This document shows positions 1 through 64,000 of a stretch of 64,000 nucleotides of DNA, in pieces. Source of the stretch: Rufibacter roseus (GTDB lineage: Bacteria; Bacteroidota; Bacteroidia; Cytophagales; Hymenobacteraceae); NCBI RefSeq assembly GCF_001647285.1, contig NZ_LRML01000011.1, forward strand, positions 62,001-126,000, in the 5' to 3' direction. The translations under genes were made by a program, and so were the position numbers. Every line of letters starts with the position of its first letter. Within the stretch, counting starts at the first letter, position 1. The notes beneath the pieces are model-generated. The model was given only the letters and a program-made list of their open reading frames with translations. It did no database searches and was not told the origin of the DNA.

Positions 1-1092
1 TTATGCCTGCGCCGGTTCTGGTGCCTCATCTGTTCCAGCAGGTTTGTCATCAATAATTCCTAGGCGTTTGGCGCGTTTCTTCCACTTCTCCTTAGCCCAA
101 TGCTGTAAATCTTCTACTTCGTCGTATTCATCGGTAATCTCAAGGCCCAGCAGCGTTTCAATTATGTCTTCCATAGTGACCAAACCTGCCGTTCCACCGT
201 ACTCGTCTACTACCAAGGCAATGTGTTCTTTGGTGTCCATGAGGCGGGTGAATAACTCAGGCACGGGCATGGTCATAGTCACGGGCTGAATAGGCCGTTT
301 TATTTCGCCCAAGAGCAACTCGCCTTTTTGCTCAATAAGGGTTTGCAGCACCAGGTCTTTGAGCACGTAGCCTGTTATATGGTCAATGTTTTCTGCAAAG
401 ACCGGAATTCTGGAAAACCGTAAATTAGGAGAGTGGTTATAAAACTCGGCAACTGTCTGATTTTGCGGGGCCGTTCTGATGACGGTGCGGGGGGTCATGA
501 TGTGATGCGCCAAAATCTTATTAAACCGGAGCACGTTGCTAATCACCCTTGACTCGTCTTGGTGCAATACTCCCTCTTGGGTGCCCAGCTCGGCCATGGC
601 GGTAAAATCTGCCCTGCTCAACACACTTTTGCTTTTTTCCTGCTTTAGCCGTTTTGTGATAAACTGCGAAAAAAGAATAACTGGGTACAAAGGCGAGTAA
701 ATCAGTATTTTAAGGGTACGCACCGTAAAAGGTGTCAGCGATTGCCAGTAATTGGCGCCCAGTGTTTTGGGTATAATCTCGGTCAGGATGAGGATTATAA
801 TGGTTAAAATTACTGACACTATTGTCAGGGCTTCTTCTCCCCAAATAAGTTGAGCCTGCGCCCCCACGCCTGCCGCGCCAATGGTGTGCGCAAAAGTGTT
901 TAGGGTGAGGATAGCTGCAAGCGGGCGGTCAATGTTGTCTTTGAACTTCTGAATGTCTTGGCCCAGTGCTGGATTCTTTTTCCCGATGATGCTGGCGTGG
1001 GACGGCGTGATGCTCAACAGCGAGGCTTCCAGTAAAGAACACAAAAAGGAGAAAAACAACGCTATAGCTAAATACAGTAATAATAGCCCCAT
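1..1092 (-). CDS. CNNM/DUF21 and CBS-pair membrane protein (HlyC/CorC family)
   Basis: The 363-residue protein begins with the hydrophobic DUF21/CNNM domain (about residues 1-150), which carries the family motif EIIPKTLGANYW. A tandem CBS pair follows, the first repeat starting near MTPRTVIRT and the second containing ALVVDEYGGTAGLVTMEDI. Proteins of this family sit in the inner membrane and are linked to Mg2+/Co2+ or Na+ transport; CBS domains usually bind adenosyl nucleotides. The C-terminal CorC_HlyC transporter-associated domain, present in most relatives of about 430 residues, is missing; a charged tail ends in EAPEPAQA instead. The stop codon is the first three bases of the window, so the gene is complete. 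GldE, a gliding-motility member of this family, was considered, but the shorter length does not support it. Confidence 0.88.
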   Translation of the reverse strand: MGLLLLYLAIALFFSFLCSLLEASLLSITPSHASIIGKKNPALGQDIQKFKDNIDRPLAAILTLNTFAHTIGAAGVGAQAQLIWGEEALTIVSVILTIIILILTEIIPKTLGANYWQSLTPFTVRTLKILIYSPLYPVILFSQFITKRLKQEKSKSVLSRADFTAMAELGTQEGVLHQDESRVISNVLRFNKILAHHIMTPRTVIRTAPQNQTVAEFYNHSPNLRFSRIPVFAENIDHITGYVLKDLVLQTLIEQKGELLLGEIKRPIQPVTMTMPVPELFTRLMDTKEHIALVVDEYGGTAGLVTMEDIIETLLGLEITDEYDEVEDLQHWAKEKWKKRAKRLGIIDDKPAGTDEAPEPAQA

Positions 1093-1281
1093 GGGAATGA
1101 CAGAAATTTAACAAACTTAAAAGTAACAGCCTGCGTGCGCCGGTAAATATAACGTACACAGTTTAGAAAAAGTCATGCTAAATAAGAACAACTGAATTAC
1201 ATCAACTTTTAGGGAGTATTGAAGCGAAGTAAATTTGTCTCCGACTTCACTACCTGCCTTTTATTCTTATAGGTATAAAAA

Positions 1282-1309
1282 AAAGCTGCTCCGGGTGGGG
1301 AGCAGCTTT
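1282..1309 (-). terminator. Rho-independent terminator of the DinB gene
   Basis: An 11-bp perfect stem (AAAGCTGCTCC paired with GGAGCAGCTTT, loop 1293-1298) is flanked on the left by a run of eight A, which reads as a U-tract on the minus strand. It lies 18 bp after the stop of the minus-strand DinB gene. Confidence 0.8.
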
Positions 1310-1326
1310 CCTGGGAAATGGTATCT

Positions 1327-1848
1327 CTAAAACTGTGCCTCATCGGCACTGGGGCCGTAGCTGCCGGGAATGGGCACATTGAGCAGCCGCAGGTACACGC
1401 CTAACTGCGCCCGGTGGTGTATTATCTGGCTGATGGACATGCGCAGCACCTCGTATTTGCTAGAAGTCATGTAAACGGTGTCGCCTTCACGAAGGGTCCA
1501 GAGATCATTTAACTGGTCATCAGCCCCGTGCGCGAAATGGTGGCGGCCATCATCCATCATGCGCTCAAAGTAGTTCAGCAGTTCCTCAGTATTATTGACA
1601 ACCTCTGGCTGGTACGGATTGTTGGCGAAATCGAGCTCAGAGGTGGTGAGGGTCATACCAACCCAACTCGGAAGCTCTGCTATATGCGCGGCTAGCCTTC
1701 TCATGGTCATGCTCTTCTCATGGGGCTGCCAGTCGTACTTATCATCTGGAATGCGCTCCAGCATTTTACGGGTGGTTTGGGCTTCCTGCTCCAGCTCTTT
1801 GGCCAGCAGGTCAATAATAGTGGTGGTGGATGTTGCTACTTCTGACAT
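1327..1848 (-). CDS. DinB-family metal-dependent protein
   Basis: The protein is about 173 residues and has the DinB/YfiT four-helix-bundle pattern. An N-terminal helix ends in a His (RRLAAHIAELP), and a late HHRAQLGVYLR segment supplies the paired His usual for the divalent-metal site. Family members include bacillithiol- and mycothiol-dependent transferases, and the window encodes BshC, so a thiol-transfer role is possible but is inference. The reading frame stays open upstream to a TTG at 1875, but the ATG at 1848 (MSEVATS) is preferred because the extra nine residues are not family-like. The neighbouring minus-strand gene encodes a WYL regulator, and DinB/WYL pairs recur in bacteria, which suggests the regulator controls it. 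Confidence 0.85.
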   Translation of the reverse strand: MSEVATSTTTIIDLLAKELEQEAQTTRKMLERIPDDKYDWQPHEKSMTMRRLAAHIAELPSWVGMTLTTSELDFANNPYQPEVVNNTEELLNYFERMMDDGRHHFAHGADDQLNDLWTLREGDTVYMTSSKYEVLRMSISQIIHHRAQLGVYLRLLNVPIPGSYGPSADEAQF

Positions 1849-1976
1849 AGTTTTAGTTATTAAGTGATGGAGCAAAGAAAAACGGCTCCACTGACAACCC
1901 TATGGCAGTGCAATATTCCTGATGATGATTTATTTAAGATTTTTTTATCTGCCGGTCTAAAGGAGAAAGCCTACCC

Positions 1977-2014
1977 GTTTTTGGCCTGTTTTCTGAAAAC
2001 CAGCCAAAAAACAC
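1977..2014. repeat. P40 palindromic repeat, copy 1
   Basis: P40 is a near-palindrome of about 40 nt that recurs between genes across this window. The left arm resembles CTGTTTTWGGCYTGWTTTTC and the right arm GAAAACAGGCCWAAAACAG. This copy reads TTTTTGGCCTGTTTTC / GAAAACCAGCCAAAAAAC. It starts 13 bp 3' of the WYL regulator stop (minus strand). Confidence 0.85.
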
Positions 2015-2026
2015 TTGGTGTCAGCG

Positions 2027-2716
2027 TTAGTAGTTTACTGGCAAGAGCTTCATGTAATCACTTAGCGGCATGTGCTCCGGCTTCTGGAATGAAAGACTTG
2101 TATTTTTGAGGGTGAGAATGCGCGACACTCTGAAATCGCGGTAGTCTTGCCGTTGGTGGCACCAGGCAATCATGTGCCAGCTGAACGCATAAAATACTAG
2201 CCCAATAGGTTCTACCAAGCGCTTGCTCACCTCTTCCTGCTTGTTTTTGTAGCCCAACTCCAGCAGACATTTGCTTGAAATAGCGCCTTGAATTACCGTC
2301 AGGAACTCGTAGTCGTTGTTCACGCAGGCCGGCAGCTGCAGCTTTATATTCTGGTGCAGGCTTTCCAGCTGGTCTTTCTGGCTGCCCCGCAGCACTGCCT
2401 TTACCTTATCTAACGCCGCTGAGTAGTGGTTTTTGATGGATTTATCAGCAAAGCCGAAGACCATGGCCTCCATGAGCAACAGAGCGTTGGCTTCTTCGGT
2501 GGTGAAAGATACGGGCGGCAGGAAATAGCCCTGTACCACAAAATAGCCTTTGTGCGGCTCAAACCCGACAGGCACGCCCTGCTCCCCCAGCGCCTTTATG
2601 TCGCGGTACACTGTCCGGATGCTGATGCTGAACGCTTCCGCTATTTTCTCGGCGGTAATGTATTTTTTTGACTGCAGCAGGGTCAGGATTCCAAAGAGTC
2701 TGTCTATACGGTTCAT
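2027..2716 (-). CDS. WYL-domain transcriptional regulator (HTH_11)
   Basis: An N-terminal winged HTH of the DeoR/HTH_11 type (about residues 1-60, with AEKIAEAFSISIRTVYRDIK as recognition region) is followed by a WYL-type ligand-sensing domain (about residues 120-205: the stretch ending LVFYAFSWHMIAWCHQR, then YRDFRVSRI). Such proteins act as one-component DNA-binding repressors or activators. The frame is open to 2764, but the ATG at 2716 (MNRIDRLFGIL) starts exactly at the HTH and is preferred; 230 residues is a normal length. It lies between the DUF202 gene (66 bp upstream) and the DinB gene downstream, so it may be co-transcribed with either and may regulate DinB. Confidence 0.88.
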   Translation of the reverse strand: MNRIDRLFGILTLLQSKKYITAEKIAEAFSISIRTVYRDIKALGEQGVPVGFEPHKGYFVVQGYFLPPVSFTTEEANALLLMEAMVFGFADKSIKNHYSAALDKVKAVLRGSQKDQLESLHQNIKLQLPACVNNDYEFLTVIQGAISSKCLLELGYKNKQEEVSKRLVEPIGLVFYAFSWHMIAWCHQRQDYRDFRVSRILTLKNTSLSFQKPEHMPLSDYMKLLPVNY

Positions 2717-2782
2717 GGCTTCAGGTTTAGCATGAGATACTGCAAGATGCTGCAAATCCGTCAATGAAGCTATACTTAAACC

Positions 2783-3172
2783 TTATTCAGAAGAGTCAAG
2801 CTTTTCTTGTTTCACCAATTCTGTACGGATGGGGCTGGTAGGCATGTATGTGCTGGTATGCTCTTCCATTATGCGCTTTGTTTTGGAGTAACGGTGAAAG
2901 CCCCAAACGGCAACTAAAATGCCAACAGGAATGGTGGCTACACCAATCCAGACGTAGACAGGGTCATCCCAGAAAAGCTTAATGAAAGTAAGGCCAGCCA
3001 CCAACAAGCCAAAGGCGCTGCGCATGTAAGACATGAGGGTGCGCTCGTTGGCCAGCTTGGTTCTGTCCATGGCCAGTTTGTCACGCACCTCCAAATTCTG
3101 CTTTTCCTGAACTTCTAAGCCTTCTTTAATACGTTCTTTTGCCTGTCTGGAAAAAATATTTCGAATTCCCAT
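2783..3172 (-). CDS. DUF202 (YidH-like) membrane protein
   Basis: This 129-residue protein has the DUF202 signature, an N-terminal amphipathic segment followed by RTKLANERTLMSYMRSAFGL. Hydrophobic segments follow at about residues 52-70 and 75-92, and the tail is charged. DUF202 proteins are small inner-membrane proteins of unknown biochemical role. The first ATG at 3172 (MGIRNIF) fits the family. It is the first gene of a possible three-gene minus-strand run with the WYL regulator and DinB. Confidence 0.85.
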   Translation of the reverse strand: MGIRNIFSRQAKERIKEGLEVQEKQNLEVRDKLAMDRTKLANERTLMSYMRSAFGLLVAGLTFIKLFWDDPVYVWIGVATIPVGILVAVWGFHRYSKTKRIMEEHTSTYMPTSPIRTELVKQEKLDSSE

Positions 3173-3262
3173 GCAGGCTTTTACGAGGCCAAGCTGCTAA
3201 AAGTAACTACATTGGGCAACTTTATGTCATAAGCCAAAATAAGCTTCAACTCTGATTGGTGG

Positions 3263-3302
3263 CTGTTTCTGGCTTGATTTCTGAAAAGCAGGCCAAAAAC
3301 AG
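3263..3302. repeat. P40 palindromic repeat, copy 2
   Basis: This is a 40-nt copy with arms CTGTTTCTGGCTTGATTTC and GAAAAGCAGGCCAAAAACAG. It ends 10 bp 3' of the stop of the small membrane protein gene at 3313 (minus strand). Confidence 0.9.
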
Positions 3303-3312
3303 CCAAGGATTT

Positions 3313-3705
3313 TTATTTGACAACGGGCTCCACTTCTTTAACGGCCACAGGGTGCCGGAAGCAGATGACCCCGAATAAGGCGGCGAAAATGGCATAAATA
3401 CTGATCAGGGGCAGGTATTCAACAGGCAAGGCTTTTATCAAAGCCATAGCACCCACAAAAAAGTGCAGAAAATTGCCCATGGCTAACGGACGAGCATATA
3501 TCCCTCCTATTAACACCCGCCTTGACATCCAATTTAGAATACCAAAACCTAAGTACAGAGACCCCATGAGCTGCAGCAACAAAGCATATATTCCTACGGC
3601 CGGAGCTCCTAGGTATTGTAAGATCTCATGGGGCAGAAATGAAGCAGCCATTCCAATAGCACCCATCACCAGAGCACTACCTGCTAATACCCATCTGGTA
3701 TTCAT
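3313..3705 (-). CDS. Small four-helix membrane protein, function unknown
   Basis: The 130-residue protein has four hydrophobic segments (about residues 5-22, 36-56, 78-92 and 98-114) and few charged residues outside the C-terminus (KEVEPVVK). I do not recognise a named family; the overall pattern resembles the many DUF-class four-TM proteins of Bacteroidota. The ATG at 3705 gives MNTRWVLAGSALVMG, a plausible first membrane helix. It is followed directly by P40 copy 2. Confidence 0.7.
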   Translation of the reverse strand: MNTRWVLAGSALVMGAIGMAASFLPHEILQYLGAPAVGIYALLLQLMGSLYLGFGILNWMSRRVLIGGIYARPLAMGNFLHFFVGAMALIKALPVEYLPLISIYAIFAALFGVICFRHPVAVKEVEPVVK

Positions 3706-3722
3706 AATTTAAATTGTCTGAA

Positions 3723-4391
3723 CTAATTCAACATTGGCTTCTGCGGAAATTTAGGCAAAACCGATTTCGAAGCAAAAATGAGTATTTGGATAACTAAACC
3801 CAAACAAATGATCAACACCAACTCAAATTGGGTAAGAATGGTAGAACCGGCAATTATTTCCTTTGACTTCTCGTTCAGGCGCTTTCCTTCCGCCACTTGA
3901 ATTTTTGATAGCTGCTCTAAATTGCCGGCGGCCACACTGTACTGGGCATCCATTAGCTGTTTGCCATGAGCCATCTCTACCTCTACAGCCTCGTTCTGCA
4001 GATAGCTCAACTCAAGTCTGCTAATCTCTGACATGTTACGCTTAAAGGCGGCAAACCTTACAGACTCCGCTTCCGTCAGTTCTGTTTTACCATAATCTAG
4101 GATTAAGGCGTTAATGGCAGTGTTATGATGAATTAGTTGATTATATAATTTTGAATAATCTCCTTGGTTACTGCAGTTGTCAACCAACATCTTTTTGCTG
4201 TACAGGTGGTTTGATAGCTGAAAGATATAACTCTCTACCAACAATCGGTCTTCATATACGGCGGCAAAAGAATTTCCAAGCTGGCTCACATTTTTACTGT
4301 CAATCAAGTTCTTGGCGAGCACCAACACCATTACCAAGGCCAGCAAAACTGCCACCTTGGTTTTCCTTCTCAAACTGTAGGCCCATTTCAT
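3723..4391 (-). CDS. 4HB_MCP-like sensor domain protein without a signalling domain
   Basis: The 222-residue protein has a short basic N-terminus, a TM helix near residues 9-26, a long helical extracytoplasmic region (about 30-185) and a second TM near 192-210, then stops. This is the layout of the four-helix-bundle ligand-binding module of methyl-accepting chemotaxis proteins, but no HAMP or MCP signalling domain follows. Such stand-alone 4HB_MCP proteins occur in Bacteroidota and their function is not established. The start is placed at ATG 4391 (MKWAYSLRRKTK), just before the first TM; the upstream in-frame extension to 4454 adds an unconvincing extra hydrophobic stretch. Confidence 0.65.
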   Translation of the reverse strand: MKWAYSLRRKTKVAVLLALVMVLVLAKNLIDSKNVSQLGNSFAAVYEDRLLVESYIFQLSNHLYSKKMLVDNCSNQGDYSKLYNQLIHHNTAINALILDYGKTELTEAESVRFAAFKRNMSEISRLELSYLQNEAVEVEMAHGKQLMDAQYSVAAGNLEQLSKIQVAEGKRLNEKSKEIIAGSTILTQFELVLIICLGLVIQILIFASKSVLPKFPQKPMLN

Positions 4392-4785
4392 ACCATTAGA
4401 TTTTAGAGTGATGAGGGTTTCAGCGACAAGTGCAAACATGAACAGAGCAGCCACTCCTCTTCTATGAAGTAACGGATTAATTCGCTATAAAACAATAAGA
4501 TACAGAAACAAATACCCAATGCTTCTGAATGAACAGGTATTTTCATTTTTTGGCCAATGCACAATCTTCACCATACTTCTAAAGCGGCGCCTTCACCTAT
4601 GACAATAGGATGCCCTTGCCTCCTCCAGGCTTTATGAGCGGCGAAGACTTACCTCAGCTTCAAAAACACTAGTCTTCAGCTTCCTGTTCAGGAGCTCATT
4701 CAACCTTTTTGCTCAAATAAGAGTATTAAAAAAACACAATAGATCTGATTATCAGATTCAACACCTTGACTTTAAACCTACAACT
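4392..4785. other. Gene-free stretch
   Basis: About 390 bp between divergent genes (minus-strand 4HB protein, plus-strand small lipoprotein). I see no convincing reading frame, repeat or clear promoter hexamer; it presumably holds the promoters of both flanking genes. Confidence 0.5.
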
Positions 4786-4956
4786 ATGAAAAACTTACAA
4801 GGATACTTTTTCGCTTTAATGATGGTCATGATGGTCATGATGAGCAGCTGCGACCTGATAGGAGGAATTTTCAAAGCCGGCATGTGGACTGCCTTGATCC
4901 TTATTATCTTGGTGGTGCTGCTAGTAGTGTGGCTTTTTAGAAAGATAAGACGCTAG
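4786..4956 (+). CDS. 56-residue lipoprotein-like membrane peptide
   Basis: This short frame starts at ATG 4786 and ends at TAG 4954-4956. The product has a Met-rich hydrophobic start (MMVMMVMMSSC), a probable lipobox ending in Cys22, the motif CDLIGGIFKAGMWT, one TM helix (ALILIILVVLLVVWLF) and a basic end (RKIRR). A family with the CxLIGGIFKAGxW motif is common in Bacteroidota and is sometimes mislabelled phosphatidate cytidylyltransferase because it lies near cdsA in some genomes; it has no enzyme domain. Its function is unknown. The stop codon is followed immediately by P40 copy 3 and a strong terminator, which supports a real transcription unit. Confidence 0.85.
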   Translation: MKNLQGYFFALMMVMMVMMSSCDLIGGIFKAGMWTALILIILVVLLVVWLFRKIRR

Positions 4957-4957
4957 C

Positions 4958-4995
4958 GTTTTAGGCTTGATTTAGCTGAAACAGCTCAAAAACAG
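4958..4995. repeat. P40 palindromic repeat, copy 3
   Basis: The copy begins 1 bp after the stop of the 56-residue peptide gene. Its right arm (CTCAAAAACAG) is also the outer left arm of the terminator at 4984-5032, so the repeat and terminator share bases. Confidence 0.8.
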
Positions 4996-5032
4996 AAGGG
5001 GCCGCAAATTGCGGCCCCTTCTGTTTTTGAGC
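4984..5032. terminator. Bidirectional terminator between convergent genes
   Basis: A perfect 22-bp stem (4984-5005 with 5011-5032, loop AAATT) has the GC core AGGGGCCGC and A/T outer parts CAAAAACAG / CTGTTTTTG. It separates the plus-strand small peptide gene from the minus-strand T9SS cargo gene. Confidence 0.9.
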
Positions 5033-5042
5033 GTAAACTCTT

Positions 5043-7319
5043 CTATAATAAGACCAGTCTTAGCGTGGCTTGTTTATCAGCGTAATTCACTTTCACAAAA
5101 TACACACCTGCCTGCTGAAGGCTTAAATCTAATGCTATAGGGGCACCTGCCTCAACCTGCACCTGCTGGCGCAGAACTTCTTGCCCGTTACTGCGGAATA
5201 CGGTGACAGAGGCTTCACCTTCTATCAGGTAAGGAGCCCGTAAATATACCAGTCCTTCAGAAGGGTTGGGGTAGAGCTCAAGGGCTCCGGCCACACCTTT
5301 ACCGTTATAGCCTACCGCTACCACTTTTGAATAAGAAGTATCACCGTTGAAATCTGTCTGCTTTAACCGGTAATATATGGTTTGAGCAAGGCTTGTGGTA
5401 ATAGAGGACTGGTACCGATTCTCTACGACACTGTTTCCTGCACCTACTATTTTATCTCCTACTTCTCTAAACAGTTTTCCGTCTAGGCTTTGCTCAACCT
5501 GAAAGAACTCATTGTCTTTTTCAGAAGCTGTAGCCCACTCAAACGTCACTTTTCCACCATTGCGTTTTGCATTGAAGTAAAGTAATTCTACTGGTAGCGG
5601 CTCAGGGGCTGGGGCTTTTGAAGACATTATTGCATAAGGCGAAAATGACATATTTCCAGTGCGGGTTATACTATACATCCCGTTCGCTTCGGTCGCTTTT
5701 TGCTTAGTTGTTGTATCCCAAGCGCCATTTTCATAGTGAGCAATAAACACACTGTCTTTTTTAAATCCTCTGAGGGTGTCAGTGGCGTTCCAGAAAAGGG
5801 TAATATTCATGTTAGAGCCACCCTTTACACCTTCTTCAATCAACCAAGTTTTGTTTACCACAGACGAGTCAATAGTAGAACCTTGAGGAACATCATTCAA
5901 GTAAGAGGTATAGACTTTATCAATTACACGAACACTGAAGTCATCTTCAGTTCCACTAGCAAGATTTAGCTCAATAGGTGTATAACCAGACGCATTTCCT
6001 ACTGGAATGAATGCTTTCCCACCTGGCTTTAATCTTACCTTCACTTTACCATTGCCCAACACTTGGATATAACTGGTGGCATTATACTCTGCAAACTTGG
6101 TGGGGTCTTCCATGATAAGGTCATGCTCACCTAAATCTAGCTTTCCGCCATTTTTGATTCTTAAGTTGCCTTTGACAATAGTGTTTTTTGTCAGCTTTTT
6201 TACGCCTCCATTGATTTGCAAATTACCATACGTTTCTGTAGAAATAACAGTAGGTGCAGCTCCATACTCTATGGTACTGGTAGAAGACACAGTTCCCAGC
6301 GTTGGCAGCGTACTATTTTCTATGTAAAGCGTCGCGTTTGCGCCTACATCAATGGTACCATTAAGCGCAGCTGTAGTTGGAATGGTTAAGTTCAAGCCAG
6401 ACCCTAACACAAACTTGCTGCCAGTAGGCAAAGTAACACTTGACGTTAGTACAGCATAAGATTTGTCTATGATGTAAGTTGTATTTGCAGCTGGAAAAGG
6501 ATCTGGATGGACAACTCCATTTCTATTCACCCATCTGGTTTTCACACCAATATTAAATGGGCCTGTTTCATTATGAGCAAGGGTACTTAGAAAATAAGTA
6601 TTAGTAGTTGAGGAACTAGCTGTTCCTGCTGAGATTGCCACATTGTCAATTCCTACTCTATTCTTATTGTTTTCCTGTACCTCAGACCATCTAATAATTA
6701 ATTCTTGATTTGCTCCTAAAGAAAGACCCACTAGACCAACCATGGTTCTAGTATCATTAACTGAATTTCCATCCATGGTAATGTTATTACCTCCTTGCCC
6801 TCTCTCAGGCATTGTACCTAAATCAGAGACTACAGTCCAACCAGTAGAATTCAGGTCAACAGTTCCTCCGCTTGGAATAACCTTATAAGAAAATGAAATT
6901 TGCCTTGGAGTTTTAGTATTGTACCATAGCTCAGCAGAATAACTAACAACAAAGTTAGATATACTGCTGCCAGAAGCATTTTTCAAATGCAAACCAATGT
7001 AACCAGTACCAGTATTGCCCGCTACTATTCCTATGGCTCTATCTGTATTATTAACAGCCCCATAGCTTTTAATCCCATTTGTAAAATCATCGCCAATGGT
7101 AGCAACTACATTTGTAAGCGCTGTTCCATTTGACGATTGCACATACCATCCTGCCAAAGTAGAGTTATTAACCCAAGCACCAGCTGTTAGCGTGTTAAAA
7201 TCTTGGGCGTACTCGTACTGCTGGGAAGTAATAGAAACTTGAGCTTTCACTGTAAAAGAAAGCAAAAGAAATAAGCATAATACCCCCAAAATGCGATAAG
7301 AAAAGTACAGAATTTTCAT
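5043..7319 (-). CDS. Secreted T9SS type A sorting-domain protein
   Basis: The 758-residue protein starts with a signal peptide (ILGVLCLFLLLSFTVKAQ). Residues 25-235 form a beta-rich domain ending in RVGIDNVAIS, typical of extracellular carbohydrate-binding or fibronectin-like modules in T9SS cargo. A region of short beta-strand repeats follows (about 255-420). The last 80 residues (LELYPNPSEGLVYL to the end, with GVYFVKVNY) are the type A T9SS C-terminal sorting domain. It should be exported by Sec, moved across the outer membrane by the type IX system and anchored or released. I see no catalytic motif. The ATG at 7319 directly precedes the signal peptide. Confidence 0.85.
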   Translation of the reverse strand: MKILYFSYRILGVLCLFLLLSFTVKAQVSITSQQYEYAQDFNTLTAGAWVNNSTLAGWYVQSSNGTALTNVVATIGDDFTNGIKSYGAVNNTDRAIGIVAGNTGTGYIGLHLKNASGSSISNFVVSYSAELWYNTKTPRQISFSYKVIPSGGTVDLNSTGWTVVSDLGTMPERGQGGNNITMDGNSVNDTRTMVGLVGLSLGANQELIIRWSEVQENNKNRVGIDNVAISAGTASSSTTNTYFLSTLAHNETGPFNIGVKTRWVNRNGVVHPDPFPAANTTYIIDKSYAVLTSSVTLPTGSKFVLGSGLNLTIPTTAALNGTIDVGANATLYIENSTLPTLGTVSSTSTIEYGAAPTVISTETYGNLQINGGVKKLTKNTIVKGNLRIKNGGKLDLGEHDLIMEDPTKFAEYNATSYIQVLGNGKVKVRLKPGGKAFIPVGNASGYTPIELNLASGTEDDFSVRVIDKVYTSYLNDVPQGSTIDSSVVNKTWLIEEGVKGGSNMNITLFWNATDTLRGFKKDSVFIAHYENGAWDTTTKQKATEANGMYSITRTGNMSFSPYAIMSSKAPAPEPLPVELLYFNAKRNGGKVTFEWATASEKDNEFFQVEQSLDGKLFREVGDKIVGAGNSVVENRYQSSITTSLAQTIYYRLKQTDFNGDTSYSKVVAVGYNGKGVAGALELYPNPSEGLVYLRAPYLIEGEASVTVFRSNGQEVLRQQVQVEAGAPIALDLSLQQAGVYFVKVNYADKQATLRLVLL

Positions 7320-7381
7320 AATATTAAAATAATCTTTTGGGCTGCTTGGGGGTTAGCAGACTTGACACTTTGGATACGACA

Positions 7382-7389
7382 CAAAATTA
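7382..7389 (-). promoter_or_regulatory. Possible -7 box for the T9SS cargo gene
   Basis: The reverse strand reads TAATTTTG, matching the Bacteroidota -7 consensus TAnnTTTG, about 60 bp before the start codon. I could not place a convincing -33 TTTG at 19-21 nt. Confidence 0.35.
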
Positions 7390-7986
7390 GACAATTAAAT
7401 AAACAATTCATCTAATTTTGAAATATAACTATTTACAGATAGACTATATATTACCCCAAGAACTAAGGGTAATTTCCTTGAAAAATTTGATTTTTTATGA
7501 ATCTTATCCTGCAAATTGGCTATAACTAGCTAATTAACAACCCAATAGAAATACAACTTGTTAATATGTTTGAAATCTTCAGACATCAATTTATTATACA
7601 ACATTTGCTTAATATATAAATATTTATACGTTTTATTAAAAGATTTATACAATTATTTACTTAATTATTTTTTTTATTATATTCTACAATTCTAGATTTT
7701 CCCAATAAAATACAAGGCATATATACTTAGCCTCAACTTTTCAAAATAGTTGGTTACCAACAACTTAAGTTTTAGCTCTCTTTATCTCACCAGAATAGCA
7801 AGAAAGTGCAGAGGCAAAGCCACAGCAGGCTACGTATTAATTTTAATAGCGTTTATCTCCATTTGCCCCTGAAGAAAATGGAAGGGCAGGTGTTTGTGAG
7901 CTAGATAAGCTACTTAGTTTACTACCACAAGAAAGGCTTCAAAGGCAACAGTAGGGGCGGCCAACCCTTTGAACAGGGCACAAAAA

Positions 7987-8006
7987 AAAGGGCCAGAAGG
8001 CCCTTT
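7987..8006 (-). terminator. Terminator of the fatty acid hydroxylase gene
   Basis: An 8-bp perfect stem AAAGGGCC/GGCCCTTT with loop AGAA is preceded by an A-run on the plus strand (a U-tract on the minus strand). It is 20 bp after the stop codon of the minus-strand gene. Confidence 0.8.
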
Positions 8007-8025
8007 CTTTCCATGATTATATAAT

Positions 8026-8634
8026 TTATCTTTTCCGCTCAGGCATGGTACCCAAAACCCAGTCCCACAGAGGAGATGACACGCCATACGCCCGCTCAGG
8101 GTCTTTGTAATGGTGAATACTGTGGTGAATCCAGAGGGTCTTTAAAAAGTTTTTAGGTGGGGCATAGGCATGCACCGCGTAGTGCACAAACAGGTACAGG
8201 GCATAACCAAACAAGAAACCCGCCACTATGCCAAAGACCATGGTTCCAAAGATTAGTTTAAACACGAAAAAGAAAAAAGAGGCTATAAACAGACTCACAA
8301 TAGGCGGCATGGCCAAACGAGTTTTGTCTTTCGGGTAGTCGTGGTGGTTGCCATGGAAGGTATACTGTATGTTCCGCTTTAACTCATTAGTGGGTGCCAT
8401 ATGAAAAATATACCGGTGCGCCATGTATTCAACCAGCGAAAAAATCAACCAACCTGCCAAGAACAGGCCAAGGGCTGAAAGCACATCCAGAAAACCATAG
8501 CGGAACCCGTAGATCAACAAACCGGTAGCTATCAACAGGAAAATAGAAATTGGAATGGCAATATGGGTATGCGTTAAACGCTCCAGCACCGGATTTTTAA
8601 AAATGGTGGCCGATCCTTTGTGATTCGGTTTCAT
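8026..8634 (-). CDS. Fatty acid hydroxylase / sterol desaturase family protein
   Basis: The 202-residue integral membrane protein has four or more TM helices and the histidine boxes of the di-iron fatty acid hydroxylase superfamily: HRYIFH, HGNHHDYPKD, HYAVH and HHSIHH. The length and the HGNHHDYPKD box match the Scs7/FA2H-like 2-hydroxylase branch, which hydroxylates acyl chains, plausibly sphingolipid or other membrane-lipid chains in Bacteroidota. The specific substrate is inference. The ATG at 8634 (MKPNHKGS) is a good start. A clear terminator follows; it is probably monocistronic. Confidence 0.9.
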   Translation of the reverse strand: MKPNHKGSATIFKNPVLERLTHTHIAIPISIFLLIATGLLIYGFRYGFLDVLSALGLFLAGWLIFSLVEYMAHRYIFHMAPTNELKRNIQYTFHGNHHDYPKDKTRLAMPPIVSLFIASFFFFVFKLIFGTMVFGIVAGFLFGYALYLFVHYAVHAYAPPKNFLKTLWIHHSIHHYKDPERAYGVSSPLWDWVLGTMPERKR

Positions 8635-8718
8635 AGTGGTAAAAAAGTATTAGATGAAACGTTCTCTCCTTAAAAACACGCAAAAATAACTAAATTTCTG
8701 ACAGCCTGGGCCCAGAAA

Positions 8719-9282
8719 TTAGCAAACAGCTCTTATTTGCCGATATAGCTCCACAGCTACAGCTTCAACAGATTGCCTGTCTACCTCTTGCACTAACGTT
8801 GCCATCTGGTAAAATCTTTCACGCTGAGCTAAAGTTTCGGCTAAATAACTATGCAGCTCTTCAGATGATTTATTGCGCAGCAGCGGACGAACCTGCAGAT
8901 CCAGCTCGGTAAGCCTAGCTGCTAATTCAGCTACTGATACCTTTAAGTAAACCGCCAGGCCACTCTCTATCATATAGGTCATATTATCATGAAAACAAGG
9001 CGCCCCACCGCCGGTGGCCAAAACTACACCACCATTTGTTTTAGCCACACTCCGTAAGGCCCGGGCTTCGGCCTCTCTAAAATACGTTTGACCTTTCTGT
9101 TTAAAGATTTGGGCAACACTGCTTCCCTCCTGCTCCTCCAGCAGTGTGTCAAGGTCCAGAAACGAATAATTTAACCGCTCCGCCAGCACCTTACCCACAC
9201 TAGACTTGCCACAGCCTGGCATACCTACCAAGAAAATAGTGCCCATCGCGCTCTTTGGTTGGACTGTTGATGAGGAAGACAT
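8719..9282 (-). CDS. aroK: Shikimate kinase
   Basis: This enzyme phosphorylates shikimate with ATP in the chorismate pathway. Visible features are the Walker A loop GMPGCGKSS, the LDLDTLLEE shikimate/Mg region, TGGGAPC, and the lid-region RPLL with RERFY near the end. The 187-residue length is normal. The frame continues upstream to 9354, but those codons run into P40 copy 4; ATG 9282 (MSSSSTVQPKS) is preferred and MGTIFLVG is a possible later start. A short inverted repeat AATTTCTG/CAGAAATT overlaps the stop. It follows the BT_3928-family gene, a position where many Bacteroidota carry tpiA. Confidence 0.93.
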   Translation of the reverse strand: MSSSSTVQPKSAMGTIFLVGMPGCGKSSVGKVLAERLNYSFLDLDTLLEEQEGSSVAQIFKQKGQTYFREAEARALRSVAKTNGGVVLATGGGAPCFHDNMTYMIESGLAVYLKVSVAELAARLTELDLQVRPLLRNKSSEELHSYLAETLAQRERFYQMATLVQEVDRQSVEAVAVELYRQIRAVC

Positions 9283-9330
9283 ATTGAAATGCAAAGGTGT
9301 AATTAATGAAAAAAATAGATGGCGTGACCT

Positions 9331-9370
9331 CTGTTTCAGCGCTGTTTTCTTCAAAACTGGCTAAAAACAG
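9331..9370. repeat. P40 palindromic repeat, copy 4
   Basis: This 40-nt copy has arms CTGTTTCAGCGCTGTTTTC and CAAAACTGGCTAAAAACAG. It lies 23 bp after the stop of the BT_3928 gene and 48 bp upstream of aroK. Confidence 0.9.
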
Positions 9371-9393
9371 AAGGCACGCCACGTACCAATAGG

Positions 9394-10509
9394 TTATTTC
9401 AGCTTATTCTGCACTTCTTCTACCGTGGGCAAATCATTGTAATGCCATTTGCCTACTACCACGCCATTCTGCAGTAACAGCACCCCTGGGTTAGAGCGTA
9501 TCATTGTTTTAAGCACAGTGGCATCAGCGAAGAAGTAGGGAGCGGCTAGGTTCACTTCATGCCGGAACACGTCAAACTCCTGGCTGCTACTAGAGGTGAG
9601 AACTACTGGTACTACTTTGGGGCTCTGGCTCTTCTCTAAGCCTGCCAGCAAATTATTTATTTCTGGATAGATCTCAGGCTCTGTTTTGCTGACGTTGTGT
9701 ACCACTATCAGCAGCCGGTTTCCCAGAAACATTTCCTGCGTAAAGTCCCCCATGTCATTCCAGACGTTGAAGTCAGATATTTTTGGACCGTCTTCAGGAT
9801 TTTGAGCCACCATTTCTTTGAACTTGTAGCTCTTGTCTGTGGGGAATTGATCAAAGGTGTATTCCTTCCCGTCTTTCTCCATAATGTACTGGTACCGCAT
9901 TGGCGCCGAGGCTTTCATGAGCTTTGGAATATTGTTCCCGACTTTGTAGACCCTGAAATCAAAATACGGCAGGTGCTGATAAGCATACACTCCAATGGCC
10001 ACTGACAGAAGAACGGCCAGAGCTACCACCACACCACCTGTTTTGGAGCTGATTTTCCGAAACGGGGCCAAAAACCGCTGAGTAAACAACAGAACCAGAA
10101 TGAGCACCAGCAGCACCACATCTTTGCTGAATGACTGCCAGGGCGTCAGTTTTATAAAATCTCCGAAGCAGCCACAGTCGGTTACTTTGTTGTAATACGC
10201 TGAGTAAAAGGTCAGGAACGTAAAGAACAGCGTCAGGAAAAAGAGCAGCCACAGTACCAGCCTCACCCGCCAACGCACCAGCAGCGCCACCCCCAGCACC
10301 ACTTCCAAAGAACTTAAGAAAATGGAGAGGTACAGCGCGTAAGGCTTAAACGCCTGAAAAACCAAAGAGAAATCAGCGGAGAACACCTCAAAATACTCCT
10401 CAAGCTTTATGGCAGTACCAACAGGGTCATTGAGCTTGATCAGGCCTGAAAAAATGAACAGACCGCCCACTACCAGCCAGGCAATTCGGTTAAGCACCAG
10501 TTTAAACAT
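9394..10509 (-). CDS. BT_3928-family DoxX/MauE-like membrane protein with thioredoxin-like tail
   Basis: The 371-residue protein starts with a DoxX/MauE-type four-helix membrane domain (about residues 8-150), including the characteristic TDCGCFGDF motif. A further TM helix near 160-178 is followed by a periplasmic region ending in a thioredoxin-fold-like part (LLIVVHNVSK ... NPGVLLLQNGVVVGKW). This matches the BT_3928 family of Bacteroidota, thought to act in envelope redox or cofactor chemistry, though its role is not proven. It overlaps the upstream DUF1599 gene by 8 bp, so the two are translationally coupled. A P40-like segment (10038-10076) lies inside the gene, coding for part of RFLAPFRKISSKTGG between membrane segments. 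Confidence 0.88.
   Translation of the reverse strand: MFKLVLNRIAWLVVGGLFIFSGLIKLNDPVGTAIKLEEYFEVFSADFSLVFQAFKPYALYLSIFLSSLEVVLGVALLVRWRVRLVLWLLFFLTLFFTFLTFYSAYYNKVTDCGCFGDFIKLTPWQSFSKDVVLLVLILVLLFTQRFLAPFRKISSKTGGVVVALAVLLSVAIGVYAYQHLPYFDFRVYKVGNNIPKLMKASAPMRYQYIMEKDGKEYTFDQFPTDKSYKFKEMVAQNPEDGPKISDFNVWNDMGDFTQEMFLGNRLLIVVHNVSKTEPEIYPEINNLLAGLEKSQSPKVVPVVLTSSSSQEFDVFRHEVNLAAPYFFADATVLKTMIRSNPGVLLLQNGVVVGKWHYNDLPTVEEVQNKLK
10038..10076. repeat. P40-like repeat inside a coding sequence, copy 5
   Basis: Arms CTGTTTTGGAGCTGATTTTC and GAAACGGGGCCAAAAACC match the P40 layout but lie in frame within the BT_3928-family gene, in a basic linker after the membrane domain. Confidence 0.6.
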
Positions 10510-11059
10510 GGTTGGGATAGTTTAGCTTGATCAGGCAGAAAACGGCATAGTTGAGCATGTCTCGGTAATTCGCCTCCACCCCCTCAGACACCAATGTTTT
10601 GCCCTCATTGTTTTCAATCTGCTTCGTGCGGTAAATCTTCATCAAAATAAGGTCGGTCATGGACTCAACGCGCATGCTGCGCCAGGCTTCGCCGTAGTCA
10701 TGGTTCTTGTCTTCCTGTAAAGCCTGAGTCTTCCGTATCTCCTCCTGGTACAGCTCCCTCACCCGCTCTACTGACAGCGCCTGCTCCTCTTCACCTTGGG
10801 CAATGAGCTGCTCCTGCATAAGGGCAATGACGCAATAATTCACAATGGCCACAAACTCAGAGGTAATGTCATCCTGTATTTTTTGGGTGCCTTTCTCCTG
10901 AATAGACCTGATGCGCTGGGCTTTGATAAAAATCTGGTCAGTGATAGAGGGCAGCCTTAAGATGCGCCAGGCCGTACCATAGTCCTGTGTTTTTTGCAAA
11001 AAAAGCTTCTGGCAAGCCTCTATTACGCGGGTGTATTCTTGTGCGGTTTGGTGAATCAA
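10502..11059 (-). CDS. DUF1599 protein with internal duplication
   Basis: The 185-residue protein consists of two tandem DUF1599 repeats. Repeat 1 has KTQDYGTAWRILRLPSITD and repeat 2 KNHDYGEAWRSMRVESMTD, each followed by a helix with basic residues (KAQRIRSI, KIYRTKQI). The helical layout suggests a MazG-like all-alpha fold, but this is inference and no function is established. The only usable start is TTG at 11059: upstream in frame there is no ATG before a stop at 11093-11095, and the first residues (HQTAQEYTRVIEAC) fit the family N-terminus. It overlaps the downstream BT_3928 gene by 8 bp and is divergent from folP, a conserved Bacteroidota arrangement. Confidence 0.88.
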   Translation of the reverse strand: MIHQTAQEYTRVIEACQKLFLQKTQDYGTAWRILRLPSITDQIFIKAQRIRSIQEKGTQKIQDDITSEFVAIVNYCVIALMQEQLIAQGEEEQALSVERVRELYQEEIRKTQALQEDKNHDYGEAWRSMRVESMTDLILMKIYRTKQIENNEGKTLVSEGVEANYRDMLNYAVFCLIKLNYPNHV

Positions 11060-11123
11060 GTTTTTAGTTTTACTTTTATAGAAATTGTGAGATTAGCCTA
11101 ATTGAACGCGAAAGATACACTTT

Positions 11124-11966
11124 TTGCAAAAAATCACCCTTAACTGCCGCGGCAGATTAGTCCTGTTGGAGCAGCCTAAGGTAATGGGCATCTTAAATCT
11201 CACCCCAGATTCGTTCTACCCGGGCAGCCGGTTACAGAGCGTAGACCAAGCTCTGAAACAAGCTGAAAAAATGCTCTCAGAGGGAGCTACTTTTCTGGAT
11301 ATTGGCGGCTATTCTACCCGCCCGGGTGCAGAGGAAATTACCGAACAGGAAGAGCTGAATCGCGTATTACCGGTTATACAGGCATTGGCAAGGGAATTTC
11401 CTGAGGCGCTGCTTTCCATAGATACCTTCAGGGCCCGCGTGGCAGAGGCTACCGTTCAAAGCGGAGCCCATCTGGTGAACGACGTATCTGGTGGCACACT
11501 GGATGAGGCTATGTTTGAAACCGTAGGCAAGCTGGGTGTGCCGTACGTACTCATGCACATGCGTGGAACCCCGCAAACCATGGCTAGCCAGAACGAGTAC
11601 CCCAATGGTGTGATAGACGAGCTTATTGGCTTTTTTGGGGAGCGGGTGGCGCAACTGAGAAAATCCGGGGTAAAAGACATTGTACTGGACCCAGGCTTTG
11701 GCTTCGCAAAAAATGTGGCGCAGAATTATGAACTGTTACGCCACTTAACCGAGCTGCAAGTGCTTGAGCTACCGCTACTAATAGGGCTTTCCAGAAAATC
11801 AATGACCTATAAACCCTTGCAGGTTGGTCCCGAAGAAGCTTTAACCGGTACAATTGCCGCAAATACCTTGGCGTTATGGCATGGAGCCGACATTTTACGC
11901 GTACATGACGTAAAGGAGGCGGTACATACCATTGAGATTATAAAAAGAGTAAGACAGCGTGATTAA
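11124..11966 (+). CDS. folP: Dihydropteroate synthase
   Basis: This enzyme condenses 6-hydroxymethyl-dihydropterin pyrophosphate with p-aminobenzoate in folate synthesis. Diagnostic motifs are VMGILNLTPDSF, DIGGYSTRPGA, LSIDTFRA, LVNDVSGG, YVLMHMRGTP, LDPGFGFAK and LIGLSRKS. The start is TTG 11124: a stop lies in frame at 11103-11105, and the first ATG (11184) falls inside the conserved pterin-binding motif, so it cannot be the start. The length of 280 residues is normal. It overlaps cdaA by 8 bp, indicating coupled translation of the two genes. Confidence 0.95.
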   Translation: MQKITLNCRGRLVLLEQPKVMGILNLTPDSFYPGSRLQSVDQALKQAEKMLSEGATFLDIGGYSTRPGAEEITEQEELNRVLPVIQALAREFPEALLSIDTFRARVAEATVQSGAHLVNDVSGGTLDEAMFETVGKLGVPYVLMHMRGTPQTMASQNEYPNGVIDELIGFFGERVAQLRKSGVKDIVLDPGFGFAKNVAQNYELLRHLTELQVLELPLLIGLSRKSMTYKPLQVGPEEALTGTIAANTLALWHGADILRVHDVKEAVHTIEIIKRVRQRD

Positions 11967-12789
11967 CTTATTTTCCATCGGGTTCTTAGACATAGCCTGG
12001 CTAGACATTGTGGATGTTTTGCTGGTGACGGTACTATTGTACCAGCTCTACAAGCTCCTGACGGGAAGTGTTGCGCTGAAAATTTTCCTGGGGCTGCTTT
12101 CAGTGTACTTATTATACCTGATTGTACGGGCCGCCGGCATGGAACTGCTCACTATTATTCTGGGGCAGTTTATGGGCGTGGGTGTATTGGCTGCTATCAT
12201 TGTCTTTCAGCCCGAAATACGCCGATTCCTGCTCATGATCGGGAAAACAACCGCCTTTAACAACGACCGCCTTTTCAGGGGTTTTCCGTGGCGCCGCACC
12301 GATACTCAAGACCGCTTGTCCATCACGCCCTTTATTGAAGCCGCAAAGTCACTGGCTGGCAAAAACACAGGCGCCTTGATAGTGTTTGCCAAAAGCTCCG
12401 AGCTCCGCTACTTTGCCGAGTCTGGCGATGCCATTGACGCCATTGTAAGCAAGCGCCTTCTCATCTCCATCTTCAATAAAAATAGCCCCTTGCACGACGG
12501 TGCCGTTATCATACAAGGCAACCGCATTAAAGCCGCCCGCTGTATTTTGCCTGTAACAGAGAGCAATGATGTGCCCGCTTCTATGGGCCTTCGTCACCGC
12601 GCTGCCATTGGCCTTACGGAGGTCACCGACAGCGTAGTACTGGTTGTATCAGAAGAAACCGGCCAGATTGCCATTGTACGCAACGGCGAAGTCTACCGCA
12701 ACCTCTCCGCCGCTGACCTCCGCTCTAAACTCAACCACTTCCTTTTCGACATAGAGCCGAAGGTGGTAGAGAAAGTAGCTGCGGCGTAG
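11959..12789 (+). CDS. cdaA: Diadenylate cyclase CdaA
   Basis: This membrane enzyme makes the second messenger cyclic di-AMP from two ATP. Three TM helices occupy about residues 8-80, followed by the DAC catalytic domain with the DGA motif (SPLHDGAVII) and the RHR motif (MGLRHRAAIG). The length of 276 residues is standard. Translation starts at GTG 11959, inside the end of folP. The folP-cdaA pair is conserved in Bacteroidota; its functional reason is not known. Confidence 0.95.
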   Translation: MINLFSIGFLDIAWLDIVDVLLVTVLLYQLYKLLTGSVALKIFLGLLSVYLLYLIVRAAGMELLTIILGQFMGVGVLAAIIVFQPEIRRFLLMIGKTTAFNNDRLFRGFPWRRTDTQDRLSITPFIEAAKSLAGKNTGALIVFAKSSELRYFAESGDAIDAIVSKRLLISIFNKNSPLHDGAVIIQGNRIKAARCILPVTESNDVPASMGLRHRAAIGLTEVTDSVVLVVSEETGQIAIVRNGEVYRNLSAADLRSKLNHFLFDIEPKVVEKVAAA

Positions 12790-12806
12790 CTGCAATGATC
12801 ATTTAG

Positions 12807-12855
12807 CAGTAAACAGTGGTCTGTTAAAAGTTATTGGTTATTAACTATAAACATT
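12807..12855. repeat. Heptamer array H1 (7-nt period)
   Basis: Seven consecutive degenerate 7-mers: CAGTAAA, CAGTGGT, CTGTTAA, AAGTTAT, TGGTTAT, TAACTAT, AAACATT. The array starts 17 bp after the cdaA stop and resembles array H5 (CAGTTAT units). Confidence 0.6.
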
Positions 12856-12870
12856 AAGTGCTCGGCCTTT

Positions 12871-12950
12871 CTTTGGCGCAAGCGTCCGCTTGTGTCCGTA
12901 TGCATTCCTAATCTGGTAACGTTGGACACAAGCGGACGCTTGCGCCAGAG
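12871..12950. repeat. Long inverted repeat (27-bp arms)
   Basis: Arms 12871-12897 and 12924-12950 pair over 27 bp with one mismatch; the core is GGCGCAAGCGTCCGCTTG and the loop is 26 nt. It lies between the convergent cdaA and PVC-type dehydrogenase genes. There is no U-tract, so it is more like a dispersed palindromic repeat than a classic terminator. Confidence 0.85.
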
Positions 12951-12954
12951 AAAT

Positions 12955-12992
12955 CTGTTTTTTAGGTTATTTCTCGGCAATTCCTAGAACAG
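12955..12992. repeat. P40 palindromic repeat, copy 6, overlapping a stop codon
   Basis: Arms CTGTTTTTTAGG and CCTAGAACAG have the P40 layout with a diverged centre. The right part covers the last codons and the TAG stop (12984-12986) of the minus-strand dehydrogenase gene. Confidence 0.6.
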
Positions 12993-15278
12993 AGCCTCCA
13001 GTTCCTTCACTGTAAAAGCCTTTTGCCGGTTCTTTAGTTGTTGCTTTACTTTCTTCACTTCCTCAGCCTGCACGGCACTTGCTTTGTTTTGCCAGGACTT
13101 TCGGATAAAGCTCAGCAGCTGCGCCACCTCTTCTTCAGACAAAGCCTTGTTATACCCAATGCCAGGCATGTCACCGTTTATTTCCGGAGCTTGGTATAAA
13201 CGTCCCTTCACCTGTATGGGGCCGGTCAAACCATACAATACAATGGCAATTAATCGGTTCTTCTCCCCTGTTACCCATTCAGATTGATTAAGTGGAGGGG
13301 CCAGTGATTTCACACCACTGCCGTCGGCACCGTGGCAAGTTTGGCAGGAGGTGGCATATATTGCTGCTCCTTTAGAGAACTGTTGCAATATTTCTTTTTT
13401 GTTTCTGCTTGCCTGCGCCTGCCTTTTTTCAGAGACTATCCTCTGAAGCTGCCGGTGAATGGCCAGTGAAGTATCTGGAGTATGTGACAGCACCTTTTGC
13501 TGGAATGCTTCTTCACGCCCTGACAAGCTACTGATCACAGCATCTGCCACATATTTATTAGTGGCATGCTTACTTACCATAAGCCCTAATAATTCATGGG
13601 CGGCCGCTTGATCAAAAGACTGTAGGTGATGCGCTAGAAAAGCCACGTAAGGCACGGCCAAACTATCATTGCTTTGGGCTATCTCTTTGAGCTTTGGCAA
13701 AAACCGGTTGTAATTATTTTTACTTAAAATAGAAGGCAATACACTTAAGGCATGAACTCTTACAGGCACAATTTGATGCTGCATTAGTCTTTCCACATCT
13801 TGCGCTTCTAGCGCTCCTAGCCCCTCCAAAGTCCAGAGGGCATGAGTCACTAGGAACGGATTTCTGGACTCTTTTGTCGCTTGTCGTAGGACTGGTATTG
13901 CTTCTTCTGCACGGCTGTCTATGAGCCGTTGCTGCGCATTGTCCCGCACCCATCCGTTTCTATGACCAAGTAACTTTACCAGCTTTTCAGGTTCTGCGGG
14001 CAAGGTTACCTTCTTAGGCTCTGCGTTTTTAGGCACAACTTTATAAATACGTCCTGAAAGCAACGGCTGTGTGAGTTGGCGGCGGGCAATCTCCTTCTTT
14101 AAGTAAGGAGTCAGATAGGTTTTGTGCTGTATGATTCCGCGGTACATGTCTACCACCACCAAACTGCCATCGGGGGCATTGTACAAGCTTACTGGCCTGA
14201 AACGTTCATCTACGCTTGCCATAAATTCTTTGTCTTGGTAAGCCTGATTTCCACTGGTCACGTAGCCATTCTTGTGCAGAATATTACGTTTGATGAGGTT
14301 TGCCGCTGGTTCCGCCACAAATATATTATCCGCAAATTCCTTCCCAAACAAGCTTCCGCGATATACCAAGGGTGAACTAGCCGCAGTAAAATTCACTAAC
14401 CGAAGACTGTCATCTAGAACGCCTTCTAGGTAGCCTCTGTTTACTCCCGTGGTTGGCCTGACGGGGTACACCCTATTATCGGCTACAATTTCCTCGTTGA
14501 ATCCAGCCACCAATTTTTGATTCTGATTGAATGCTCCAAAGCCCGGCAGAAAGTAATCTCCCAGCACATTCGTGGAGTTGTTGTTGTAGTATAGTCTACC
14601 CTCGTTGTCTTGCGAGATCCCCCACTGCCCCCTGTAGTGCGTCTGTTCTTTCAGCCACTTCTGCCCCACTTTCCGGTAACGTTTGTTAGTCTTGGCGCTG
14701 TAAATCCAATTATCCAATGCCCGCAGAAGACCATTAGGTTGATGCTCCACATTACCGCCTACGGCATAGGCAGAGTCTACCAACGTTTTTTTGCCGGGCT
14801 TGTCTTGATCTATTTCATAAAACCAAAGGCTCGGAGGCTCGGCAACTAAAATACCTCCGTCAATCAGGCAGATAGCCCTAGGCATTTGCAGGGAGTCAAG
14901 AAACACTTTGCGGGTATCAGCTACTCCATCAGCGTTCAGGTCTTCCAGAATAACGATTTTCCCGGAAGGCAAATCTTCCCCGGCCCCGGTAGTGTCTGGC
15001 ATATAGCCGGTCATTTCCACCACCCACATGCGGCCCTTGTGATCAAAGGACAAAGCAACGGGCGCACTTACCAAAGGCTCACTAGCCACCAATTTCACCT
15101 CAAAGCCATCGGCGACCTGCATGAGGCCAATAGATTCTTCCGGAGAAACTACGGGTGAAGACTCCAGACTGAAATCAGCAGGCGAAACTTGTTGCTCTTC
15201 TGGAGAGATGTTACTTTGGCACGTTAAAAAAGAACCTGTTATGAACAGCAACAGGAATACAACACTCGTTTTTCTCAT
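12984..15278 (-). CDS. PVC-type dehydrogenase with HEAT-like repeats and C-terminal cytochrome c
   Basis: The protein (764 residues) is a predicted lipoprotein (lipobox SFLTC, Cys20). An N-terminal beta-propeller of the membrane-bound dehydrogenase type spans about residues 45-430 (FEVKLVASEPLVSAPVALSF, GRMWVVEM, LEDLNADGVADT). A helical HEAT-like region follows to about 620, then a cytochrome c domain with CQTCH at Cys645/Cys648/His649. Such PVC-type proteins are thought to oxidise sugars or alcohols in the periplasm and pass electrons to the haem. ATG 15278 (MRKTSVVFLL) is preferred to the TTG at 15290. It is the last gene of an operon with an oxidoreductase and a DUF1080 hydrolase/lyase. 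The stop codon falls in P40 copy 6. Confidence 0.85.
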   Translation of the reverse strand: MRKTSVVFLLLFITGSFLTCQSNISPEEQQVSPADFSLESSPVVSPEESIGLMQVADGFEVKLVASEPLVSAPVALSFDHKGRMWVVEMTGYMPDTTGAGEDLPSGKIVILEDLNADGVADTRKVFLDSLQMPRAICLIDGGILVAEPPSLWFYEIDQDKPGKKTLVDSAYAVGGNVEHQPNGLLRALDNWIYSAKTNKRYRKVGQKWLKEQTHYRGQWGISQDNEGRLYYNNNSTNVLGDYFLPGFGAFNQNQKLVAGFNEEIVADNRVYPVRPTTGVNRGYLEGVLDDSLRLVNFTAASSPLVYRGSLFGKEFADNIFVAEPAANLIKRNILHKNGYVTSGNQAYQDKEFMASVDERFRPVSLYNAPDGSLVVVDMYRGIIQHKTYLTPYLKKEIARRQLTQPLLSGRIYKVVPKNAEPKKVTLPAEPEKLVKLLGHRNGWVRDNAQQRLIDSRAEEAIPVLRQATKESRNPFLVTHALWTLEGLGALEAQDVERLMQHQIVPVRVHALSVLPSILSKNNYNRFLPKLKEIAQSNDSLAVPYVAFLAHHLQSFDQAAAHELLGLMVSKHATNKYVADAVISSLSGREEAFQQKVLSHTPDTSLAIHRQLQRIVSEKRQAQASRNKKEILQQFSKGAAIYATSCQTCHGADGSGVKSLAPPLNQSEWVTGEKNRLIAIVLYGLTGPIQVKGRLYQAPEINGDMPGIGYNKALSEEEVAQLLSFIRKSWQNKASAVQAEEVKKVKQQLKNRQKAFTVKELEALF

Positions 15279-15303
15279 TCTAGAACTCAACTCAGAGGCT
15301 CTC

Positions 15304-15343
15304 CTGTTTTTGCCCTCTTTTCTGCATTTCAGGCGAAAAACGC
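15304..15343. repeat. P40 palindromic repeat, copy 7
   Basis: Arms CTGTTTTTGCCCTCTTTTC and CATTTCAGGCGAAAAACGC. It lies 22 bp after the stop of the oxidoreductase gene (minus strand), within the intergenic gap of the operon. Confidence 0.75.
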
Positions 15344-15365
15344 TTTAACCCTTTTAAAAAGGGCT

Positions 15366-16709
15366 TTAGCTAATAACCACCTCTTGCTTAGCGGCGTCAA
15401 ACGTGACCCGTTTTCCAGTTTGCATGGCTACGCGGGTCATAATGTTAGCCACAGAGTGATTATAGCCGGCTTTCACCGATGCGTTTGGCGTTTTACGGCT
15501 CCGAACGCATTCCATCCAGTTGCGCATGTGCAATGAGGTCATTGGGTCTCCACCGGTATTCGCGCCAGTTGCCACTTTCATGTTAGCTGCCAAAGTGTAA
15601 TCAGCCAGCAAATTAGGCTGCAGCCCCATGTCATTGGCCATATTTCTGGTTAAGCCTCCTTCTGAGGTTATTTTGTTCGTGTCTAGGTTCAGCATGCCGC
15701 CGTTGGAGTAATACAGCTCTTTCACGCCTCCAGCGGAGTTACTGAAACGGGAAGAATACACCACCTGAAAGCCTTTTGTTGGATCATTCTCTGGCCCGTA
15801 CTCAAACACCGCCGTAAGGGTATCTGGGTTTTCACGACCGTCATGCCACATGTAAATACCGCCGTTGGCTACCACGCTTCTGGGGTGCTCCAGATCTGTA
15901 AACCAATGCACGGTATCAATCTGGTGCGACATCCATTGCCCGGGTATGCCCGAAGAATACGGCCAAAACAACCTATATTCCAAAAATTTACGGGGATCCC
16001 AAGCTACCTTAGGGCGATCCATCAGAAAACGATCCCAGTCCGTGTCTTCTTTCCTGATTTGGCTTACCAGGTCAGGTCTTCTCCAGCGGCCGGGCTGGTT
16101 CACGTTCCAGGTCATTTCCACCATTTTGATATCACCAAACTTGCCCGACTTAATGTATTCATTTGCGGCTATGTAGTTAGGCGCACTCCGGCGCTGAGAA
16201 CCTATCTGCACAATTTTACCGGTTTCATTCACGGCTTTAAGTAGGGCCCGGGCATCTTCCATGGTTTCTGCCATAGGCTTCTCCAGGTACACGTCTTTGC
16301 CATTCCGCACCGCCTCTACTCCCATCAGGGCATGCTGGAAATCAGCAGTACTGATAATCACGGCGTCTATGTTTTTGTTTCCGTACAGTTCATCATTGTT
16401 GCGGTACTTCTTTATCTTAGATCCCTGTTTTTCCCTTACAAAAGCTTCTCCCTCATCGCGGCGGCGGTTCCAGATGTCTGACACACCTACAAATTCAAAA
16501 TTCATTTCTTTGGCGTGGTTCATAAACGACGGATACAAGGAATGTTTGAACCTGTCAGAGAACCCAATGATTCCTACCTGCACCCGGTCATTGGCCCCTA
16601 GTATTCTGCCGTAGCTTTTGGCGCTCATTCCCATCAAAGACAAGCCCACCGTACCTAAAACTGCTTTTTTTATAAAATTGCGCCGATTGTTCAAATCTGT
16701 ATGTTCCAT
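15366..16709 (-). CDS. Gfo/Idh/MocA family oxidoreductase with Tat-like signal
   Basis: The 447-residue protein begins with a twin-arginine-like signal (NRRNFIKKAVLGTVGLSLMG), indicating export with bound cofactor. The NAD(P)-binding Rossmann domain follows (RVQVGIIGFSDR, DAVIISTADFQH, and the signature VYLEKPMAETMEDA), then the C-terminal substrate domain (PGQWMSHQIDTVHWF, GGIYMWHDGRENPDT). Secreted members oxidise or epimerise sugars; the substrate here is unknown. It sits between the DUF1080 protein (63 bp upstream) and the PVC-type dehydrogenase, which together resemble the 3-keto-glycoside systems of Bacteroidota and Planctomycetota. ATG 16709 is well supported by the signal. Confidence 0.88.
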   Translation of the reverse strand: MEHTDLNNRRNFIKKAVLGTVGLSLMGMSAKSYGRILGANDRVQVGIIGFSDRFKHSLYPSFMNHAKEMNFEFVGVSDIWNRRRDEGEAFVREKQGSKIKKYRNNDELYGNKNIDAVIISTADFQHALMGVEAVRNGKDVYLEKPMAETMEDARALLKAVNETGKIVQIGSQRRSAPNYIAANEYIKSGKFGDIKMVEMTWNVNQPGRWRRPDLVSQIRKEDTDWDRFLMDRPKVAWDPRKFLEYRLFWPYSSGIPGQWMSHQIDTVHWFTDLEHPRSVVANGGIYMWHDGRENPDTLTAVFEYGPENDPTKGFQVVYSSRFSNSAGGVKELYYSNGGMLNLDTNKITSEGGLTRNMANDMGLQPNLLADYTLAANMKVATGANTGGDPMTSLHMRNWMECVRSRKTPNASVKAGYNHSVANIMTRVAMQTGKRVTFDAAKQEVVIS

Positions 16710-16772
16710 GTGGTGTTTGTTGCGTTTGGTGTTAATAACTGTTGAGGGTAAAATGAAATCTGATTAGTTCTA

Positions 16773-18179
16773 CTACTTCAGCTCCCTGATTTTTATGCTT
16801 CTGAACGAGACGTTGTTTCCGTGGTCCTGCAGCAGCAGGTGCCCTTTTTCTGCTTCCCCAAAGTTTTCCCAGTTCTTGTATTTGCTGATGGCCACCAGAT
16901 CTCGGAATGCCTGAGACCCTCTTTTATATTCCAGCACTTTAATGCCGTTCAGCCAATGTTCTACTGTGTTGTCTGGTTTTACTCTCAGGAGGGCGTGGTT
17001 CCATTGTCCCACTGGTTTTATAAAGCGTGGGTTCTTCTCTGAAGTCATAAGATCATACAAAGACGCCAAGGTACGGTTTCCGTCTCTGCCCATCTTGGCG
17101 TCGGGATGTTTGGCGTCATCTAACAGTTGGTACTCCAGGCCAATGGCGGAACCCCTGCCTACCTTCTCCTTTTCGGTGACGAAGTATTTAATGCCGCTGT
17201 TGGCTCCTTCGGTCAGTTTGAAATCAAGCTGTAGTTCAAAGGCGCTAAACTCTTTTTCAGTGACAATGTCTCCCCCGTTCACTGATTCCCCTCCGCCCGA
17301 CTCCAGCACTTGCAGCTCGCCGTCTTTTACTTGCCAGCCACCTTTGGGGAATTCATTTTGGTGGGCACCTCGCCAGCCATTGGTGGTTTTCCCGTCCCAG
17401 AGCAGGCTCCACCCTTGGGCTTTCTCCTGCTCCGTAAGCGTGTTGGGCACCAGATTTACCACAAAAGCGTTATGGCCTGGCCTAGGTGCTAGATCAGTTG
17501 TTTTAATGCGGATGTTCCGCCACCTTATTTCCTTACCGGCATCTTCTGATTTCCCGATGGAGTGTACCTGCAAGGCAATTATGCCCTGCGGTGTCATGGC
17601 GTCTACTACAGATGCTACTGGTACACCATTTACCCAGGTATTAATTTTATCACCTATGGCTTCAATGCGGGCTTTGTTCCATTCTCCTTTTCTGAAAGCA
17701 GATTGAGCATTCGGGTTCAGGGAAAGCGGGTACAGCCAATCTCTTCTTGCTTCGTCATAAATTCCGCCGGTCCATTTTCGGTCAGAGGGGTCTAGCTCAA
17801 ACTGATACCCATGCACGCGGCCGTTCATAATGGCAGGGTCTGAAATACTTCTGAACTGCACGCCACTGTTAAGATCATTGTTCAGCAGCACCTCAAACTC
17901 CAGAATGAAGTCGCCATAGATTTTATCAGCGGCAAGAAAGCTGTTAGGCGAGTTCATCACCGTAGTACCCACTATGGCCCCGTCTTCTACCCGGTAAGTT
18001 GCATTTCCGTTTACCTGCTTCCAGCCTGTTAAATCTTTCCCGTTGAAGAGCATTGTCCAGCCTTTTTCGGATGGGGCATTCTCACTATTCACAAGCTCCT
18101 GCTTTTGCGCCACTTGCCCCGAAGGCGTACAGGCAAAAGAAAACAGGCCAAGCACCAACGGGAAATATATTTTCTTCAT
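16773..18179 (-). CDS. Lipoprotein with two DUF1080 (3-keto-disaccharide hydrolase) domains
   Basis: The 468-residue predicted lipoprotein (lipobox FSFAC, Cys17) carries two copies of the concanavalin-like DUF1080/3-keto-disaccharide hydrolase domain. Domain 1 covers about residues 38-228 (WTMLFNGKDLTGWKQV ... IRWRNIRIK) and domain 2 about 252-466 (WSLLWDGKTTNGWRGA ... VSFRSIKIREL). Members of this family hydrolyse or cleave 3-keto sugars made by partner oxidoreductases. The double-domain arrangement suggests one catalytic and one binding copy, or two activities; I cannot tell which. It is the first gene of the three-gene operon. Confidence 0.88.
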   Translation of the reverse strand: MKKIYFPLVLGLFSFACTPSGQVAQKQELVNSENAPSEKGWTMLFNGKDLTGWKQVNGNATYRVEDGAIVGTTVMNSPNSFLAADKIYGDFILEFEVLLNNDLNSGVQFRSISDPAIMNGRVHGYQFELDPSDRKWTGGIYDEARRDWLYPLSLNPNAQSAFRKGEWNKARIEAIGDKINTWVNGVPVASVVDAMTPQGIIALQVHSIGKSEDAGKEIRWRNIRIKTTDLAPRPGHNAFVVNLVPNTLTEQEKAQGWSLLWDGKTTNGWRGAHQNEFPKGGWQVKDGELQVLESGGGESVNGGDIVTEKEFSAFELQLDFKLTEGANSGIKYFVTEKEKVGRGSAIGLEYQLLDDAKHPDAKMGRDGNRTLASLYDLMTSEKNPRFIKPVGQWNHALLRVKPDNTVEHWLNGIKVLEYKRGSQAFRDLVAISKYKNWENFGEAEKGHLLLQDHGNNVSFRSIKIRELK

Positions 18180-18506
18180 CTTTTAACTATTTAGAAAGAA
18201 CATAAGCTATTGGATTTGCTGCCGTTCAAGCTTTTGCCTTCCGTTAGCCCACTTCATCTTTAAATATAAAAATTACTTTAGATAAATCGATTTGTTAACA
18301 GCATGCTTTTTAGTTAGCACTCAATATTAAAACAGCATGGCCATGATTAGCTCCTGACTTTCATTCTGGCGGATCTTGTAGTTTACCGGAGGCTGTTTTA
18401 CCCCTTCTTTTTAAAAAAACAGGCTTAAAACAAAGACAAAAGCCCCCAGAACGCAGGGCAAATCCTGAAAACTTTGTACCTTATTGCGCAAAACCTTACC
18501 TGTATC
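18180..18506. other. Divergent intergenic region
   Basis: About 330 bp between the DUF1080 operon and the beta-lactamase-like gene. It should contain both promoters. A weak TATATTTA-like box reads on the minus strand at 18261-18268. The right part holds P40 copy 8. Confidence 0.4.
18393..18435. repeat. P40 palindromic repeat, copy 8
   Basis: Left arm CTGTTTTACCCCTTCTTTTT, right arm AAAACAGGCTTAAAACAAAG. Unlike most copies it lies between divergent genes, upstream of both. Confidence 0.65.
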
Positions 18507-19448
18507 ATGCGTCTCCTCCGTCATCTACTGCCTGCAGTCCTGCTTGTGCTCATTTGCGTTGCCGCCATCGCTCAGAAACCCATTAAAGAAAAAACCGATA
18601 CTAAGCTTCAGCAAAAGCTGGAGGCATTAGTAAAGGAGTTTGACGGTGAAGTGGGTATTTATGTGCGGCATTTGAAAACGGGCAAAGCAGTAGCCATTAA
18701 CGCCGACACGCTCTTCCCCACCGCCAGCATGATTAAGGTTCCGATTATGGTGGCCATGTTTGATAAAATTGAACGCGGGGAAATCAACCCCAATGCTCAG
18801 CTCCGTTACCGCGACTCGCTCTACTATGCCGGCGAAGATATTGTGGGCAACTTCAAGGACAGTGCGGTAGTGGCTTTAGGCAAGGTTCAGATGCTGAGCA
18901 TTACCACCTCTGACAATACCGGTAGTTTGTGGCTACAACAGTTGGCGGGCGGCGGCACAGCCATAAACGCGTGGCTGGAGAAAAATGGCTTTGAAAAGAC
19001 TCGCATGAACTCACGTACGCCCGGCCGAAGAAAAAACTGGGAGCAATACGGTTGGGGACAAACTACTCCCCGCGAAATGGCTAACCTAGTGACCATGATC
19101 AGAGAAGGCAAAGCCGTGAGCCCAGCCGCCAGCGAACGCATGTACCGCAACTTGGGCAGAATTTACTACGACTCCTACGCCCTTTCGAAAATTCCGCCCT
19201 ACGTGCATACCGCCTCTAAGTCAGGTGCGGTCAATCAATCAAAGTCTGAGGTTGTATTAGTGAATGCCCCTAACGGAGATTATGTGTTTTGCATCATCAC
19301 TAAAAACCAGAAGGACGAGCGTTGGGCTCCAGACAATGCTGGGGCTGTGCTAATTCAGAAAGTATCAGAAACGCTATGGAAGCATTTTGAACCAAAGTCA
19401 AATTGGGAGCCAGCACCCGGCATAGAGAAGTACTCGAATTTATATTAA
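18507..19448 (+). CDS. Class A beta-lactamase-like serine hydrolase
   Basis: The 313-residue exported protein has a signal peptide (LLPAVLLVLICVAAIAQ) and the class A penicillin-binding fold motifs: SxxK as SMIK (Ser74, Lys77), SDN (135-137) and KSG (238-240). The omega-loop region (TRMNSRTPGRRKNWEQ) shows no clear ExxLN motif, so the deacylating Glu166 of true beta-lactamases is not evident. It may be a weak or non-beta-lactam hydrolase, or a DD-peptidase-like enzyme. The start is ATG 18507; the frame is open to TTG 18474. The helicase gene begins 5 bp downstream and is probably co-transcribed. Confidence 0.85.
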   Translation: MRLLRHLLPAVLLVLICVAAIAQKPIKEKTDTKLQQKLEALVKEFDGEVGIYVRHLKTGKAVAINADTLFPTASMIKVPIMVAMFDKIERGEINPNAQLRYRDSLYYAGEDIVGNFKDSAVVALGKVQMLSITTSDNTGSLWLQQLAGGGTAINAWLEKNGFEKTRMNSRTPGRRKNWEQYGWGQTTPREMANLVTMIREGKAVSPAASERMYRNLGRIYYDSYALSKIPPYVHTASKSGAVNQSKSEVVLVNAPNGDYVFCIITKNQKDERWAPDNAGAVLIQKVSETLWKHFEPKSNWEPAPGIEKYSNLY

Positions 19449-19453
19449 TAAAG

Positions 19454-22219
19454 ATGCTGGGGCTTGAGGAGACAGAAAAAATAAAATTGGTAGAATTCCC
19501 TGCCGGCATAAAATTTAAGTACCCATGGCGTAAATATCAGGCTCGGGTGCTCCATGAACTAGACCAACACCTGGAGAACGGTCACCTGCACGTGATTGCT
19601 CCACCCGGCTCAGGCAAAACCATTTTAGGGCTGGAGGTGATGCTGCGGCTCAACAAACCCACCCTAATTTTAGCCCCCACACTAGCCATCCGGAACCAGT
19701 GGGTTCAACGATTCTGTGATTTATTCTTGCAAGCTGGGCAGGCACCAGACTGGATCTCCAGAGACATTCGGCAGCCCTTATTCTTAACCGTCACCACTTA
19801 TCAGTCTTTACACGCCGTCTGCCAAATTTCTAAATCAGAAGCGGAGTTTAATCTTTCCGCCGAGGAGCAGGATGAAGAGGAAAAACTGACGGAAGTCTCA
19901 GTTAACACAAACGCTAATTTGCAGGAGATTGTACGGCTGTTGCAAGCTCAAGGTGTAAACACCATTGTGGTAGACGAGGCCCACCACCTGAAAAATGAAT
20001 GGTGGAAAACTCTTACGCAGGTAAAAAAGCAACTCAACCCTACAATTGTCGGGCTCACAGCCACGCCGCCCTATGATGTCACTCCCCTGGAATGGGCACG
20101 CTATTCCGAATTGAGTGGCCCGGTAGACGCAGAGATTTTTGTACCGGAGCTAGTGGCCGAAGGAGATTTATGCCCGCATCAGGACTTTGTCTTTTTCTCG
20201 GCGCCCACCATTGAGGAGAAAAAGAAAATTTTGGATTTCCGGAGCAAAGTGCAGAAACTGTTTGAAGAGCTGCAGCAAGACGAAACCCTGATTGAAGCCC
20301 TTACCCAGCATCCCATCATGCAGCAGCCTCTGGAGCAACTGGAGTGGATCTACACCAACCTGAAAACCTATTCCGCCACGCTTATCTTTCTGCACGCAGT
20401 TGGCCGCGAGATTTCCCCGACCCACCTGGAAGTAATCGGCGATGCCGAATATGCTGTTCCAGGTCTCAACTATGAGTGGATGGAAGAAGTGCTATGCTTT
20501 TACCTGTTCAAAGATCCGGCGGCCTTTCTGCAGTATGAAGAACACCAGGAGCACCTGCAAAACAAGCTGAAACGATATAGTGCTTTAGAAAACAGACAGC
20601 TGAGCTTGCGGCATAGCCGAAAGGTACATACCTCTTTAGGCTCTAGCCTGAGCAAATTGCAGAGCATTGAAAAAATTGTAGCCCATGAGCACGCTTTGCT
20701 GCAAGAAAACCTCCGGTTGGTCATCCTGACTGACTACATCCGGAAAGAACTTTTACACCCACAGGGGCATGTACAGCCGCTGAATAAAATGGGAGCCATG
20801 CCGGTGTTTGAGCAACTCAGACGCCACTCCCCTTCGCCCTACAAGATGGGCGTACTGACTGGTTCAGTTGTGATACTACCAACGGCAGCCTTGCCCCAAC
20901 TACAGAAATTATCACTCGCCGAAGGTGTAGAAACCCTTACCAGCTCTCCCCTTCTGTATGACCCTTCATTTACGGTTATTCAGCAGACGGCTCAGGTAAA
21001 GCATGTGTTGGTGCACCTGATTACGCAGTTGTTTCAGGCTGGGGAAATAGAAATTCTGATAGGCACTAAATCATTGCTCGGAGAAGGCTGGGATGCTCCG
21101 TGCATCAACTCTCTTATTCTGGCCAGTTTTGTTGGCTCTTTTGTTTCTTCAAACCAAATGCGCGGCCGGGCTATCAGGGCACAGGCAGGCAATGCCGCTA
21201 AAACCGGCAATATCTGGCATTTGGTTTGTCTGGACCCCACAGATACACGAGGCGGCGGTGACATTGATTTGCTCAAGCGCCGGTTTAAAGGTTTTGTAGG
21301 CATATCTTTCCATGAAGAGATAACGCTTGAGAACGGCACCGCCCGCCTTAACTTACCTGACCAATTTACGGGGCCCGACCATCTGAAAGCTATCAATGCC
21401 CACATGCTGTCTTGCGCCCAGCAACGGCACACCTTGCTTGAGCGGTGGAATCAAGCACTGGAGAAAGGAGCCACGCTGGTAGAGGAAATTAAAATCCCTT
21501 TCCAAAAAGAGCGCAACTACAAAGCCGACAAACGCCTGTACTTTGATAAAACCATTAAATATGCGGTAGGTGAACTGTTCTTCGGACTGGTCATGCTTAG
21601 CGAGTGGCTGTTAGGCTACTTTGCCCGTGCTGTCCGCAGCATCAGATCTTTGCAGGACCTTTATTACCTGTTTTTCGCTTTTTTAGGCTTGGGCATGGTT
21701 TTCTGCGGCAGGCAAATTTACCTTACCTTGCGGGTATACCTCAAGTACCGGGACATTGCCAAAGATTTTCAACCTATTGGGGAGGCGCTATTGGTTTCAC
21801 TTTCCAAAGCGGGGCTACTGCAAACGCCACTTTCTCAATTACAGGTGCTTTCATATGTAGACGAGTACGGAGCCGTTTATTGCCATTTACAAGGCGGCAC
21901 TACCTTTGAACGGTCTTACTTCATTAAAGCCCTTTCTGAAATGGTAGGCCCCATAGATAACCCACGCTACGTTATGCTGCGGCAGAACAAGTTCCTGAAA
22001 ATTTTACTGCAGAAAGACTATCATTCCGTGCCAGAGGCTATTGGTAGAAACAAAGCATTGGCTGAATTTCTAGCTCAGGAGTGGAGGCAAAAGGTAGGAG
22101 ACTGTGAACTCATCTTCACCCGCAACCTGGAAGGCCGAAAGCTTTTACTTAAAGCCCGCATGCACTCTTTGGCTTCTGAGTTTGAAGACAAAACAGAACA
22201 GCTGAACCAATGGAGGTAA
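19454..22219 (+). CDS. SF2 DEAH-box helicase with hydrophobic C-terminal segment
   Basis: The 921-residue protein has a ResIII/XPB-like helicase core: WRKYQARVL (Q-motif-like), Walker A APPGSGKT (49-56), DEAH (174-177), TAT (202-204), and later GTKSLLGEGWDAP and SNQMRGRAIR (motifs V and VI). After the core comes a strongly hydrophobic stretch (ELFFGLVMLSEWLLGYF and LYYLFFAFLGLGMVF, roughly residues 695-745) that looks like one or two membrane helices, then about 170 soluble residues. Membrane anchoring would be unusual for a helicase. ATG 19454 is chosen because upstream codons overlap the preceding gene. It is followed by a DnaQ-like exonuclease gene, separated by P40 copy 9. DNA repair or defence is possible; neither is shown. 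Confidence 0.8.
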   Translation: MLGLEETEKIKLVEFPAGIKFKYPWRKYQARVLHELDQHLENGHLHVIAPPGSGKTILGLEVMLRLNKPTLILAPTLAIRNQWVQRFCDLFLQAGQAPDWISRDIRQPLFLTVTTYQSLHAVCQISKSEAEFNLSAEEQDEEEKLTEVSVNTNANLQEIVRLLQAQGVNTIVVDEAHHLKNEWWKTLTQVKKQLNPTIVGLTATPPYDVTPLEWARYSELSGPVDAEIFVPELVAEGDLCPHQDFVFFSAPTIEEKKKILDFRSKVQKLFEELQQDETLIEALTQHPIMQQPLEQLEWIYTNLKTYSATLIFLHAVGREISPTHLEVIGDAEYAVPGLNYEWMEEVLCFYLFKDPAAFLQYEEHQEHLQNKLKRYSALENRQLSLRHSRKVHTSLGSSLSKLQSIEKIVAHEHALLQENLRLVILTDYIRKELLHPQGHVQPLNKMGAMPVFEQLRRHSPSPYKMGVLTGSVVILPTAALPQLQKLSLAEGVETLTSSPLLYDPSFTVIQQTAQVKHVLVHLITQLFQAGEIEILIGTKSLLGEGWDAPCINSLILASFVGSFVSSNQMRGRAIRAQAGNAAKTGNIWHLVCLDPTDTRGGGDIDLLKRRFKGFVGISFHEEITLENGTARLNLPDQFTGPDHLKAINAHMLSCAQQRHTLLERWNQALEKGATLVEEIKIPFQKERNYKADKRLYFDKTIKYAVGELFFGLVMLSEWLLGYFARAVRSIRSLQDLYYLFFAFLGLGMVFCGRQIYLTLRVYLKYRDIAKDFQPIGEALLVSLSKAGLLQTPLSQLQVLSYVDEYGAVYCHLQGGTTFERSYFIKALSEMVGPIDNPRYVMLRQNKFLKILLQKDYHSVPEAIGRNKALAEFLAQEWRQKVGDCELIFTRNLEGRKLLLKARMHSLASEFEDKTEQLNQWR

Positions 22220-22229
22220 GAGGTTAATG

Positions 22230-22269
22230 CTGTTTTAGGCTTCTTTTTCAGAAAACAGGCTAAAAACAG
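22230..22269. repeat. P40 palindromic repeat, copy 9
   Basis: A well-conserved 40-nt copy: CTGTTTTAGGCTTCTTTTTC and GAAAACAGGCTAAAAACAG. It begins 10 bp after the helicase stop codon. Confidence 0.9.
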
Positions 22270-22335
22270 TACTTCTATTCTCAGCTTAAACTCTACTCCT
22301 GCGTATAGGGCTTTTCAGGCAAACACTTCAACAAT

Positions 22336-23007
22336 ATGTCTTCTGGTTTTCTCCCGCTTTTCCCTAGCTTGGTTCAGGTGTTGGACAATTACACTGTGCT
22401 CGATTTTGAGACTACCGGTGTGAGTGGCAGCAAAGGACAAGTTATAGAGATTGGCGCGCTGAAAGGTGCAGGGGCAAAAGTTACGGCTCGGTTTCATGCG
22501 CTAATTAAATTACAAGGGGAACTGCCGCCTAAGATTACAGAAATCACGGGCATAACGGCAACAGACCTAGAAAACGGCATAGACGAGCGCTCTGCCTTCA
22601 CCATTTTACAGGAGTTTATTGGTGACAGTGTGGTAGTTGCCCATAATGCTCCCTTTGATTTAGGCTTTCTGTACAACACCTACCGTAGGTTAAAACTGAA
22701 GCCCACACAGCACCCCTTCCTAGATACCCTCTCGGTATGCCGCCTGCGTCAGCCATCGCCCCGCAGCCTGCAGGCCATGTGCCAAACCTATGGCATTAAA
22801 CACTCCCACTGGCACCGTGCCTTGCCTGACGCCACCGCTACCTTGTATTTACTGCATAAGCTGCACGAAGAAGCTTCTATTGACCCTTTTCTAAACAAAA
22901 TAGTGGTAAACCCTAAATATGGCTCGCCCAAGTTGCTCCCTCCTTTTGCCGAAATAATTTCTCCGCCTGATTCCCCTTACACCAGATCTTCTCTTTCTAG
23001 TTCATAA
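22336..23007 (+). CDS. DnaQ-like 3'-5' exonuclease (DEDDh)
   Basis: The 223-residue protein has all DEDDh exonuclease motifs: Exo I VLDFETTG (Asp, Glu), Exo II AHNAPFDLGFL (Asp) and Exo III HRALPDATAT (His, Asp). Relatives include the epsilon subunit of DNA polymerase III, RNase T and the PolC exonuclease. It carries a C-terminal tail rich in Pro and Ser (LLPPFAEIISPPDSP) without a recognised domain. It lies downstream of the SF2 helicase, suggesting a nucleic-acid processing pair. The ATG at 22336 is used; a later start near VLDNYTVLDFE has no ATG. Confidence 0.88.
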   Translation: MSSGFLPLFPSLVQVLDNYTVLDFETTGVSGSKGQVIEIGALKGAGAKVTARFHALIKLQGELPPKITEITGITATDLENGIDERSAFTILQEFIGDSVVVAHNAPFDLGFLYNTYRRLKLKPTQHPFLDTLSVCRLRQPSPRSLQAMCQTYGIKHSHWHRALPDATATLYLLHKLHEEASIDPFLNKIVVNPKYGSPKLLPPFAEIISPPDSPYTRSSLSSS

Positions 23008-23247
23008 AACATAACCCACCCCGGAAGTGGAATAAGATCAACCGGAATAATATTTTTTAAATATTACCAGAACACCAGTAGCTTCTTTCTAAGGTTCAAC
23101 TTTCGTATAAATCGGTGTTTAAAATCAGTATTAAATCAATAATCCTAATTCCCTTAGCCTCGTTTGATAAACCAACGGAGTAATCACACCATCAACACTT
23201 TATGATTATTCCGTCAAACTGTTTATGAAACCAAAAGAAGGAATGTG

Positions 23248-24573
23248 ATGAAGAAGATACAGTTGATTTGGTTTGTCTTACTGAGCCTTAGCTTTTTGGC
23301 CTGCTCCCCCACAGATGACGCCCTGGATGAAGTGAATCAGGACGCTGGTTTCTTAACCAAAGGAATTCACCCCCTGCAGAATACATCTGACTTAGATGTG
23401 CTTATCAATGACATTGGCAACAGCCAGTATGTGCTGCTGGGAGAAGCCTCGCACGGCACCGCTGAATACTATGAATGGCGGGCAGAAATCTCAAAGCGCC
23501 TGATACAAGAAAAAGGCTTTAACCTAATTGCCGTGGAGGGCGACTGGCCAGCCACGTACACTTTAAACCAATACATACAGGGGCAGCAAGGAAGCAGCGC
23601 CAACCAAGTGCTACAAGCCTACCAACGCTGGCCTACCTGGATGTGGGCGAACCAGGAAGTAGCCTCACTGGCGGAATGGCTGCGCCAGTATAACGCCAAC
23701 CAAGGGCAAAACAACAAAGTAGGTTTTTACGGTATGGATGTGTACAGCCTCTGGGAGTCTTTAGACGCCTTGAGAGCATACCTAGAGCAAGCCAACCCGG
23801 AAGCTGCCCAGTTGGCTCGCAACGCCCAAGCTTGCCTGGCGCCTTACAACCGTGACGAACAACTGTATGCACAGGCAACAGCTCAAGGCAGATCTTGTGC
23901 AGATCAATTGCAACAACTTTATGCTGCTGTTCAGGCACATCGGCAAAGCCGACCACCCGGAGATGAAGCAGCTTTTAATGCTGAACAGAATGCTCTGGCC
24001 GCGGTAAACGCAGAACGGTATTATTACCAAATGGTAAGGAGCGGATCAGCCTCCTGGAACCTCCGCGACCGGCACATGCAGGAAACCGTTAACCGTCTGG
24101 TCAGCCACCGTGGCGACAACGCCAAAATTATTATCTGGGCCCATAACACCCACGTTGGTGACGCCCGCTATACTGATATGGTCCAAACCGGTGAAGTAAA
24201 CATTGGCCAACTCCTTAGAGAACAGCATGCCAACGCAGGGGTTTACCTAGTAGGCTTCGGCTCTTATGAAGGACAGGTAATTGCCTCAAGCCGCTGGGGT
24301 GGCAGCACCCAGGTAATGCCCGTACCTGCCGCCACGGCCAACAGCTGGGAAGCGCTTCTGCACCAACACAGCCCTACAAATAAACTGTTGCTGATGGAAG
24401 AACTGCAAGACATTCCTGAAGCTATGAAAACCCGAGGCCACCGCGCCATTGGGGTTACGTACAACCCTTCCTCTGAACGAGGCAATTATGTTCCTACTGT
24501 TTTACCGATGCGGTATGACGCCTTTCTGTTCATAGATAGAACTACCGCTTTGCATCCGTTGCAGGGCATGTAA
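23248..24573 (+). CDS. Erythromycin esterase family lipoprotein
   Basis: The protein (441 residues) is a predicted lipoprotein (lipobox SFLAC, Cys19). The Ere-family catalytic segment GEASHGTAEYYEWR (Glu66, His69, Glu73) is followed by VEGDWPATYTLN and IIWAHNTHVGDARY, all typical. True EreA/EreB enzymes open the macrolide lactone. Many chromosomal homologues, especially exported ones, have unknown substrates, so macrolide resistance should not be assumed. A GTG at 23245 and ATG 23248 are both possible; the ATG gives the better signal peptide. A strong terminator follows. Confidence 0.88.
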   Translation: MKKIQLIWFVLLSLSFLACSPTDDALDEVNQDAGFLTKGIHPLQNTSDLDVLINDIGNSQYVLLGEASHGTAEYYEWRAEISKRLIQEKGFNLIAVEGDWPATYTLNQYIQGQQGSSANQVLQAYQRWPTWMWANQEVASLAEWLRQYNANQGQNNKVGFYGMDVYSLWESLDALRAYLEQANPEAAQLARNAQACLAPYNRDEQLYAQATAQGRSCADQLQQLYAAVQAHRQSRPPGDEAAFNAEQNALAAVNAERYYYQMVRSGSASWNLRDRHMQETVNRLVSHRGDNAKIIIWAHNTHVGDARYTDMVQTGEVNIGQLLREQHANAGVYLVGFGSYEGQVIASSRWGGSTQVMPVPAATANSWEALLHQHSPTNKLLLMEELQDIPEAMKTRGHRAIGVTYNPSSERGNYVPTVLPMRYDAFLFIDRTTALHPLQGM

Positions 24574-24594
24574 TTGTAAAACCAGAACTCTCAT

Positions 24595-24637
24595 AAAAAC
24601 AGCAAGGGGGCTAGTATCTAGCCCCCTTGCTGTTTTT
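24595..24637. terminator. Bidirectional terminator
   Basis: A perfect 20-bp stem (24595-24614 with 24618-24637) with core GCAAGGGGGCTAG and outer AAAAACA/TGTTTTT. It separates the convergent esterase and NYN genes. The outer part AAAAACAG/CTGTTTTT matches the end of P40. Confidence 0.93.
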
Positions 24638-24695
24638 ATAAATATTAGAGCAAAGGAGCCTTGTCATCATCCTTCGCTGCAGTGCTGATTTTATT

Positions 24696-25589
24696 TTAGT
24701 CTAGAACCTTAACGCTCTTGGCCACATCATTGCCTTCATCGTCTTTCTCTACCTCAAACTCTACTCTATCCCCTACACGTAACTCATTGAAATCTGCATC
24801 AATGACATTAGAGAAGTGGAAGAACAGGTTGTTTGGCGGGAATTTGATAAAGCCGTAGCCGTTTTTAAGGCTCATGATCTCACCTTCTCCCACGTCTGGC
24901 AATGGCACATCGCTTGTTGTAGTAGTCCGTTTCTGGTCAGGCTGCACAAATAATCGGTTGATGGCTGAATCATTACGGGCAATGCGCTGGTCAATCATAC
25001 TGTGCATGGCCAACGGATAGGTTACCTCACCCAACAAATCTTGCGACGGCCGCGTTGTCATCCGCTGCCCGTTGTCGGTGGTATATTCAAATTCCCAGGT
25101 TAAGGCCATGACACGGGTACCCAAAGCATTTAATTTGCGCACCAACGGCACATAATCTCCGTCTGAAGAGATAAGCACCAGCACATCAAACTTTTTGTAA
25201 AAAGCCTGCTCAAACGCTTCAAGCGCCAACCAAACGTCAATACCGCGTTCCTGCTTATACCCTTCTGGTGTAGTCCGCACCGGTAGGTAATGAGTTGTTA
25301 CGCCTTCTGACATCAAAATGTCGTCGAATACCCGATCCCAGTACAGGGTGTCGCCGCGCTGGCTGGCATCATATGCGTTTAACCGGCCTCTGAAGTAGTG
25401 GGCATCCACTATTTTGCACAGGCGCGGGTCCATGTTCTCTTCTTCGGCCACTTGGTCACGAATAAATTCGTGCAACCCCGAGATACTAATCCGGCGTTTG
25501 CGTTGGTGCCCGTATGCATAGTAATTACTTACCTGCAGGAAGTAATTACCGTCATAGAAGACGCCAATTCTAACTAGTTTTTCTTGCAT
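24696..25589 (-). CDS. NYN-domain (PIN-like) protein with C-terminal cold-shock-like domain
   Basis: The 297-residue protein begins with an NYN/LabA-like nuclease domain (about 5-200). It contains acidic residues at the expected places: GVFYDGNYF, ERGIDVWLALEA and LISSDGDYVPL. The final 70 residues form an OB-fold cold-shock-like domain (GYGFIKFPPNNLFFHFSNV, the RNP-type aromatic motif). The combination suggests an RNA-binding metal-dependent RNase; the target is unknown. Start ATG 25589 (MQEKLVRIG) is chosen over the longer frame to 25643. Confidence 0.85.
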   Translation of the reverse strand: MQEKLVRIGVFYDGNYFLQVSNYYAYGHQRKRRISISGLHEFIRDQVAEEENMDPRLCKIVDAHYFRGRLNAYDASQRGDTLYWDRVFDDILMSEGVTTHYLPVRTTPEGYKQERGIDVWLALEAFEQAFYKKFDVLVLISSDGDYVPLVRKLNALGTRVMALTWEFEYTTDNGQRMTTRPSQDLLGEVTYPLAMHSMIDQRIARNDSAINRLFVQPDQKRTTTTSDVPLPDVGEGEIMSLKNGYGFIKFPPNNLFFHFSNVIDADFNELRVGDRVEFEVEKDDEGNDVAKSVKVLD

Positions 25590-26075
25590 TTGTCTATGGT
25601 TGTTTGTCTGTCTCTTTATAACAAAGTGGGCAGCCAATAGCAAGAAGCGGAAAGAGAAGGAGGTATTTCTAGAGACGGAGCAATTGAATTTTAAAAAAAT
25701 TAATTCTGGTATTTCTTAGTCTACTAATTCCTAATCTAAGTACTTCTTCCTGAACAATTGATTGCCCACGTACTTTATAAATTCAATCTATAATATCCGC
25801 TCTCAGCCGTAATTGTTTTATGTATTTCTGCTTCGTTTAATATGAAAACGATAGGCTCGGGGAAAGCCCCTTCTAAGAAAAGCAGTTCAATTTTGGTAAG
25901 CGCGGCGTAAAAATAGAGAATAAGATAGCTTACTACAAGTCTCTCTTAACAATTATATAACGTATTTTGAGCAGCAGTATTTCTACATAATCATCTGTTT
26001 TAGACCTATTTTTAGAAAGGAGAGCTAAAACGAATTACTTTATAATATTCTTGGGCAAAACGCGCATTAATAGAT
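25590..26075. other. Gene-free stretch with a weak heptamer-like segment and a diverged P40
   Basis: About 490 AT-rich bases without a convincing frame. A short stretch at 25716-25743 (TTAGTCT, ACTAATT, CCTAATC, TAAGTAC) hints at a 7-nt period, and P40 copy 10 lies at its right end. Confidence 0.4.
25995..26032. repeat. P40 palindromic repeat, copy 10 (diverged)
   Basis: Left arm CTGTTTTAGACCTATTTTT, right arm GAGAGCTAAAACG. It lies 43 bp 3' of the stop of the small secreted protein gene at 26076 (minus strand). Confidence 0.6.
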
Positions 26076-26516
26076 TTATTGCAAAACTACACTATACACA
26101 TTCCCTCCCCCTGGCCATGCCACCTCCAACACCAGCCTATCACCTGGCCGCGCTATGTCAAAGCGAGTATTATCCTCTTCTGCCGTTGTTGTACCTGTTT
26201 GGCTTTGGTTCTTAAACCATGCTCCAAAGTCAAAATTTTTAAGGTGAGCCGCACTTTCAAATTTCTGTACCTTTATTGGCCTATAGCCCCTTACCAAGTA
26301 TACCGTTACCTGTAGCCCATTCTCAACAGGCACCTTTATTTCAATACTTTTTCCAAGCGCAGCTAATTTTACAGAGCTTTTTTGGTCAGCCTTTTTGCCG
26401 TTGATCAATAAGACCGCCTCCGCATTCTCCTGAGCCAGACAAGCACCAGAACCCGCTGAAAGCAAGCAAATTAAGAGCGTAAAAAAGGACAGAGAAAAGA
26501 ATGTTTTAAGGTTCAT
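26076..26516 (-). CDS. Small secreted beta-sandwich protein, paralogue A
   Basis: The 146-residue protein has a signal peptide (TFFSLSFFTLLICLLSAGSG) and a short beta-rich domain containing LLINGKKADQ, VTVYLVRGYRPIKVQKF and ARPGDRLVLEVAWPGG. It aligns along its length with the upstream neighbour at 26709-27140. The pattern of a closing GDRLxLEV strand recalls the beta-sandwich domains of GldM-type T9SS proteins, but that is a weak impression. The function is unknown. ATG 26516 is chosen over the GTG at 26522. Confidence 0.7.
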   Translation of the reverse strand: MNLKTFFSLSFFTLLICLLSAGSGACLAQENAEAVLLINGKKADQKSSVKLAALGKSIEIKVPVENGLQVTVYLVRGYRPIKVQKFESAAHLKNFDFGAWFKNQSQTGTTTAEEDNTRFDIARPGDRLVLEVAWPGGGNVYSVVLQ

Positions 26517-26708
26517 ACGCACTACTTTTTCAAGTAAGGTAGTTATAATTACTCAGATAAGGACTGCAGCTGTACAAGCGTCTACTGTTGCACCTTACAG
26601 AAAGCTTTTATTTGTTCTAGGTTATAGCAAAAAAGAGGTTAATACTACAAGATTGCTCCTACCCTACTAACTTGATAAGTTTTTGGTTAACCTTAAATGT
26701 GATCTCTA

Positions 26709-27140
26709 CTATTTCAGGCAAAGATTAACGGTGCCTGATTTACCGTTTTTGAAAATAACTTCCATGGCAATTCTATCTCCTGATCTCGCAGCCATAGCCT
26801 TTGGGTCAATGGAGGAATTGGTTTTGCCGTTAGTACCGGTTAGTGCCCAAGCTGCCAGATCTAGCTTCTGGAAATCTTTAATTTCATTGTAGCTCATTAC
26901 TTTTAATGGCATTACACCTCGCACATGATAAACATTTATTTTTTCAACTTCCTCTGAGGTGCTAAATGAGGCCGCTCCCTTCAAATCTTTTATTCTGTGG
27001 CATTCTTTCTGATTGACTACTTTACCATTTAAGGTAAACGCAACAACAATGGGTTCTTCCTGGGCCATGGCCTCTACGCCAGCAAAAAGGAAGAACATAG
27101 CCAATAGGGCAGCCACTCCGGCTTTTATTTTCTTTTTCAT
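26709..27140 (-). CDS. Small secreted beta-sandwich protein, paralogue B
   Basis: The 143-residue protein has a signal peptide (GVAALLAMFFLFAGVEAMAQ) and a domain that matches paralogue A: FTLNGKVVNQ, INVYHVRGVMPLKVMSY and ARSGDRIAMEVIFKNGKSG. It has a Cys pair (ECHRI and the final NLCLK) that paralogue A lacks, so a disulphide is possible. The two genes are in tandem on the minus strand with a 192-bp gap, so each may have its own promoter. The function is unknown. Confidence 0.72.
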   Translation of the reverse strand: MKKKIKAGVAALLAMFFLFAGVEAMAQEEPIVVAFTLNGKVVNQKECHRIKDLKGAASFSTSEEVEKINVYHVRGVMPLKVMSYNEIKDFQKLDLAAWALTGTNGKTNSSIDPKAMAARSGDRIAMEVIFKNGKSGTVNLCLK

Positions 27141-27254
27141 ATATCTTTTTTATTTGAATATAGCGTTTCCTAAGTAATATCTATATTGTTCCACTTACTT
27201 ATTTTTAGAAATAAATTACTGATCAACAGCATAGTACCACCACCCATCTAAATT

Positions 27255-27290
27255 AAAAACGCCTCTACCAGATATGGTAGAGGCGTTTTT
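27255..27290 (-). terminator. Terminator of kbl
   Basis: A 16-bp perfect stem AAAAACGCCTCTACCA / TGGTAGAGGCGTTTTT with loop GATA, 34 bp after the kbl stop on the minus strand. Its right edge overlaps P40 copy 11. Confidence 0.9.
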
Positions 27291-27321
27291 CCTCTGGTTT
27301 AAAAAAACAGGCCAAAAACAG
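27285..27321. repeat. P40 palindromic repeat, copy 11 (left half diverged)
   Basis: The right arm AAAAACAGGCCAAAAACAG is intact; the left arm GTTTTTCCTCTGGTTT has drifted and shares GTTTTT with the kbl terminator. It ends 2 bp from the kbl stop codon. Confidence 0.75.
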
Positions 27322-27323
27322 CA

Positions 27324-28517
27324 CTAGCTCTTCAGCACACCCAGCTCTCTGCCTACCTCTACAAAAGCATTGATGGCGCGGTCAATCTGTTCCTGCGTGT
27401 GTTCCGCCGAAAGCTGTACTCTTATACGGGCCGCGCCTTTGGCCACCACCGGATAGTAGAAGCCAATCACATAAATTCCTTTCTCCAGCATTTTAGCCGC
27501 GAACTCCTGTGCCAAGGTAGCCTCATACAGCATGACCGGCACAATTGGGTGCACGCCCGGGCGAATATCAAACCCAGCCTCGGTCATTTTTTCCCTGAAG
27601 TACTTGGTGTTCCATTCTAAGCGGTCACGCAGCTCAGTGGTAGAGCTTAACAGATCCAGCACGGCCAATGATCCGCCCACAATGGCCGGAGCCAGTGAGT
27701 TAGAGAACAGGTACGGGCGCGAGCGTTGCCGCAGCATGTCAATAATTTCTTTTTTACCGGTAGTAAATCCGCCCATGGCGCCGCCCAACGCTTTACCCAA
27801 CGTGCCGGTGATGATATCTACACGGTCCATTACGTTGTGGTACTCATGCGTACCGCGGCCAGTCTTGCCTATAAAGCCGGTAGAGTGCGATTCATCTACC
27901 ATTACCAGTGCTTTGTATTGATCTGCCAAATCGCAGATTTTGTTTAGCTGGGCAATGGTGCCGTCCATAGAAAAAGAACCGTCGGTGACAATGATGCGGT
28001 GCTTGGCATTTTGGCTTTCCTGCAGTTTCGCCTCCAGGTCGGCCATGTCATTGTGCAGGTAGCGGAAGCGCTGGGCTTTACACAAACGCACTCCGTCAAT
28101 GATAGAGGCATGGTTCAGGGCATCTGAAATAATGGCACTTTGCTCATCAAACAATGGCTCAAACACGCCACCATTCGCATCAAAGGCTGCGGCGTATAAA
28201 ATAGTGTCTTCGGTGCCTAAAAATTCCGCCAGCTTTTGCTCCAACTGCTTATGGATGTCTTGGGTACCACAGATGAACCGCACTGAACTCATGCCGTAGC
28301 CATGGGTATCAATGGTTCGTTTGGCGGCCTCAGTAACCGCAGGGTGTGAAGAAAGACCCAAGTAATTATTGGCGCAGAAGTTCAGCACCTCACCTGTTTG
28401 CTGGGTTTTAATGGCAGCATGTTGCGGGGTGGTGATAATGCGCTCCTTTTTATACAATCCGTTCGCTTTTATTTCGGCTAGCTGTTGCTCCAGGTCGGGT
28501 TTTAAGGTTTCGTACAT
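27324..28517 (-). CDS. kbl: Glycine C-acetyltransferase (2-amino-3-ketobutyrate CoA ligase)
   Basis: This PLP enzyme converts 2-amino-3-ketobutyrate plus CoA to glycine and acetyl-CoA, the second step of threonine degradation. It shows the alpha-oxoamine synthase features [30 protein letters not shown] and the Lys-bearing [14 protein letters not shown]. The length of 397 residues is standard and ATG 28517 fits the family N-terminus. The divergent neighbour is the SDR-type threonine dehydrogenase, which makes its substrate. A candidate structured RNA with a terminator lies upstream on the same strand. Confidence 0.95.
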
Positions 28518-28682
28518 ATCTCTGTAGTTATTCGTTTCAATCTATATGTTTGATAAAAGTCAATTAATGTATTAGCTGCAATTACTTCAACATGGGCAGG
28601 AATTATTCCGCTTATCCGCTCCTTCGTCAGGAAGGATCTTGAAAACCAGACTTAAGCCTGTTCTTTTTTTCCTGAAGTACAC

Positions 28683-28890
28683 AAAAAAAGTGGCATTCTC
28701 ATCAGTTTCAAGAAGCCACTTCGGCTAACTAAAAAACTAATTATCTGCTCCTATTTCTGCCCGCTGAAAGAACTGTTTGGGTGCATTTGCGCGTATAGTT
28801 CATTCCAACGCCCAAAACAGCAGCAACCCTTCACCTGAAGGGGTGCTCTCATCACAGGTCTTTCTCGTCTTGGATATAAACTACCATAGA
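28683..28890 (-). ncRNA. Candidate structured RNA between kbl and tdh
   Basis: On the minus strand this roughly 208-nt segment has several potential helices: CCCCTTC/GAAGGG (28842-28825 area), CTGTTTTGGGCG with GCACCCAAACAG (about 28820-28771), and a 3' stem AAGTGGC/GCCACTT followed by a run of seven U. A promoter-like TCTG-N20-CATTTTTG lies just upstream (28928-28897, two mismatches to consensus). No convincing protein is encoded; the 78-codon frame here is Cys/Arg-rich and family-less. It could be a stand-alone RNA (size suits a 6S-type RNA) or a terminator-ending leader of kbl. The ends are estimates. Confidence 0.35.
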
Positions 28891-28959
28891 TGCTTTCAAA
28901 AATGATTCTACGGAAGAACTTACCCAGACAGATACAAAAGCCCCTAGGGCGCCTATATT

Positions 28960-28990
28960 TTTGGAGACGCGTAAAACTAACGTACATTTG
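28960..28990 (+). promoter_or_regulatory. Promoter of tdh
   Basis: TTTG at 28960-28963, a 19-nt spacer, and TACATTTG at 28983-28990 match the Bacteroidota consensus TTTG-N(about 20)-TAnnTTTG exactly. Transcription would begin a few bases downstream, about 15 nt before the ATG at 29011. Confidence 0.85.
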
Positions 28991-29010
28991 TTTTTATAAC
29001 AAGACCTTGC

Positions 29011-29976
29011 ATGATTACCTCTACCTCTGATACCATTTTAGTTATTGGCGCCTGCGGCCAGTTAGGCTCTGAACTAACCCTTGAGTTGCGCAAAATATAT
29101 GGCAATGCCAACGTAATAGCCGCCGATATACAATTCCCGAAACAAGCAGATTTGCGGGAATCTGGCCCTTTTGAAATAATTGATGTGCTTACACCCCAGC
29201 ACCTCTCTGAGTTAGCCAGCCGCTATAAATTCACGCAGATCTACCACCTAGCTGCCATTCTTTCTGCTACGGGTGAAAAGAACCCTAAGTTTGCTTGGCG
29301 GCTGAACATGGATGGCCTCTTCAATGTACTTGATTTTGCGCTGGAGCAGGGAGTAAAAAAAGTGTATTGGCCTTCTTCCATTGCAGTTTTCGGACCTAAC
29401 ACACCTCGCTTAAATACTCCGCAGCACACCATCATGGACCCTAACACAGTGTACGGCATTAGTAAACAGGCCGGAGAGCGGTGGTGCAATTATTACTTTG
29501 ACAAATACGGACTGGATGTACGTAGCCTTCGCTACCCTGGCCTGATTGGCTACAAAGCATTGCCCGGAGGTGGTACCACAGATTACGCCGTGGATATTTT
29601 CCATCAGGCATTGGCCAAGGGCACTTACAAGTGCTTTTTGAGTGCGCACACGCGCCTGCCTATGATGTACATGCCCGATGCTATAAAAGCCACTCTTGAT
29701 TTAATGCATGCCCCCGCTGAACAAATAAAAGAGCGGTCATCTTATAACCTGGCGGCCATGAGTTTCACGCCTGAGGAAATAGCCACCAGCATACAGCGCC
29801 ACTTCCCCGATTTCACCATTACCTATGACCCAGATGCCCGTCAGCAGATTGCCGACTCATGGCCACAAACCATTGACGACAGTGTTGCCCGTCAGCATTG
29901 GGGCTGGAGCCCTTCCTATGACCTGGACAGCATGACCGACGACATGTTGCTGCACCTGCGCCGGATAAACAACTAG
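29011..29976 (+). CDS. tdh: L-threonine 3-dehydrogenase, SDR type
   Basis: This NAD-dependent extended SDR oxidises L-threonine to 2-amino-3-ketobutyrate. Visible features are the Rossmann motif VIGACGQLGSEL, YHLAAILSATGEKNP, the catalytic VYWPSSIAVFG and YGISK (Tyr-x-x-x-Lys), and the family segment LRYPGLIGYKALPGGGTTDYA. The length of 321 residues matches bacterial UDP-galactose-epimerase-like threonine dehydrogenases rather than the zinc MDR type. It is divergent from kbl, so the two steps of threonine breakdown are adjacent. Confidence 0.95.
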   Translation: MITSTSDTILVIGACGQLGSELTLELRKIYGNANVIAADIQFPKQADLRESGPFEIIDVLTPQHLSELASRYKFTQIYHLAAILSATGEKNPKFAWRLNMDGLFNVLDFALEQGVKKVYWPSSIAVFGPNTPRLNTPQHTIMDPNTVYGISKQAGERWCNYYFDKYGLDVRSLRYPGLIGYKALPGGGTTDYAVDIFHQALAKGTYKCFLSAHTRLPMMYMPDAIKATLDLMHAPAEQIKERSSYNLAAMSFTPEEIATSIQRHFPDFTITYDPDARQQIADSWPQTIDDSVARQHWGWSPSYDLDSMTDDMLLHLRRINN

Positions 29977-29978
29977 AG

Positions 29979-30013
29979 GAGTCGCGAGTTCTGAGTCCTG
30001 AGTCGCGAGTCTG
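29979..30013. repeat. Heptamer array H2 (GAGTnnn x5)
   Basis: Five tandem 7-mers: GAGTCGC, GAGTTCT, GAGTCCT, GAGTCGC, GAGTCTG. The array starts 2 bp after the tdh stop and is inverted relative to array H3. Confidence 0.92.
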
Positions 30014-30055
30014 GAAAAAGGTTTGGTTTAGCACAGCTTTTGAGTTCAAGGCATT

Positions 30056-30117
30056 AAACGGCCAGCGGCCCAGGCACTGCGTTTAAAAATCCGCAGTGCC
30101 TGGGCCGCTGGCCGTTT
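30056..30117. repeat. Perfect 26-bp inverted repeat
   Basis: Arms 30056-30081 and 30092-30117 are perfect complements (core CCAGCGGCCCAGGCACTGC) around a 10-nt AT loop. It sits between heptamer arrays H2 and H3. A role as terminator of tdh is possible, but no U-tract is present on either side. Confidence 0.9.
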
Positions 30118-30140
30118 CAGCGTGAGCAACGTAAGCACGT

Positions 30141-30178
30141 ATTGTTTTGGGGCTGTTTTTCTAAAAACAGCAAACAAT
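30141..30178. repeat. P40 palindromic repeat, copy 12 (partly diverged)
   Basis: ATTGTTTTGGGGCTGTTTTT and AAAAACAGCAAACAAT; it keeps the GTTTT...AAAAACAG plan and lies inside the composite element between H2 and H3. Confidence 0.65.
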
Positions 30179-30183
30179 AGACA

Positions 30184-30218
30184 CCGACTCAATACTCGCG
30201 ACTCAGAACTCAAAACTC
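30184..30218. repeat. Heptamer array H3 (nnnACTC x5)
   Basis: Five tandem 7-mers: CCGACTC, AATACTC, GCGACTC, AGAACTC, AAAACTC. It is the inverted counterpart of H2 and ends 6 bp before the ATG of the DUF3891 gene. Confidence 0.92.
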
Positions 30219-30224
30219 TAAAAG

Positions 30225-30953
30225 ATGATTGTAAATGCACATGAAAAGGGGTGGGAGATTATTTACCAGCAGGCGCATGCGCTGCTGGCAGCTGAGATAG
30301 GTTTTACATGGCTGCCCGACAAACGCCCGCTTTACTTTATGCAGACACTTGCTGCCATTGCCCAGCACGATGACGGGCAGAAAGACTGGACTGGCAAATA
30401 TGCTTTGACTCCGGCCGGGGCACCCGCCAATTTCACACAACTCCCTTTTTGCCTTGAACAGGCTCAGCAAGTCATGAAAGAAGCACGCTTTCAGGGCCGT
30501 TGGCGCTGCCTGTTAACCAGCATGCATCTTTCTTTTTTATATGAAGAGCTTAGGGGCCAAAAACAACTGTGGGACGAGTTTCTAGACCAACAGCTAGCTG
30601 ATCAGAAAAAATGGCGGCAACAAATGCGTATTAGTAAAGAACAGGCGCAATACGCGTATGACTTTATGCAATGGTGTGACCGTCTCTCCCTGATTCTCTG
30701 CCGCAACGAGCTGCCCGAAATGGAGCGTGCCCTGGAAATAAGCCACGGCCCCGACAAAATCAGATATGAGGTAAAGCAACTGCAAAACGGAACTGTGGCG
30801 GTACACCCCTGGCCTTTTGCTCAAAATTCATTTACGCTAGAGGTAGAGGCCCGGTACCTGACCCAACTACAGTTTACCAATGACCATGAACTAGCCCAAG
30901 CCATGTGGCAGGCACCGGTGTTCCGGAAAGCATGGAATATAGAAAAAGGTTAA
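30225..30953 (+). CDS. DUF3891 family protein
   Basis: The 242-residue soluble protein matches the DUF3891 pattern: an N-terminal MIVNAHEKGWEIIYQQAHAL, then IAQHDDGQKDW, LLTSMHLSFLYEELRG and YDFMQWCDRLSLILC. The His/Asp-rich helical segments (QHDDG, MHLSF, WCDRLS) resemble an HD-like metal site, but no activity is known. No signal peptide is seen. Its start codon directly abuts heptamer array H3, so the 5' leader consists of repeat sequence. Confidence 0.85.
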   Translation: MIVNAHEKGWEIIYQQAHALLAAEIGFTWLPDKRPLYFMQTLAAIAQHDDGQKDWTGKYALTPAGAPANFTQLPFCLEQAQQVMKEARFQGRWRCLLTSMHLSFLYEELRGQKQLWDEFLDQQLADQKKWRQQMRISKEQAQYAYDFMQWCDRLSLILCRNELPEMERALEISHGPDKIRYEVKQLQNGTVAVHPWPFAQNSFTLEVEARYLTQLQFTNDHELAQAMWQAPVFRKAWNIEKG

Positions 30954-31033
30954 TAAACGCATAGGGGAATCAGACGGAACAGCTGTCATTAAAAGACATC
31001 AAACATTCCATTTCAACAATTTAATCCCTTTAC

Positions 31034-31672
31034 ATGCTTAAAAAATCTTTTTCTGTGTTGGCTCTGGCAATGGCCTTGGCTTTTCCTGCTTTTTCACAAA
31101 CCAGCGGTACTGGTTTTAAACCCCAGACCGGCGACATTACCACCGAGGTGCAACTGAGCCTGTTCACAGAGAGCAGCACCATTAGATTAAACCAAATTAG
31201 AGGCCGCTATTTCCTAAGCCCTACTTCCGCCTTCCGCCTGGGTTTAACACTTAACTCAGAAAACTATAAGGAGAACGATATAGAACGCAACTATACCAAT
31301 TTGGGCATTTCACCCGGCATTGAAAAGCACTTCGCCGGCACTGATCGCCTTTCGCCTTACATAGGGGCCCAGCTTAACGTCAACAAAGCCTGGTATGGGG
31401 AAGAAGGTCCTAACTACGAAGTAGAGAACGGCCATAGCAACGGTGGACAAGCTTTTGTGGGCTTAGGCTTAGGTGCCGTAGCGGGGGCAGATTTTTACGT
31501 GGCGCCGCGCCTATACCTGGGCGTTGAGTTTGGCTATGGCTTTTATTACAACAGCTACAGCAAATCTGAAAGAATTGTGAACGGCAACACCTCTACAGTA
31601 AGAGCAGAAAGCAGCTCGTTTGGACTGAGAGAAAACGTGCAATCTGGCATACGGGTGGGGTTTGCTTTTTAA
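31034..31672 (+). CDS. Outer membrane beta-barrel protein
   Basis: The 212-residue protein has a signal peptide (SVLALAMALAFPAFSQ) and a chain of amphipathic strands with aromatic girdle residues, ending in QSGIRVGFAF with a terminal Phe. This is the usual form of eight-stranded OmpA/OmpW-like barrels annotated as outer membrane beta-barrel proteins in Bacteroidota. The specific function is unknown. The sequence before the start (ATCCCTTTACATG) also occurs before the S9 peptidase start at 38474. Confidence 0.8.
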   Translation: MLKKSFSVLALAMALAFPAFSQTSGTGFKPQTGDITTEVQLSLFTESSTIRLNQIRGRYFLSPTSAFRLGLTLNSENYKENDIERNYTNLGISPGIEKHFAGTDRLSPYIGAQLNVNKAWYGEEGPNYEVENGHSNGGQAFVGLGLGAVAGADFYVAPRLYLGVEFGYGFYYNSYSKSERIVNGNTSTVRAESSSFGLRENVQSGIRVGFAF

Positions 31673-31680
31673 CTTCTTAA

Positions 31681-31705
31681 CTGCCGGGCCTATTTGGTCC
31701 GGCAG
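31681..31705 (+). terminator. Probable terminator of the beta-barrel gene
   Basis: A 10-bp stem CTGCCGGGCC/GGTCCGGCAG (one G-U pair) with loop TATTT, 8 bp after the stop. The following sequence has only a weak U-run. Confidence 0.5.
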
Positions 31706-31771
31706 TATCATGTGTGCTAACCTCTGCGGCTTCTGCACGTTAGTATAGGTTGGTACAACCTAAATATAAGA

Positions 31772-32101
31772 ATGGCCCTTCATACTTCTTCAGATAGCGA
31801 GCTGCGAAACATCATTTTTGCAAAAGACCGGGTAATTGTCATGTTCAATGATGTTGAATGTGAAATCTGCAAAACACTCCTGCCAGCTTTTGAGAAGTTC
31901 TCTAATAATCCATCTTTCAAGGATATTACTTTTTTACACATGGATGCCGCTGAGAACCCGGTTTCCAGCAAAGAAGTAAAGTTAACCGGCACCCCTTTCT
32001 TTGCCACTTACTACAAGGGCACTCTTCGTGACTGTGGTTTGTTGTCTAGTGAGGAGAAGGTAAGAAGACTGCTTGACACGCTGCTGGGCTACAAAGATTA
32101 A
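31772..32101 (+). CDS. Cytosolic thioredoxin-like protein with CEIC site
   Basis: The 109-residue protein has a thioredoxin fold: VIVMFNDVECEICKTLLPAFEKF (redox site CEIC in place of CGPC), FLHMDAAENP and the cis-Pro segment KLTGTPFFATYYKG. The absence of a signal peptide points to the cytoplasm. The CEIC dipeptide would shift the redox potential from that of a standard thioredoxin. The partners are unknown. It is close in size to bacillithiol-associated small thioredoxin-like proteins, but no specific subfamily can be assigned. Confidence 0.8.
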   Translation: MALHTSSDSELRNIIFAKDRVIVMFNDVECEICKTLLPAFEKFSNNPSFKDITFLHMDAAENPVSSKEVKLTGTPFFATYYKGTLRDCGLLSSEEKVRRLLDTLLGYKD

Positions 32102-32103
32102 GC

Positions 32104-32141
32104 GTTTTTGAGCTGATTTCAGAAAAAGAGCACCAAAACAG
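32104..32141. repeat. P40 palindromic repeat, copy 13
   Basis: GTTTTTGAGCTGATTTC and GAAAAAGAGCACCAAAACAG; it begins 2 bp after the stop of the thioredoxin-like gene. Confidence 0.8.
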
Positions 32142-32186
32142 TTGTACCTTCTGCCTGCTTCACGGGTCATTATTTACCTTTACAGC

Positions 32187-33629
32187 ATGCGCGTATATTT
32201 CCGGTTTCTGCTTTTCTGTATGCTGGCCCTCTTGGGCCTGACATTGCCTTTCTCCTGCCAGAAATCCACCACTCTATCAAGCCTGTCATCTATTGCTCCG
32301 GCTAACTTTCATCCGCTGCCCGCGCGGCGGCTTTCTACGGTTACCTTACCTATCACCGTGCCTACATCTGTACTGGAGCAACAACTGAATGCTCAAATTA
32401 GCGGGGTGCTGTACCAAGACGATGACATGGAGGCTGATGACCTGGCCGTGAAAGTTACTAAGGCGGGGCCACTTAGGCTGCGGGCAGAACATAGCAAGCT
32501 GTATGTAGAAGTACCCCTGCGGGTGTGGGCTAAAGGCCGATGGCAATGGAATGCCTGCGAGTGGTGTAAAAAGCTACAGAAAACCGAGGAAACAGAGTTT
32601 GATATGGTGGTACGTACCGAAAGCCGCCTGCAGGTAATGCCCGACTATACGTTAAAAAGCTATACCAACGGAGACTTTGCGTGGGGAGACCGGAAACCTA
32701 CCCTTTCGCTAGGCCCTTTGCGCATCAATCTGGCTCCCTTTATTGAACCACGGCTGCGGGGGCAGCTAAGTCCCCTTTTGCTGCAGATGGACCGTGAACT
32801 GGAGCGGCGTGTTAACCTGAAAGCGTATGTGCAAGAGGCCTGGCAACAGCTGCAGCAGCCGTTAGAGCTTAGCAAAGACTACGGCGCCTGGCTTGCCATT
32901 GACCCGCAGGCCATTAGAATTACACCGCTGGAACTACAGAATAATCAGCTGCGCCTTCAGATAGGCATAGACGCCTTTTTGGGCGTAACCAGTGGTCAAA
33001 AGCCCAAAACACTCGTAAAGCCGCAACTTCCAAATTTTTCTCCGGCCCGCACGCTGCCCCAGGAAGCCAGCATTGAAGTAGCCACTGATGTGCCGTACCA
33101 GCAGTTGACTTTGTTACTTAGGAAAGAAATACAGCATAAGACGTTCCATTTTGAAGAAGGCAAACACCAACTAACCGTGCATGACTTGGCAGTGGCTGGC
33201 TCGGGCAGTCAGTTACGTTTAGAGCTTGAGGTGAGTGGTGTGGCTAAATCTGGGTTTATCACTAAAAAGTTTCAGGGGAAAGTGCATTTAGCAGGCACCC
33301 CGTACTTTGACGCACCCACTCAAAGCCTGAAGGTGCGTGGGCTAGATTTTGAGGTACAAACGCAAGACCAGTTAGTCAATACAGCAGACTGGCTTTTGCA
33401 CAACAAATTCAGAAACCAACTAGAGGCACAATTTACGGTACCAGTGAAAGAGCAACTGGCTAGCCTTCGGAAATCTCTCAGCAACGGCTTAACAGAAAAT
33501 CGCCTACATGAAAATGTAATTCTCAGAGGCTCACTACTATCCTTTGAACCAGATACCATTTTAGTGACACCAGCTGGTATACGGGCTCTGTTTCTGGCAT
33601 CGGGCAGATTGGCGGTTGCGGTGCAATGA
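32187..33629 (+). CDS. DUF4403 family lipoprotein
   Basis: The 480-residue predicted lipoprotein (lipobox LPFSC, Cys22) matches DUF4403, with long beta-rich segments such as TVTLPITVPTSVLEQQLNAQ, LSLGPLRINLAPFIEPRLRG and DLAVAGSGSQLRLELEV. The repetition of amphipathic strands across the length suggests an elongated lipid-binding or barrel-like fold, but the function is unknown. The start is ATG 32187 (MRVYFRFLLFC); the upstream in-frame codons reach P40 copy 13. A TACCTTTA box (32175-32182) just upstream resembles the -7 element but would leave almost no leader. Confidence 0.82.
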   Translation: MRVYFRFLLFCMLALLGLTLPFSCQKSTTLSSLSSIAPANFHPLPARRLSTVTLPITVPTSVLEQQLNAQISGVLYQDDDMEADDLAVKVTKAGPLRLRAEHSKLYVEVPLRVWAKGRWQWNACEWCKKLQKTEETEFDMVVRTESRLQVMPDYTLKSYTNGDFAWGDRKPTLSLGPLRINLAPFIEPRLRGQLSPLLLQMDRELERRVNLKAYVQEAWQQLQQPLELSKDYGAWLAIDPQAIRITPLELQNNQLRLQIGIDAFLGVTSGQKPKTLVKPQLPNFSPARTLPQEASIEVATDVPYQQLTLLLRKEIQHKTFHFEEGKHQLTVHDLAVAGSGSQLRLELEVSGVAKSGFITKKFQGKVHLAGTPYFDAPTQSLKVRGLDFEVQTQDQLVNTADWLLHNKFRNQLEAQFTVPVKEQLASLRKSLSNGLTENRLHENVILRGSLLSFEPDTILVTPAGIRALFLASGRLAVAVQ

Positions 33630-33657
33630 TGGATTGAGTAAGTAATTAAAATGCTTT

Positions 33658-33696
33658 TGTTTTGGGGCTCATTTTGAGAAATCAGCCCCAAAACAG
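33658..33696. repeat. P40 palindromic repeat, copy 14
   Basis: TGTTTTGGGGCTCATTTTGA and GAAATCAGCCCCAAAACAG, one of the most symmetrical copies, 29 bp after the DUF4403 stop. Confidence 0.9.
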
Positions 33697-33767
33697 TTTT
33701 CCCTTCACTCGAAGACCGTTCATTCAGCTATTTATGTCTTCATTTTCCCGATTACCCACCTTCTAAA

Positions 33768-33802
33768 TTCACTCCTTCACACATTCACACCTTCACTCAT
33801 TA
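33768..33802. repeat. Heptamer array H4 (TTCAC-type)
   Basis: Five 7-mers with drifting TTCA core: TTCACTC, CTTCACA, CATTCAC, ACCTTCA, CTCATTA. It lies upstream of the YihY gene, in the same gap as P40 copy 14. Confidence 0.6.
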
Positions 33803-33871
33803 ATTTAACCAAAGGCAGGTATTCGCGTATCTTGAGAATCTACTCATTACTATATAGCAAATAACTGGCCT

Positions 33872-34837
33872 ATGGCTAAATATTCTACTAAAGGCATATT
33901 TAAACTGATCAAGAACTCTGCCTCAGAGTTTATGGCTAACAACTCACTGAGGCTGGCGGCGGCTCTTTCCTACAATACCATCTTCTCTTTACCTCCACTC
34001 CTGTTCATAGTAGTAAGTGCCGCTGGTTACTTTTTCGGAGAGGAGGCTGTAAGTGGTCAGCTTTACACTCAGATAAGAGAAGTGGTGGGCGAAGAAGCAG
34101 CCGGGCAGGTACAAGAGCTCCTCAAAAACGTGCACTTGGAAGGTTCGAGCACCTGGGCCACCTTGATTGGGGTTGGTACTCTGATTTTTGCCAGCACTAC
34201 CATTTTCGTTACGCTGCAAGAGTCTCTGAACCAGGTCTGGAATCTTAAGACAAACCCTAAGAACGGTATACTAAAACTGGTGAAAGACCGGCTTATGTCA
34301 TTTGGTCTCATCTTAAGCATCTCGTTTCTGTTGCTAGTCAGTTTGGTTCTGACTGCCGTTTTGGGCGTGTTTACAGATTATCTGAAGCAGTTACTCCCAG
34401 GCATAGCGGTGTTCTTCATTTATTTGCTCAACATACTGGTGTCATTAAGTTTTATCACCTTGTTGTTTGCCCTTATCTACCGGTACCTGCCAGACGCTAT
34501 CATCCGGTGGCGCGATGTATGGGTGGGCGCGTTTGTAACGGCTTTTCTGTTTGTGTTAGGCAAATTTCTGATTGGCTGGTATTTGGGCCAAAGCAACGTG
34601 GACAGCACCTATGGAGCCGCTGGCTCTGTGGTTATTCTACTGTCTTGGGTCTACTACTCTTCTTTGATTGTATTCTTTGGCGCTGAGCTAACCCAAGAGT
34701 ATGCCGATACTTACGGACAACCTATCAGGCCTAACCATAACTCCGTACGCATTGAGGTGCGCGAAGTGCCCCATGAAGAATCTGATGATGCCAAAGAAGG
34801 TCGCCCTCCAGCTGAGGGTCGGTTTAGAAAAGGATAG
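33872..34837 (+). CDS. YihY/virulence factor BrkB family membrane protein
   Basis: The 321-residue inner-membrane protein has six TM segments and the family motifs AAALSYNTIFSLPPLLFIVV near residue 30, and STYGAAGSVVILLSWVYYSS with FGAELTQEYA towards the end. The cytoplasmic tail is charged (HEESDDAKEGRPPAEGR). YihY proteins are often mislabelled ribonuclease BN; their true role, possibly lipid-related transport, is not settled. P40 copy 15 starts directly after its TAG stop. Confidence 0.92.
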   Translation: MAKYSTKGIFKLIKNSASEFMANNSLRLAAALSYNTIFSLPPLLFIVVSAAGYFFGEEAVSGQLYTQIREVVGEEAAGQVQELLKNVHLEGSSTWATLIGVGTLIFASTTIFVTLQESLNQVWNLKTNPKNGILKLVKDRLMSFGLILSISFLLLVSLVLTAVLGVFTDYLKQLLPGIAVFFIYLLNILVSLSFITLLFALIYRYLPDAIIRWRDVWVGAFVTAFLFVLGKFLIGWYLGQSNVDSTYGAAGSVVILLSWVYYSSLIVFFGAELTQEYADTYGQPIRPNHNSVRIEVREVPHEESDDAKEGRPPAEGRFRKG

Positions 34838-34878
34838 TGTGTTTTAGCCTTATTTTACGAAAAACAGCCTGAAAACAG
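34838..34878. repeat. P40 palindromic repeat, copy 15
   Basis: TGTTTTAGCCTTATTTTA and GAAAAACAGCCTGAAAACAG. The first base follows the YihY stop codon with no gap. Confidence 0.85.
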
Positions 34879-34912
34879 CCTTCTCATTAAGAAGATGTAT
34901 TCAGGCTGTTGC

Positions 34913-34920
34913 TATCTTTG
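34913..34920 (+). promoter_or_regulatory. -7 box upstream of the VOC-like gene
   Basis: TATCTTTG matches TAnnTTTG exactly, 17 bp before the ATG at 34938. The -33 element at the usual distance is not clear. Confidence 0.55.
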
Positions 34921-34937
34921 CGGCTCATTCTTCTTGT

Positions 34938-35201
34938 ATGGCCGCGGGCATCAAATACCTGGAGCTTTGGGTTTATAACCTTATGCGCTCCGTTTCCTTT
35001 TACCAAAGCTTATTTCGGCTTTTAGGCTGGAGTAAGCTCAATGAGTATTTTCTCGCCGCTGCTTCCCGTAACTCTCATCAGCTTGAAAAGCCCAATTCAA
35101 TGGGGTGCCTTCTTGTTGAATTCAGTTACTCTGATCAATTTATTTTAAAAGTGGCGCTTGCCACTCAACAAAACTTTGCACCTGACGAAAAGCAGGAATA
35201 G
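34938..35201 (+). pseudogene. Truncated VOC/glyoxalase-like protein
   Basis: The 87-residue product starts like a vicinal-oxygen-chelate protein (GIKYLELWVYNLMRSVSFYQ SLF, then GWSKLNEYFLAAASR), but full-length members have about 125-140 residues. The C-terminal beta-alpha-beta part with the second metal ligand is absent. The downstream 230 bp has no matching frame beyond short pieces. A promoter box is still present upstream, so it may be recently decayed or a short half-domain protein. I favour a pseudogene. Confidence 0.5.
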
Positions 35202-35431
35202 TCTAAATTATCTTGTGCCCATAAACGTGATGCGGCTGCTCTCTGAGCACCTACATAGGTTAGCGGTATGAGAATAAACATCAGGCCAATAGGGGTGATA
35301 GCAATTCTCGCTTGTCTTGTTAAAAGATAATAAAATCTATCAAAAGAACAGCAGCCAAAATCTCTGTTTTACCGTATTATAAGTACCAATCCAAGAATTT
35401 CATTTTCTATATATAATATTTCTGTGCGGGT

Positions 35432-36091
35432 ATGCGGCGGCTTGTAGTGCTTTTCTTTCTTTTGCCTATATGGGTACACGGTGGCTGCCAAAGCAAGCAG
35501 GATGCCGATACGCCACGTGTAGCTGTAGCCGCCTTCAGCCCAAAAGCTAGTGCTCCTCCAAAAGCCACTTATCCGCGTAACTTTAACAATACGGCTAGCA
35601 TGACCGCTTTTTATGAGCGGTCTGCAGTGTTGGAAGAAGAGCACCCCGAGATTAGAAAAGCATCTGATTTTATTGCTAATCCATTTCTACCTGTGGCAGA
35701 CCCATCGCTGCAGCAGTATCTGGCGCAAATAAAAACACGCTGCGCGCTAATGAAGGACCCCATTACCAACACGCATAACGCCCGCTACATTGACACCCTG
35801 TTTCAGCTGAGTTTCGACTCCAGTATGGTGGAACTGTACTACCCCATGTACACCAAACGGTTTCTGCTATCTTTTGCCGACATCAAAAGCGCAAATCTTC
35901 CGCTAAAGAACGGCATAAAAGTAGGTACCACCCGCCATGAGCTGTTACAAAAGCTTCAGAACTACAAGCTCTTCATCAAAGAAGACAAGAACATGGTAGA
36001 AGTCTGCGACTTTGAGCGTAATTCATGGCTCCGCTTCCAGTTAAGCAAAGGCAAAGTGAGCAGCATTCAGTATGAAGGCTACGTGGACTAA
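35432..36091 (+). CDS. Lipoprotein of unknown function
   Basis: The 219-residue protein has a short hydrophobic leader (LVVLFFLLPIWVHGGC) with a possible lipobox at Cys19. The mature part ends with a segment resembling SmpA/OmlA-like scaffolds (GIKVGTTRHELLQKL followed by strands VEVCDFERNSWLRFQL and KVSSIQYEGY). I do not recognise a named family. Heptamer array H5 starts 2 bp after its stop. Confidence 0.7.
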   Translation: MRRLVVLFFLLPIWVHGGCQSKQDADTPRVAVAAFSPKASAPPKATYPRNFNNTASMTAFYERSAVLEEEHPEIRKASDFIANPFLPVADPSLQQYLAQIKTRCALMKDPITNTHNARYIDTLFQLSFDSSMVELYYPMYTKRFLLSFADIKSANLPLKNGIKVGTTRHELLQKLQNYKLFIKEDKNMVEVCDFERNSWLRFQLSKGKVSSIQYEGYVD

Positions 36092-36093
36092 AA

Positions 36094-36149
36094 CTGGGAA
36101 CAGTTATCAGGGAACAGTTATCAGTAAGTAGATAACAGGGAATAAGCAG
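36094..36149. repeat. Heptamer array H5 (CAGTTAT-type, 8 units)
   Basis: Eight tandem 7-mers: CTGGGAA, CAGTTAT, CAGGGAA, CAGTTAT, CAGTAAG, TAGATAA, CAGGGAA, TAAGCAG. It starts 2 bp after the stop of the lipoprotein gene. Confidence 0.88.
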
Positions 36150-36230
36150 CCCTGATGTGCAAAGTTCCTCTGAGCTTTTCTCTGCCCTAACGCAGATGTT
36201 TTCTTTTGCCTGTCACCCAGCACACGCAAC

Positions 36231-36269
36231 CTGTTTTAGGCCTGATTTTCTAAAAACACACCTAAAACG
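36231..36269. repeat. P40 palindromic repeat, copy 16
   Basis: CTGTTTTAGGCCTGATTTTC and AAAAACACACCTAAAACG. The left arm is consensus and the right arm has two changes. It lies between arrays H5 and H6. Confidence 0.88.
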
Positions 36270-36292
36270 CCCTTTCTCTTCATAACTATTCT

Positions 36293-36320
36293 CCATTCCT
36301 AATTCTTAATTCCTAATTTC
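36293..36320. repeat. Heptamer array H6 (TAATTCC-type)
   Basis: Four 7-mers: CCATTCC, TAATTCT, TAATTCC, TAATTTC. It ends 5 bp before the mnmD start codon. Confidence 0.85.
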
Positions 36321-36325
36321 ACTAA

Positions 36326-36994
36326 ATGAATCTGGAAGTAAGACAAACCAAAGACGGCTCTACCACTCTTTTTGTACCTGAACTAAACGAGCATTACCAT
36401 TCTGTGCACGGGGCATTGCAAGAATCTCTGCACGTATTTATTAAGATGGGCTTAGAGGCCACTTTGGCCCGTGTACCGCAAGCGCGTGTTTTGGAGGTTG
36501 GCTTTGGCACTGGATTGAATGCCCTACTAACGCTACAGCACAGTTTAGTTAACAAGGCCACCGTACATTATGATACCTTAGAAAAATATCCGCTTTCAGC
36601 GGAAGTAGTGGATCAGTTGCACTTTGAGCGCTTTATCCTCAACCCAGAGCTGTTAGACTACTTCAAGCCATTGCACACTGCCCCTTGGGAAGAAACAATA
36701 ACCATTACGCCACACTTTCACCTAAGAAAGCTTGAGGCAGATCTGGAAACCTTCCCCCCTGCCCCCGGCAGCTATGATGTCATTTATTTTGATGCCTTTG
36801 CGCCAGAGAAACAACCCCACCTTTGGACAGATACCGTTTTCCAGAAGATGTACGACTGCCTGGCCCCCGGCGGCGCCTTGGTCACCTACTGCGCCAAAGG
36901 CAGCTTCAAGCGCAGCCTGAAAGCGGCAGGTTTTACCGTTGAAGCACTACCCGGCCCTCCGGGTAAACGTGAAATGACCAGAGGGGTGAAATAA
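36326..36994 (+). CDS. mnmD: tRNA U34 methyltransferase MnmD
   Basis: This SAM-dependent enzyme performs the final methylation of 5-aminomethyl-2-thiouridine at the tRNA wobble position and corresponds to the N-terminal domain of MnmC. Motifs are VLEVGFGTGLNAL (SAM site), DVIYFDAFAPEKQPHLW and TYCAKGSFKRSLKAAGF, and the C-terminus GPPGKREMTRG is characteristic. The 222-residue stand-alone form without the FAD-dependent MnmC C-domain is typical of Bacteroidota. Its leader is made of heptamer array H6. Confidence 0.93.
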   Translation: MNLEVRQTKDGSTTLFVPELNEHYHSVHGALQESLHVFIKMGLEATLARVPQARVLEVGFGTGLNALLTLQHSLVNKATVHYDTLEKYPLSAEVVDQLHFERFILNPELLDYFKPLHTAPWEETITITPHFHLRKLEADLETFPPAPGSYDVIYFDAFAPEKQPHLWTDTVFQKMYDCLAPGGALVTYCAKGSFKRSLKAAGFTVEALPGPPGKREMTRGVK

Positions 36995-37049
36995 AGCCAA
37001 TAGAATAACTAAAATTATACCTCAAATTTTTTGCCATATAATTCCCTAA

Positions 37050-38336
37050 ATGAAAAAAAGCATACTCCTCTTTCTTCTACTTTCCTTTTGCTCGTTGCTT
37101 TTACAGGCTCAGTCTAATTTTAAACCCGCTTTATTGGTTACTTCTACCGGAGACACACTCAAGGGCTTTGTAGACTACCGTGAATGGCTCCGCACCCCCA
37201 CTGAGTTCACTTTTAAAGCCGAAGGAGTAAATGCCTCTGAACAAAAATTCACTCCTGCCAATACTCAACATTTACAGATAACAGGTCTTGAGACTTTTCA
37301 AAGTGCTGTGATCAGAATGTCTATGGCCCCGGTAGATTTAAATTCTAACTTCCGTGGCTCAGATACTACCACCCAGGTTGCGGCCGTCTTTCTAAATTTG
37401 ATTACATCAGGGCCTCGGCTTTCCTTTTTTTCTTATAAAGACAGAATTAAAACCCGTTTTTACATAAAAGAAAGTAATAAGGCTACTCCGCCTCACGAAT
37501 TGAAGTATAGAAAATATTATGCTGAGGGAGACGCCAACCGTACAGTTACAGAGACTCTATTCCGGAACCAACTTTGGGACATTGCCTTACAGCACCATAT
37601 ACCTATGGAAAAGTTTCAGCGGAAAGCAATGGCCGCAAAGTATACAGAAAAGGATATTCTAGAATTAGTACATTTGATCAATGGCACCGAACCTGCTTTG
37701 AAAACAGCAAGATATACAGAAGACCTTTCAAGAGTAAGGTTTTTGGCTGGCATTTGGGGAGCAAGAACCTCTTTTACTATGGTAGAGCATAGCGGCTTTG
37801 GGAAAGAAGCAGACTATTCTACCTCTTATGCCCCCTTGGTATCTGTTGGTTTAGATGTATTTGCCAATCCCATCACCCAAAAGCTTTTAATTAGAACCGA
37901 ACTGTCTTATACCCAAACCAAGTTTAACGCTACAGGCCTAACTTCCGCTCCTGGCTCCAGATATAGCTATCATTCAAATTATAAATTGTCTCAGCGGTCG
38001 ATTTCTTTAAACCCGCAGGCGCTCTACCATTTATACAATTCACCTAACTTTAAATTTTATGTGGCCGGCGGAGTAATTGGAACATTTGCTCAATACTCTG
38101 GTGATGTAATTTTCAAAAAGGATATGAGGGATGGGGAAGAGATATCTTCTTATAAAGTAGAGAACTACTTAAAACCCAACAAAATTTTAGTTTCCTATAC
38201 TGCCCGAATTGGGGTAGTAGCATTAAAAAGGTTAGACTTCTCTGCCCTTTATACCACATTTGATATTACCCAACAAAGGCAGCCCTTTGTAACGCAAACC
38301 GTGGCAATTGGTGCTAGTTACCTTATTAGCAAATAG
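37050..38336 (+). CDS. Outer membrane beta-barrel protein of unknown function
   Basis: The 428-residue exported protein (signal ILLFLLLSFCSLLLQAQ) has an N-terminal domain with VTSTGDTLKGFVDYREW, a motif seen at the start of many Bacteroidota envelope proteins. A C-terminal porin-like half (about residues 225-428) has alternating strands and ends VAIGASYLIS. The function is unknown. Confidence 0.75.
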   Translation: MKKSILLFLLLSFCSLLLQAQSNFKPALLVTSTGDTLKGFVDYREWLRTPTEFTFKAEGVNASEQKFTPANTQHLQITGLETFQSAVIRMSMAPVDLNSNFRGSDTTTQVAAVFLNLITSGPRLSFFSYKDRIKTRFYIKESNKATPPHELKYRKYYAEGDANRTVTETLFRNQLWDIALQHHIPMEKFQRKAMAAKYTEKDILELVHLINGTEPALKTARYTEDLSRVRFLAGIWGARTSFTMVEHSGFGKEADYSTSYAPLVSVGLDVFANPITQKLLIRTELSYTQTKFNATGLTSAPGSRYSYHSNYKLSQRSISLNPQALYHLYNSPNFKFYVAGGVIGTFAQYSGDVIFKKDMRDGEEISSYKVENYLKPNKILVSYTARIGVVALKRLDFSALYTTFDITQQRQPFVTQTVAIGASYLISK

Positions 38337-38473
38337 CCTGTTTCATTATTTACCTTACAGTACGAGCTATACAAGCAGTCCTGCCTTTACCAAGGGAGAA
38401 CTGCTTGTTCATACACTATTATTAACGGGTTATTTTGTATCTTCATCTTTCCAAACAACACACATCCCTTTAC

Positions 38474-40975
38474 ATGAGATTATTATTCTTCCTAGGGGCC
38501 TTTTTGTTGGCCAGCCTGGGACTGCAGGCCCAACAGGGTCAATCCACCAAGGCCAACTACCAACTGGCCTCGCGCTTTTCTCCTAAAAAACTAGAGAAAC
38601 TCATCTTCACTACTAACCTAGACCCACACTGGCTGAAGCACTCAGACCGGTTTTGGTACCAGTACGAGACCTCAGACGGCAAGAAATGGGTTATTGTTGA
38701 CCCGGTAGCCAAGTCAAAGCAGGCACTCTTCAACAACGATCAGCTGGCCGCCGAAATCACCAAAATTGTCCGCGACCCATTTGACGGGCAGCACCTGCCC
38801 CTGGAGAACCTTAAGTTCACAGACGACGAAAAGAGCATTCAGTTTGAAGTGAAAAGCACCATTGAGCAGGTAAAAAAAGACCGTTTGGATAAAAAAGCGG
38901 CTGATTCACTGGAGAAGAAAACTTTCTACTTCCAATACAACCTGGGCACCCGCCAATTAACTGAACTAAAAGATTACCAGAAGCCAAAGCAAAAGCCGCG
39001 GTGGGCATCTATCTCACCTGACCAAAAGTTTGTAGTCTTCGCCAAGGAGCATAACCTCTATTGGATGGACCGCGAAAACTACGAGAAGGCCCTGAAAAAC
39101 GAAAAAGACTCTACCATTGTGGAGCACCAGTTCACTCAAGATGGCGTGGAGCATTACACCTACGGCGACAACAACGGTGAAACGAACGTAGAGCGCGAGA
39201 AAAACAAGAAAAACCGCAAGCCAGCCTTCATTATGTGGTCGCCGGACAGCAAGCACTTTGTCATGACCCGCACCGACGCCCGCAAAGTGAAAGACCTTTG
39301 GGTACTGCACAATACTGCGGCTGGCCGCCCGGCGCTTGAAACCTATAAGTACCATATGCCCGGCGAGAAAGAAGCGCCTATCAGAGAGCTGCTGCTGTTC
39401 AACTTCACCGACAAAACCTCCCGCAAAATAAACGCTGCCGCTTTCAAAGACCAGGAGATTTCCGTTTGGCCAGCCCCACCTTTGCAAAGCAGCCGCGACG
39501 ATGAGTTCCGCGCCAGCCTGTGGCACGGCACCAAAGACAAAGTATACTTCACCCGCACCAGCCGCGACCTCAAGAAGATTGACGTGTGCGTACTGGATGT
39601 AGCCTCTGGCACCGTGAAGCCCTTGATAGATGAGCGTTTCAACACCTACGTAGAGGTAAACCGCGTAGGCTTGGTGAACGGCGGCAATGAGTTAATTCAT
39701 TGGTCAGAGCGCGACGGGTGGGGGCACTTCTATCTCTATGACGGCAACGGCAAATTAAAAAACCAGATCACCTCCGGCCCTTACCACTGCGAAGACATTG
39801 TGGGCATTGACGAAAAAGCGCGGGTGCTTTACTTTACTGCCAACGGCCGCGAAGCCAAGGAAGACCCTTACTACATGCACCTCTACCGCGTGAATTTTGA
39901 CGGTTCCGGACTGAAGCTGCTCAACCCCGGCAACTTTGACCACAACGTGAGCATGAACGACAGCCGCAAGTTCTTCGTGAATACTTCTAGCCGCGTGAAC
40001 ACGGTTCCAAAATCAGTGCTGTACAATAGCGCCGGCAAAAAAGTGATGGACTTAGAGACTGCTGATTTAAGCCGCCTCATGACTACCGGCTATAAGTTCC
40101 CAGAGCCGTTCAAGGTGAAAGCCGATGATGGCGTGACCGACCTCTACGGCGTCATGTACAAGCCCTTCGACTTTGACTCAACCAAACGTTACCCAGTTAT
40201 TGCCTATGTTTACCCTGGCCCACAGACAGAGGCGGTGAACAAATCCTTCGGCCGCAGCATGGACCGCATTGACCGCTTGGCGCAGCTGGGCTTTATTGTA
40301 GTGACCGTGGGTAACCGCGGCGGCCACCCTGCCCGCTCTAAATGGTACCACACCTATGGCTACGGCAACCTGCGTGATTATGGCTTAGCAGATAAGAAAG
40401 CTACCATTGAGCAACTCGCAGACCGCCATAACTTCATTGACATTGAAAGAATAGGAATTACCGGCCACTCGGGCGGTGGGTTTATGTCTACCGCGGCCAT
40501 GCTGGTGTATCCAGATTTCTTTAAAGTAGCCGTGTCTGGGGCCGGTAACCATGAGAACAACATCTACAACCGCTGGTGGTCTGAAAAGCACCACGGCGTA
40601 AAAGAGGTCATCACCGCTAAAGGCGACACCACGTTCCAGTACGCTATCGAGAAAAACCCAGATCTGGCCAAGAACCTGAAAGGGAACCTGCTGCTGGTGA
40701 CTGGCGACGTAGACAACAACGTTCACCCCGCCAATACCATCAGAATGGCAGACGCCTTAATCAAAGCCAACAAGCGCTTTGATTTCATGCTAATGCCTGG
40801 CCAGCGCCACGGCTTCGGCCCCATGACCGAGTATTTCTTCTGGATGATGGGTGACTATTTCAGCAAACACCTGCTAGGCGATTATTCACAGCCGGTAGAT
40901 ATCAAAGAGATTAACCGTGAAATTGAGCTGACCGATAAAAAGTCCTCTTCCGGCAGAACTTCCAGACCAGAATAA
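38474..40975 (+). CDS. S9 family (dipeptidyl peptidase IV-like) peptidase
   Basis: The 833-residue exported protein (signal LLFFLGAFLLASLGLQAQ) has a DPP4-type N-terminal beta-propeller and a C-terminal alpha/beta-hydrolase domain. The catalytic triad is visible: Ser666 in GITGHSGGGF, Asp747 in GDVDNNVHP and His779 in QRHGFG. It should cleave dipeptides from oligopeptides in the periplasm or at the surface. The start is ATG 38474; the frame extends to 38435 without a signal. The leader ATCCCTTTACATG is shared with the gene at 31034. A terminator follows. Confidence 0.92.
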   Translation: MRLLFFLGAFLLASLGLQAQQGQSTKANYQLASRFSPKKLEKLIFTTNLDPHWLKHSDRFWYQYETSDGKKWVIVDPVAKSKQALFNNDQLAAEITKIVRDPFDGQHLPLENLKFTDDEKSIQFEVKSTIEQVKKDRLDKKAADSLEKKTFYFQYNLGTRQLTELKDYQKPKQKPRWASISPDQKFVVFAKEHNLYWMDRENYEKALKNEKDSTIVEHQFTQDGVEHYTYGDNNGETNVEREKNKKNRKPAFIMWSPDSKHFVMTRTDARKVKDLWVLHNTAAGRPALETYKYHMPGEKEAPIRELLLFNFTDKTSRKINAAAFKDQEISVWPAPPLQSSRDDEFRASLWHGTKDKVYFTRTSRDLKKIDVCVLDVASGTVKPLIDERFNTYVEVNRVGLVNGGNELIHWSERDGWGHFYLYDGNGKLKNQITSGPYHCEDIVGIDEKARVLYFTANGREAKEDPYYMHLYRVNFDGSGLKLLNPGNFDHNVSMNDSRKFFVNTSSRVNTVPKSVLYNSAGKKVMDLETADLSRLMTTGYKFPEPFKVKADDGVTDLYGVMYKPFDFDSTKRYPVIAYVYPGPQTEAVNKSFGRSMDRIDRLAQLGFIVVTVGNRGGHPARSKWYHTYGYGNLRDYGLADKKATIEQLADRHNFIDIERIGITGHSGGGFMSTAAMLVYPDFFKVAVSGAGNHENNIYNRWWSEKHHGVKEVITAKGDTTFQYAIEKNPDLAKNLKGNLLLVTGDVDNNVHPANTIRMADALIKANKRFDFMLMPGQRHGFGPMTEYFFWMMGDYFSKHLLGDYSQPVDIKEINREIELTDKKSSSGRTSRPE

Positions 40976-40995
40976 GTAACGGTCTTGTTTCAACA

Positions 40996-41029
40996 ACAGC
41001 CCCGATGGAAATCCATCGGGGCTGTTTGC
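40996..41029 (+). terminator. Terminator of the S9 peptidase gene
   Basis: A 14-15 bp stem AACAGCCCCGATGG / CCATCGGGGCTGTTT with loop AAAT, 20 bp after the stop. Its outer AACAG/CTGTT again matches the P40 ends. Confidence 0.85.
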
Positions 41030-41036
41030 TTATTGA

Positions 41037-41074
41037 TGTTTTCGGCCTGTTTTTGAAAAATGAGGCCGAAAATG
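41037..41074. repeat. P40 palindromic repeat, copy 17
   Basis: TGTTTTCGGCCTGTTTTTG and AAAAATGAGGCCGAAAATG. It sits just after the peptidase terminator. Confidence 0.85.
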
Positions 41075-41135
41075 TATCAGATTGCGCACGCCTTACTTTC
41101 ATGCCCTTTTTCAGTTAGCTAGCTCTGGGTTTTTG

Positions 41136-41142
41136 TATCTTG
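41136..41142 (+). promoter_or_regulatory. Possible -7 box for the SRPBCC gene
   Basis: TATCTTG, one T short of TAnnTTTG, 20 bp before the ATG at 41163. No clear -33 TTTG at the right spacing. Confidence 0.35.
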
Positions 41143-41162
41143 CGGCCTAACCACCTCCAGCC

Positions 41163-41546
41163 ATGAAAGACTTTAAAAAATATTATACCATACCGGCTAC
41201 CCCTGAAGAAGTATACATAGCCCTCACCAACCCCATCACCCTTCAAATCTGGACCGGAGACGAGGCAGAAATGTCTACTGAACCTGGCTCTGAGTTTTCG
41301 CTTTGGGAAGGCAACATTGTAGGTAAAAATCTGGAGTTTGAGGAAGGCAAGAAAATAGTGCAGCAGTGGTACTTTGAAGGAGAGCCAGAAGAGTCTATTG
41401 TCACCATAAAGCTCCACCCGCACAAGCAAGGCTGCTCTATGGAAGTAAAACAAACTAACATACCCGATGAGGCTTACCAAGATATTGCAGAGGGCTGGGA
41501 GGAAAGTTACGCCGGTTCCCTAATCGCTTTTTTTGAGGAGCAGTAA
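41163..41546 (+). CDS. SRPBCC (START-like) domain protein
   Basis: The 127-residue protein has the AHSA1-like SRPBCC pattern: an N-terminal YTIPATPEEVYIALTNPITLQIWTG segment, central strands GSEFSLWEGNIVGKN and IVQQWYFEGE, and a C-terminal helix (YQDIAEGWEESYAGSLIAF). These proteins bind hydrophobic ligands or act as co-chaperones; the ligand is unknown. No signal peptide is present. Confidence 0.85.
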   Translation: MKDFKKYYTIPATPEEVYIALTNPITLQIWTGDEAEMSTEPGSEFSLWEGNIVGKNLEFEEGKKIVQQWYFEGEPEESIVTIKLHPHKQGCSMEVKQTNIPDEAYQDIAEGWEESYAGSLIAFFEEQ

Positions 41547-41553
41547 TCTTACA

Positions 41554-41592
41554 TGTTTCAAGCCTGTTTTTACGAAAATGGACTGAAAAGGC
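41554..41592. repeat. P40 palindromic repeat, copy 18
   Basis: TGTTTCAAGCCTGTTTTTAC and GAAAATGGACTGAAAAGGC, 7 bp after the SRPBCC stop. It abuts the following terminator with a 1-bp gap. Confidence 0.75.
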
Positions 41593-41593
41593 A

Positions 41594-41632
41594 AAACAAA
41601 AAGGCCTCCAGAATCTGGAGGCCTTTTTGTTT
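41594..41632. terminator. Bidirectional terminator
   Basis: A perfect 18-bp stem (41594-41611 with 41615-41632; core AGGCCTCCAG) with A/T outer parts, between convergent genes. Confidence 0.92.
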
Positions 41633-41651
41633 AACACTACTGCGGCAGTAC

Positions 41652-42128
41652 CTATTCAACTCTTAACCAGAAAGAACGCACAACATTCAGGTTATTTTGA
41701 TTAAGTACTTCCGTATCTACCTTCACGTTTGTACCTGTTGGCGCTTGAGGCACGGTATAAGATACAATCAAAGTATCGGTGCGATCAGTCTTTGAAAAAG
41801 CAGGCACGTAAGGATACGTTTTTACCTTAGTGCGTGTACCAGCGCCCACCGTTTCATACACATTGATCTCTTTTATAGGAGATTCAGAGAAAAACTGTAG
41901 TTCATACCTCAGCTCTGTACCCGGCGCAAACTTATTGGTATTGGCGTTATTGGCCGTAGAAAAGTTAGTGTTGGTAGCTAGGTTCCGTAACTCGTTGCCA
42001 CTTACAGGCGCACTTCCCACTCCAGTAGGCGTGGTATTATCTGCTATGAAATCTGGCTCATCATAGCAGGCCGTTAATGAAAACGCACTAAAGGCTATAA
42101 GACTTAAATATAATGTTATCTTTTTCAT
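41652..42128 (-). CDS. SusE/F-like surface lipoprotein, family unassigned
   Basis: The 158-residue predicted lipoprotein (lipobox FSLTAC) has an Asn/Thr-rich N-terminal part and a beta-rich C-terminal part (ELRYELQFFSESPIKEINVYE). It is the last gene after a SusC-SusD pair (18-bp gap), the position where extra surface glycan- or ligand-binding lipoproteins are usual. The ligand is unknown. Confidence 0.75.
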   Translation of the reverse strand: MKKITLYLSLIAFSAFSLTACYDEPDFIADNTTPTGVGSAPVSGNELRNLATNTNFSTANNANTNKFAPGTELRYELQFFSESPIKEINVYETVGAGTRTKVKTYPYVPAFSKTDRTDTLIVSYTVPQAPTGTNVKVDTEVLNQNNLNVVRSFWLRVE

Positions 42129-42146
42129 GACTTCTTTGAATAAATA

Positions 42147-43607
42147 TTATTGGTCCCACCACATTTTCTCAGCCAGACCTTTGGTCACTTTGCTTACTTC
42201 CTCAGAGTTACGGGCGCCCTCTGACTCTGGGTAAAGCACCCGGCGGATAAACTGACCGTTCAATGCAGGATTGTGCTCTGCCGGCAGCTCCATGGTAGGG
42301 TAAATGTTTGTAGAATAATCATAACGGCGTACATCTACCCACGCTTCAGGGTTTAGGTAAAGCGCTATGAGCTTTTCTTTCATGATCAACTCCAATGTCA
42401 GGTTTCCAGCACCTACCGCTACCTTAGGATCGTTCAAGTAAGCATTCATTTCAGCGGTAGGCACGCCTAATCTTTCCATGTGTGCTTTGATGCCGGCTAA
42501 ATAGGCCGCATACGCTTCTGCAGTGCTTCCCCGTGATGTTCTGGTGCCACCGTTCGCAATAAAGCGAGCCTCAGCTTCAATGAACTTCATTTCGCTGTAT
42601 GTTACCATAAGCACCGGTGAACCTTGTTTGGCATAGAAAGTATTGGCCGTAATGTTAGTGTTTCCACCAGAACCTTGACCATTTCTGTAACCGGCGTAAT
42701 TAGCAGTGCTGGTGCCTTTGTCTGCCAGATACGGCAAGCGCGGATCAACCAGGCCTGAATAGGCCACGCCGTTCATGAGGTTAATGAGTGTCTGCGACGG
42801 AGCCACAATAAAGTTACCGGTAGTGGTACCAATAGCCACACCACGGTGCCAAGGGTTCAGGTTTCTGTCGTTGTACATTACCAGCATGTCATCTGCGTTG
42901 CCAGTGAAAGCCTGCGCCACAGAGGCAAGCGCTTGGTTAGCAGCAGCTGCTCCGTTCTTTTCTACCAGGTGGATAGCGTAACGCGCCTTCAAGGCATTGG
43001 CAGCTTTTACCCATTTGCTGATGTTCCCACCGTAGATAATATCATCTCCGGCCGGTCTAACAGTAGACGTAGGTTTTTGCAGTTCTACCAGTGCCTCATC
43101 TAACAGTCTGTTGATGGTGCCATACAGTTGCTCTTGCTGGTCATAAGAGGGCGTTAACTCCTGTGGCCCCTGAAAAGCTTCTGAGAAAGGAACCGCTCCC
43201 CACGTATCGGTGAGCAAACCCAAGTTTAAAGCCTGCAACACTTTTACAATGCCCACATAATGGGCAGAGCCTTCCGCAGAGGCTTGTTCTACCAATAAAT
43301 TGGCGTTATTCAGGCTGTTCAGGTAGATCGTATTCCAGGCAGTATTGATTCGGGCATCAATGTGCCTGTCAAATAACTGAGGACCTGAAGTATAGGCCGC
43401 TAACTGTTGGGCAAAAAGGCTGGTGTAAAGACCCAGTTGATAGTGGGCATCTCCCGTGGAGACTTGTATGGGTGTAAGCAATGCATCTGAACTTACCGCA
43501 GAAGCCCGTGTAGGATCATCATTTACATCCAGAAAAGAATCACAGCCTGCCAAGGGAAGCAAGGCCAGTAATCCTATGGAAATATATCGTTTAGAAAATT
43601 GTAACAT
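42147..43607 (-). CDS. SusD/RagB-like lipoprotein (SusD-like_2)
   Basis: The 486-residue predicted lipoprotein (lipobox LLPLAGC) belongs to the SusD-like_2 branch: repeated helical TPR pairs in the first part, EKLIALYLNPEAWVDVRRYDY near the C-terminus and a final KMWWDQ. It forms the lid of the adjacent SusC transporter. Start ATG 43607 (MLQFSKRYISIG) is preferred to the TTG at 43613. It is 13 bp downstream of SusC copy 1. Confidence 0.92.
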   Translation of the reverse strand: MLQFSKRYISIGLLALLPLAGCDSFLDVNDDPTRASAVSSDALLTPIQVSTGDAHYQLGLYTSLFAQQLAAYTSGPQLFDRHIDARINTAWNTIYLNSLNNANLLVEQASAEGSAHYVGIVKVLQALNLGLLTDTWGAVPFSEAFQGPQELTPSYDQQEQLYGTINRLLDEALVELQKPTSTVRPAGDDIIYGGNISKWVKAANALKARYAIHLVEKNGAAAANQALASVAQAFTGNADDMLVMYNDRNLNPWHRGVAIGTTTGNFIVAPSQTLINLMNGVAYSGLVDPRLPYLADKGTSTANYAGYRNGQGSGGNTNITANTFYAKQGSPVLMVTYSEMKFIEAEARFIANGGTRTSRGSTAEAYAAYLAGIKAHMERLGVPTAEMNAYLNDPKVAVGAGNLTLELIMKEKLIALYLNPEAWVDVRRYDYSTNIYPTMELPAEHNPALNGQFIRRVLYPESEGARNSEEVSKVTKGLAEKMWWDQ

Positions 43608-43620
43608 GTTCAAATCTAGA

Positions 43621-46600
43621 TTAAAGGGTAATGTTCAAACCAAAGGCATAACTTCTAACAGCAGGAATGCCGTAGCCAGTATATCCAAGCGCATTGCTAC
43701 CAGATCCGTACGTAGGAGTCTCAGGATCAAAGCCTTCAAAAGGAGTAATCAGAAATAAGTTGTTACCTGTAAGGCTTACCCGCGCGCTCTTGAATGGCGT
43801 TTTCCCAATTAAGCTACCCGGCAATGTGTATGACAGCTGGGCATTTCTTAAACGCACCCATGAAGCATCTTGTAAAAGCACATCAGCGGCATCATTGTAG
43901 CTACCTCCGTTCCGGTAGAAAGCCTCATCTAAAATAACTGGTATAGTGTTCGGCTCTCCGTTGGCATTCACTCCTTTGAAGATCAACTGCTGGTATCTGT
44001 TCTCGGTTCTGATGTCAATACCATTCCGGATACGGTTACGCATACTTACATCATACACATCTCCACCCTGACGAATGTCAATCAAAGCAGACAAAGTCAA
44101 ACCTTTCCAGGTGATAACGTTGGTAATACCACCTTGCCAGTCTGGCAGCGCGTTACCTACTTTCACCAATGGTGCAGCTGGACTTAGAATTGGCAGGCCG
44201 TTAGTGCCAATGATTAACTGGCCTTGCTCATTACGCTGAAATACGCGGCCATACAAGTCACCGGCAGAGCCACCCACCACAAGTTTGTTCATGATGCGGT
44301 CATCTTGGAAGATGATTTCGCTCACAGCCTCATTGATGGAAAGAACTTCGCTGCGGTTGCGCGACCAGTTCACCACTACTTCCCAAGTAAAGTCGTTTGT
44401 TTTAACAGGAGTACCGCTTACTAATAACTCAATACCAGTATTCTGTATTTCTCCGGCATTGCTGGTGTAGTTGGTGATACCAGAGGTGACACTGGTTGGA
44501 ATAGCCAAAATCTGATCGCTACTGTTTGACCGGTAGTACGTAGCGTCTACTGAGATTCTGCCCTGCAGGAACTGCAACTCAGTACCAAACTCTATTGAAG
44601 AAGTAGTTTCAGGACGCAGGTTAGGGTCACCTTGGTTTGTGCTCACTACAAAGCCGTTTCTGTTCCCGAACGGAAAGCCAGAAGCTGCTCCATAATAAGT
44701 ACCTACCCGGTAAGGCTGGGTGTCCTTCCCTACCTCTGCCCAAGAAGCTCTTATTTTACCGTAATTCAGAATCTTGTTGTCACTCAGGTTAAGCGGCTCG
44801 GTAAATATAAAGCTGGTGCTCACGGATGGATAGAAGAATGACCGGTTCTCTTTTGGCAACGTAGAAGTCCAATCGTTACGACCCGTCACGTTCAGGAACA
44901 ACATGTTCTTATAGTCCAACTTGGCATCAAAAAAGGCTCCAATTAGTCTTCTTTCACTTATACCGTTTGAAGTGAAAATATTTGCCGTGTTTGAAAGGTG
45001 GTAGAACAACGGAACCGTAAAACGCTCTCCACGGGTGTTCAGAATATCTGAATATTGGTTTTCTACAGAGTTACCAATCATTAAGCTACCTCTCAGATCT
45101 TCTGAAAAGTCATGCTCAGCGGTTAAGAAAGCGTTGGATGTTATTTCGCGGTAGTTTACGCGCTCTTCCACCAAAAAGCCTCCGGTACCGGCAGCAATAT
45201 CTAAAGTAGGTGCTCCTTGGAAAATAGGCCCTGGCACTAAACGCTGACGGTTGTCGCTGTACACGTCGGCACCAATTTTATAGCTAAACTTTAACCAATG
45301 GGTGAAGTCGTAGTTAAGCCCAACATTACCGAGCACACGGTTCACATCGTCTTTCAACGTACTATGTTCAGCCAAATAGCGTGGGTTATCAATTACACCT
45401 GGCGAGTACACTTTCATGGTACCGTCAGGATTCATATAATCATTCACATCAAAAGTAGTAGTGTGATAAGTCAAGGCAGACATGATGCCTTTGTCGCCTG
45501 AGGCAGCTTTATTACCACCAGACTGGCTGTAGCTCACTGAACCAGTTATGCCAAACTTAGGAGACACATTTACAGCACCACCCAATTTTACCGTGGTACG
45601 TGCCCAATCTGAGTTCGGCACTATCCCCTCTTGGTTGAAATGGGAAAGAGAGGTGTGGAAGGTAGCTTTATCACTTCCCCCTGACACGCTTAAATTATTG
45701 TCAAAACGGGTACCGGTCTGAAAGAAGTCCTTGAAGTTATCATAGAAAGGCTCATCGGTAATAGGTGGGCCAAAGGTTTGGAAACGGTTTGGAGCACCGG
45801 CAGCAGTCCAACGCAATCTTCCACTTAAACCTTCTCTGTAGCGCGTCTGGTAACGCGGAGTTTTGTTTATATTGTCAATACCAAAATTAGAGCTGAAGTT
45901 TACAGTAGTAGCCCCAGCCTTTCCTTTTTTGGTGGTGATAATGATTACACCATTGGCTGCTCTTAGACCGTAAAGAGCGGTAGCTGCTGCTCCTTTAAGC
46001 ACGGTCATGCTCTCCACATCTTCTGGGTTTATGTCTGCGGCCCGGTTCGTGAAAGCAAATTGCTCTGAGCTGTTCACAGCATTGGAACCTGCACTTGGCA
46101 ATTGGTTACCGGCAATAGTCTCGTTGCTGATAGGAATACCGTCTACTACAAACAGAGGCTGGTTGTTAGCCCCCGGATTCAAGGAGTTGATCCCCCTGAT
46201 TTGGATACGGGAACCAGCTCCAGGCGTACCACCGGTACCTAATACTTGAACCCCTGCTACACGCCCTTGCAGAGCATTGACCACATTTGGGTTCTGTGTT
46301 CTGGCAATTTCCTCTGCGCCTACTTCCTGCACAGCATACCCCAGCGATTTCTTTTCCTGCTCCCTACCAAAGGCTGTTACTACCACTTCATTCAGTAGCT
46401 GCACATCTGGCTTTAGAGAGACATTGATGTTAGAGCGACCGTTTATGGGTACCTCTTGCGCAGTAAAGCCAATAAAAGAAACCACCAGCGTGCCTCCCGT
46501 TGCTGGAGCAGCTATGCTATAGTTTCCATCAGCATCGGTGTTGGTACCAACGGTAGTACCTTTCACCACAACGCTGGCTCCTATTACCGGAGTACCATCA

Positions 46601-46704
46601 GAGGCGGATAAGACCCTACCGGTAATCTGCCGGTCTTGGGCTGCCAGTTGATTAATACCACAGAGGGTAAAAACCACCATCAGCAAAATGTAAATTTTCT
46701 TCAT
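43621..46704 (-). CDS. SusC/RagA TonB-dependent outer membrane transporter, copy 1
   Basis: The 1027-residue protein has a signal peptide (ILLMVVFTLCGINQLAAQ), a CarboxypepD_reg-like beta-sandwich (ITGRVLSASDGTPVIGASVV), the SusC signature and plug domain (NEVVVTAFGREQEKKSLGYA, then NPEDVESMTVLKGAAATALYG), and a 22-strand barrel. It imports a bulky substrate together with SusD. No glycosidase, peptidase or sigma/anti-sigma gene is adjacent, so the substrate cannot be inferred. It follows the second SusC/SusD set after a terminator. Confidence 0.95.
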   Translation of the reverse strand: MKKIYILLMVVFTLCGINQLAAQDRQITGRVLSASDGTPVIGASVVVKGTTVGTNTDADGNYSIAAPATGGTLVVSFIGFTAQEVPINGRSNINVSLKPDVQLLNEVVVTAFGREQEKKSLGYAVQEVGAEEIARTQNPNVVNALQGRVAGVQVLGTGGTPGAGSRIQIRGINSLNPGANNQPLFVVDGIPISNETIAGNQLPSAGSNAVNSSEQFAFTNRAADINPEDVESMTVLKGAAATALYGLRAANGVIIITTKKGKAGATTVNFSSNFGIDNINKTPRYQTRYREGLSGRLRWTAAGAPNRFQTFGPPITDEPFYDNFKDFFQTGTRFDNNLSVSGGSDKATFHTSLSHFNQEGIVPNSDWARTTVKLGGAVNVSPKFGITGSVSYSQSGGNKAASGDKGIMSALTYHTTTFDVNDYMNPDGTMKVYSPGVIDNPRYLAEHSTLKDDVNRVLGNVGLNYDFTHWLKFSYKIGADVYSDNRQRLVPGPIFQGAPTLDIAAGTGGFLVEERVNYREITSNAFLTAEHDFSEDLRGSLMIGNSVENQYSDILNTRGERFTVPLFYHLSNTANIFTSNGISERRLIGAFFDAKLDYKNMLFLNVTGRNDWTSTLPKENRSFFYPSVSTSFIFTEPLNLSDNKILNYGKIRASWAEVGKDTQPYRVGTYYGAASGFPFGNRNGFVVSTNQGDPNLRPETTSSIEFGTELQFLQGRISVDATYYRSNSSDQILAIPTSVTSGITNYTSNAGEIQNTGIELLVSGTPVKTNDFTWEVVVNWSRNRSEVLSINEAVSEIIFQDDRIMNKLVVGGSAGDLYGRVFQRNEQGQLIIGTNGLPILSPAAPLVKVGNALPDWQGGITNVITWKGLTLSALIDIRQGGDVYDVSMRNRIRNGIDIRTENRYQQLIFKGVNANGEPNTIPVILDEAFYRNGGSYNDAADVLLQDASWVRLRNAQLSYTLPGSLIGKTPFKSARVSLTGNNLFLITPFEGFDPETPTYGSGSNALGYTGYGIPAVRSYAFGLNITL

Positions 46705-47099
46705 GTGTAAAATTGGTTGTTTGTAAATAGGAATAAGAAAGAACAGACTAAAACTTTAATTTTCTCAGGGAATACCAGTTGAAAAATAACACCAAAAAAG
46801 CGCTTAAACAACAGACATAGCTACTTTTTAGCTATTTCATTGACTTATCCACCAAAATAAAAGGTAAACTAAATTTTAAAGCCAATACATTTTAAATTTA
46901 TTTATAGTGTATTACTGTTTTTTATATTATTTTAATATAGACACCTAAATCATTGATCAAGTTTTAGAGAATATCTAATTTACCTATGGTTGCAGGCAAG
47001 AATCTAAGCAGCGAAAAGGGTAATCAATAGTGATAGTTCTATAAAAAAAGAGAGGCCGGTAAAACCGGCCTCTCTTTTTATGTTAAAATATTATTGGTC
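46705..47099. other. AT-rich gap between SusC/SusD sets
   Basis: About 395 bp without genes. The right end (47045-47079) is the terminator of the upstream SusD; the rest probably holds the promoter of SusC copy 1, which I could not place exactly. Confidence 0.5.
47045..47079 (-). terminator. Terminator of the upstream SusC/SusD operon
   Basis: A perfect 16-bp stem AAAAAGAGAGGCCGGT / ACCGGCCTCTCTTTTT with loop AAA, 21 bp after the stop of SusD copy 2 (minus strand). Confidence 0.92.
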
Positions 47100-48518
47100 T
47101 TACTGATCCCACCAAAGCTTGTCAGACAACGCACCTACTGCAGGAACATTAGCACCGTTTCTACTTATTTCATCAGTTGGGTAAGCAACCCTTCTAATGA
47201 ATGTTGGAAGAACAACATTGGCTGGAAGTGTGAAATCTTTATACTGATAGTCAAACCGGCGAGCATCATTCCAAGCTTCAGGATTCAAATAGGTAGCAAC
47301 GTACTTTTCCTTGAAGATCAGAGCTAGGGTAAGATTACTGGCTCCCACTGCCACCGATGGATGGGTCATATAAGCCTCTTTGTCAGTAGCAGATACTTGA
47401 AGTCGGTCCATGCTAGCCCTTATTCCCTCTAAATAAGCTGTATATGCTCTGTTACGATCATTTGCCCTTAGAGCGGCTTCTGCCTCAATAAATTTCACTT
47501 CGGCATAGGTAGCTAAATATATAGGGGATTCATCTCCAGTAAGGGGAGAAGTTCTGGAAATATAGCTTTCATCCTTTACTGTACTGCTGGCTGGCCCTAC
47601 GTTTCCGGCACCGTTAGGTGTACCTTTATAGGTATTGGTTACAGTAGCGGTGGCAATCTTTGGAAGCCGTGGGTCTACTATGTCGTAGGTTGTACCGTTA
47701 AGGTGGTCAATAAACTGCTCAGACAGCCATCCGCCCAACAGGTTCCCCTCATTTGAAAGAGAAACACCGGCCCAATAATTCCGCAAAGGAAACACATTCA
47801 TACCGGCATCATCTGCATTGCTGGTAAAGGAGTTGTCTACCGCCGCCAACACCTCCGCAGGCGCATACGAAGAAGTCTTGCTCACTTTGTTTAGCTGACG
47901 CGCCTTGAGAGCATAGGCAAACTTAAGCCACTTGGTACGGTCTCCGCCATAAATTAAATCACTGGCTGGGGCAAGTTTAACCGGGGCATCAGTCTTAGAA
48001 AGCTCTGTAATAGCTTCGTTCAAGAGAGACAGGCTCTCTGCATACAAATCTTGCTGAGAATCATACTTGGGTGTTAAAGTACTTAAGTTAAAGGCCTGCG
48101 AATACGGGGCATCTCCAAATAAGTCTGTCACCATAGTTAGGTGGTATGACAACAGCACGTTGGCCACGCCTAAATACTCACTGGAGTTTTGGGCCATGGC
48201 TTTTTGCCGCATGTCATAGATGTCGGCCATGGCCAGGTAAAGAGAGTTCCAGGTACCTGAGTAATTAGCTACATCATAAGTATCTGTAGTGGCAGACGGT
48301 GATGGACTAGCCAGGTACTGTACAAAATAAGAGGTTATGTTAGACACATTGTATGTACTGGCTCCCGCTTTCTGAGTAGCTGTGGCCAACAAGGCAGATA
48401 AAGCTGGGTCAGTTACCTGATTTGGGTTTTCACTCAGGTTAAAGTAATCATCGCATCCTTGCAATCCCAAGGCCCCAATAAGCGCCACTGGAAGTATCAA
48501 TCTATATATTCTTTTCAT
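47100..48518 (-). CDS. SusD/RagB-like lipoprotein (SusD-like_2), copy 2
   Basis: The 472-residue predicted lipoprotein (lipobox LGLQGC) is similar in layout to the SusD at 42147, with the matching segments EKYVATYLNPEAWNDARRFDY and the terminal KLWWDQ. It is 11 bp downstream of SusC copy 2. The similarity between the two SusD proteins suggests a tandem duplication of the whole pair with later divergence. Confidence 0.93.
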   Translation of the reverse strand: MKRIYRLILPVALIGALGLQGCDDYFNLSENPNQVTDPALSALLATATQKAGASTYNVSNITSYFVQYLASPSPSATTDTYDVANYSGTWNSLYLAMADIYDMRQKAMAQNSSEYLGVANVLLSYHLTMVTDLFGDAPYSQAFNLSTLTPKYDSQQDLYAESLSLLNEAITELSKTDAPVKLAPASDLIYGGDRTKWLKFAYALKARQLNKVSKTSSYAPAEVLAAVDNSFTSNADDAGMNVFPLRNYWAGVSLSNEGNLLGGWLSEQFIDHLNGTTYDIVDPRLPKIATATVTNTYKGTPNGAGNVGPASSTVKDESYISRTSPLTGDESPIYLATYAEVKFIEAEAALRANDRNRAYTAYLEGIRASMDRLQVSATDKEAYMTHPSVAVGASNLTLALIFKEKYVATYLNPEAWNDARRFDYQYKDFTLPANVVLPTFIRRVAYPTDEISRNGANVPAVGALSDKLWWDQ

Positions 48519-48529
48519 ATTGTTTACAA

Positions 48530-51500
48530 TTAGAAACCAACGTTAAGGGTAAAAAAGAAGCTTCTAACAGCCGGATAGGTAAAGCCTGAGAAGCCATCTA
48601 CGTTGCTTCCGCTGTTGGTTCCGCTTGTTTCTGGGTCATACCCATAATAGTCGGTTGACAGCCATAGGTTGTTACCCGTAGCAGAAACTGAGGCATTCTT
48701 GATAAAGTTTTTAGGTAGCCATACCGAAGGCAGATCATAGTTTAAGGTAAGGGTACGTAATCTTACCCAAGAAGCATCTTGCACAAATTCTTCTGATACT
48801 GTTCTATGAACGTTACGGTAATAGCCATTGCCATAGTCAACGCCGTCTGGTCCCATGCCTTGGCCTAACCAAACACGCTTGGTATTAGGAGTACCATCTG
48901 CCAACACACCTTCAAATACAACAAAATCGTTACGGTTAGCCGTGTAGTCCGCTTTACCGAAAGCAGAATAGAAGTTCTCTAGCTGGTTGTATTTGTCTTG
49001 ACCTATACGGGCATCGAACAAGGTAGTAAGACTTAGGCTTTTGTACCGGAAAGTGTTGGTAAAGCCCCCGATCCAGTCTGGCTGGGTGTTACCTAAAATC
49101 TTTTGGCTGCTAGCCGGTGCAATAACCGGGAAACCATTTGCACCAATAATCATTGGCTTAGAAGTGTCAGTGAATAATGGATCTTCTGTTTCATTGCCAT
49201 AGTAACGCAGGTAATGCGACCCATAAATATTTCCGTAAGGCTGGCCTGGCACTAATTTCATTGTAACCGTTGCTCTTCCGTAGCCAAACTGCGAGCCCAT
49301 TGGAATCTCAGTCAAACCTTCTCTCAGGCTCACGACTTTGTTTCTATTGGCCGAGAAAATGAGTTTGCTTTCCCATGAGAAATTTTCTTTTTGAATTGGG
49401 GTGGCATTCAAAACAATTTCCACTCCCTTATTTCTCATACTACCCGCGTTTACGGCTGCTCTTAAATAACCTGTGGTATTGGTTACATCAATATTGATGA
49501 TTTGATCCTCACTTAAAGAGTAGTAGTAGGTAAAGTCAAACCCTAAGCGCCCGTTCAGGAACCTCATCTCCAAACCAGACTCATATGTATTGGTAAACTC
49601 AGGCTTTAAGTTTGGATCACCTAACACAGCACCTCTGGTGAAGCCAGTATATCCAGAAGGCAGGCCGCTGTATGACGTGTAGCCAGTAGAGGTTGAATAA
49701 GGCAAGGCATCTTTACCCACTTTGGCGTAAGACAGCCTAAGCTTTCCGTATCTGATAAATTCAGGCAACTCAAACTGCTCTGTAAACACATACCCTAAAC
49801 TTACTGATGGGTAGAAGAATGAATTGTTAGGGCTAAGCAAGGAAGATGTTTTATCATTTCTTCCGGTAAGGGTAAGGTATAAATAGTCTTTGTAATCTAA
49901 CGTTGCCTCCCCAAATAATCCCATCAATCTATAGTCGGTATTAGTTTGTGTAGCACTTATGATTTTAGCATTACGCAAGCTGAACCAGTCAAACACAGTA
50001 AGTTCCCGACCTGAAACACCAACATCTTTGGTGCTTCTGTCATACAAGTCATGGCCTAAGCGCAGAGTGGCTTTCAGATCACTGGTAAAATTGTGGGTTA
50101 AAGTAGCAACAAAGGTGGAGTTGATAGCTCTGAAGTTTGAATTGTATTCATTTACATAACCTAAGCCATTGTCATAGTTTGCTTCACCAGGTATGCCACG
50201 CAAACCAGGAGCAGTTCCAACTCTGTTATCAGTGTAGGTGTCAACCCCTACTCTATAGTTAAAGTCTAACCAACTAGTTGGGGTGTAACCAAAAGTAAGC
50301 CCACCAATAAAGCGGTTCACATTATCTTTCAAACGGTTAGTAGCAGCCCCAAAGAGCGGGTTGTCGTTTCCACCGTGTGTCAACATAGTACCGTCTGGAT
50401 TTTGGTAATCTCTGATATCCCAACGATCTGTGAAGTAGGCAAGGCTCTCACCGAAACGGTCAGCGTTATAGCGATAACCTCCAGAATTGATAAAGTTGAA
50501 GTTTGCGCCTGTTTTAAACTTCTCACTTATCTTCACTTCTGTGTTCAAACGGGCTGAAAAGTTTTTATAGTCAGTGAAGGGTAACACTCCTTCATGATTA
50601 AGATAAGACAGGGAAGAAAGAAACGTTATTTTATCCGTTCCGCCAGAAAAGGAAAGTGAGTTCCGGGACTGTTTTCCAGTACGGTACGCATTTTCCATGT
50701 TGTTGTACAACTGCTCTGGGTGAGTTGGATCAATCTCACGCGCCTCAGCAACAGAAGGTCCCCATGCCGGCCAAAAGCTGGTAGGGTCATATTCTCCTAG
50801 GTAGCCTTGGGTAAAGTTACGCTGAATGGCAGGAAATTTATTTACGTTTTCAAAGCCATAGCTGCTGGTAAAGTTTACTCGCAACGCTCCTTCACGGCCT
50901 TTTTTAGTGGTGATCACCACTACCCCGTTGGCACCCCTTAAACCATACAGGGCAGTTGCTGCCCCGCCTTTTAATATGTTAATGCTGGCAATATCATCTG
51001 GGTTGATATCGGCTGCACGGTTGCTCATTCCTCTTAATTCAGCGCCTGCTCCGTAAGTAGAGGTTGAGTTGTCCATCAAAACACCATCAATCACAAATAG
51101 AGGCTCATTTGACCTTCCTACATCAATAGAGTTTACACCTCTAATTCTGATGCTGGTACCTTGCCCTGGGGCGCCCCCTGTACTTGAAATTTGAGCACCA
51201 GCTACTTGACCTTGCAAGGCATTTAATACGTTGGGCTGCCGGCTTCTGGAAATATCTTCTGAATCTACTTCCTGCGTTGCATACCCCAAAGCTCTTTTCT
51301 CTCTCGAAATACCAAGAGCTGTCACTACTACTTCCCCGAGCTGCTGATTGTCCGGAGCCAAGGCAACATTGACTGAATTCTGGCTTCCAACTGAAACCTC
51401 TCTGGTTGTATAACCTAAATAACTTATTACCAAGGTAGCCGCATTATCAGGCACTTGTAGTCTAAAGTTCCCGTTAGCATCTGTAGAAGTTCCGTTAGTG

Positions 51501-51643
51501 GTTCCTTTGACCACCACACTTACGCCTGGCAAGCCACTGCCATCATCAGATGCAGTTACTCTACCGCTGACTTCTCGTTGCTGCGCATACGAAATGCCCA
51601 GCGTAGAAATCAACATCAGTAAAAGGAGTAATGTTTTTTTCAT
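48530..51643 (-). CDS. SusC/RagA TonB-dependent outer membrane transporter, copy 2
   Basis: The 1037-residue protein has a signal peptide (TLLLLLMLISTLGISYAQ), a CarboxypepD_reg-like domain (VSGRVTASDDGSGLPGVSVV), the signature LGEVVVTALGISREKRALGY, the plug (NPDDIASINILKGGAATALYG) and a barrel ending FFFTLNVGF. It is clearly paralogous to copy 1 (matching plug and signature regions). The lone SusC/SusD pair without enzymes suggests uptake of a substrate processed elsewhere. Confidence 0.95.
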   Translation of the reverse strand: MKKTLLLLLMLISTLGISYAQQREVSGRVTASDDGSGLPGVSVVVKGTTNGTSTDANGNFRLQVPDNAATLVISYLGYTTREVSVGSQNSVNVALAPDNQQLGEVVVTALGISREKRALGYATQEVDSEDISRSRQPNVLNALQGQVAGAQISSTGGAPGQGTSIRIRGVNSIDVGRSNEPLFVIDGVLMDNSTSTYGAGAELRGMSNRAADINPDDIASINILKGGAATALYGLRGANGVVVITTKKGREGALRVNFTSSYGFENVNKFPAIQRNFTQGYLGEYDPTSFWPAWGPSVAEAREIDPTHPEQLYNNMENAYRTGKQSRNSLSFSGGTDKITFLSSLSYLNHEGVLPFTDYKNFSARLNTEVKISEKFKTGANFNFINSGGYRYNADRFGESLAYFTDRWDIRDYQNPDGTMLTHGGNDNPLFGAATNRLKDNVNRFIGGLTFGYTPTSWLDFNYRVGVDTYTDNRVGTAPGLRGIPGEANYDNGLGYVNEYNSNFRAINSTFVATLTHNFTSDLKATLRLGHDLYDRSTKDVGVSGRELTVFDWFSLRNAKIISATQTNTDYRLMGLFGEATLDYKDYLYLTLTGRNDKTSSLLSPNNSFFYPSVSLGYVFTEQFELPEFIRYGKLRLSYAKVGKDALPYSTSTGYTSYSGLPSGYTGFTRGAVLGDPNLKPEFTNTYESGLEMRFLNGRLGFDFTYYYSLSEDQIINIDVTNTTGYLRAAVNAGSMRNKGVEIVLNATPIQKENFSWESKLIFSANRNKVVSLREGLTEIPMGSQFGYGRATVTMKLVPGQPYGNIYGSHYLRYYGNETEDPLFTDTSKPMIIGANGFPVIAPASSQKILGNTQPDWIGGFTNTFRYKSLSLTTLFDARIGQDKYNQLENFYSAFGKADYTANRNDFVVFEGVLADGTPNTKRVWLGQGMGPDGVDYGNGYYRNVHRTVSEEFVQDASWVRLRTLTLNYDLPSVWLPKNFIKNASVSATGNNLWLSTDYYGYDPETSGTNSGSNVDGFSGFTYPAVRSFFFTLNVGF

Positions 51644-52160
51644 GCTTTGTTTGTAGTTAATTGGTGAAAATAAAGAATGGGACAGGTGGCCTAATGGCCA
51701 TATAAATGGTTTGTGTGGAGAATTATAAATATTATTTGCGGTATCTCCTACTATAGCTCCTTAAAAAATGAATAAAAACTTAAAGGATCAGTAACTTTTG
51801 AATAAAATTGACATAATACAGAGGCTTTACTTATAAAATTTAAATCCTTCTAAAGCTATAAGTCATTCAATAATACAAACCCTTCAACTCTTACAGACCC
51901 ATATTATACATAACTGATTAACAGAACATTATAAAATTTATCTTTATCTATGCACACTGTGACTGCACTTTGCTACAGACAATATTTATAGGCATTGAGA
52001 TGAGGAGCATTTGCCTCATTGTTCAGAAAGGACAATAGATTGGGAGAAAGCCACGACAACATGGCCTATTTTGATCAGCTGAACAAATAGAACAGTGACA
52101 AACGAAAAAAATCAGGAAACGGGAAAATAAATCTACTGCTGCAATACCCTCAGCAACACT
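51644..52160. other. Gene-free stretch upstream of SusC copy 2
   Basis: About 517 AT-rich bases; no frame longer than about 30 codons looks real and no repeat is seen. It should contain the SusC copy 2 promoter; no clear TAnnTTTG could be chosen. Confidence 0.5.
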
Positions 52161-52748
52161 TTACTCTTCCTCATTGAAGAACCACACCTTCTCTGGGGTG
52201 ATGACGGCATCTAAAAGTAAATCTTTAGAAGAGACATCATCAATGCGCTCAATAGGTGGCTCAAAAGCCAGCCCGAGTTTTAGGCTTGTTTTTGGTAAAA
52301 GAGCCAGAAAACGGTCATAGAATCCTTTGCCGTAGCCAACCCGATGGCCTTGTAAATCATAGGCCAGCAGCGGCACCAGCACCACGTCTATTTCAGATTC
52401 AGGCACCGGCAAAGCGTTTATTGGCTCTGGAATTCCCCAGCGGTTAATGACTAGTTCAGTATCATGCTGCAGCAGAAAATGTGTCATGGAAAAATCTGCC
52501 GGATTTGAGACCGAGACAGCTACCTGCACCTGCGGATGCTCTACCCGTAGCTTTTCGATAATCTGCCAGGTGTCTACCTCTCGGTTCTGGGGGATGGGCA
52601 AAAATGCATGGATGGTTTGCCCCGCCTGGGGCGGAAATTCCTGCAGGAGAAGTTCCGCAATTCTCTGGCTAGCCAGCTGCACCTCTTCTGCGCCTAGCTG
52701 ACGCCGGCGCGTTAAATACGTTTTCCGAAGTTCAGCTTTCAGAGCCAT
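52161..52748 (-). CDS. 5-formyltetrahydrofolate cyclo-ligase
   Basis: This enzyme converts 5-formyl-THF to 5,10-methenyl-THF with ATP. The 195-residue protein has a basic N-terminus (RKTYLTRRRQL), a substrate-site segment IHAFLPIPQNREVDTW, and the diagnostic VGYGKGFYDRFL. The start is ATG 52748, 1 bp after the bshC stop, so the two are coupled. The frame also reads upstream to 52793 within bshC. A P40-like segment (52277-52312) is in frame near LLPKTSLKLGL. Confidence 0.93.
   Translation of the reverse strand: MALKAELRKTYLTRRRQLGAEEVQLASQRIAELLLQEFPPQAGQTIHAFLPIPQNREVDTWQIIEKLRVEHPQVQVAVSVSNPADFSMTHFLLQHDTELVINRWGIPEPINALPVPESEIDVVLVPLLAYDLQGHRVGYGKGFYDRFLALLPKTSLKLGLAFEPPIERIDDVSSKDLLLDAVITPEKVWFFNEEE
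52277..52312. repeat. P40-like repeat inside a coding sequence, copy 19
   Basis: GTTTTAGGCTTGTTTTT and AAAAGAGCCAGAAAAC match the P40 plan but lie within the folate cyclo-ligase gene, in frame, after the GYGKGFYDRFL motif. Confidence 0.55.
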
Positions 52749-52749
52749 A

Positions 52750-54306
52750 CTACTCTTCCTGCAAAATGGTGAAACTATGAACAAAAGGCTCAAACGCCGC
52801 TACTAGCGACGAAATGAACTGAGGATTATTGGTCTGGTAAGTTAGCAAATTATCAACCCGTTCTTGCAACACACCGGTAGGGAACAACTTTTCTTTAAGG
52901 TTGGCTAGCTGATTGTAGGCGGTGTCATTTTTACTTTCAATCGCTTTATTCAGCTTCTTCTCCAGCATTTGCAGGCTATTCAGAGATTTCTGAGTTTCTG
53001 CTCCAACGGCTTTCACCAAAGTAGGATCTATGTTTTGCGCCATTTCCTCTACTTGCTTGAATGCGTGCTCTATTACCTGCCGCTGCTGTTCCAGATTTAC
53101 TTCATCTTGGTTTAACAGTTCAGCCAGTCGCTTTTTCAGCTCTGGCAACTCTTTGAACATCTCAGCAACAGTAAAACCCAATTTCTCTAAGCGCTGGGCA
53201 TTGGGTTTGGTGACATAAAGCGCCGAGTTCCGCAGCATAACCACCGGATAAGGTACGTCAAAGGCCGTAAACATATCTTTCAGCTGGAACCAGTAGGCCA
53301 CTTCAGCCCCGCCTCCTATATAGGCCAGATTTGGTAGCACCAGCTCCTGGTACAGCGGCCTGAGCACCACGTTGGGGCTGAAGCGTTCCGGGTATTCGTC
53401 TACCATGCGCAGTATTTCCTCCTGTGAATACTGCAGGCCCGCATTCAACACTTTGTACTGCTCATCTTCCAGCACAATGCGCTCACGTAGGTTCTCGCCC
53501 AGAAAAAACAGGTTGATTTCACGCACCATTACCTGAGGCTTGTAATGTTTCTCCAGAGCAGCGTTGGTTTGAGTAACAGCCTTGTAGCTTATCTGCTCGG
53601 TCAGTTCCCGCTTTACCACTGGGGCAAACGTCTGCTTCAGCGCATGGCTGTCGCCGTCCAGGCACACGAGGCCATGCTCCCCAAACAGGCTGTTCACGAT
53701 TTTACGTGTGGCCTCAGCTAGGGTAGCACTATGTATATAAGCATCTTCAAATAACTCATAATGCTCAGGCAAGGCATCGAAAAGTTCATTTAGACCATCG
53801 GTAGACATACGACCTACGGCTCCTTCGGCCTCATGCTCCCACTCATACTTCTTCCCGAATAAATGAAAGTGGTTTACTTCGGCAAAGTCATGGTCTTCGG
53901 TGGCCATCCAGTACACGGGCACGAACTTTTGCGCTGGGTACGCCTGCTGCAGTTCACGAGCGGTGTTGATGGCAGTTACAATTTTGTAGATGAAGTAAAG
54001 CGGACCAGTGAAAAGATTGAGCTGATGCCCTGTGGTAATGGTAAAGGTCTGCCCTTGCGCCAAGGCATCAATATTTGCCTGCACTGCCTCCGGTATTTCC
54101 ACACCTTCATACTGTTTTTTCAGCTCTTCTACCAGCACCTGACGCTGCGCCTGCGGAAAGTTCCGCTTCTCTATAGCCTCTGAAAATGAGCTGATTTCTG
54201 GGAAGTAGGCGTAAAACGGCTTCAGTTTACTATCTCTATTGAGGTAGTCTAGCACAAGGGAAGAAAAGGCACCAGTGGTGCTATAGTCAATACAGGAAAT
54301 TTTCAT
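52750..54306 (-). CDS. bshC: Bacillithiol biosynthesis cysteine-adding protein BshC
   Basis: The 518-residue protein is the presumed ligase adding cysteine to GlcN-malate in the last step of bacillithiol synthesis. It shows the family N-terminus (KISCIDYSTTGAFSSLVLDY), the nucleotide-binding-like TITTGHQLNLFTGPLYFIYK, FVPVYWMATEDHDFAEVN, and the C-terminal coiled-coil helices. The start is ATG 54306; the upstream frame to 54339 has no family match. Its presence predicts a bacillithiol-based redox system. It is followed with 1-bp spacing by the folate cyclo-ligase gene. Confidence 0.94.
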   Translation of the reverse strand: MKISCIDYSTTGAFSSLVLDYLNRDSKLKPFYAYFPEISSFSEAIEKRNFPQAQRQVLVEELKKQYEGVEIPEAVQANIDALAQGQTFTITTGHQLNLFTGPLYFIYKIVTAINTARELQQAYPAQKFVPVYWMATEDHDFAEVNHFHLFGKKYEWEHEAEGAVGRMSTDGLNELFDALPEHYELFEDAYIHSATLAEATRKIVNSLFGEHGLVCLDGDSHALKQTFAPVVKRELTEQISYKAVTQTNAALEKHYKPQVMVREINLFFLGENLRERIVLEDEQYKVLNAGLQYSQEEILRMVDEYPERFSPNVVLRPLYQELVLPNLAYIGGGAEVAYWFQLKDMFTAFDVPYPVVMLRNSALYVTKPNAQRLEKLGFTVAEMFKELPELKKRLAELLNQDEVNLEQQRQVIEHAFKQVEEMAQNIDPTLVKAVGAETQKSLNSLQMLEKKLNKAIESKNDTAYNQLANLKEKLFPTGVLQERVDNLLTYQTNNPQFISSLVAAFEPFVHSFTILQEE

Positions 54307-54340
54307 ACAAGAGGTAGCAGCTTTTGGCCCGCTTACCATA

Positions 54341-54348
54341 CAAAGGTA
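54341..54348 (-). promoter_or_regulatory. -7 box of bshC
   Basis: The minus strand reads TACCTTTG, an exact TAnnTTTG match, 35-42 bp before the bshC start codon. A -33 TTTG at the usual distance is not obvious. Confidence 0.6.
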
Positions 54349-54428
54349 AAATCTATTTTTACAATTCTACCTGATGTACGGCTCAGAGCTCCTGTAGGAT
54401 GGTGTAGTGCAGGAAACTGCATTTCAAA

Positions 54429-54456
54429 TTGTTGATTGATAATTGCTGATTGCTGT
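54429..54456. repeat. Heptamer array H7 (TTGCTGA-type)
   Basis: Four 7-mers: TTGTTGA, TTGATAA, TTGCTGA, TTGCTGT. It lies between the rimO terminator and the bshC promoter. Confidence 0.75.
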
Positions 54457-54506
54457 TTTTCTCTTGCACAAATTAAAACTTACATTACTAACCTATTATA
54501 AAAAAA

Positions 54507-54536
54507 GGCCTCACAGGTTTTAGTACCTGTGAGGCC
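54507..54536 (-). terminator. Terminator of rimO
   Basis: A 12-bp perfect stem GGCCTCACAGGT / ACCTGTGAGGCC with loop TTTTAG, preceded on the plus strand by an A-run (U-tract on the minus strand). Confidence 0.85.
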
Positions 54537-54549
54537 TCAACCTCTTTTC

Positions 54550-54588
54550 TATTTTAAGCCTAGTTTTCTTAAAACAAGCCGAAAACAG
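54550..54588. repeat. P40 palindromic repeat, copy 20
   Basis: TATTTTAAGCCTAGTTTTC and AAAACAAGCCGAAAACAG, 2 bp after the rimO stop on the minus strand. Confidence 0.85.
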
Positions 54589-54590
54589 AC

Positions 54591-55955
54591 TTAGATGCTT
54601 AATGAATCTGCGGCTAGCGTATGTTTATTTTCTTGGCCACCAGGCAAAACCACTTCACCGTAAAGATCAAAGTCAGAAGAATCAGTGATTTTCACGTGGG
54701 CGAAATCCCCTAAACGCACATAGTTGGTGGAAGCCGGCACCAGTACTTCGTTGTCTACCTCAGGTGAGTCATACTGGGTACGGCCCACGAAGTAGCCGCT
54801 TTCTTTGCGGTCAAACAATACTTTGTACGTCTGCCCTACTTTCTCCTCGTTCATTTCCATGGAAATGCCTTGCTGAAGCTCCATAATGGCATCGGCACGC
54901 TCCTGCTTCACCTCGTCTGGCACGTTGTCTACTAAGGTATGAGAGTGGGTGTTTTCTTCGTGGCTATAGGTAAAGATGCCTAAACGATCGAAGCGGGTTT
55001 CTTCCACCCAACGGTACATTTCCTCAAAATCCTGCTGCGTCTCGCCGGGGTGACCGGCAATCAGCGTGGTTCTCAACGCAATATCTGGCACGCGCTGACG
55101 GATGGTGTCTACCAGCTCCAGCGTACGACGCTTAGAAATTCCGCGGCGCATAGTCTTGAGCATGTTATCAGAGATGTGCTGCAGCGGCATGTCCAGGTAC
55201 TTGCAGATATTCTCCCGCTCCACCATTACGTCCAGTGCATCCATAGGAAACTGGCTTGGGTAAGCGTACTGCATTCTAATCCACTCAATGCCGTTCACGT
55301 CAGAAAGACGTTGTAACAGCTCGGCCAGCTTACGCTCACCATAGTGCTGCAATCCATAATAAGTTAAATCCTGGGCAATGAGAATAAGCTCTTTAGTACC
55401 CATGTTGGCCAAACGGGTAGCTTCCTGCACCAGACTATCCATTGGGCGGTCTACGTGCTTGCCGCGCATCAACGGGATAGCGCAAAACGAGCAAGGACGG
55501 TTACAGCCTTCAGCAATTTTAAAATAAGCGTAGTGCTTAGGCGTGGTAATCAAACGCTCGCCAATCAGCTCATGCTTATAATCAGCCTCCAACGTTTTCA
55601 GCAGCTGTGGTAACTCCAAAGTACCAAAGTATGCGTCAACCTGCGGAATTTCGGCCTCCAAAGAATCTTTGTAACGCTGCGAAAGGCAACCGGTTACGTA
55701 CAGTTTATCTATGTTGCCCGCCTCTTTTTCATCGGCGTAGCGAAGAATGGTGTCAATAGACTCCTGCTTGGCATTGTCAATAAAGCCACAGGTGTTTACT
55801 ATGATAATGTTGGCGTCATCTTTCTCTGAGTCGTGGGCCACGTCAAATTCATTGGCCTTTAGTTGGCCCATGAGCACTTCAGAGTCTACTAGGTTCTTGG
55901 AGCAACCCAGCGTGATAACATTGTATTTGTCTTTTTTAAGCGATCTTACTTTCAC
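54591..55955 (-). CDS. rimO: Ribosomal protein S12 methylthiotransferase RimO
   Basis: This radical SAM enzyme adds a methylthio group to Asp88 of ribosomal protein S12. The N-terminal UPF0004 domain has the conserved cysteines (TLGCSKNLVDSE, NTCGFIDNA, TGCLSQRY), the radical SAM site GCNRPCSFCAIP lies near residue 150, and a TRAM domain ends the protein. The length is 454 residues. The start is GTG 55955: no in-frame ATG precedes the conserved DKYNVITLGCSKN. It follows ftsY in the conserved ribosomal block. Confidence 0.95.
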   Translation of the reverse strand: MKVRSLKKDKYNVITLGCSKNLVDSEVLMGQLKANEFDVAHDSEKDDANIIIVNTCGFIDNAKQESIDTILRYADEKEAGNIDKLYVTGCLSQRYKDSLEAEIPQVDAYFGTLELPQLLKTLEADYKHELIGERLITTPKHYAYFKIAEGCNRPCSFCAIPLMRGKHVDRPMDSLVQEATRLANMGTKELILIAQDLTYYGLQHYGERKLAELLQRLSDVNGIEWIRMQYAYPSQFPMDALDVMVERENICKYLDMPLQHISDNMLKTMRRGISKRRTLELVDTIRQRVPDIALRTTLIAGHPGETQQDFEEMYRWVEETRFDRLGIFTYSHEENTHSHTLVDNVPDEVKQERADAIMELQQGISMEMNEEKVGQTYKVLFDRKESGYFVGRTQYDSPEVDNEVLVPASTNYVRLGDFAHVKITDSSDFDLYGEVVLPGGQENKHTLAADSLSI

Positions 55956-56097
55956 GTGCCTGTCTTAATGGGAACTTGTTATGCTGAGCAACAACAAAAC
56001 CATGCAAATTGGTTTACTGTGCCCAAAATAAAAGCCATTCTGTTGCCTGCGCCGCTTTTCAGCCAGAACGCAGCCCCAAAATGGCTTTTGCTAATTT

Positions 56098-57057
56098 CTA
56101 TTTCTTCGAAAACAAAGAATCTACAAACTCGCGCTTGTCAAACACCTGCAGGTCTTCAACGCGCTCGCCTACGCCAATGTATTTCACCGGAATTTTGAAC
56201 TCATCTGAAATACCAATGATTACTCCGCCCTTAGCGGTACCGTCTAATTTAGTAACGGCCAGAGAAGTCACCTCAGTGGCTTTAGTAAACTCACGGGCTT
56301 GTATAACAGCATTCTGACCGGTGCTTCCGTCTAATACCAACAACACTTCCTGCGGGGCATCTTCAATGACTTTCTGCATGACGCGCTTTATTTTAGACAG
56401 CTCATTCATAAGGCCCACTTTGGTGTGCAAACGTCCAGCGGTGTCAATAATTACCACATCAGCGCCCATTTCCACGCCTTTTTTTACAGCGTCATAAGCA
56501 ACAGAGGCTGGGTCTGTATTCATGCCGTGGTCAATCACCGGGATGCCCACGCGGTCGCCCCAGATTTTGAGCTGGTCAACAGCGGCGGCTCTAAACGTAT
56601 CTCCGGCACCCAACACTACTTTCTTACCGGCTTTGTGAAACTGCGAGGCTAGCTTACCAATAGTAGTAGTTTTACCTACTCCGTTCACGCCCACCACCAT
56701 GATCACGTAAGGCTGACCATTGGTATTTGGAAGACTGAAATCTGCCGCTACGCCGCTTTTGTTCTCCTCCATCAGGTCCATGATCTCTTCGCGCAAGATA
56801 CGGTCCAGGTCAGAGGTGCCTACGTATTTGTCGCGGGCTACGCGCTTTTCAATGCGATCAATGATTTTAACGGTGGTTCCAATTCCTACATCGGCATGCA
56901 CAAGCACAGTCTCTAACTCATCTAGCACTTCCTCATCTACCTTAGACTTACCCGCCACCGCTTTGCTAAGCTGATCGAAGAAGCTGGTTTTGGTTTTCTC
57001 AAGGCCTTTGTCCAGAGATTCCTTTTTTTCTTTGTTGAAGAGACCGAAAAGTGCCAT
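56098..57057 (-). CDS. ftsY: Signal recognition particle receptor FtsY
   Basis: The 319-residue GTPase has a short N domain and the G domain motifs [15 protein letters not shown] (G1), [24 protein letters not shown] (G3) and [10 protein letters not shown] (G4). It docks SRP-bound ribosomes at the membrane. The acidic A domain is absent, as is common in Bacteroidota. It lies 110 bp downstream of the DUF4295 gene. Confidence 0.96.
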
Positions 57058-57111
57058 AGCTGTATTGTGTGCTACTGGATGTAAGAATTATTGAAAAGGG
57101 GTGAATACCAA

Positions 57112-57138
57112 AAAAGTCCCGCGTATGGAGGGACTTTT
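57112..57138 (-). terminator. Probable terminator between DUF4295 and ftsY
   Basis: A 9-bp stem AAAAGTCCC / GGGACTTTT with a 9-nt loop, preceded by an A-run on the plus strand. It may attenuate readthrough from the rpmG/DUF4295 unit into ftsY. Confidence 0.6.
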
Positions 57139-57167
57139 ACAGGTATATCAGAATGCGATATCGGCAA

Positions 57168-57320
57168 TTATTTTTTCAGGGCGTCCTGTACTTGATCCAC
57201 AGGCACCATTTCTTCTCTGAAGGTGTAAGCACCAGTCTTAGGAGACTTAACCGCTTTAATTACCTTCGCCCAGTCTTTACCGGTAGCGGTTTTCAGGGTT
57301 GCAACTACTTTCTTAGCCAT
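57168..57320 (-). CDS. DUF4295 small protein
   Basis: This is a 50-residue basic protein, beginning MAKKVVATLKTATGKDWAKV and ending VDQVQDALKK. It is too short for many gene callers. A protein of this kind sits between rpmG and ftsY in many Bacteroidota and is thought to be ribosome-linked because of its basic charge and neighbours. The ATG at 57320 is 2 bp after the rpmG stop, so the two are coupled. Confidence 0.9.
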   Translation of the reverse strand: MAKKVVATLKTATGKDWAKVIKAVKSPKTGAYTFREEMVPVDQVQDALKK

Positions 57321-57322
57321 GG

Positions 57323-57511
57323 TTATTTAATTTCTTTATGTACAGTTACTTTCTTCATGAAGGGGTTGTACTTCTTCATCTCCAAACGCTCTGGAGTGTT
57401 CTTTCTGTTTTTGGTAGTGATATACCGAGACATGCCAGGTACGCTGGAGTTTTTCTGCTCAGTGCACTCCAAAATCACCTGAACTCTATTGCCTTTAGCT
57501 TTCTTTGCCAT
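57323..57511 (-). CDS. rpmG: 50S ribosomal protein L33
   Basis: This 62-residue protein shows the L33 pattern: [20 protein letters not shown], followed by [23 protein letters not shown]. It has a single Cys and no CxxC zinc pairs, so it is the C-minus type. Its promoter, an exact Bacteroidota consensus, lies immediately upstream (57540-57571). Confidence 0.97.
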
Positions 57512-57539
57512 CGCGAAGTTGATTTTTTATTTAGGACTG

Positions 57540-57571
57540 CAAATATACAGCCTTAGTTATTGAATTACAAA
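57540..57571 (-). promoter_or_regulatory. Promoter of rpmG
   Basis: On the minus strand TTTG (57571-57568), a 20-nt spacer and TATATTTG (57547-57540) match the Bacteroidota promoter consensus exactly. The leader would be about 22 nt. Confidence 0.88.
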
Positions 57572-57590
57572 CAGGTTGCTACTTTTTTAT

Positions 57591-57618
57591 GTTAGTATTA
57601 AGTATTGCGTATCAAGTA
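57591..57618. repeat. Heptamer array H8 (nnnnGTA units)
   Basis: Four 7-mers: GTTAGTA, TTAAGTA, TTGCGTA, TCAAGTA. It is inverted relative to H9 and lies 20 bp upstream of the rpmG promoter. Confidence 0.82.
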
Positions 57619-57642
57619 GCACGACAAAGGTAGTTATAAATC

Positions 57643-57682
57643 CTATTTTCGGCCTGTTTTCAAGAAAACTGCCCAAAAACAG
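57643..57682. repeat. P40 palindromic repeat, copy 21
   Basis: CTATTTTCGGCCTGTTTTC and GAAAACTGCCCAAAAACAG (40 nt), between arrays H8 and H9. Confidence 0.9.
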
Positions 57683-57692
57683 AAGCCCTAAT

Positions 57693-57720
57693 CTTTATAC
57701 ATGCTACCTGATACTTGCTA
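57693..57720. repeat. Heptamer array H9 (inverted partner of H8)
   Basis: On the minus strand, four 7-mers TAGCAAG, TATCAGG, TAGCATG, TATAAAG. It starts 3 bp after the stop of the aminopeptidase gene. Confidence 0.82.
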
Positions 57721-57723
57721 CTG

Positions 57724-59343
57724 TCACTTCAGTTCCGGCAGTTTGAAGTTATCCAGCGGACTTGGTTTAGCCATAGTAGCTTCAATTTCTTTCACAGTCC
57801 GAGGTGCGGCGGCAGATAGATTCTCCCAGCCTTTCTCGGTGATCAGCACATCGTCTTCAATTCTTACGCCAATCCCCCACCACTTTTTATCGCACGGGCT
57901 GCCTTCCGGAATGTAAATACCAGGCTCCACAGTTATAACAGTGTTTGGCTTGAAAGGGCCGTAGGTGCCGCGGTCATGCACATCAAGCCCTAGGTAATGC
58001 GACACACCATGCATGGTGTACTTACGCGCCTCCTCTGCACTTTTAATGATGCCTAGCTTAATCAGACCATCGGCCATTATTTTTTGGGCTGTGGCATTGG
58101 GCGCATTGAACGCGTTACCTACTTTGCACTCTTTGAAAGCAGCCTCTTGCGCCGCGTATACCAGTTCATAAATCTGCTTCTGCTCTGGCGTGAACTTACC
58201 GTTCGCCGGAATGGTGCGGGTAACGTCGGCGGTGTAGCCATGGTACTCGGCGCCCAAATCCATCAGCACCAAATCTTTGCCCAGCTTAGGCTTGTCGTTC
58301 TCCACGTAATGCAGAATGCACCCGTTATTCCCGGCTCCTACAATGCTGGGGTAGCCTTCATACTCAGCACCGTATTTCTTATAGACAAACTCATGAATTC
58401 CCTGCACCTCCGTCTCAGACATGTTTGGGTGCATGGCTTTCATCACCTCCACCTGCCCTATGGCCGACATGTAAATGGCTTTGCGCAGCAGCTTTAATTC
58501 TTCAGGAGTCTTTATCTCCCGCATTTCGCTCAGTACATTGCCTAAGGTTGAAGCATCTAGCTTCTCTTTGGGCATGTTAGCCATCAAGGCTGCTCTGGCA
58601 GGGGCGTCTTTGGCCTCAACATAGCTTTTCAGGAAGGAGTTACTAGCCAAGGCAGGATTAGCAGCCATTTGCCGCTTTACTTGTGCCTGCACCCGCTCCC
58701 CCATCTGGGCGTCATAGGTTTTTATGGCCGAATACAATTGCAGGTGGCTTAGGTCTTGATGAGGCACTAAGCCCACCTTCTGCCTAAACTGTGCTACCAG
58801 GTCATGTAAATCGGCTTGGTCTCTGGGGTCATTGCGCAGGTCGTGAGGTAAGTCCAGAATCAGGATTTGTTCTAGCGCAGCGGTGTCTAACTGAAAATTG
58901 GCAAAAGCGGTGGCCGGTAAGGCATGCGTAATACCCAAGTGTTGCTTCGCTCCTTCTTCGCCTAAACGCCTTCCGGTCCAGGACTCTGCTTGCGGATTGC
59001 GGGGCTGGGCGAACAGAATCTCCTCGGTGGCCACGCCGTTGATCAGCTGCTGGTCAGAAAACACCAACAGCACAGCGTTGGGTTCGCGGTAGCCGGTAAG
59101 GTAGTAGAAGTATGGGTGCTGGTGAAAGTGGAAATCTACGTCGTTGGCTCTGTTCCGGAGCGGGTTAGAAAAAAGAACGGCAACGGAGTTGGCCGGCAGC
59201 TTTTGCCGCAGGGCCTCTCTCCGTTGCCGGTGAAATTCTTTATCCAAAAAATCCGAAGGTTTGTCGGGGCCGGTGCTTTGTGCGGCCACCCCTAGCGGAA
59301 GCGACACAAATAGAATAAACCAAAGGTGTCGCAGGGTGCTCAT
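57724..59343 (-). CDS. Exported Xaa-Pro aminopeptidase (aminopeptidase P)
   Basis: The 539-residue exported metallopeptidase (signal WFILFVSLPLGVAAQ) has the aminopeptidase P N-domain (HQHPYFYYLTGYREPNAVLL) and a pita-bread catalytic domain with metal ligands in VLMDLGAEYHGYTADVTRT (Asp), MHGVSHYLGLDVHD (His), ITVEPGIYIP (Glu) and GVRIEDDVLIT (Glu). It removes N-terminal residues before proline. It lies between rpmB (9-bp gap) and rpmG, interrupting the usual ribosomal block, and is probably co-transcribed with rpmB. Confidence 0.93.
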   Translation of the reverse strand: MSTLRHLWFILFVSLPLGVAAQSTGPDKPSDFLDKEFHRQRREALRQKLPANSVAVLFSNPLRNRANDVDFHFHQHPYFYYLTGYREPNAVLLVFSDQQLINGVATEEILFAQPRNPQAESWTGRRLGEEGAKQHLGITHALPATAFANFQLDTAALEQILILDLPHDLRNDPRDQADLHDLVAQFRQKVGLVPHQDLSHLQLYSAIKTYDAQMGERVQAQVKRQMAANPALASNSFLKSYVEAKDAPARAALMANMPKEKLDASTLGNVLSEMREIKTPEELKLLRKAIYMSAIGQVEVMKAMHPNMSETEVQGIHEFVYKKYGAEYEGYPSIVGAGNNGCILHYVENDKPKLGKDLVLMDLGAEYHGYTADVTRTIPANGKFTPEQKQIYELVYAAQEAAFKECKVGNAFNAPNATAQKIMADGLIKLGIIKSAEEARKYTMHGVSHYLGLDVHDRGTYGPFKPNTVITVEPGIYIPEGSPCDKKWWGIGVRIEDDVLITEKGWENLSAAAPRTVKEIEATMAKPSPLDNFKLPELK

Positions 59344-59352
59344 GGCAGAGGA

Positions 59353-59592
59353 TTAGTAAACGATGTAGCCTTCTTCTTTGGCTTTCTTCAATACAGAAGA
59401 GATACCGTTTTTAGTGATGTTGCGCAGAGCAGACGTAGAAACTTTCAAAGTAACCCAAGCATCTTCTTCAGGAATGTAGAAACGCTTCTTCTGCAAGTTC
59501 GGGTAGAACTTACGCTTTGTTTTATTGTTGGCGTGCGATACGCGGTTACCTACCTGCGTTCTTTTACCGGTTAAATCACAAACTCGTGCCAT
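59353..59592 (-). CDS. rpmB: 50S ribosomal protein L28
   Basis: The 79-residue protein begins MARVCDLTGKRTQVGNRVSH and contains RFYIPEEDAWVTLKVST, as in L28. The longer frame to 59661 is not used because the conserved start is at ATG 59592. The promoter at 59627-59658 precedes it. Confidence 0.97.
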   Translation of the reverse strand: MARVCDLTGKRTQVGNRVSHANNKTKRKFYPNLQKKRFYIPEEDAWVTLKVSTSALRNITKNGISSVLKKAKEEGYIVY

Positions 59593-59626
59593 TGTATCGT
59601 TAGATTCGTTTATTACAAAAGGGATG

Positions 59627-59658
59627 CAAATATCCGCAAAAAGATGTGTAATGTCAAA
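59627..59658 (-). promoter_or_regulatory. Promoter of rpmB
   Basis: On the minus strand TTTG (59658-59655), a 20-nt spacer and GATATTTG (59634-59627), one mismatch to TAnnTTTG. Confidence 0.7.
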
Positions 59659-59729
59659 CACACCTTCTAAAATTTTTCTTTAATTCCTTCTGAAAAAGCC
59701 TTTTACCCGCTTTTGCCTCTATCTTTCCC

Positions 59730-59900
59730 TTATTCTCTGGCCTCTGTACTGGCTTCTTTCTTGAATCCGTAGGGGCAATGTTTGCATCCGCTCCGGCAGC
59801 AATAACCTCTTCTTTTGTGGTATTGCTCGGTAAAAACCATCAGGCCTTGGTCATTATAATAATAGTCGCCGGGCTGTAGCGGCAGCGGTTTTGCAGGCAT
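59730..59900 (-). CDS. DUF5522 Cys-rich small protein
   Basis: The 56-residue protein has the pattern PGDYYYNDQGLMVFTEQYHK followed by RRGYCCRSGCKHCPYGFKK. The Cys cluster CC...GCKHCP suggests a metal or iron-sulphur site, although no function is known for DUF5522. The start is ATG 59900 (MPAKPLPLQ); the frame extends to 59948. Confidence 0.88.
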   Translation of the reverse strand: MPAKPLPLQPGDYYYNDQGLMVFTEQYHKRRGYCCRSGCKHCPYGFKKEASTEARE

Positions 59901-60570
59901 GGCGCAAAGATAAGAGGTTGTTTTGTGGCGTAAAAGAGAAGTATACAACTTCAGAATGTCTCTCGCTTTAATTGCAGGTGGCCTTTCTTTATGAAGCTCG
60001 AAGGAAAATGTTTACACCTGCCGATCCACGCATTCCCGATACACCTTCCTAGAAGGGTTCCTCGCAATCTGCATCTTCCATGGTTATCCTTAGCGCTAGC
60101 CGAAGGATCTAACGAAGACAATCTATGGTGATGGAGACACAGCATCAGCAATGAGCAGTCAAACCCCGTGCCTTTTCTGTAAGAATCACCGCTTTACTCT
60201 CCGCTGTTGTTTCGTGTTCTCACCGACAACCACAACTGCTTCTGCCTTTGGAAATTCTTTTCCTGCTGCCGATTTCCATTGCCACTTCTACTCCAAGGCC
60301 TCACAAGACAGCCTTCTCCGTGGCACTGGCTCTGAGCGCTCACGGCCGCGAGGCCCGCCCTGTGGATTCGCACTGCCCTTTTCACTAGACCTTCAGTCTT
60401 GCCGCTAGCGCGGCACCGTTCAAAGCGAGGCGCTCATCCCCACGGCTGGTAACAGTTCCAATTCTGCGGCTTGTGTTGCTGTTGAATTTTGGCTGTTAGT
60501 TTACTATTTCGGTAGTTCCTGGATAGAGTCTCTCGCGCTGTGCGCATCACCTTTTTCTACCTATACATTT

Positions 60571-60609
60571 TGTTTTAGGGCTGCTTTTTCAAAAATTAAG
60601 CTAAAACAG
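60571..60609. repeat. P40 palindromic repeat, copy 22
   Basis: TGTTTTAGGGCTGCTTTTTC and AAAAATTAAGCTAAAACAG. Unusual in lying upstream of a gene (rocD) with no nearby stop codon on the left. Confidence 0.8.
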
Positions 60610-60671
60610 TAGGTTCTTTCCACTCATGGCTTCCTTCCCCTTGAGTTGCTAAGGCATTGCACGGAAATTTT

Positions 60672-60679
60672 TACCTTTA
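60672..60679 (+). promoter_or_regulatory. Possible -7 box of rocD
   Basis: TACCTTTA, one mismatch to TAnnTTTG, with TTG 23 nt upstream (60646-60648). The same TACCTTTA appears before the DUF4403 gene. Confidence 0.4.
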
Positions 60680-60752
60680 TCTCAAAATACAGATTATTCG
60701 TATTGAATTTTACTTGGGGAGCCGCTCCCCTTCATTCTAAACTACTGCAACT

Positions 60753-61994
60753 ATGAATACCTCCACCATTACCTCCAGCCAGGAAGCCATTGCCTTAGAA
60801 GATAAATACGGAGCGCATAATTACCATCCGCTGCCGGTAGTGCTGAACCGCGGCGAAGGCGTTTTCTTGTGGGACGTGGAAGGCAAACGGTATTATGATT
60901 TCCTGTCGGCGTACAGCGCGGTGAACCAAGGGCACTGCCACCCGCGCATTATTGGCGCACTCACCCAGCAGGCGCAGCAGCTCACGCTTACCTCTCGGGC
61001 CTTTTATAATGACAAGCTTGGGCCAGCTGAGAAATACCTGTCAGAGCTGTTTGGTTATGACAAGGCCCTGTTAATGAACTCCGGGGCCGAAGCCGTGGAG
61101 ACGGCCATTAAATTAGCGCGCAAGTGGGGCTATCAGACCAAAGCCATTCCGCCGCATGAAGCTGAAATTATTGTAGCCGAACACAACTTCCACGGCCGCA
61201 CCACCGGTATCATCTCCTTCAGCACCGACCCTAGCAGCACTACCGGTTTCGGACCATACATGCCGGGCTACAAAGTAGTGCCTTATGACAATCTGGAGGC
61301 GCTGGAGCAGGCCCTGAAAGACAACATACACGTTTGCGCCTTTCTGGTAGAACCAATTCAGGGCGAGGCGGGAGTGGTAGTGCCCTCTGAAGGCTATCTG
61401 ACCAAGGCGAAGGCGCTGTGCGAGCAGTATAATGTACTGCTGATCGTAGACGAAATCCAAACGGGGATAGGCCGCACCGGCAAACTATTGGCATCAGAGT
61501 ACGAAGCCATAAAACCAGACATATTGATTCTGGGAAAAGCCCTCTCGGGCGGAGTGTTACCAGTCTCAGCGGCCTTGGCCAACGATGAGGTGATGCTGTG
61601 CATCCAGCCGGGTGAACATGGCTCTACGTTTGGCGGCAATCCTTTGGCCTGCGCCGTAGCCGTAGCCGCACTGGAAGTGATCAAAGATGAAAAGCTGACG
61701 GAAAACGCGCAACGCTTAGGAGAGATTTTCCGCAGCCGCATGAACCAACTGAAAGAGAAGCACCCGGAACTGGTGAGTTTAGTACGCGGCCGCGGCTTGT
61801 TGAACGCCGTCATCATCAAACCTACACCTGATGGCCGCACCGCCTGGGATGTGTGCGTGAGACTGATGGAGAACGGCCTCTTGGCCAAGCCCACCCACGG
61901 CGATATTATCCGCTTCGCACCGCCGCTGGTGATGACCGAAGAGCAACTGCACGAGTGCTGCGATATTATTGCCAAAACGCTGGAGGAGTTTTAA
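60753..61994 (+). CDS. rocD: Ornithine aminotransferase
   Basis: This PLP class-III aminotransferase converts ornithine to glutamate-semialdehyde. Motifs are [20 protein letters not shown] (typical Oat N-terminus), [56 protein letters not shown] and the PLP-lysine segment [14 protein letters not shown]. The 413-residue length and the N-terminal YGAHNY motif distinguish it from acetylornithine aminotransferase. Confidence 0.95.
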
Positions 61995-62008
61995 TTCTTC
62001 CCAATGAT

Positions 62009-62053
62009 AAAATAGAAGAACCGTTCCACCTCCTTGGGCGGTTTTTCTATTTT
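62009..62053 (+). terminator. Terminator of rocD
   Basis: A 15-bp stem AAAATAGAAGAACCG / CGGTTTTTCTATTTT with one G-T pair and a 15-nt loop, 14 bp after the stop. Its right arm overlaps the left arm of P40 copy 23. Confidence 0.8.
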
Positions 62054-62086
62054 AGGCCTGTTTTCCATAAAATAAGCCTAAAACAG
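62047..62086. repeat. P40 palindromic repeat, copy 23
   Basis: CTATTTTAGGCCTGTTTTC and AAAATAAGCCTAAAACAG (40 nt), sharing CTATTTT with the rocD terminator. Confidence 0.9.
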
Positions 62087-62270
62087 AAAGCCTACCATTG
62101 TAGCCGACCATGTTTAATTAGAATGGTTTACTTTTGCCCAACAAGCTATCCAAAAGGCAATCGGCTTTTTCAGCTGGTTTTACACTTTTTAAGGAGCTTT
62201 GATGTTTTGAAACCTGAGTGCCGATGTGCTAATCTCTTTCCGGCCTCTGCCTAACTTATAATTATCTACT

Positions 62271-63251
62271 ATGAATCATTTAACCCGCCGCCCCCGCCGC
62301 AACCGTAAATCTGAAGCTATCCGGAGCATGGTGCAGGAAAACCAGGTGGCCGTGCAAGACCTTATTTTCCCGGTGTTCATGATGGAGGGAGATAACCTGG
62401 CTGTGGAAATCACCTCTATGCCGGGCATTTACCGCTACTCACCAGACCGCCTGCTGGAAGAAATTGCTTCTTGCGTGGAATTGGGCATTAAAACCTTTGC
62501 CCCCTTCCCACAGATAGAAGAAGCTAAGAAAGACCGCTTCGCCTCTGAAAGCAAAAACCCAGAAGGCCTGTACCTGCGCACCATCTCTGAAATCAAACTC
62601 AATTTTCCGGATGTGGTGCTCATGACTGACGTGGCCATGGACCCTTACAGTTCTGACGGACACGACGGCATTGTAGACAACGGTGAAATCATCAATGATG
62701 CTACCCTGGAAGTGTTAGGGCAAATGGCTTTAGCGCAGGCGCAGGCCGGCGCCGATATCATAGGCCCCTCTGATATGATGGACGGCCGTGTAGCCCACAT
62801 TAGGCAGGTGCTGGACAAACATGCTTTTTACAACGTGTCCATCATGAGCTACACCGCTAAATACGCCAGTGGTTTCTACGGCCCCTTCCGCGATGCCCTT
62901 GACTCTGCCCCTAAGCATGGCGACAAGAAAACCTACCAGATGAACCCCGCCAACAGCCGCGAAGCTTTAATTGAAGCGGAGCTGGACACCCAAGAAGGCG
63001 CCGATTTCCTGATGGTCAAGCCTGCTTTGTCTTATTTAGATGTGATTAAGACCCTGAAAGACAACACCAACTTACCTATAGCGGCTTATAACGTAAGCGG
63101 TGAATACGCCATGGTGAAAGCCGCCGCCCAAAACGGCTGGTTAGACAACGACCGAATTATGCAGGAGGTACTGCTAAGCATGAAACGTGCCGGCGCTGAC
63201 ATTATTCTAACCTACTTTGCGAAGGAATTTGCGCAGTTAATGAAACGGTAA
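62271..63251 (+). CDS. hemB: Delta-aminolevulinic acid dehydratase (porphobilinogen synthase)
   Basis: This enzyme condenses two 5-aminolevulinate molecules in haem synthesis. Two active-site lysines are visible in SYTAKYASGFYGPFRDA and FLMVKPALSYLD. The metal-site segment reads DVAMDPYSSDGHDG, with Asp instead of the Cys triad, so it is the Mg2+/K+-type rather than the Zn type. The length of 326 residues is standard. The start is ATG 62271. Confidence 0.96.
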   Translation: MNHLTRRPRRNRKSEAIRSMVQENQVAVQDLIFPVFMMEGDNLAVEITSMPGIYRYSPDRLLEEIASCVELGIKTFAPFPQIEEAKKDRFASESKNPEGLYLRTISEIKLNFPDVVLMTDVAMDPYSSDGHDGIVDNGEIINDATLEVLGQMALAQAQAGADIIGPSDMMDGRVAHIRQVLDKHAFYNVSIMSYTAKYASGFYGPFRDALDSAPKHGDKKTYQMNPANSREALIEAELDTQEGADFLMVKPALSYLDVIKTLKDNTNLPIAAYNVSGEYAMVKAAAQNGWLDNDRIMQEVLLSMKRAGADIILTYFAKEFAQLMKR

Positions 63252-63256
63252 ACCTT

Positions 63257-63295
63257 CGTTTTAGGGCTGATTTTCAGAAAACGGCCCAAAAACAG
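63257..63295. repeat. P40 palindromic repeat, copy 24
   Basis: CGTTTTAGGGCTGATTTTC and GAAAACGGCCCAAAAACAG, 5 bp after the hemB stop. Its right end AACAG is also the outer arm of the following terminator. Confidence 0.9.
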
Positions 63296-63350
63296 CCACA
63301 AAAAAAAGCGGGAGCCTTCAATAAGGCTCCCGCTTTTTTTTGTGGCTGTT
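63291..63350. terminator. Strong bidirectional terminator
   Basis: A perfect 28-bp stem (63291-63318 with 63323-63350, loop CAAT) with core GCGGGAGCCTT and flanking A8/T8, between the convergent hemB and T9SS cargo genes. Confidence 0.95.
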
Positions 63351-63356
63351 TTAGAC

Positions 63357-64000
63357 TTACCTCACATATAAAGTACGGCCCGTGTAGTTTTTACCATCTA
63401 CTGATAACTGGTACAGATAGGTACCGGTAGGCATTACCTGCCCATTACTTCCTTTTCCGGCCCAAGATACTTTGTGCTGACCAGCAGACAACTTATCATT
63501 TACAAGCGTTGTTACCAGTCGCCCAGTTAGATCAAAGACTTGCAGCTTTACCTGGGCTGCCTTCTGCAGGTTGAACGGAATGGTAGTGACAGATCCCTGG
63601 CGGAAAGGGTTAGGATAGCTTTGCCCCAGAACCTGGTTCGTAGCTTTTGCCACTTCTTCTTTTGTAGCCAGGGGCTCTGAATAACGGCGGCTATACACAC
63701 CGTTGCCATGGGTACCCACCAGCACCTGATTATCAGTGGTGCGGCTAATTACCATGTCTACCGGCACTTGCCCAATGGTAGTATTTCCTTCGCGTACCCA
63801 AACGGTGCTCATGCCGCTGAGCTCAGTGGTGGCATATAAACCAGTACTGGTACCAACAAAATATTTAGTGCCTCCTCCGCTTTCGGGCAAGATGGAAGCC
63901 CAACGGGTAGATGGCCCATTACCGGTGCCATTCGTGAATTGCTCCAGGTTACCGCCAACCGGTGTCCATGAATTTCCACCGTTGGTGGTGTAAAACAGGC
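63357..64000 (-). CDS. T9SS cargo protein with sialidase/BNR-like repeats (partial, runs off the window)
   Basis: The frame is open from the right edge of the window to a stop at 63357. The visible part starts in a BNR/sialidase-type beta-propeller (LFYTTNGGNSWTPVGGN, and later STGLYATTELSG). It ends with the T9SS sorting domain: QSYPNPFRQGSVTTIPFNL, VKLQVFDLTGRLVTTL, and the final GTYLYQLSVDGKNYTG. Such proteins are exported and anchored through the type IX system. The start codon lies beyond base 64000. Confidence 0.88.
   Translation of the reverse strand, partial: LFYTTNGGNSWTPVGGNLEQFTNGTGNGPSTRWASILPESGGGTKYFVGTSTGLYATTELSGMSTVWVREGNTTIGQVPVDMVISRTTDNQVLVGTHGNGVYSRRYSEPLATKEEVAKATNQVLGQSYPNPFRQGSVTTIPFNLQKAAQVKLQVFDLTGRLVTTLVNDKLSAGQHKVSWAGKGSNGQVMPTGTYLYQLSVDGKNYTGRTLYVR

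Follow-up and report, generated by a model that had tools for sequence, protein, structure and literature searches.

P40, a genus-restricted dyad concentrated behind genes in Rufibacter, as a candidate protein-binding site at transcription-unit boundaries

The Rufibacter genome studied here carries a discrete, high-information dyad, P40, a high-copy extragenic palindrome in the 20–40 bp class that is concentrated behind genes, often kept at orthologous gene ends, and restricted to the genus Rufibacter (including Sabulibacter). From its sequence features we lean, by a small measure, towards the view that P40 is a double-stranded binding site for a putative genus-specific protein that would mark or insulate transcription-unit boundaries. 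A motif trained on the window (the whole 64-kb stretch of DNA analysed) gave the dyad consensus CTGTTTTnGGCCTGTTTTY-NN-(inverse), with a length of 36–40 bp; the spacer is exactly 2 bp long in 148 sites out of 171, a total that takes in 15 sites below 20 bits. At 20 bits or more there are 156 sites in 464 kb, made up of the window and 400 kb more of the same genome, whereas the reversed sequence used as control has none; extrapolating from stretches of 464, 400 and 400 kb gives ~1,700–2,100 copies per genome. Solo half-sites were not found in excess of chance. Regular spacing along the chromosome was rejected, the copies in this genome being irregularly placed (CV 1.12 vs 0.91 random); spacing was more even than chance in the genome G006 and not in G007.

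An initial annotation of the window had listed 24 places for this palindrome, about one per 2.7 kb. Twenty-three of them score 23.6–50.0 bits (Table 1) and bear out the density, at about one per 2.8 kb, while the place at 12955 drops out with a best dyad score of -5.9 bits. The annotation also put about 20 copies within 50 bp on the 3′ side of a stop codon; the 3′-side tendency stands, and the number falls to 14 of 23 by our custom gene calls, the remainder comprising four copies 54–167 bp downstream of a stop, two in divergent gaps, two in genes, and the copy at 25997, which has no stop nearby. Its description of the right arm as the complement of the left is accurate for the consensus and fails copy by copy, given that, over 17 columns in the 23 window copies, the two arms of one copy match at 11.70 on average and arms from shuffled copies at 11.76.

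Table 1. P40 dyads in the 64-kb window, with motif score and local context.
Position	Score (bits)	Context
1977..2012	46.8	
3265..3300	46.4	
4958..4993	39.4	
9333..9368	40.2	
10040..10075	38.5	In called MauE-family gene 9394-10509
15306..15341	28.4	
18395..18431	40.6	Spacer 3; divergent gap
22232..22267	50.0	
25997..26031	39.4	Spacer 1; no called stop nearby
27285..27319		Spacer 1; stop 4 bp before, then terminator after
30144..30178	23.6	Lowest-scoring member; 54-167 bp downstream of stop
32104..32139	41.1	Stop 2 bp before
33659..33694	45.1	
34841..34876	44.4	Stop 3 bp before
36233..36268	46.5	54-167 bp downstream of stop
41038..41073	40.5	Past canonical terminator; 54-167 bp downstream of stop
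41555..41590	30.9	Convergent gap; adjoins bidirectional terminator
52277..52312	39.2	In called gene 52161-52748
54551..54586		4 bp past stop of UPF0004/radical-SAM/TRAM gene (which we take to be rimO-like)
57645..57680		43 bp past aminopeptidase-P-like gene
60572..60607	40.0	Divergent gap
62049..62084	46.6	Past terminator; 54-167 bp downstream of stop
63258..63293		6 bp past ALAD gene; convergent gap; adjoins terminator

Gene calls and the terminator finder were custom scripts, and by these calls P40 is present in 98 of the 124 gaps between convergent genes, in 260 of the 515 tandem gaps and in 43 of the 113 divergent ones; tandem gaps shorter than 40 bp hold it in 2 of 127 cases. Comparison of orthologous 3′ ends, pairs that share history and are thus not independent, recovered P40 at both ends in 164 of 313 pairs (115 expected) and at one end only in 51. 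The difference in distance between copies at orthologous ends had a median of 3 bp versus 27 bp in permuted pairs, and copy identity was 65.5% for orthologous and 62.8% for non-orthologous copies, with flanks at 33%. Individual loci illustrate this placement among genomes that may partly be of the same species, so that the sets are not independent. P40 lies at the end of the rimO-like gene in all nine Rufibacter/Sabulibacter genomes compared (over the stop codon, at -20, in four, and otherwise 2–4 bp past the stop), and follows the aminopeptidase-P-like gene by 30–43 bp in 9/9, the ALAD gene by 2–6 bp in 8/8, and the gene before the copy at 62049 by 54–60 bp in 7/8. The best-matching stretches of the relatives are 70–80% identical in DNA, and empty intergenic sites are therefore not alignable.

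Copies also occur inside genes, where we counted 31 sites versus 3.45 summed over synonymous shuffles; by the custom gene calls, 10 of 42 sites in G008 and 11 of 50 in G003 are intragenic. In three genes the codons align without gaps, and the copies there were built by substitution without insertion. The frequent retention of orthologous sites, together with these substitution-built copies, suggests that P40 is not simply mobile. As judged by sequence comparison, P40 has the features of a conserved double-stranded recognition sequence, probably under purifying selection.

The copies that the initial annotation led one to expect elsewhere in the genome and in relatives were found: P40 was present in every one of the 16 genomes searched within the genus, with 107 to at least 150 matches each (whole-genome counts being lower bounds). 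Among 23 genomes from outside the genus, one had a copy, which probably sits on a transferred segment. The motif has dialects, such as C at column 11 in 93% of G012 sites and A at column 4 in 75% of L031 sites, the latter occupying several gene ends that also carry P40 in the other genomes compared. G008 has a weak motif, with four control matches at 14 bits. A viral scan returned one contig with a P40, using a pattern that recovers only 0/50 to 15/168 of the known copies per genome. Searches of the open-access literature on Rufibacter and Hymenobacteraceae returned no paper whose title concerns such a repeat.

The composition of the arms bears on whether P40 is read as DNA or as folded RNA. 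In pooled arms, T reaches 96–99% at columns 2, 3 and 13–15, with A there at 1–3%; were pairing the only constraint, T and A could trade places, and the near-fixed T thus favours DNA read by a protein over pairing. We rejected a stem-loop kept by pairing in all copies, because the 23 window copies lack covariation. The arm covariation that the initial annotation proposed to look for is missing from most copies and appears at column 5, weakly at column 6, and where the flanks pair. In a set of 146 copies, arm-to-arm covariation is seen at column 5 and at several of the outer columns. We then split 596 copies with a 2-bp spacer by flank pairing, setting aside 47 with intermediate pairing and all of G008. 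The 469 copies lacking flank pairing retain arm agreement at column 5 (0.64 vs 0.51, z 7.7) and, to a weak degree, at column 6 (z 3.1), an agreement that is not explained by a plain binding site; columns 9, 11 and 12 fall slightly below shuffled arm identity (z -2.4, -2.9 and -3.4). Such negative covariation at inner columns is as expected if selection acted on a binding threshold, and is opposite to what pairing would give, and the score cut-off could partly produce it. In the 80 copies whose flanks pair, covariation appears at the outer columns and column 11, and flanks extend the palindrome in 3.6–16% of copies in seven genomes (null 0.2–2.2%).

We consider it unlikely that P40 is a REP-like or MITE-like mobile palindrome, moved by a Y1/RAYT or other transposase and tolerated chiefly where genes end. 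One study describes REPs as high-copy extragenic palindromes of 20–40 bp that favour convergent and tandem gaps and also occur inside genes (PMC3733652), and P40 matches the GTAG/CGTC families of REP/BIME in size, copy number, extragenic place and the order convergent, tandem, divergent. The REP/BIME-like label of the initial annotation is therefore apt for the distribution, including proximity to 3′ ends, and poorly supported for a mobile origin, given how often sites and their distances are kept at orthologous places. The genome does encode five RAYT-like genes, all outside the window, but the genomes compared do not bear out a cognate link: at E 1e-3, PF01797 finds no match in G007, which nevertheless has at least 150 P40 matches, and other genera have PF01797 genes but no P40. 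The copy that probably entered another genus by transfer fits mobility, and direct matches of 2 bp and 4 bp next to P40, which are weakly in excess (70 vs 45.5, 52 vs 37 and 12 vs 3.7), fit it too; no longer target duplications were in excess, however, and the lack of surplus solo halves and the gap-free origin of the copies in three genes also speak against it. P40 further departs from REP/BIME in its near-fixed 2-bp centre and in having no fixed tag such as GTAG or CGTC beside the dyad: no base exceeded 0.43 in the 20 flanking columns, with both sides pooled, of 146 copies.

That P40 acts in RNA, as an intrinsic (possibly bidirectional) terminator or a 3′-UTR hairpin, is in our assessment quite unlikely. 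Several observations are compatible with such a role: P40 lies near 3′ ends, it alone is visible in some short convergent gaps (57–67 bp), and the copies with paired flanks covary, several flank-extended ones having A- and T-runs at the base. Indeed, a minority of copies form the tip of terminator-like hairpins. The order stop, P40, terminator at three Rufibacter rimO-like loci further implies that those copies are probably transcribed. Against this, the 40-mers of the 23 window copies had a median RNA folding energy of -8.8 kcal/mol versus -22.2 kcal/mol for 93 canonical terminator hairpins, which had been chosen for pairing, and the same 23 copies are neither stable GC-rich hairpins nor followed by a U-tract (0.31 T vs 0.27). 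P40 is independent of canonical terminators. Co-occurrence in tandem gaps was near expectation (21 vs 17.3, 26 vs 24.8, 24 vs 22.6, 7 vs 4.9 and 7 vs 7.5), in a count from which any terminator sharing more than 10 bp with P40 had been removed, so that P40-tipped terminators went uncounted. Where tandem gaps contain both, the terminator precedes P40 in 64 of 85, and divergent gaps hold P40 in 43/113 cases but canonical terminators in 10/113. Terminator association as a mechanism, the other suggestion of the initial annotation, is thus not supported, given the near-chance co-occurrence and the order of the two elements, and P40 as a replacement for terminators was likewise rejected. The terminator finder gave 55 hits in the reversed control versus 64 and 61 per strand in real sequence, a high control rate that we attribute, tentatively, to the likeness of reversed P40 to a terminator; the case for the finder's specificity is its 107 hits outside versus 18 inside genes.

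Least likely of all is a DNA uptake signal built up by biased transformation, because, although P40 resembles the DUS of Neisseriaceae and USS of Pasteurellaceae in its very many copies and species dialects (PMC3630211, which describes thousands of copies, dialects and inverted pairs at terminators) and has substitution-built copies and some in terminator-like inverted form, it is a very long site that occurs as the full dyad only, with no excess of solo half-sites, and lies mostly between genes.

The reading we prefer, a protein-bound boundary site, can be outlined as follows. In this species the T-tract heptamer occurs twice per half-site (CTGTTTT, 4 bp, CTGTTTT), at a distance of 11 bp and hence on the same helix face, and the two half-sites face each other across 2 bp, a layout that suggests either a dimer whose monomers each make two contacts or a tetramer. 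P40 would be bound in gaps behind genes, often with a terminator on one side and the following promoter on the other, and above all where genes converge; there the complex may act as a boundary, whether as an insulator of supercoils or read-through or as a nucleoid anchor. Weighing against this reading are the arm agreement at column 5, the flank-extended copies, the irregular spacing, the weak motif of G008, the intragenic sites of G003 and G008, and the copies over the stop codon of the rimO-like gene. More tentatively, and here we lean slightly the other way, a fast-evolving clade-specific putative protein and ~2,000 sites that separate transcription units may form a genus-wide boundary system in which protein and sites shift dialect together from species to species and many sites stay at the same gene ends. 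If a protein does read these sites, Rufibacter would hold dense sequence-defined gene boundaries, which to our knowledge are not a generally recognised feature of bacteria. The genus would also offer a natural species series in which perhaps 2,000 sites shift specificity together, and would allow tests of whether transcription units in bacteria are insulated by sites dedicated to that task and of how co-evolution proceeds between one reader and a very large set of targets.

Among known systems, canonical bidirectional intrinsic terminators are, like P40, palindromic and placed between convergent genes, but P40 has its T-tracts inside the 5′ arm rather than a U-tract after the stem, folds weakly and often lies beyond a separate terminator. 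The sites of MatP (matS), Noc and ParB are palindromic, sequence-specific and dispersed over the chromosome, as is P40, which differs from them in having far more copies, in being longer and in being tied to gene boundaries.

We built a symmetric matrix of the half-site from 22 copies in the window and ran it as a dyad over the window and a further 400 kb of R. roseus, which detected 156 P40 sites of at least 20 bits against 0 in the reversed sequence; a first pass of the matrix at 14 bits over the same 464 kb gave 157 and 0. The initial annotation had listed 24 palindromes in the window; their letters were read, and dyad scoring retained 23 as P40 and removed one, at 12955. The half-site is CTGTTTTnGGCCTGTTTTY, and 148 of 171 sites have a 2-bp centre between the two inverted half-sites. 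Solo half-sites (at least 16 bits) were not above chance in the R. roseus genome, with 268 halves within P40, 6 elsewhere and 1 in the control. We infer, with the reservation that the two subsites are unlike each other in other species, that each R. roseus arm comprises two CTGTTTT subsites at a distance of 11 bp, all spacers being 4 bp long.

P40 is abundant in all the Rufibacter genomes searched (including Sabulibacter). The window gene with P40 at its end, which we take to be rimO-like, encodes a protein that shares 93-96% identity with eight named Rufibacter/Sabulibacter records, while identity to Pontibacter does not exceed 91%. All eight Rufibacter/Sabulibacter loci held 9-14 P40 sites of at least 18 bits per 20-21 kb, compared with 0 of 72 other loci (Pontibacter, Adhaeribacter, Hymenobacter, and Solirubrum; some short). 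A whole-genome search (E 1e-4) returned 107 to at least 150 matches in each of 16 genomes of the genus, R. roseus included, and a match in 1 of 23 genomes outside it; density was one per 2.0-3.0 kb in seven sampled genomes. The single P40 found in those outside genomes, in G022, scores 44 bits and was probably acquired by transfer, as its segment of ~510 bp matches two Rufibacter/Sabulibacter genomes at 88-90% identity. Another copy, on a viral contig of IMG/VR, indicates that a phage or prophage can carry P40.

Coordinates of P40 copies and other features
Feature	Sequence	Position	Remarks
Separate inverted repeat, 23-bp arms	window	12875-12946 (arms 12875-12897, 12924-12946)	in convergent gap 12790-12983, beside 12955
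Dispersed repeat, ~160-370 bp	window	~60190-60558	immediately before P40 at 60572; at least 13 further copies (81-90% identity) in own genome; weaker relatives in G001, G012 and others
Repeat, ~35-110 bp	L209	1393-1499	high copy number, with clusters in several members of the genus; looks like a putative integron attC site; same cassette-like segment as the only P40 found outside the genus
Cluster of L209-type repeats	G012:C1	1.069-1.083 Mb
Cluster of L209-type repeats	G008:C1	4.657-4.685 Mb
P40 in gap between ORFs	L210, 39-kb viral contig	1275-1310
RAYT-like genes L124-L128	own genome, C36, C4, C33, C3, C1		open frames 185-226 aa

Based on our own gene calls in the three best-sampled genomes, and counting gaps of at least 40 bp, P40 occupies 98 of 124 convergent gaps, 260 of 515 tandem ones and 43 of 113 divergent ones; tandem gaps below 40 bp, overlaps included, held it in 2 of 127. 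In tandem gaps P40 lies closer to the stop (medians 36-60 bp) than to the following start (131-140 bp). Sites within called genes numbered 6/156, 2/168, and 8/173 in the same three genomes, and 11/50 in G003 and 10/42 in G008, where genes were called from 100 kb only.

These positions are often conserved at orthologous gene ends. Across 14 orthologous gene groups in nine Rufibacter/Sabulibacter genomes (313 pairs of 3' ends), P40 was present at both ends in 164 pairs compared to 115 expected; in a further 51 pairs only one end had it. The distances differed by a median of 3 bp, versus 27 when permuted. Orthologous copies (137 of the 164 pairs used) were 65.5% identical, non-orthologous copies 62.8%, and flanks 32.6%. 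At the rimO-like gene, five genomes have P40 at 2-4 bp from the stop and four have it at -20.

P40 copies within genes were also counted: seven data sets contained 31 sites (at least 20 bits) well within genes versus 3.45 in synonymous shuffles. Of the 31, 12 stem from four genes in the eight named loci, and errors in gene calling may account for some. An aminopeptidase gene of four species has a P40 of 28.5-39.7 bits in a 42-base ungapped codon stretch that in the other five encodes a similar peptide and scores below 3 bits, much of the difference being synonymous. Ungapped P40 also occurs in the BshC gene in 8 of 9 genomes (19-30 bits) and in the adjacent gene in 4 of 5 genomes compared (27-38 bits); in both, the peptide at P40 is also unlike that of other genera.

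The possibility that P40 is a REP-like element moved by a RAYT (REP-associated transposase) is poorly supported: the R. roseus genome has five RAYT-like genes, but G007 has no match (E 1e-3) to the Y1-transposase family PF01797, yet P40 there is plentiful and strongly conserved. Of 39 related genomes, both within and outside the genus, 33 have PF01797 matches. P40 does not appear to be simply mobile. The window itself indeed lacks a RAYT, the gene on C3 sitting just beyond it. The two RAYT-like genes whose ORFs were read have a motif resembling TnpA subclass 2.6, described for Bacteroidetes in PMC6006769.

The suggested association with terminators is not supported as a rule. P40 and canonical terminators co-occur about as chance predicts in five genomes, and the P40 40-mer forms a weak fold and lacks a U-tract. 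Where tandem gaps of these genomes hold both, the terminator precedes P40 in 64 of 85, so most such copies are probably absent from mRNA. Viewed by eye, the rimO-like gene is followed by P40 and then a hairpin with a T-run in three Rufibacter loci (L024, L027, and L031), and thus both orders exist; most Pontibacter and Adhaeribacter loci viewed by eye have the hairpin with a T-run and no P40. Some copies would fit a terminator role: P40 alone is visible in some convergent gaps of 57-67 bp, and in seven genomes flanks prolong the palindrome by at least 6 bp (one mismatch allowed, null 0.2-2.2%) in 10/153, 6/168, 9/172, 3/41, 8/50, 2/48, and 2/40 copies, the 2/48 of G012 hardly exceeding its own null.

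The arms covary at column 11 and the outer columns of the half-site where flanks are paired (80 copies). In the 469 copies without paired flanks, covariation was confined to column 5 and, weakly, column 6, and columns 9, 11, and 12 were slightly negative. Given this lack of general covariation, we read P40 as constrained in general by recognition as double-stranded DNA, hairpin formation having drawn in a minority of copies. Fold-back template switching operates at quasi-palindromes; such copying would extend over the outer columns and the flanks, and part of the column 5 agreement could be due to it. The consensus across sites varies between species: in locus L031 column 4 is A (75%) and column 5 is G (83%), in G012 column 11 is C (93%) and column 12 is A (75%), and in G007 and G013 column 5 is T (90-91%). 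L031 retains several orthologous P40 places. The motif is weak in G008 (stretches L169-L173), where sites are nevertheless frequent, perhaps reflecting decay or relaxed constraint, or a shifted dialect.

The strongest reading, judged from sequence comparison, is that P40 copies mark transcription-unit boundaries genome-wide as sites for a putative DNA-binding protein specific to the genus. For E. coli, insulation of transcription units by HU has been proposed (PMC4992867), in an abstract that names no such sites.
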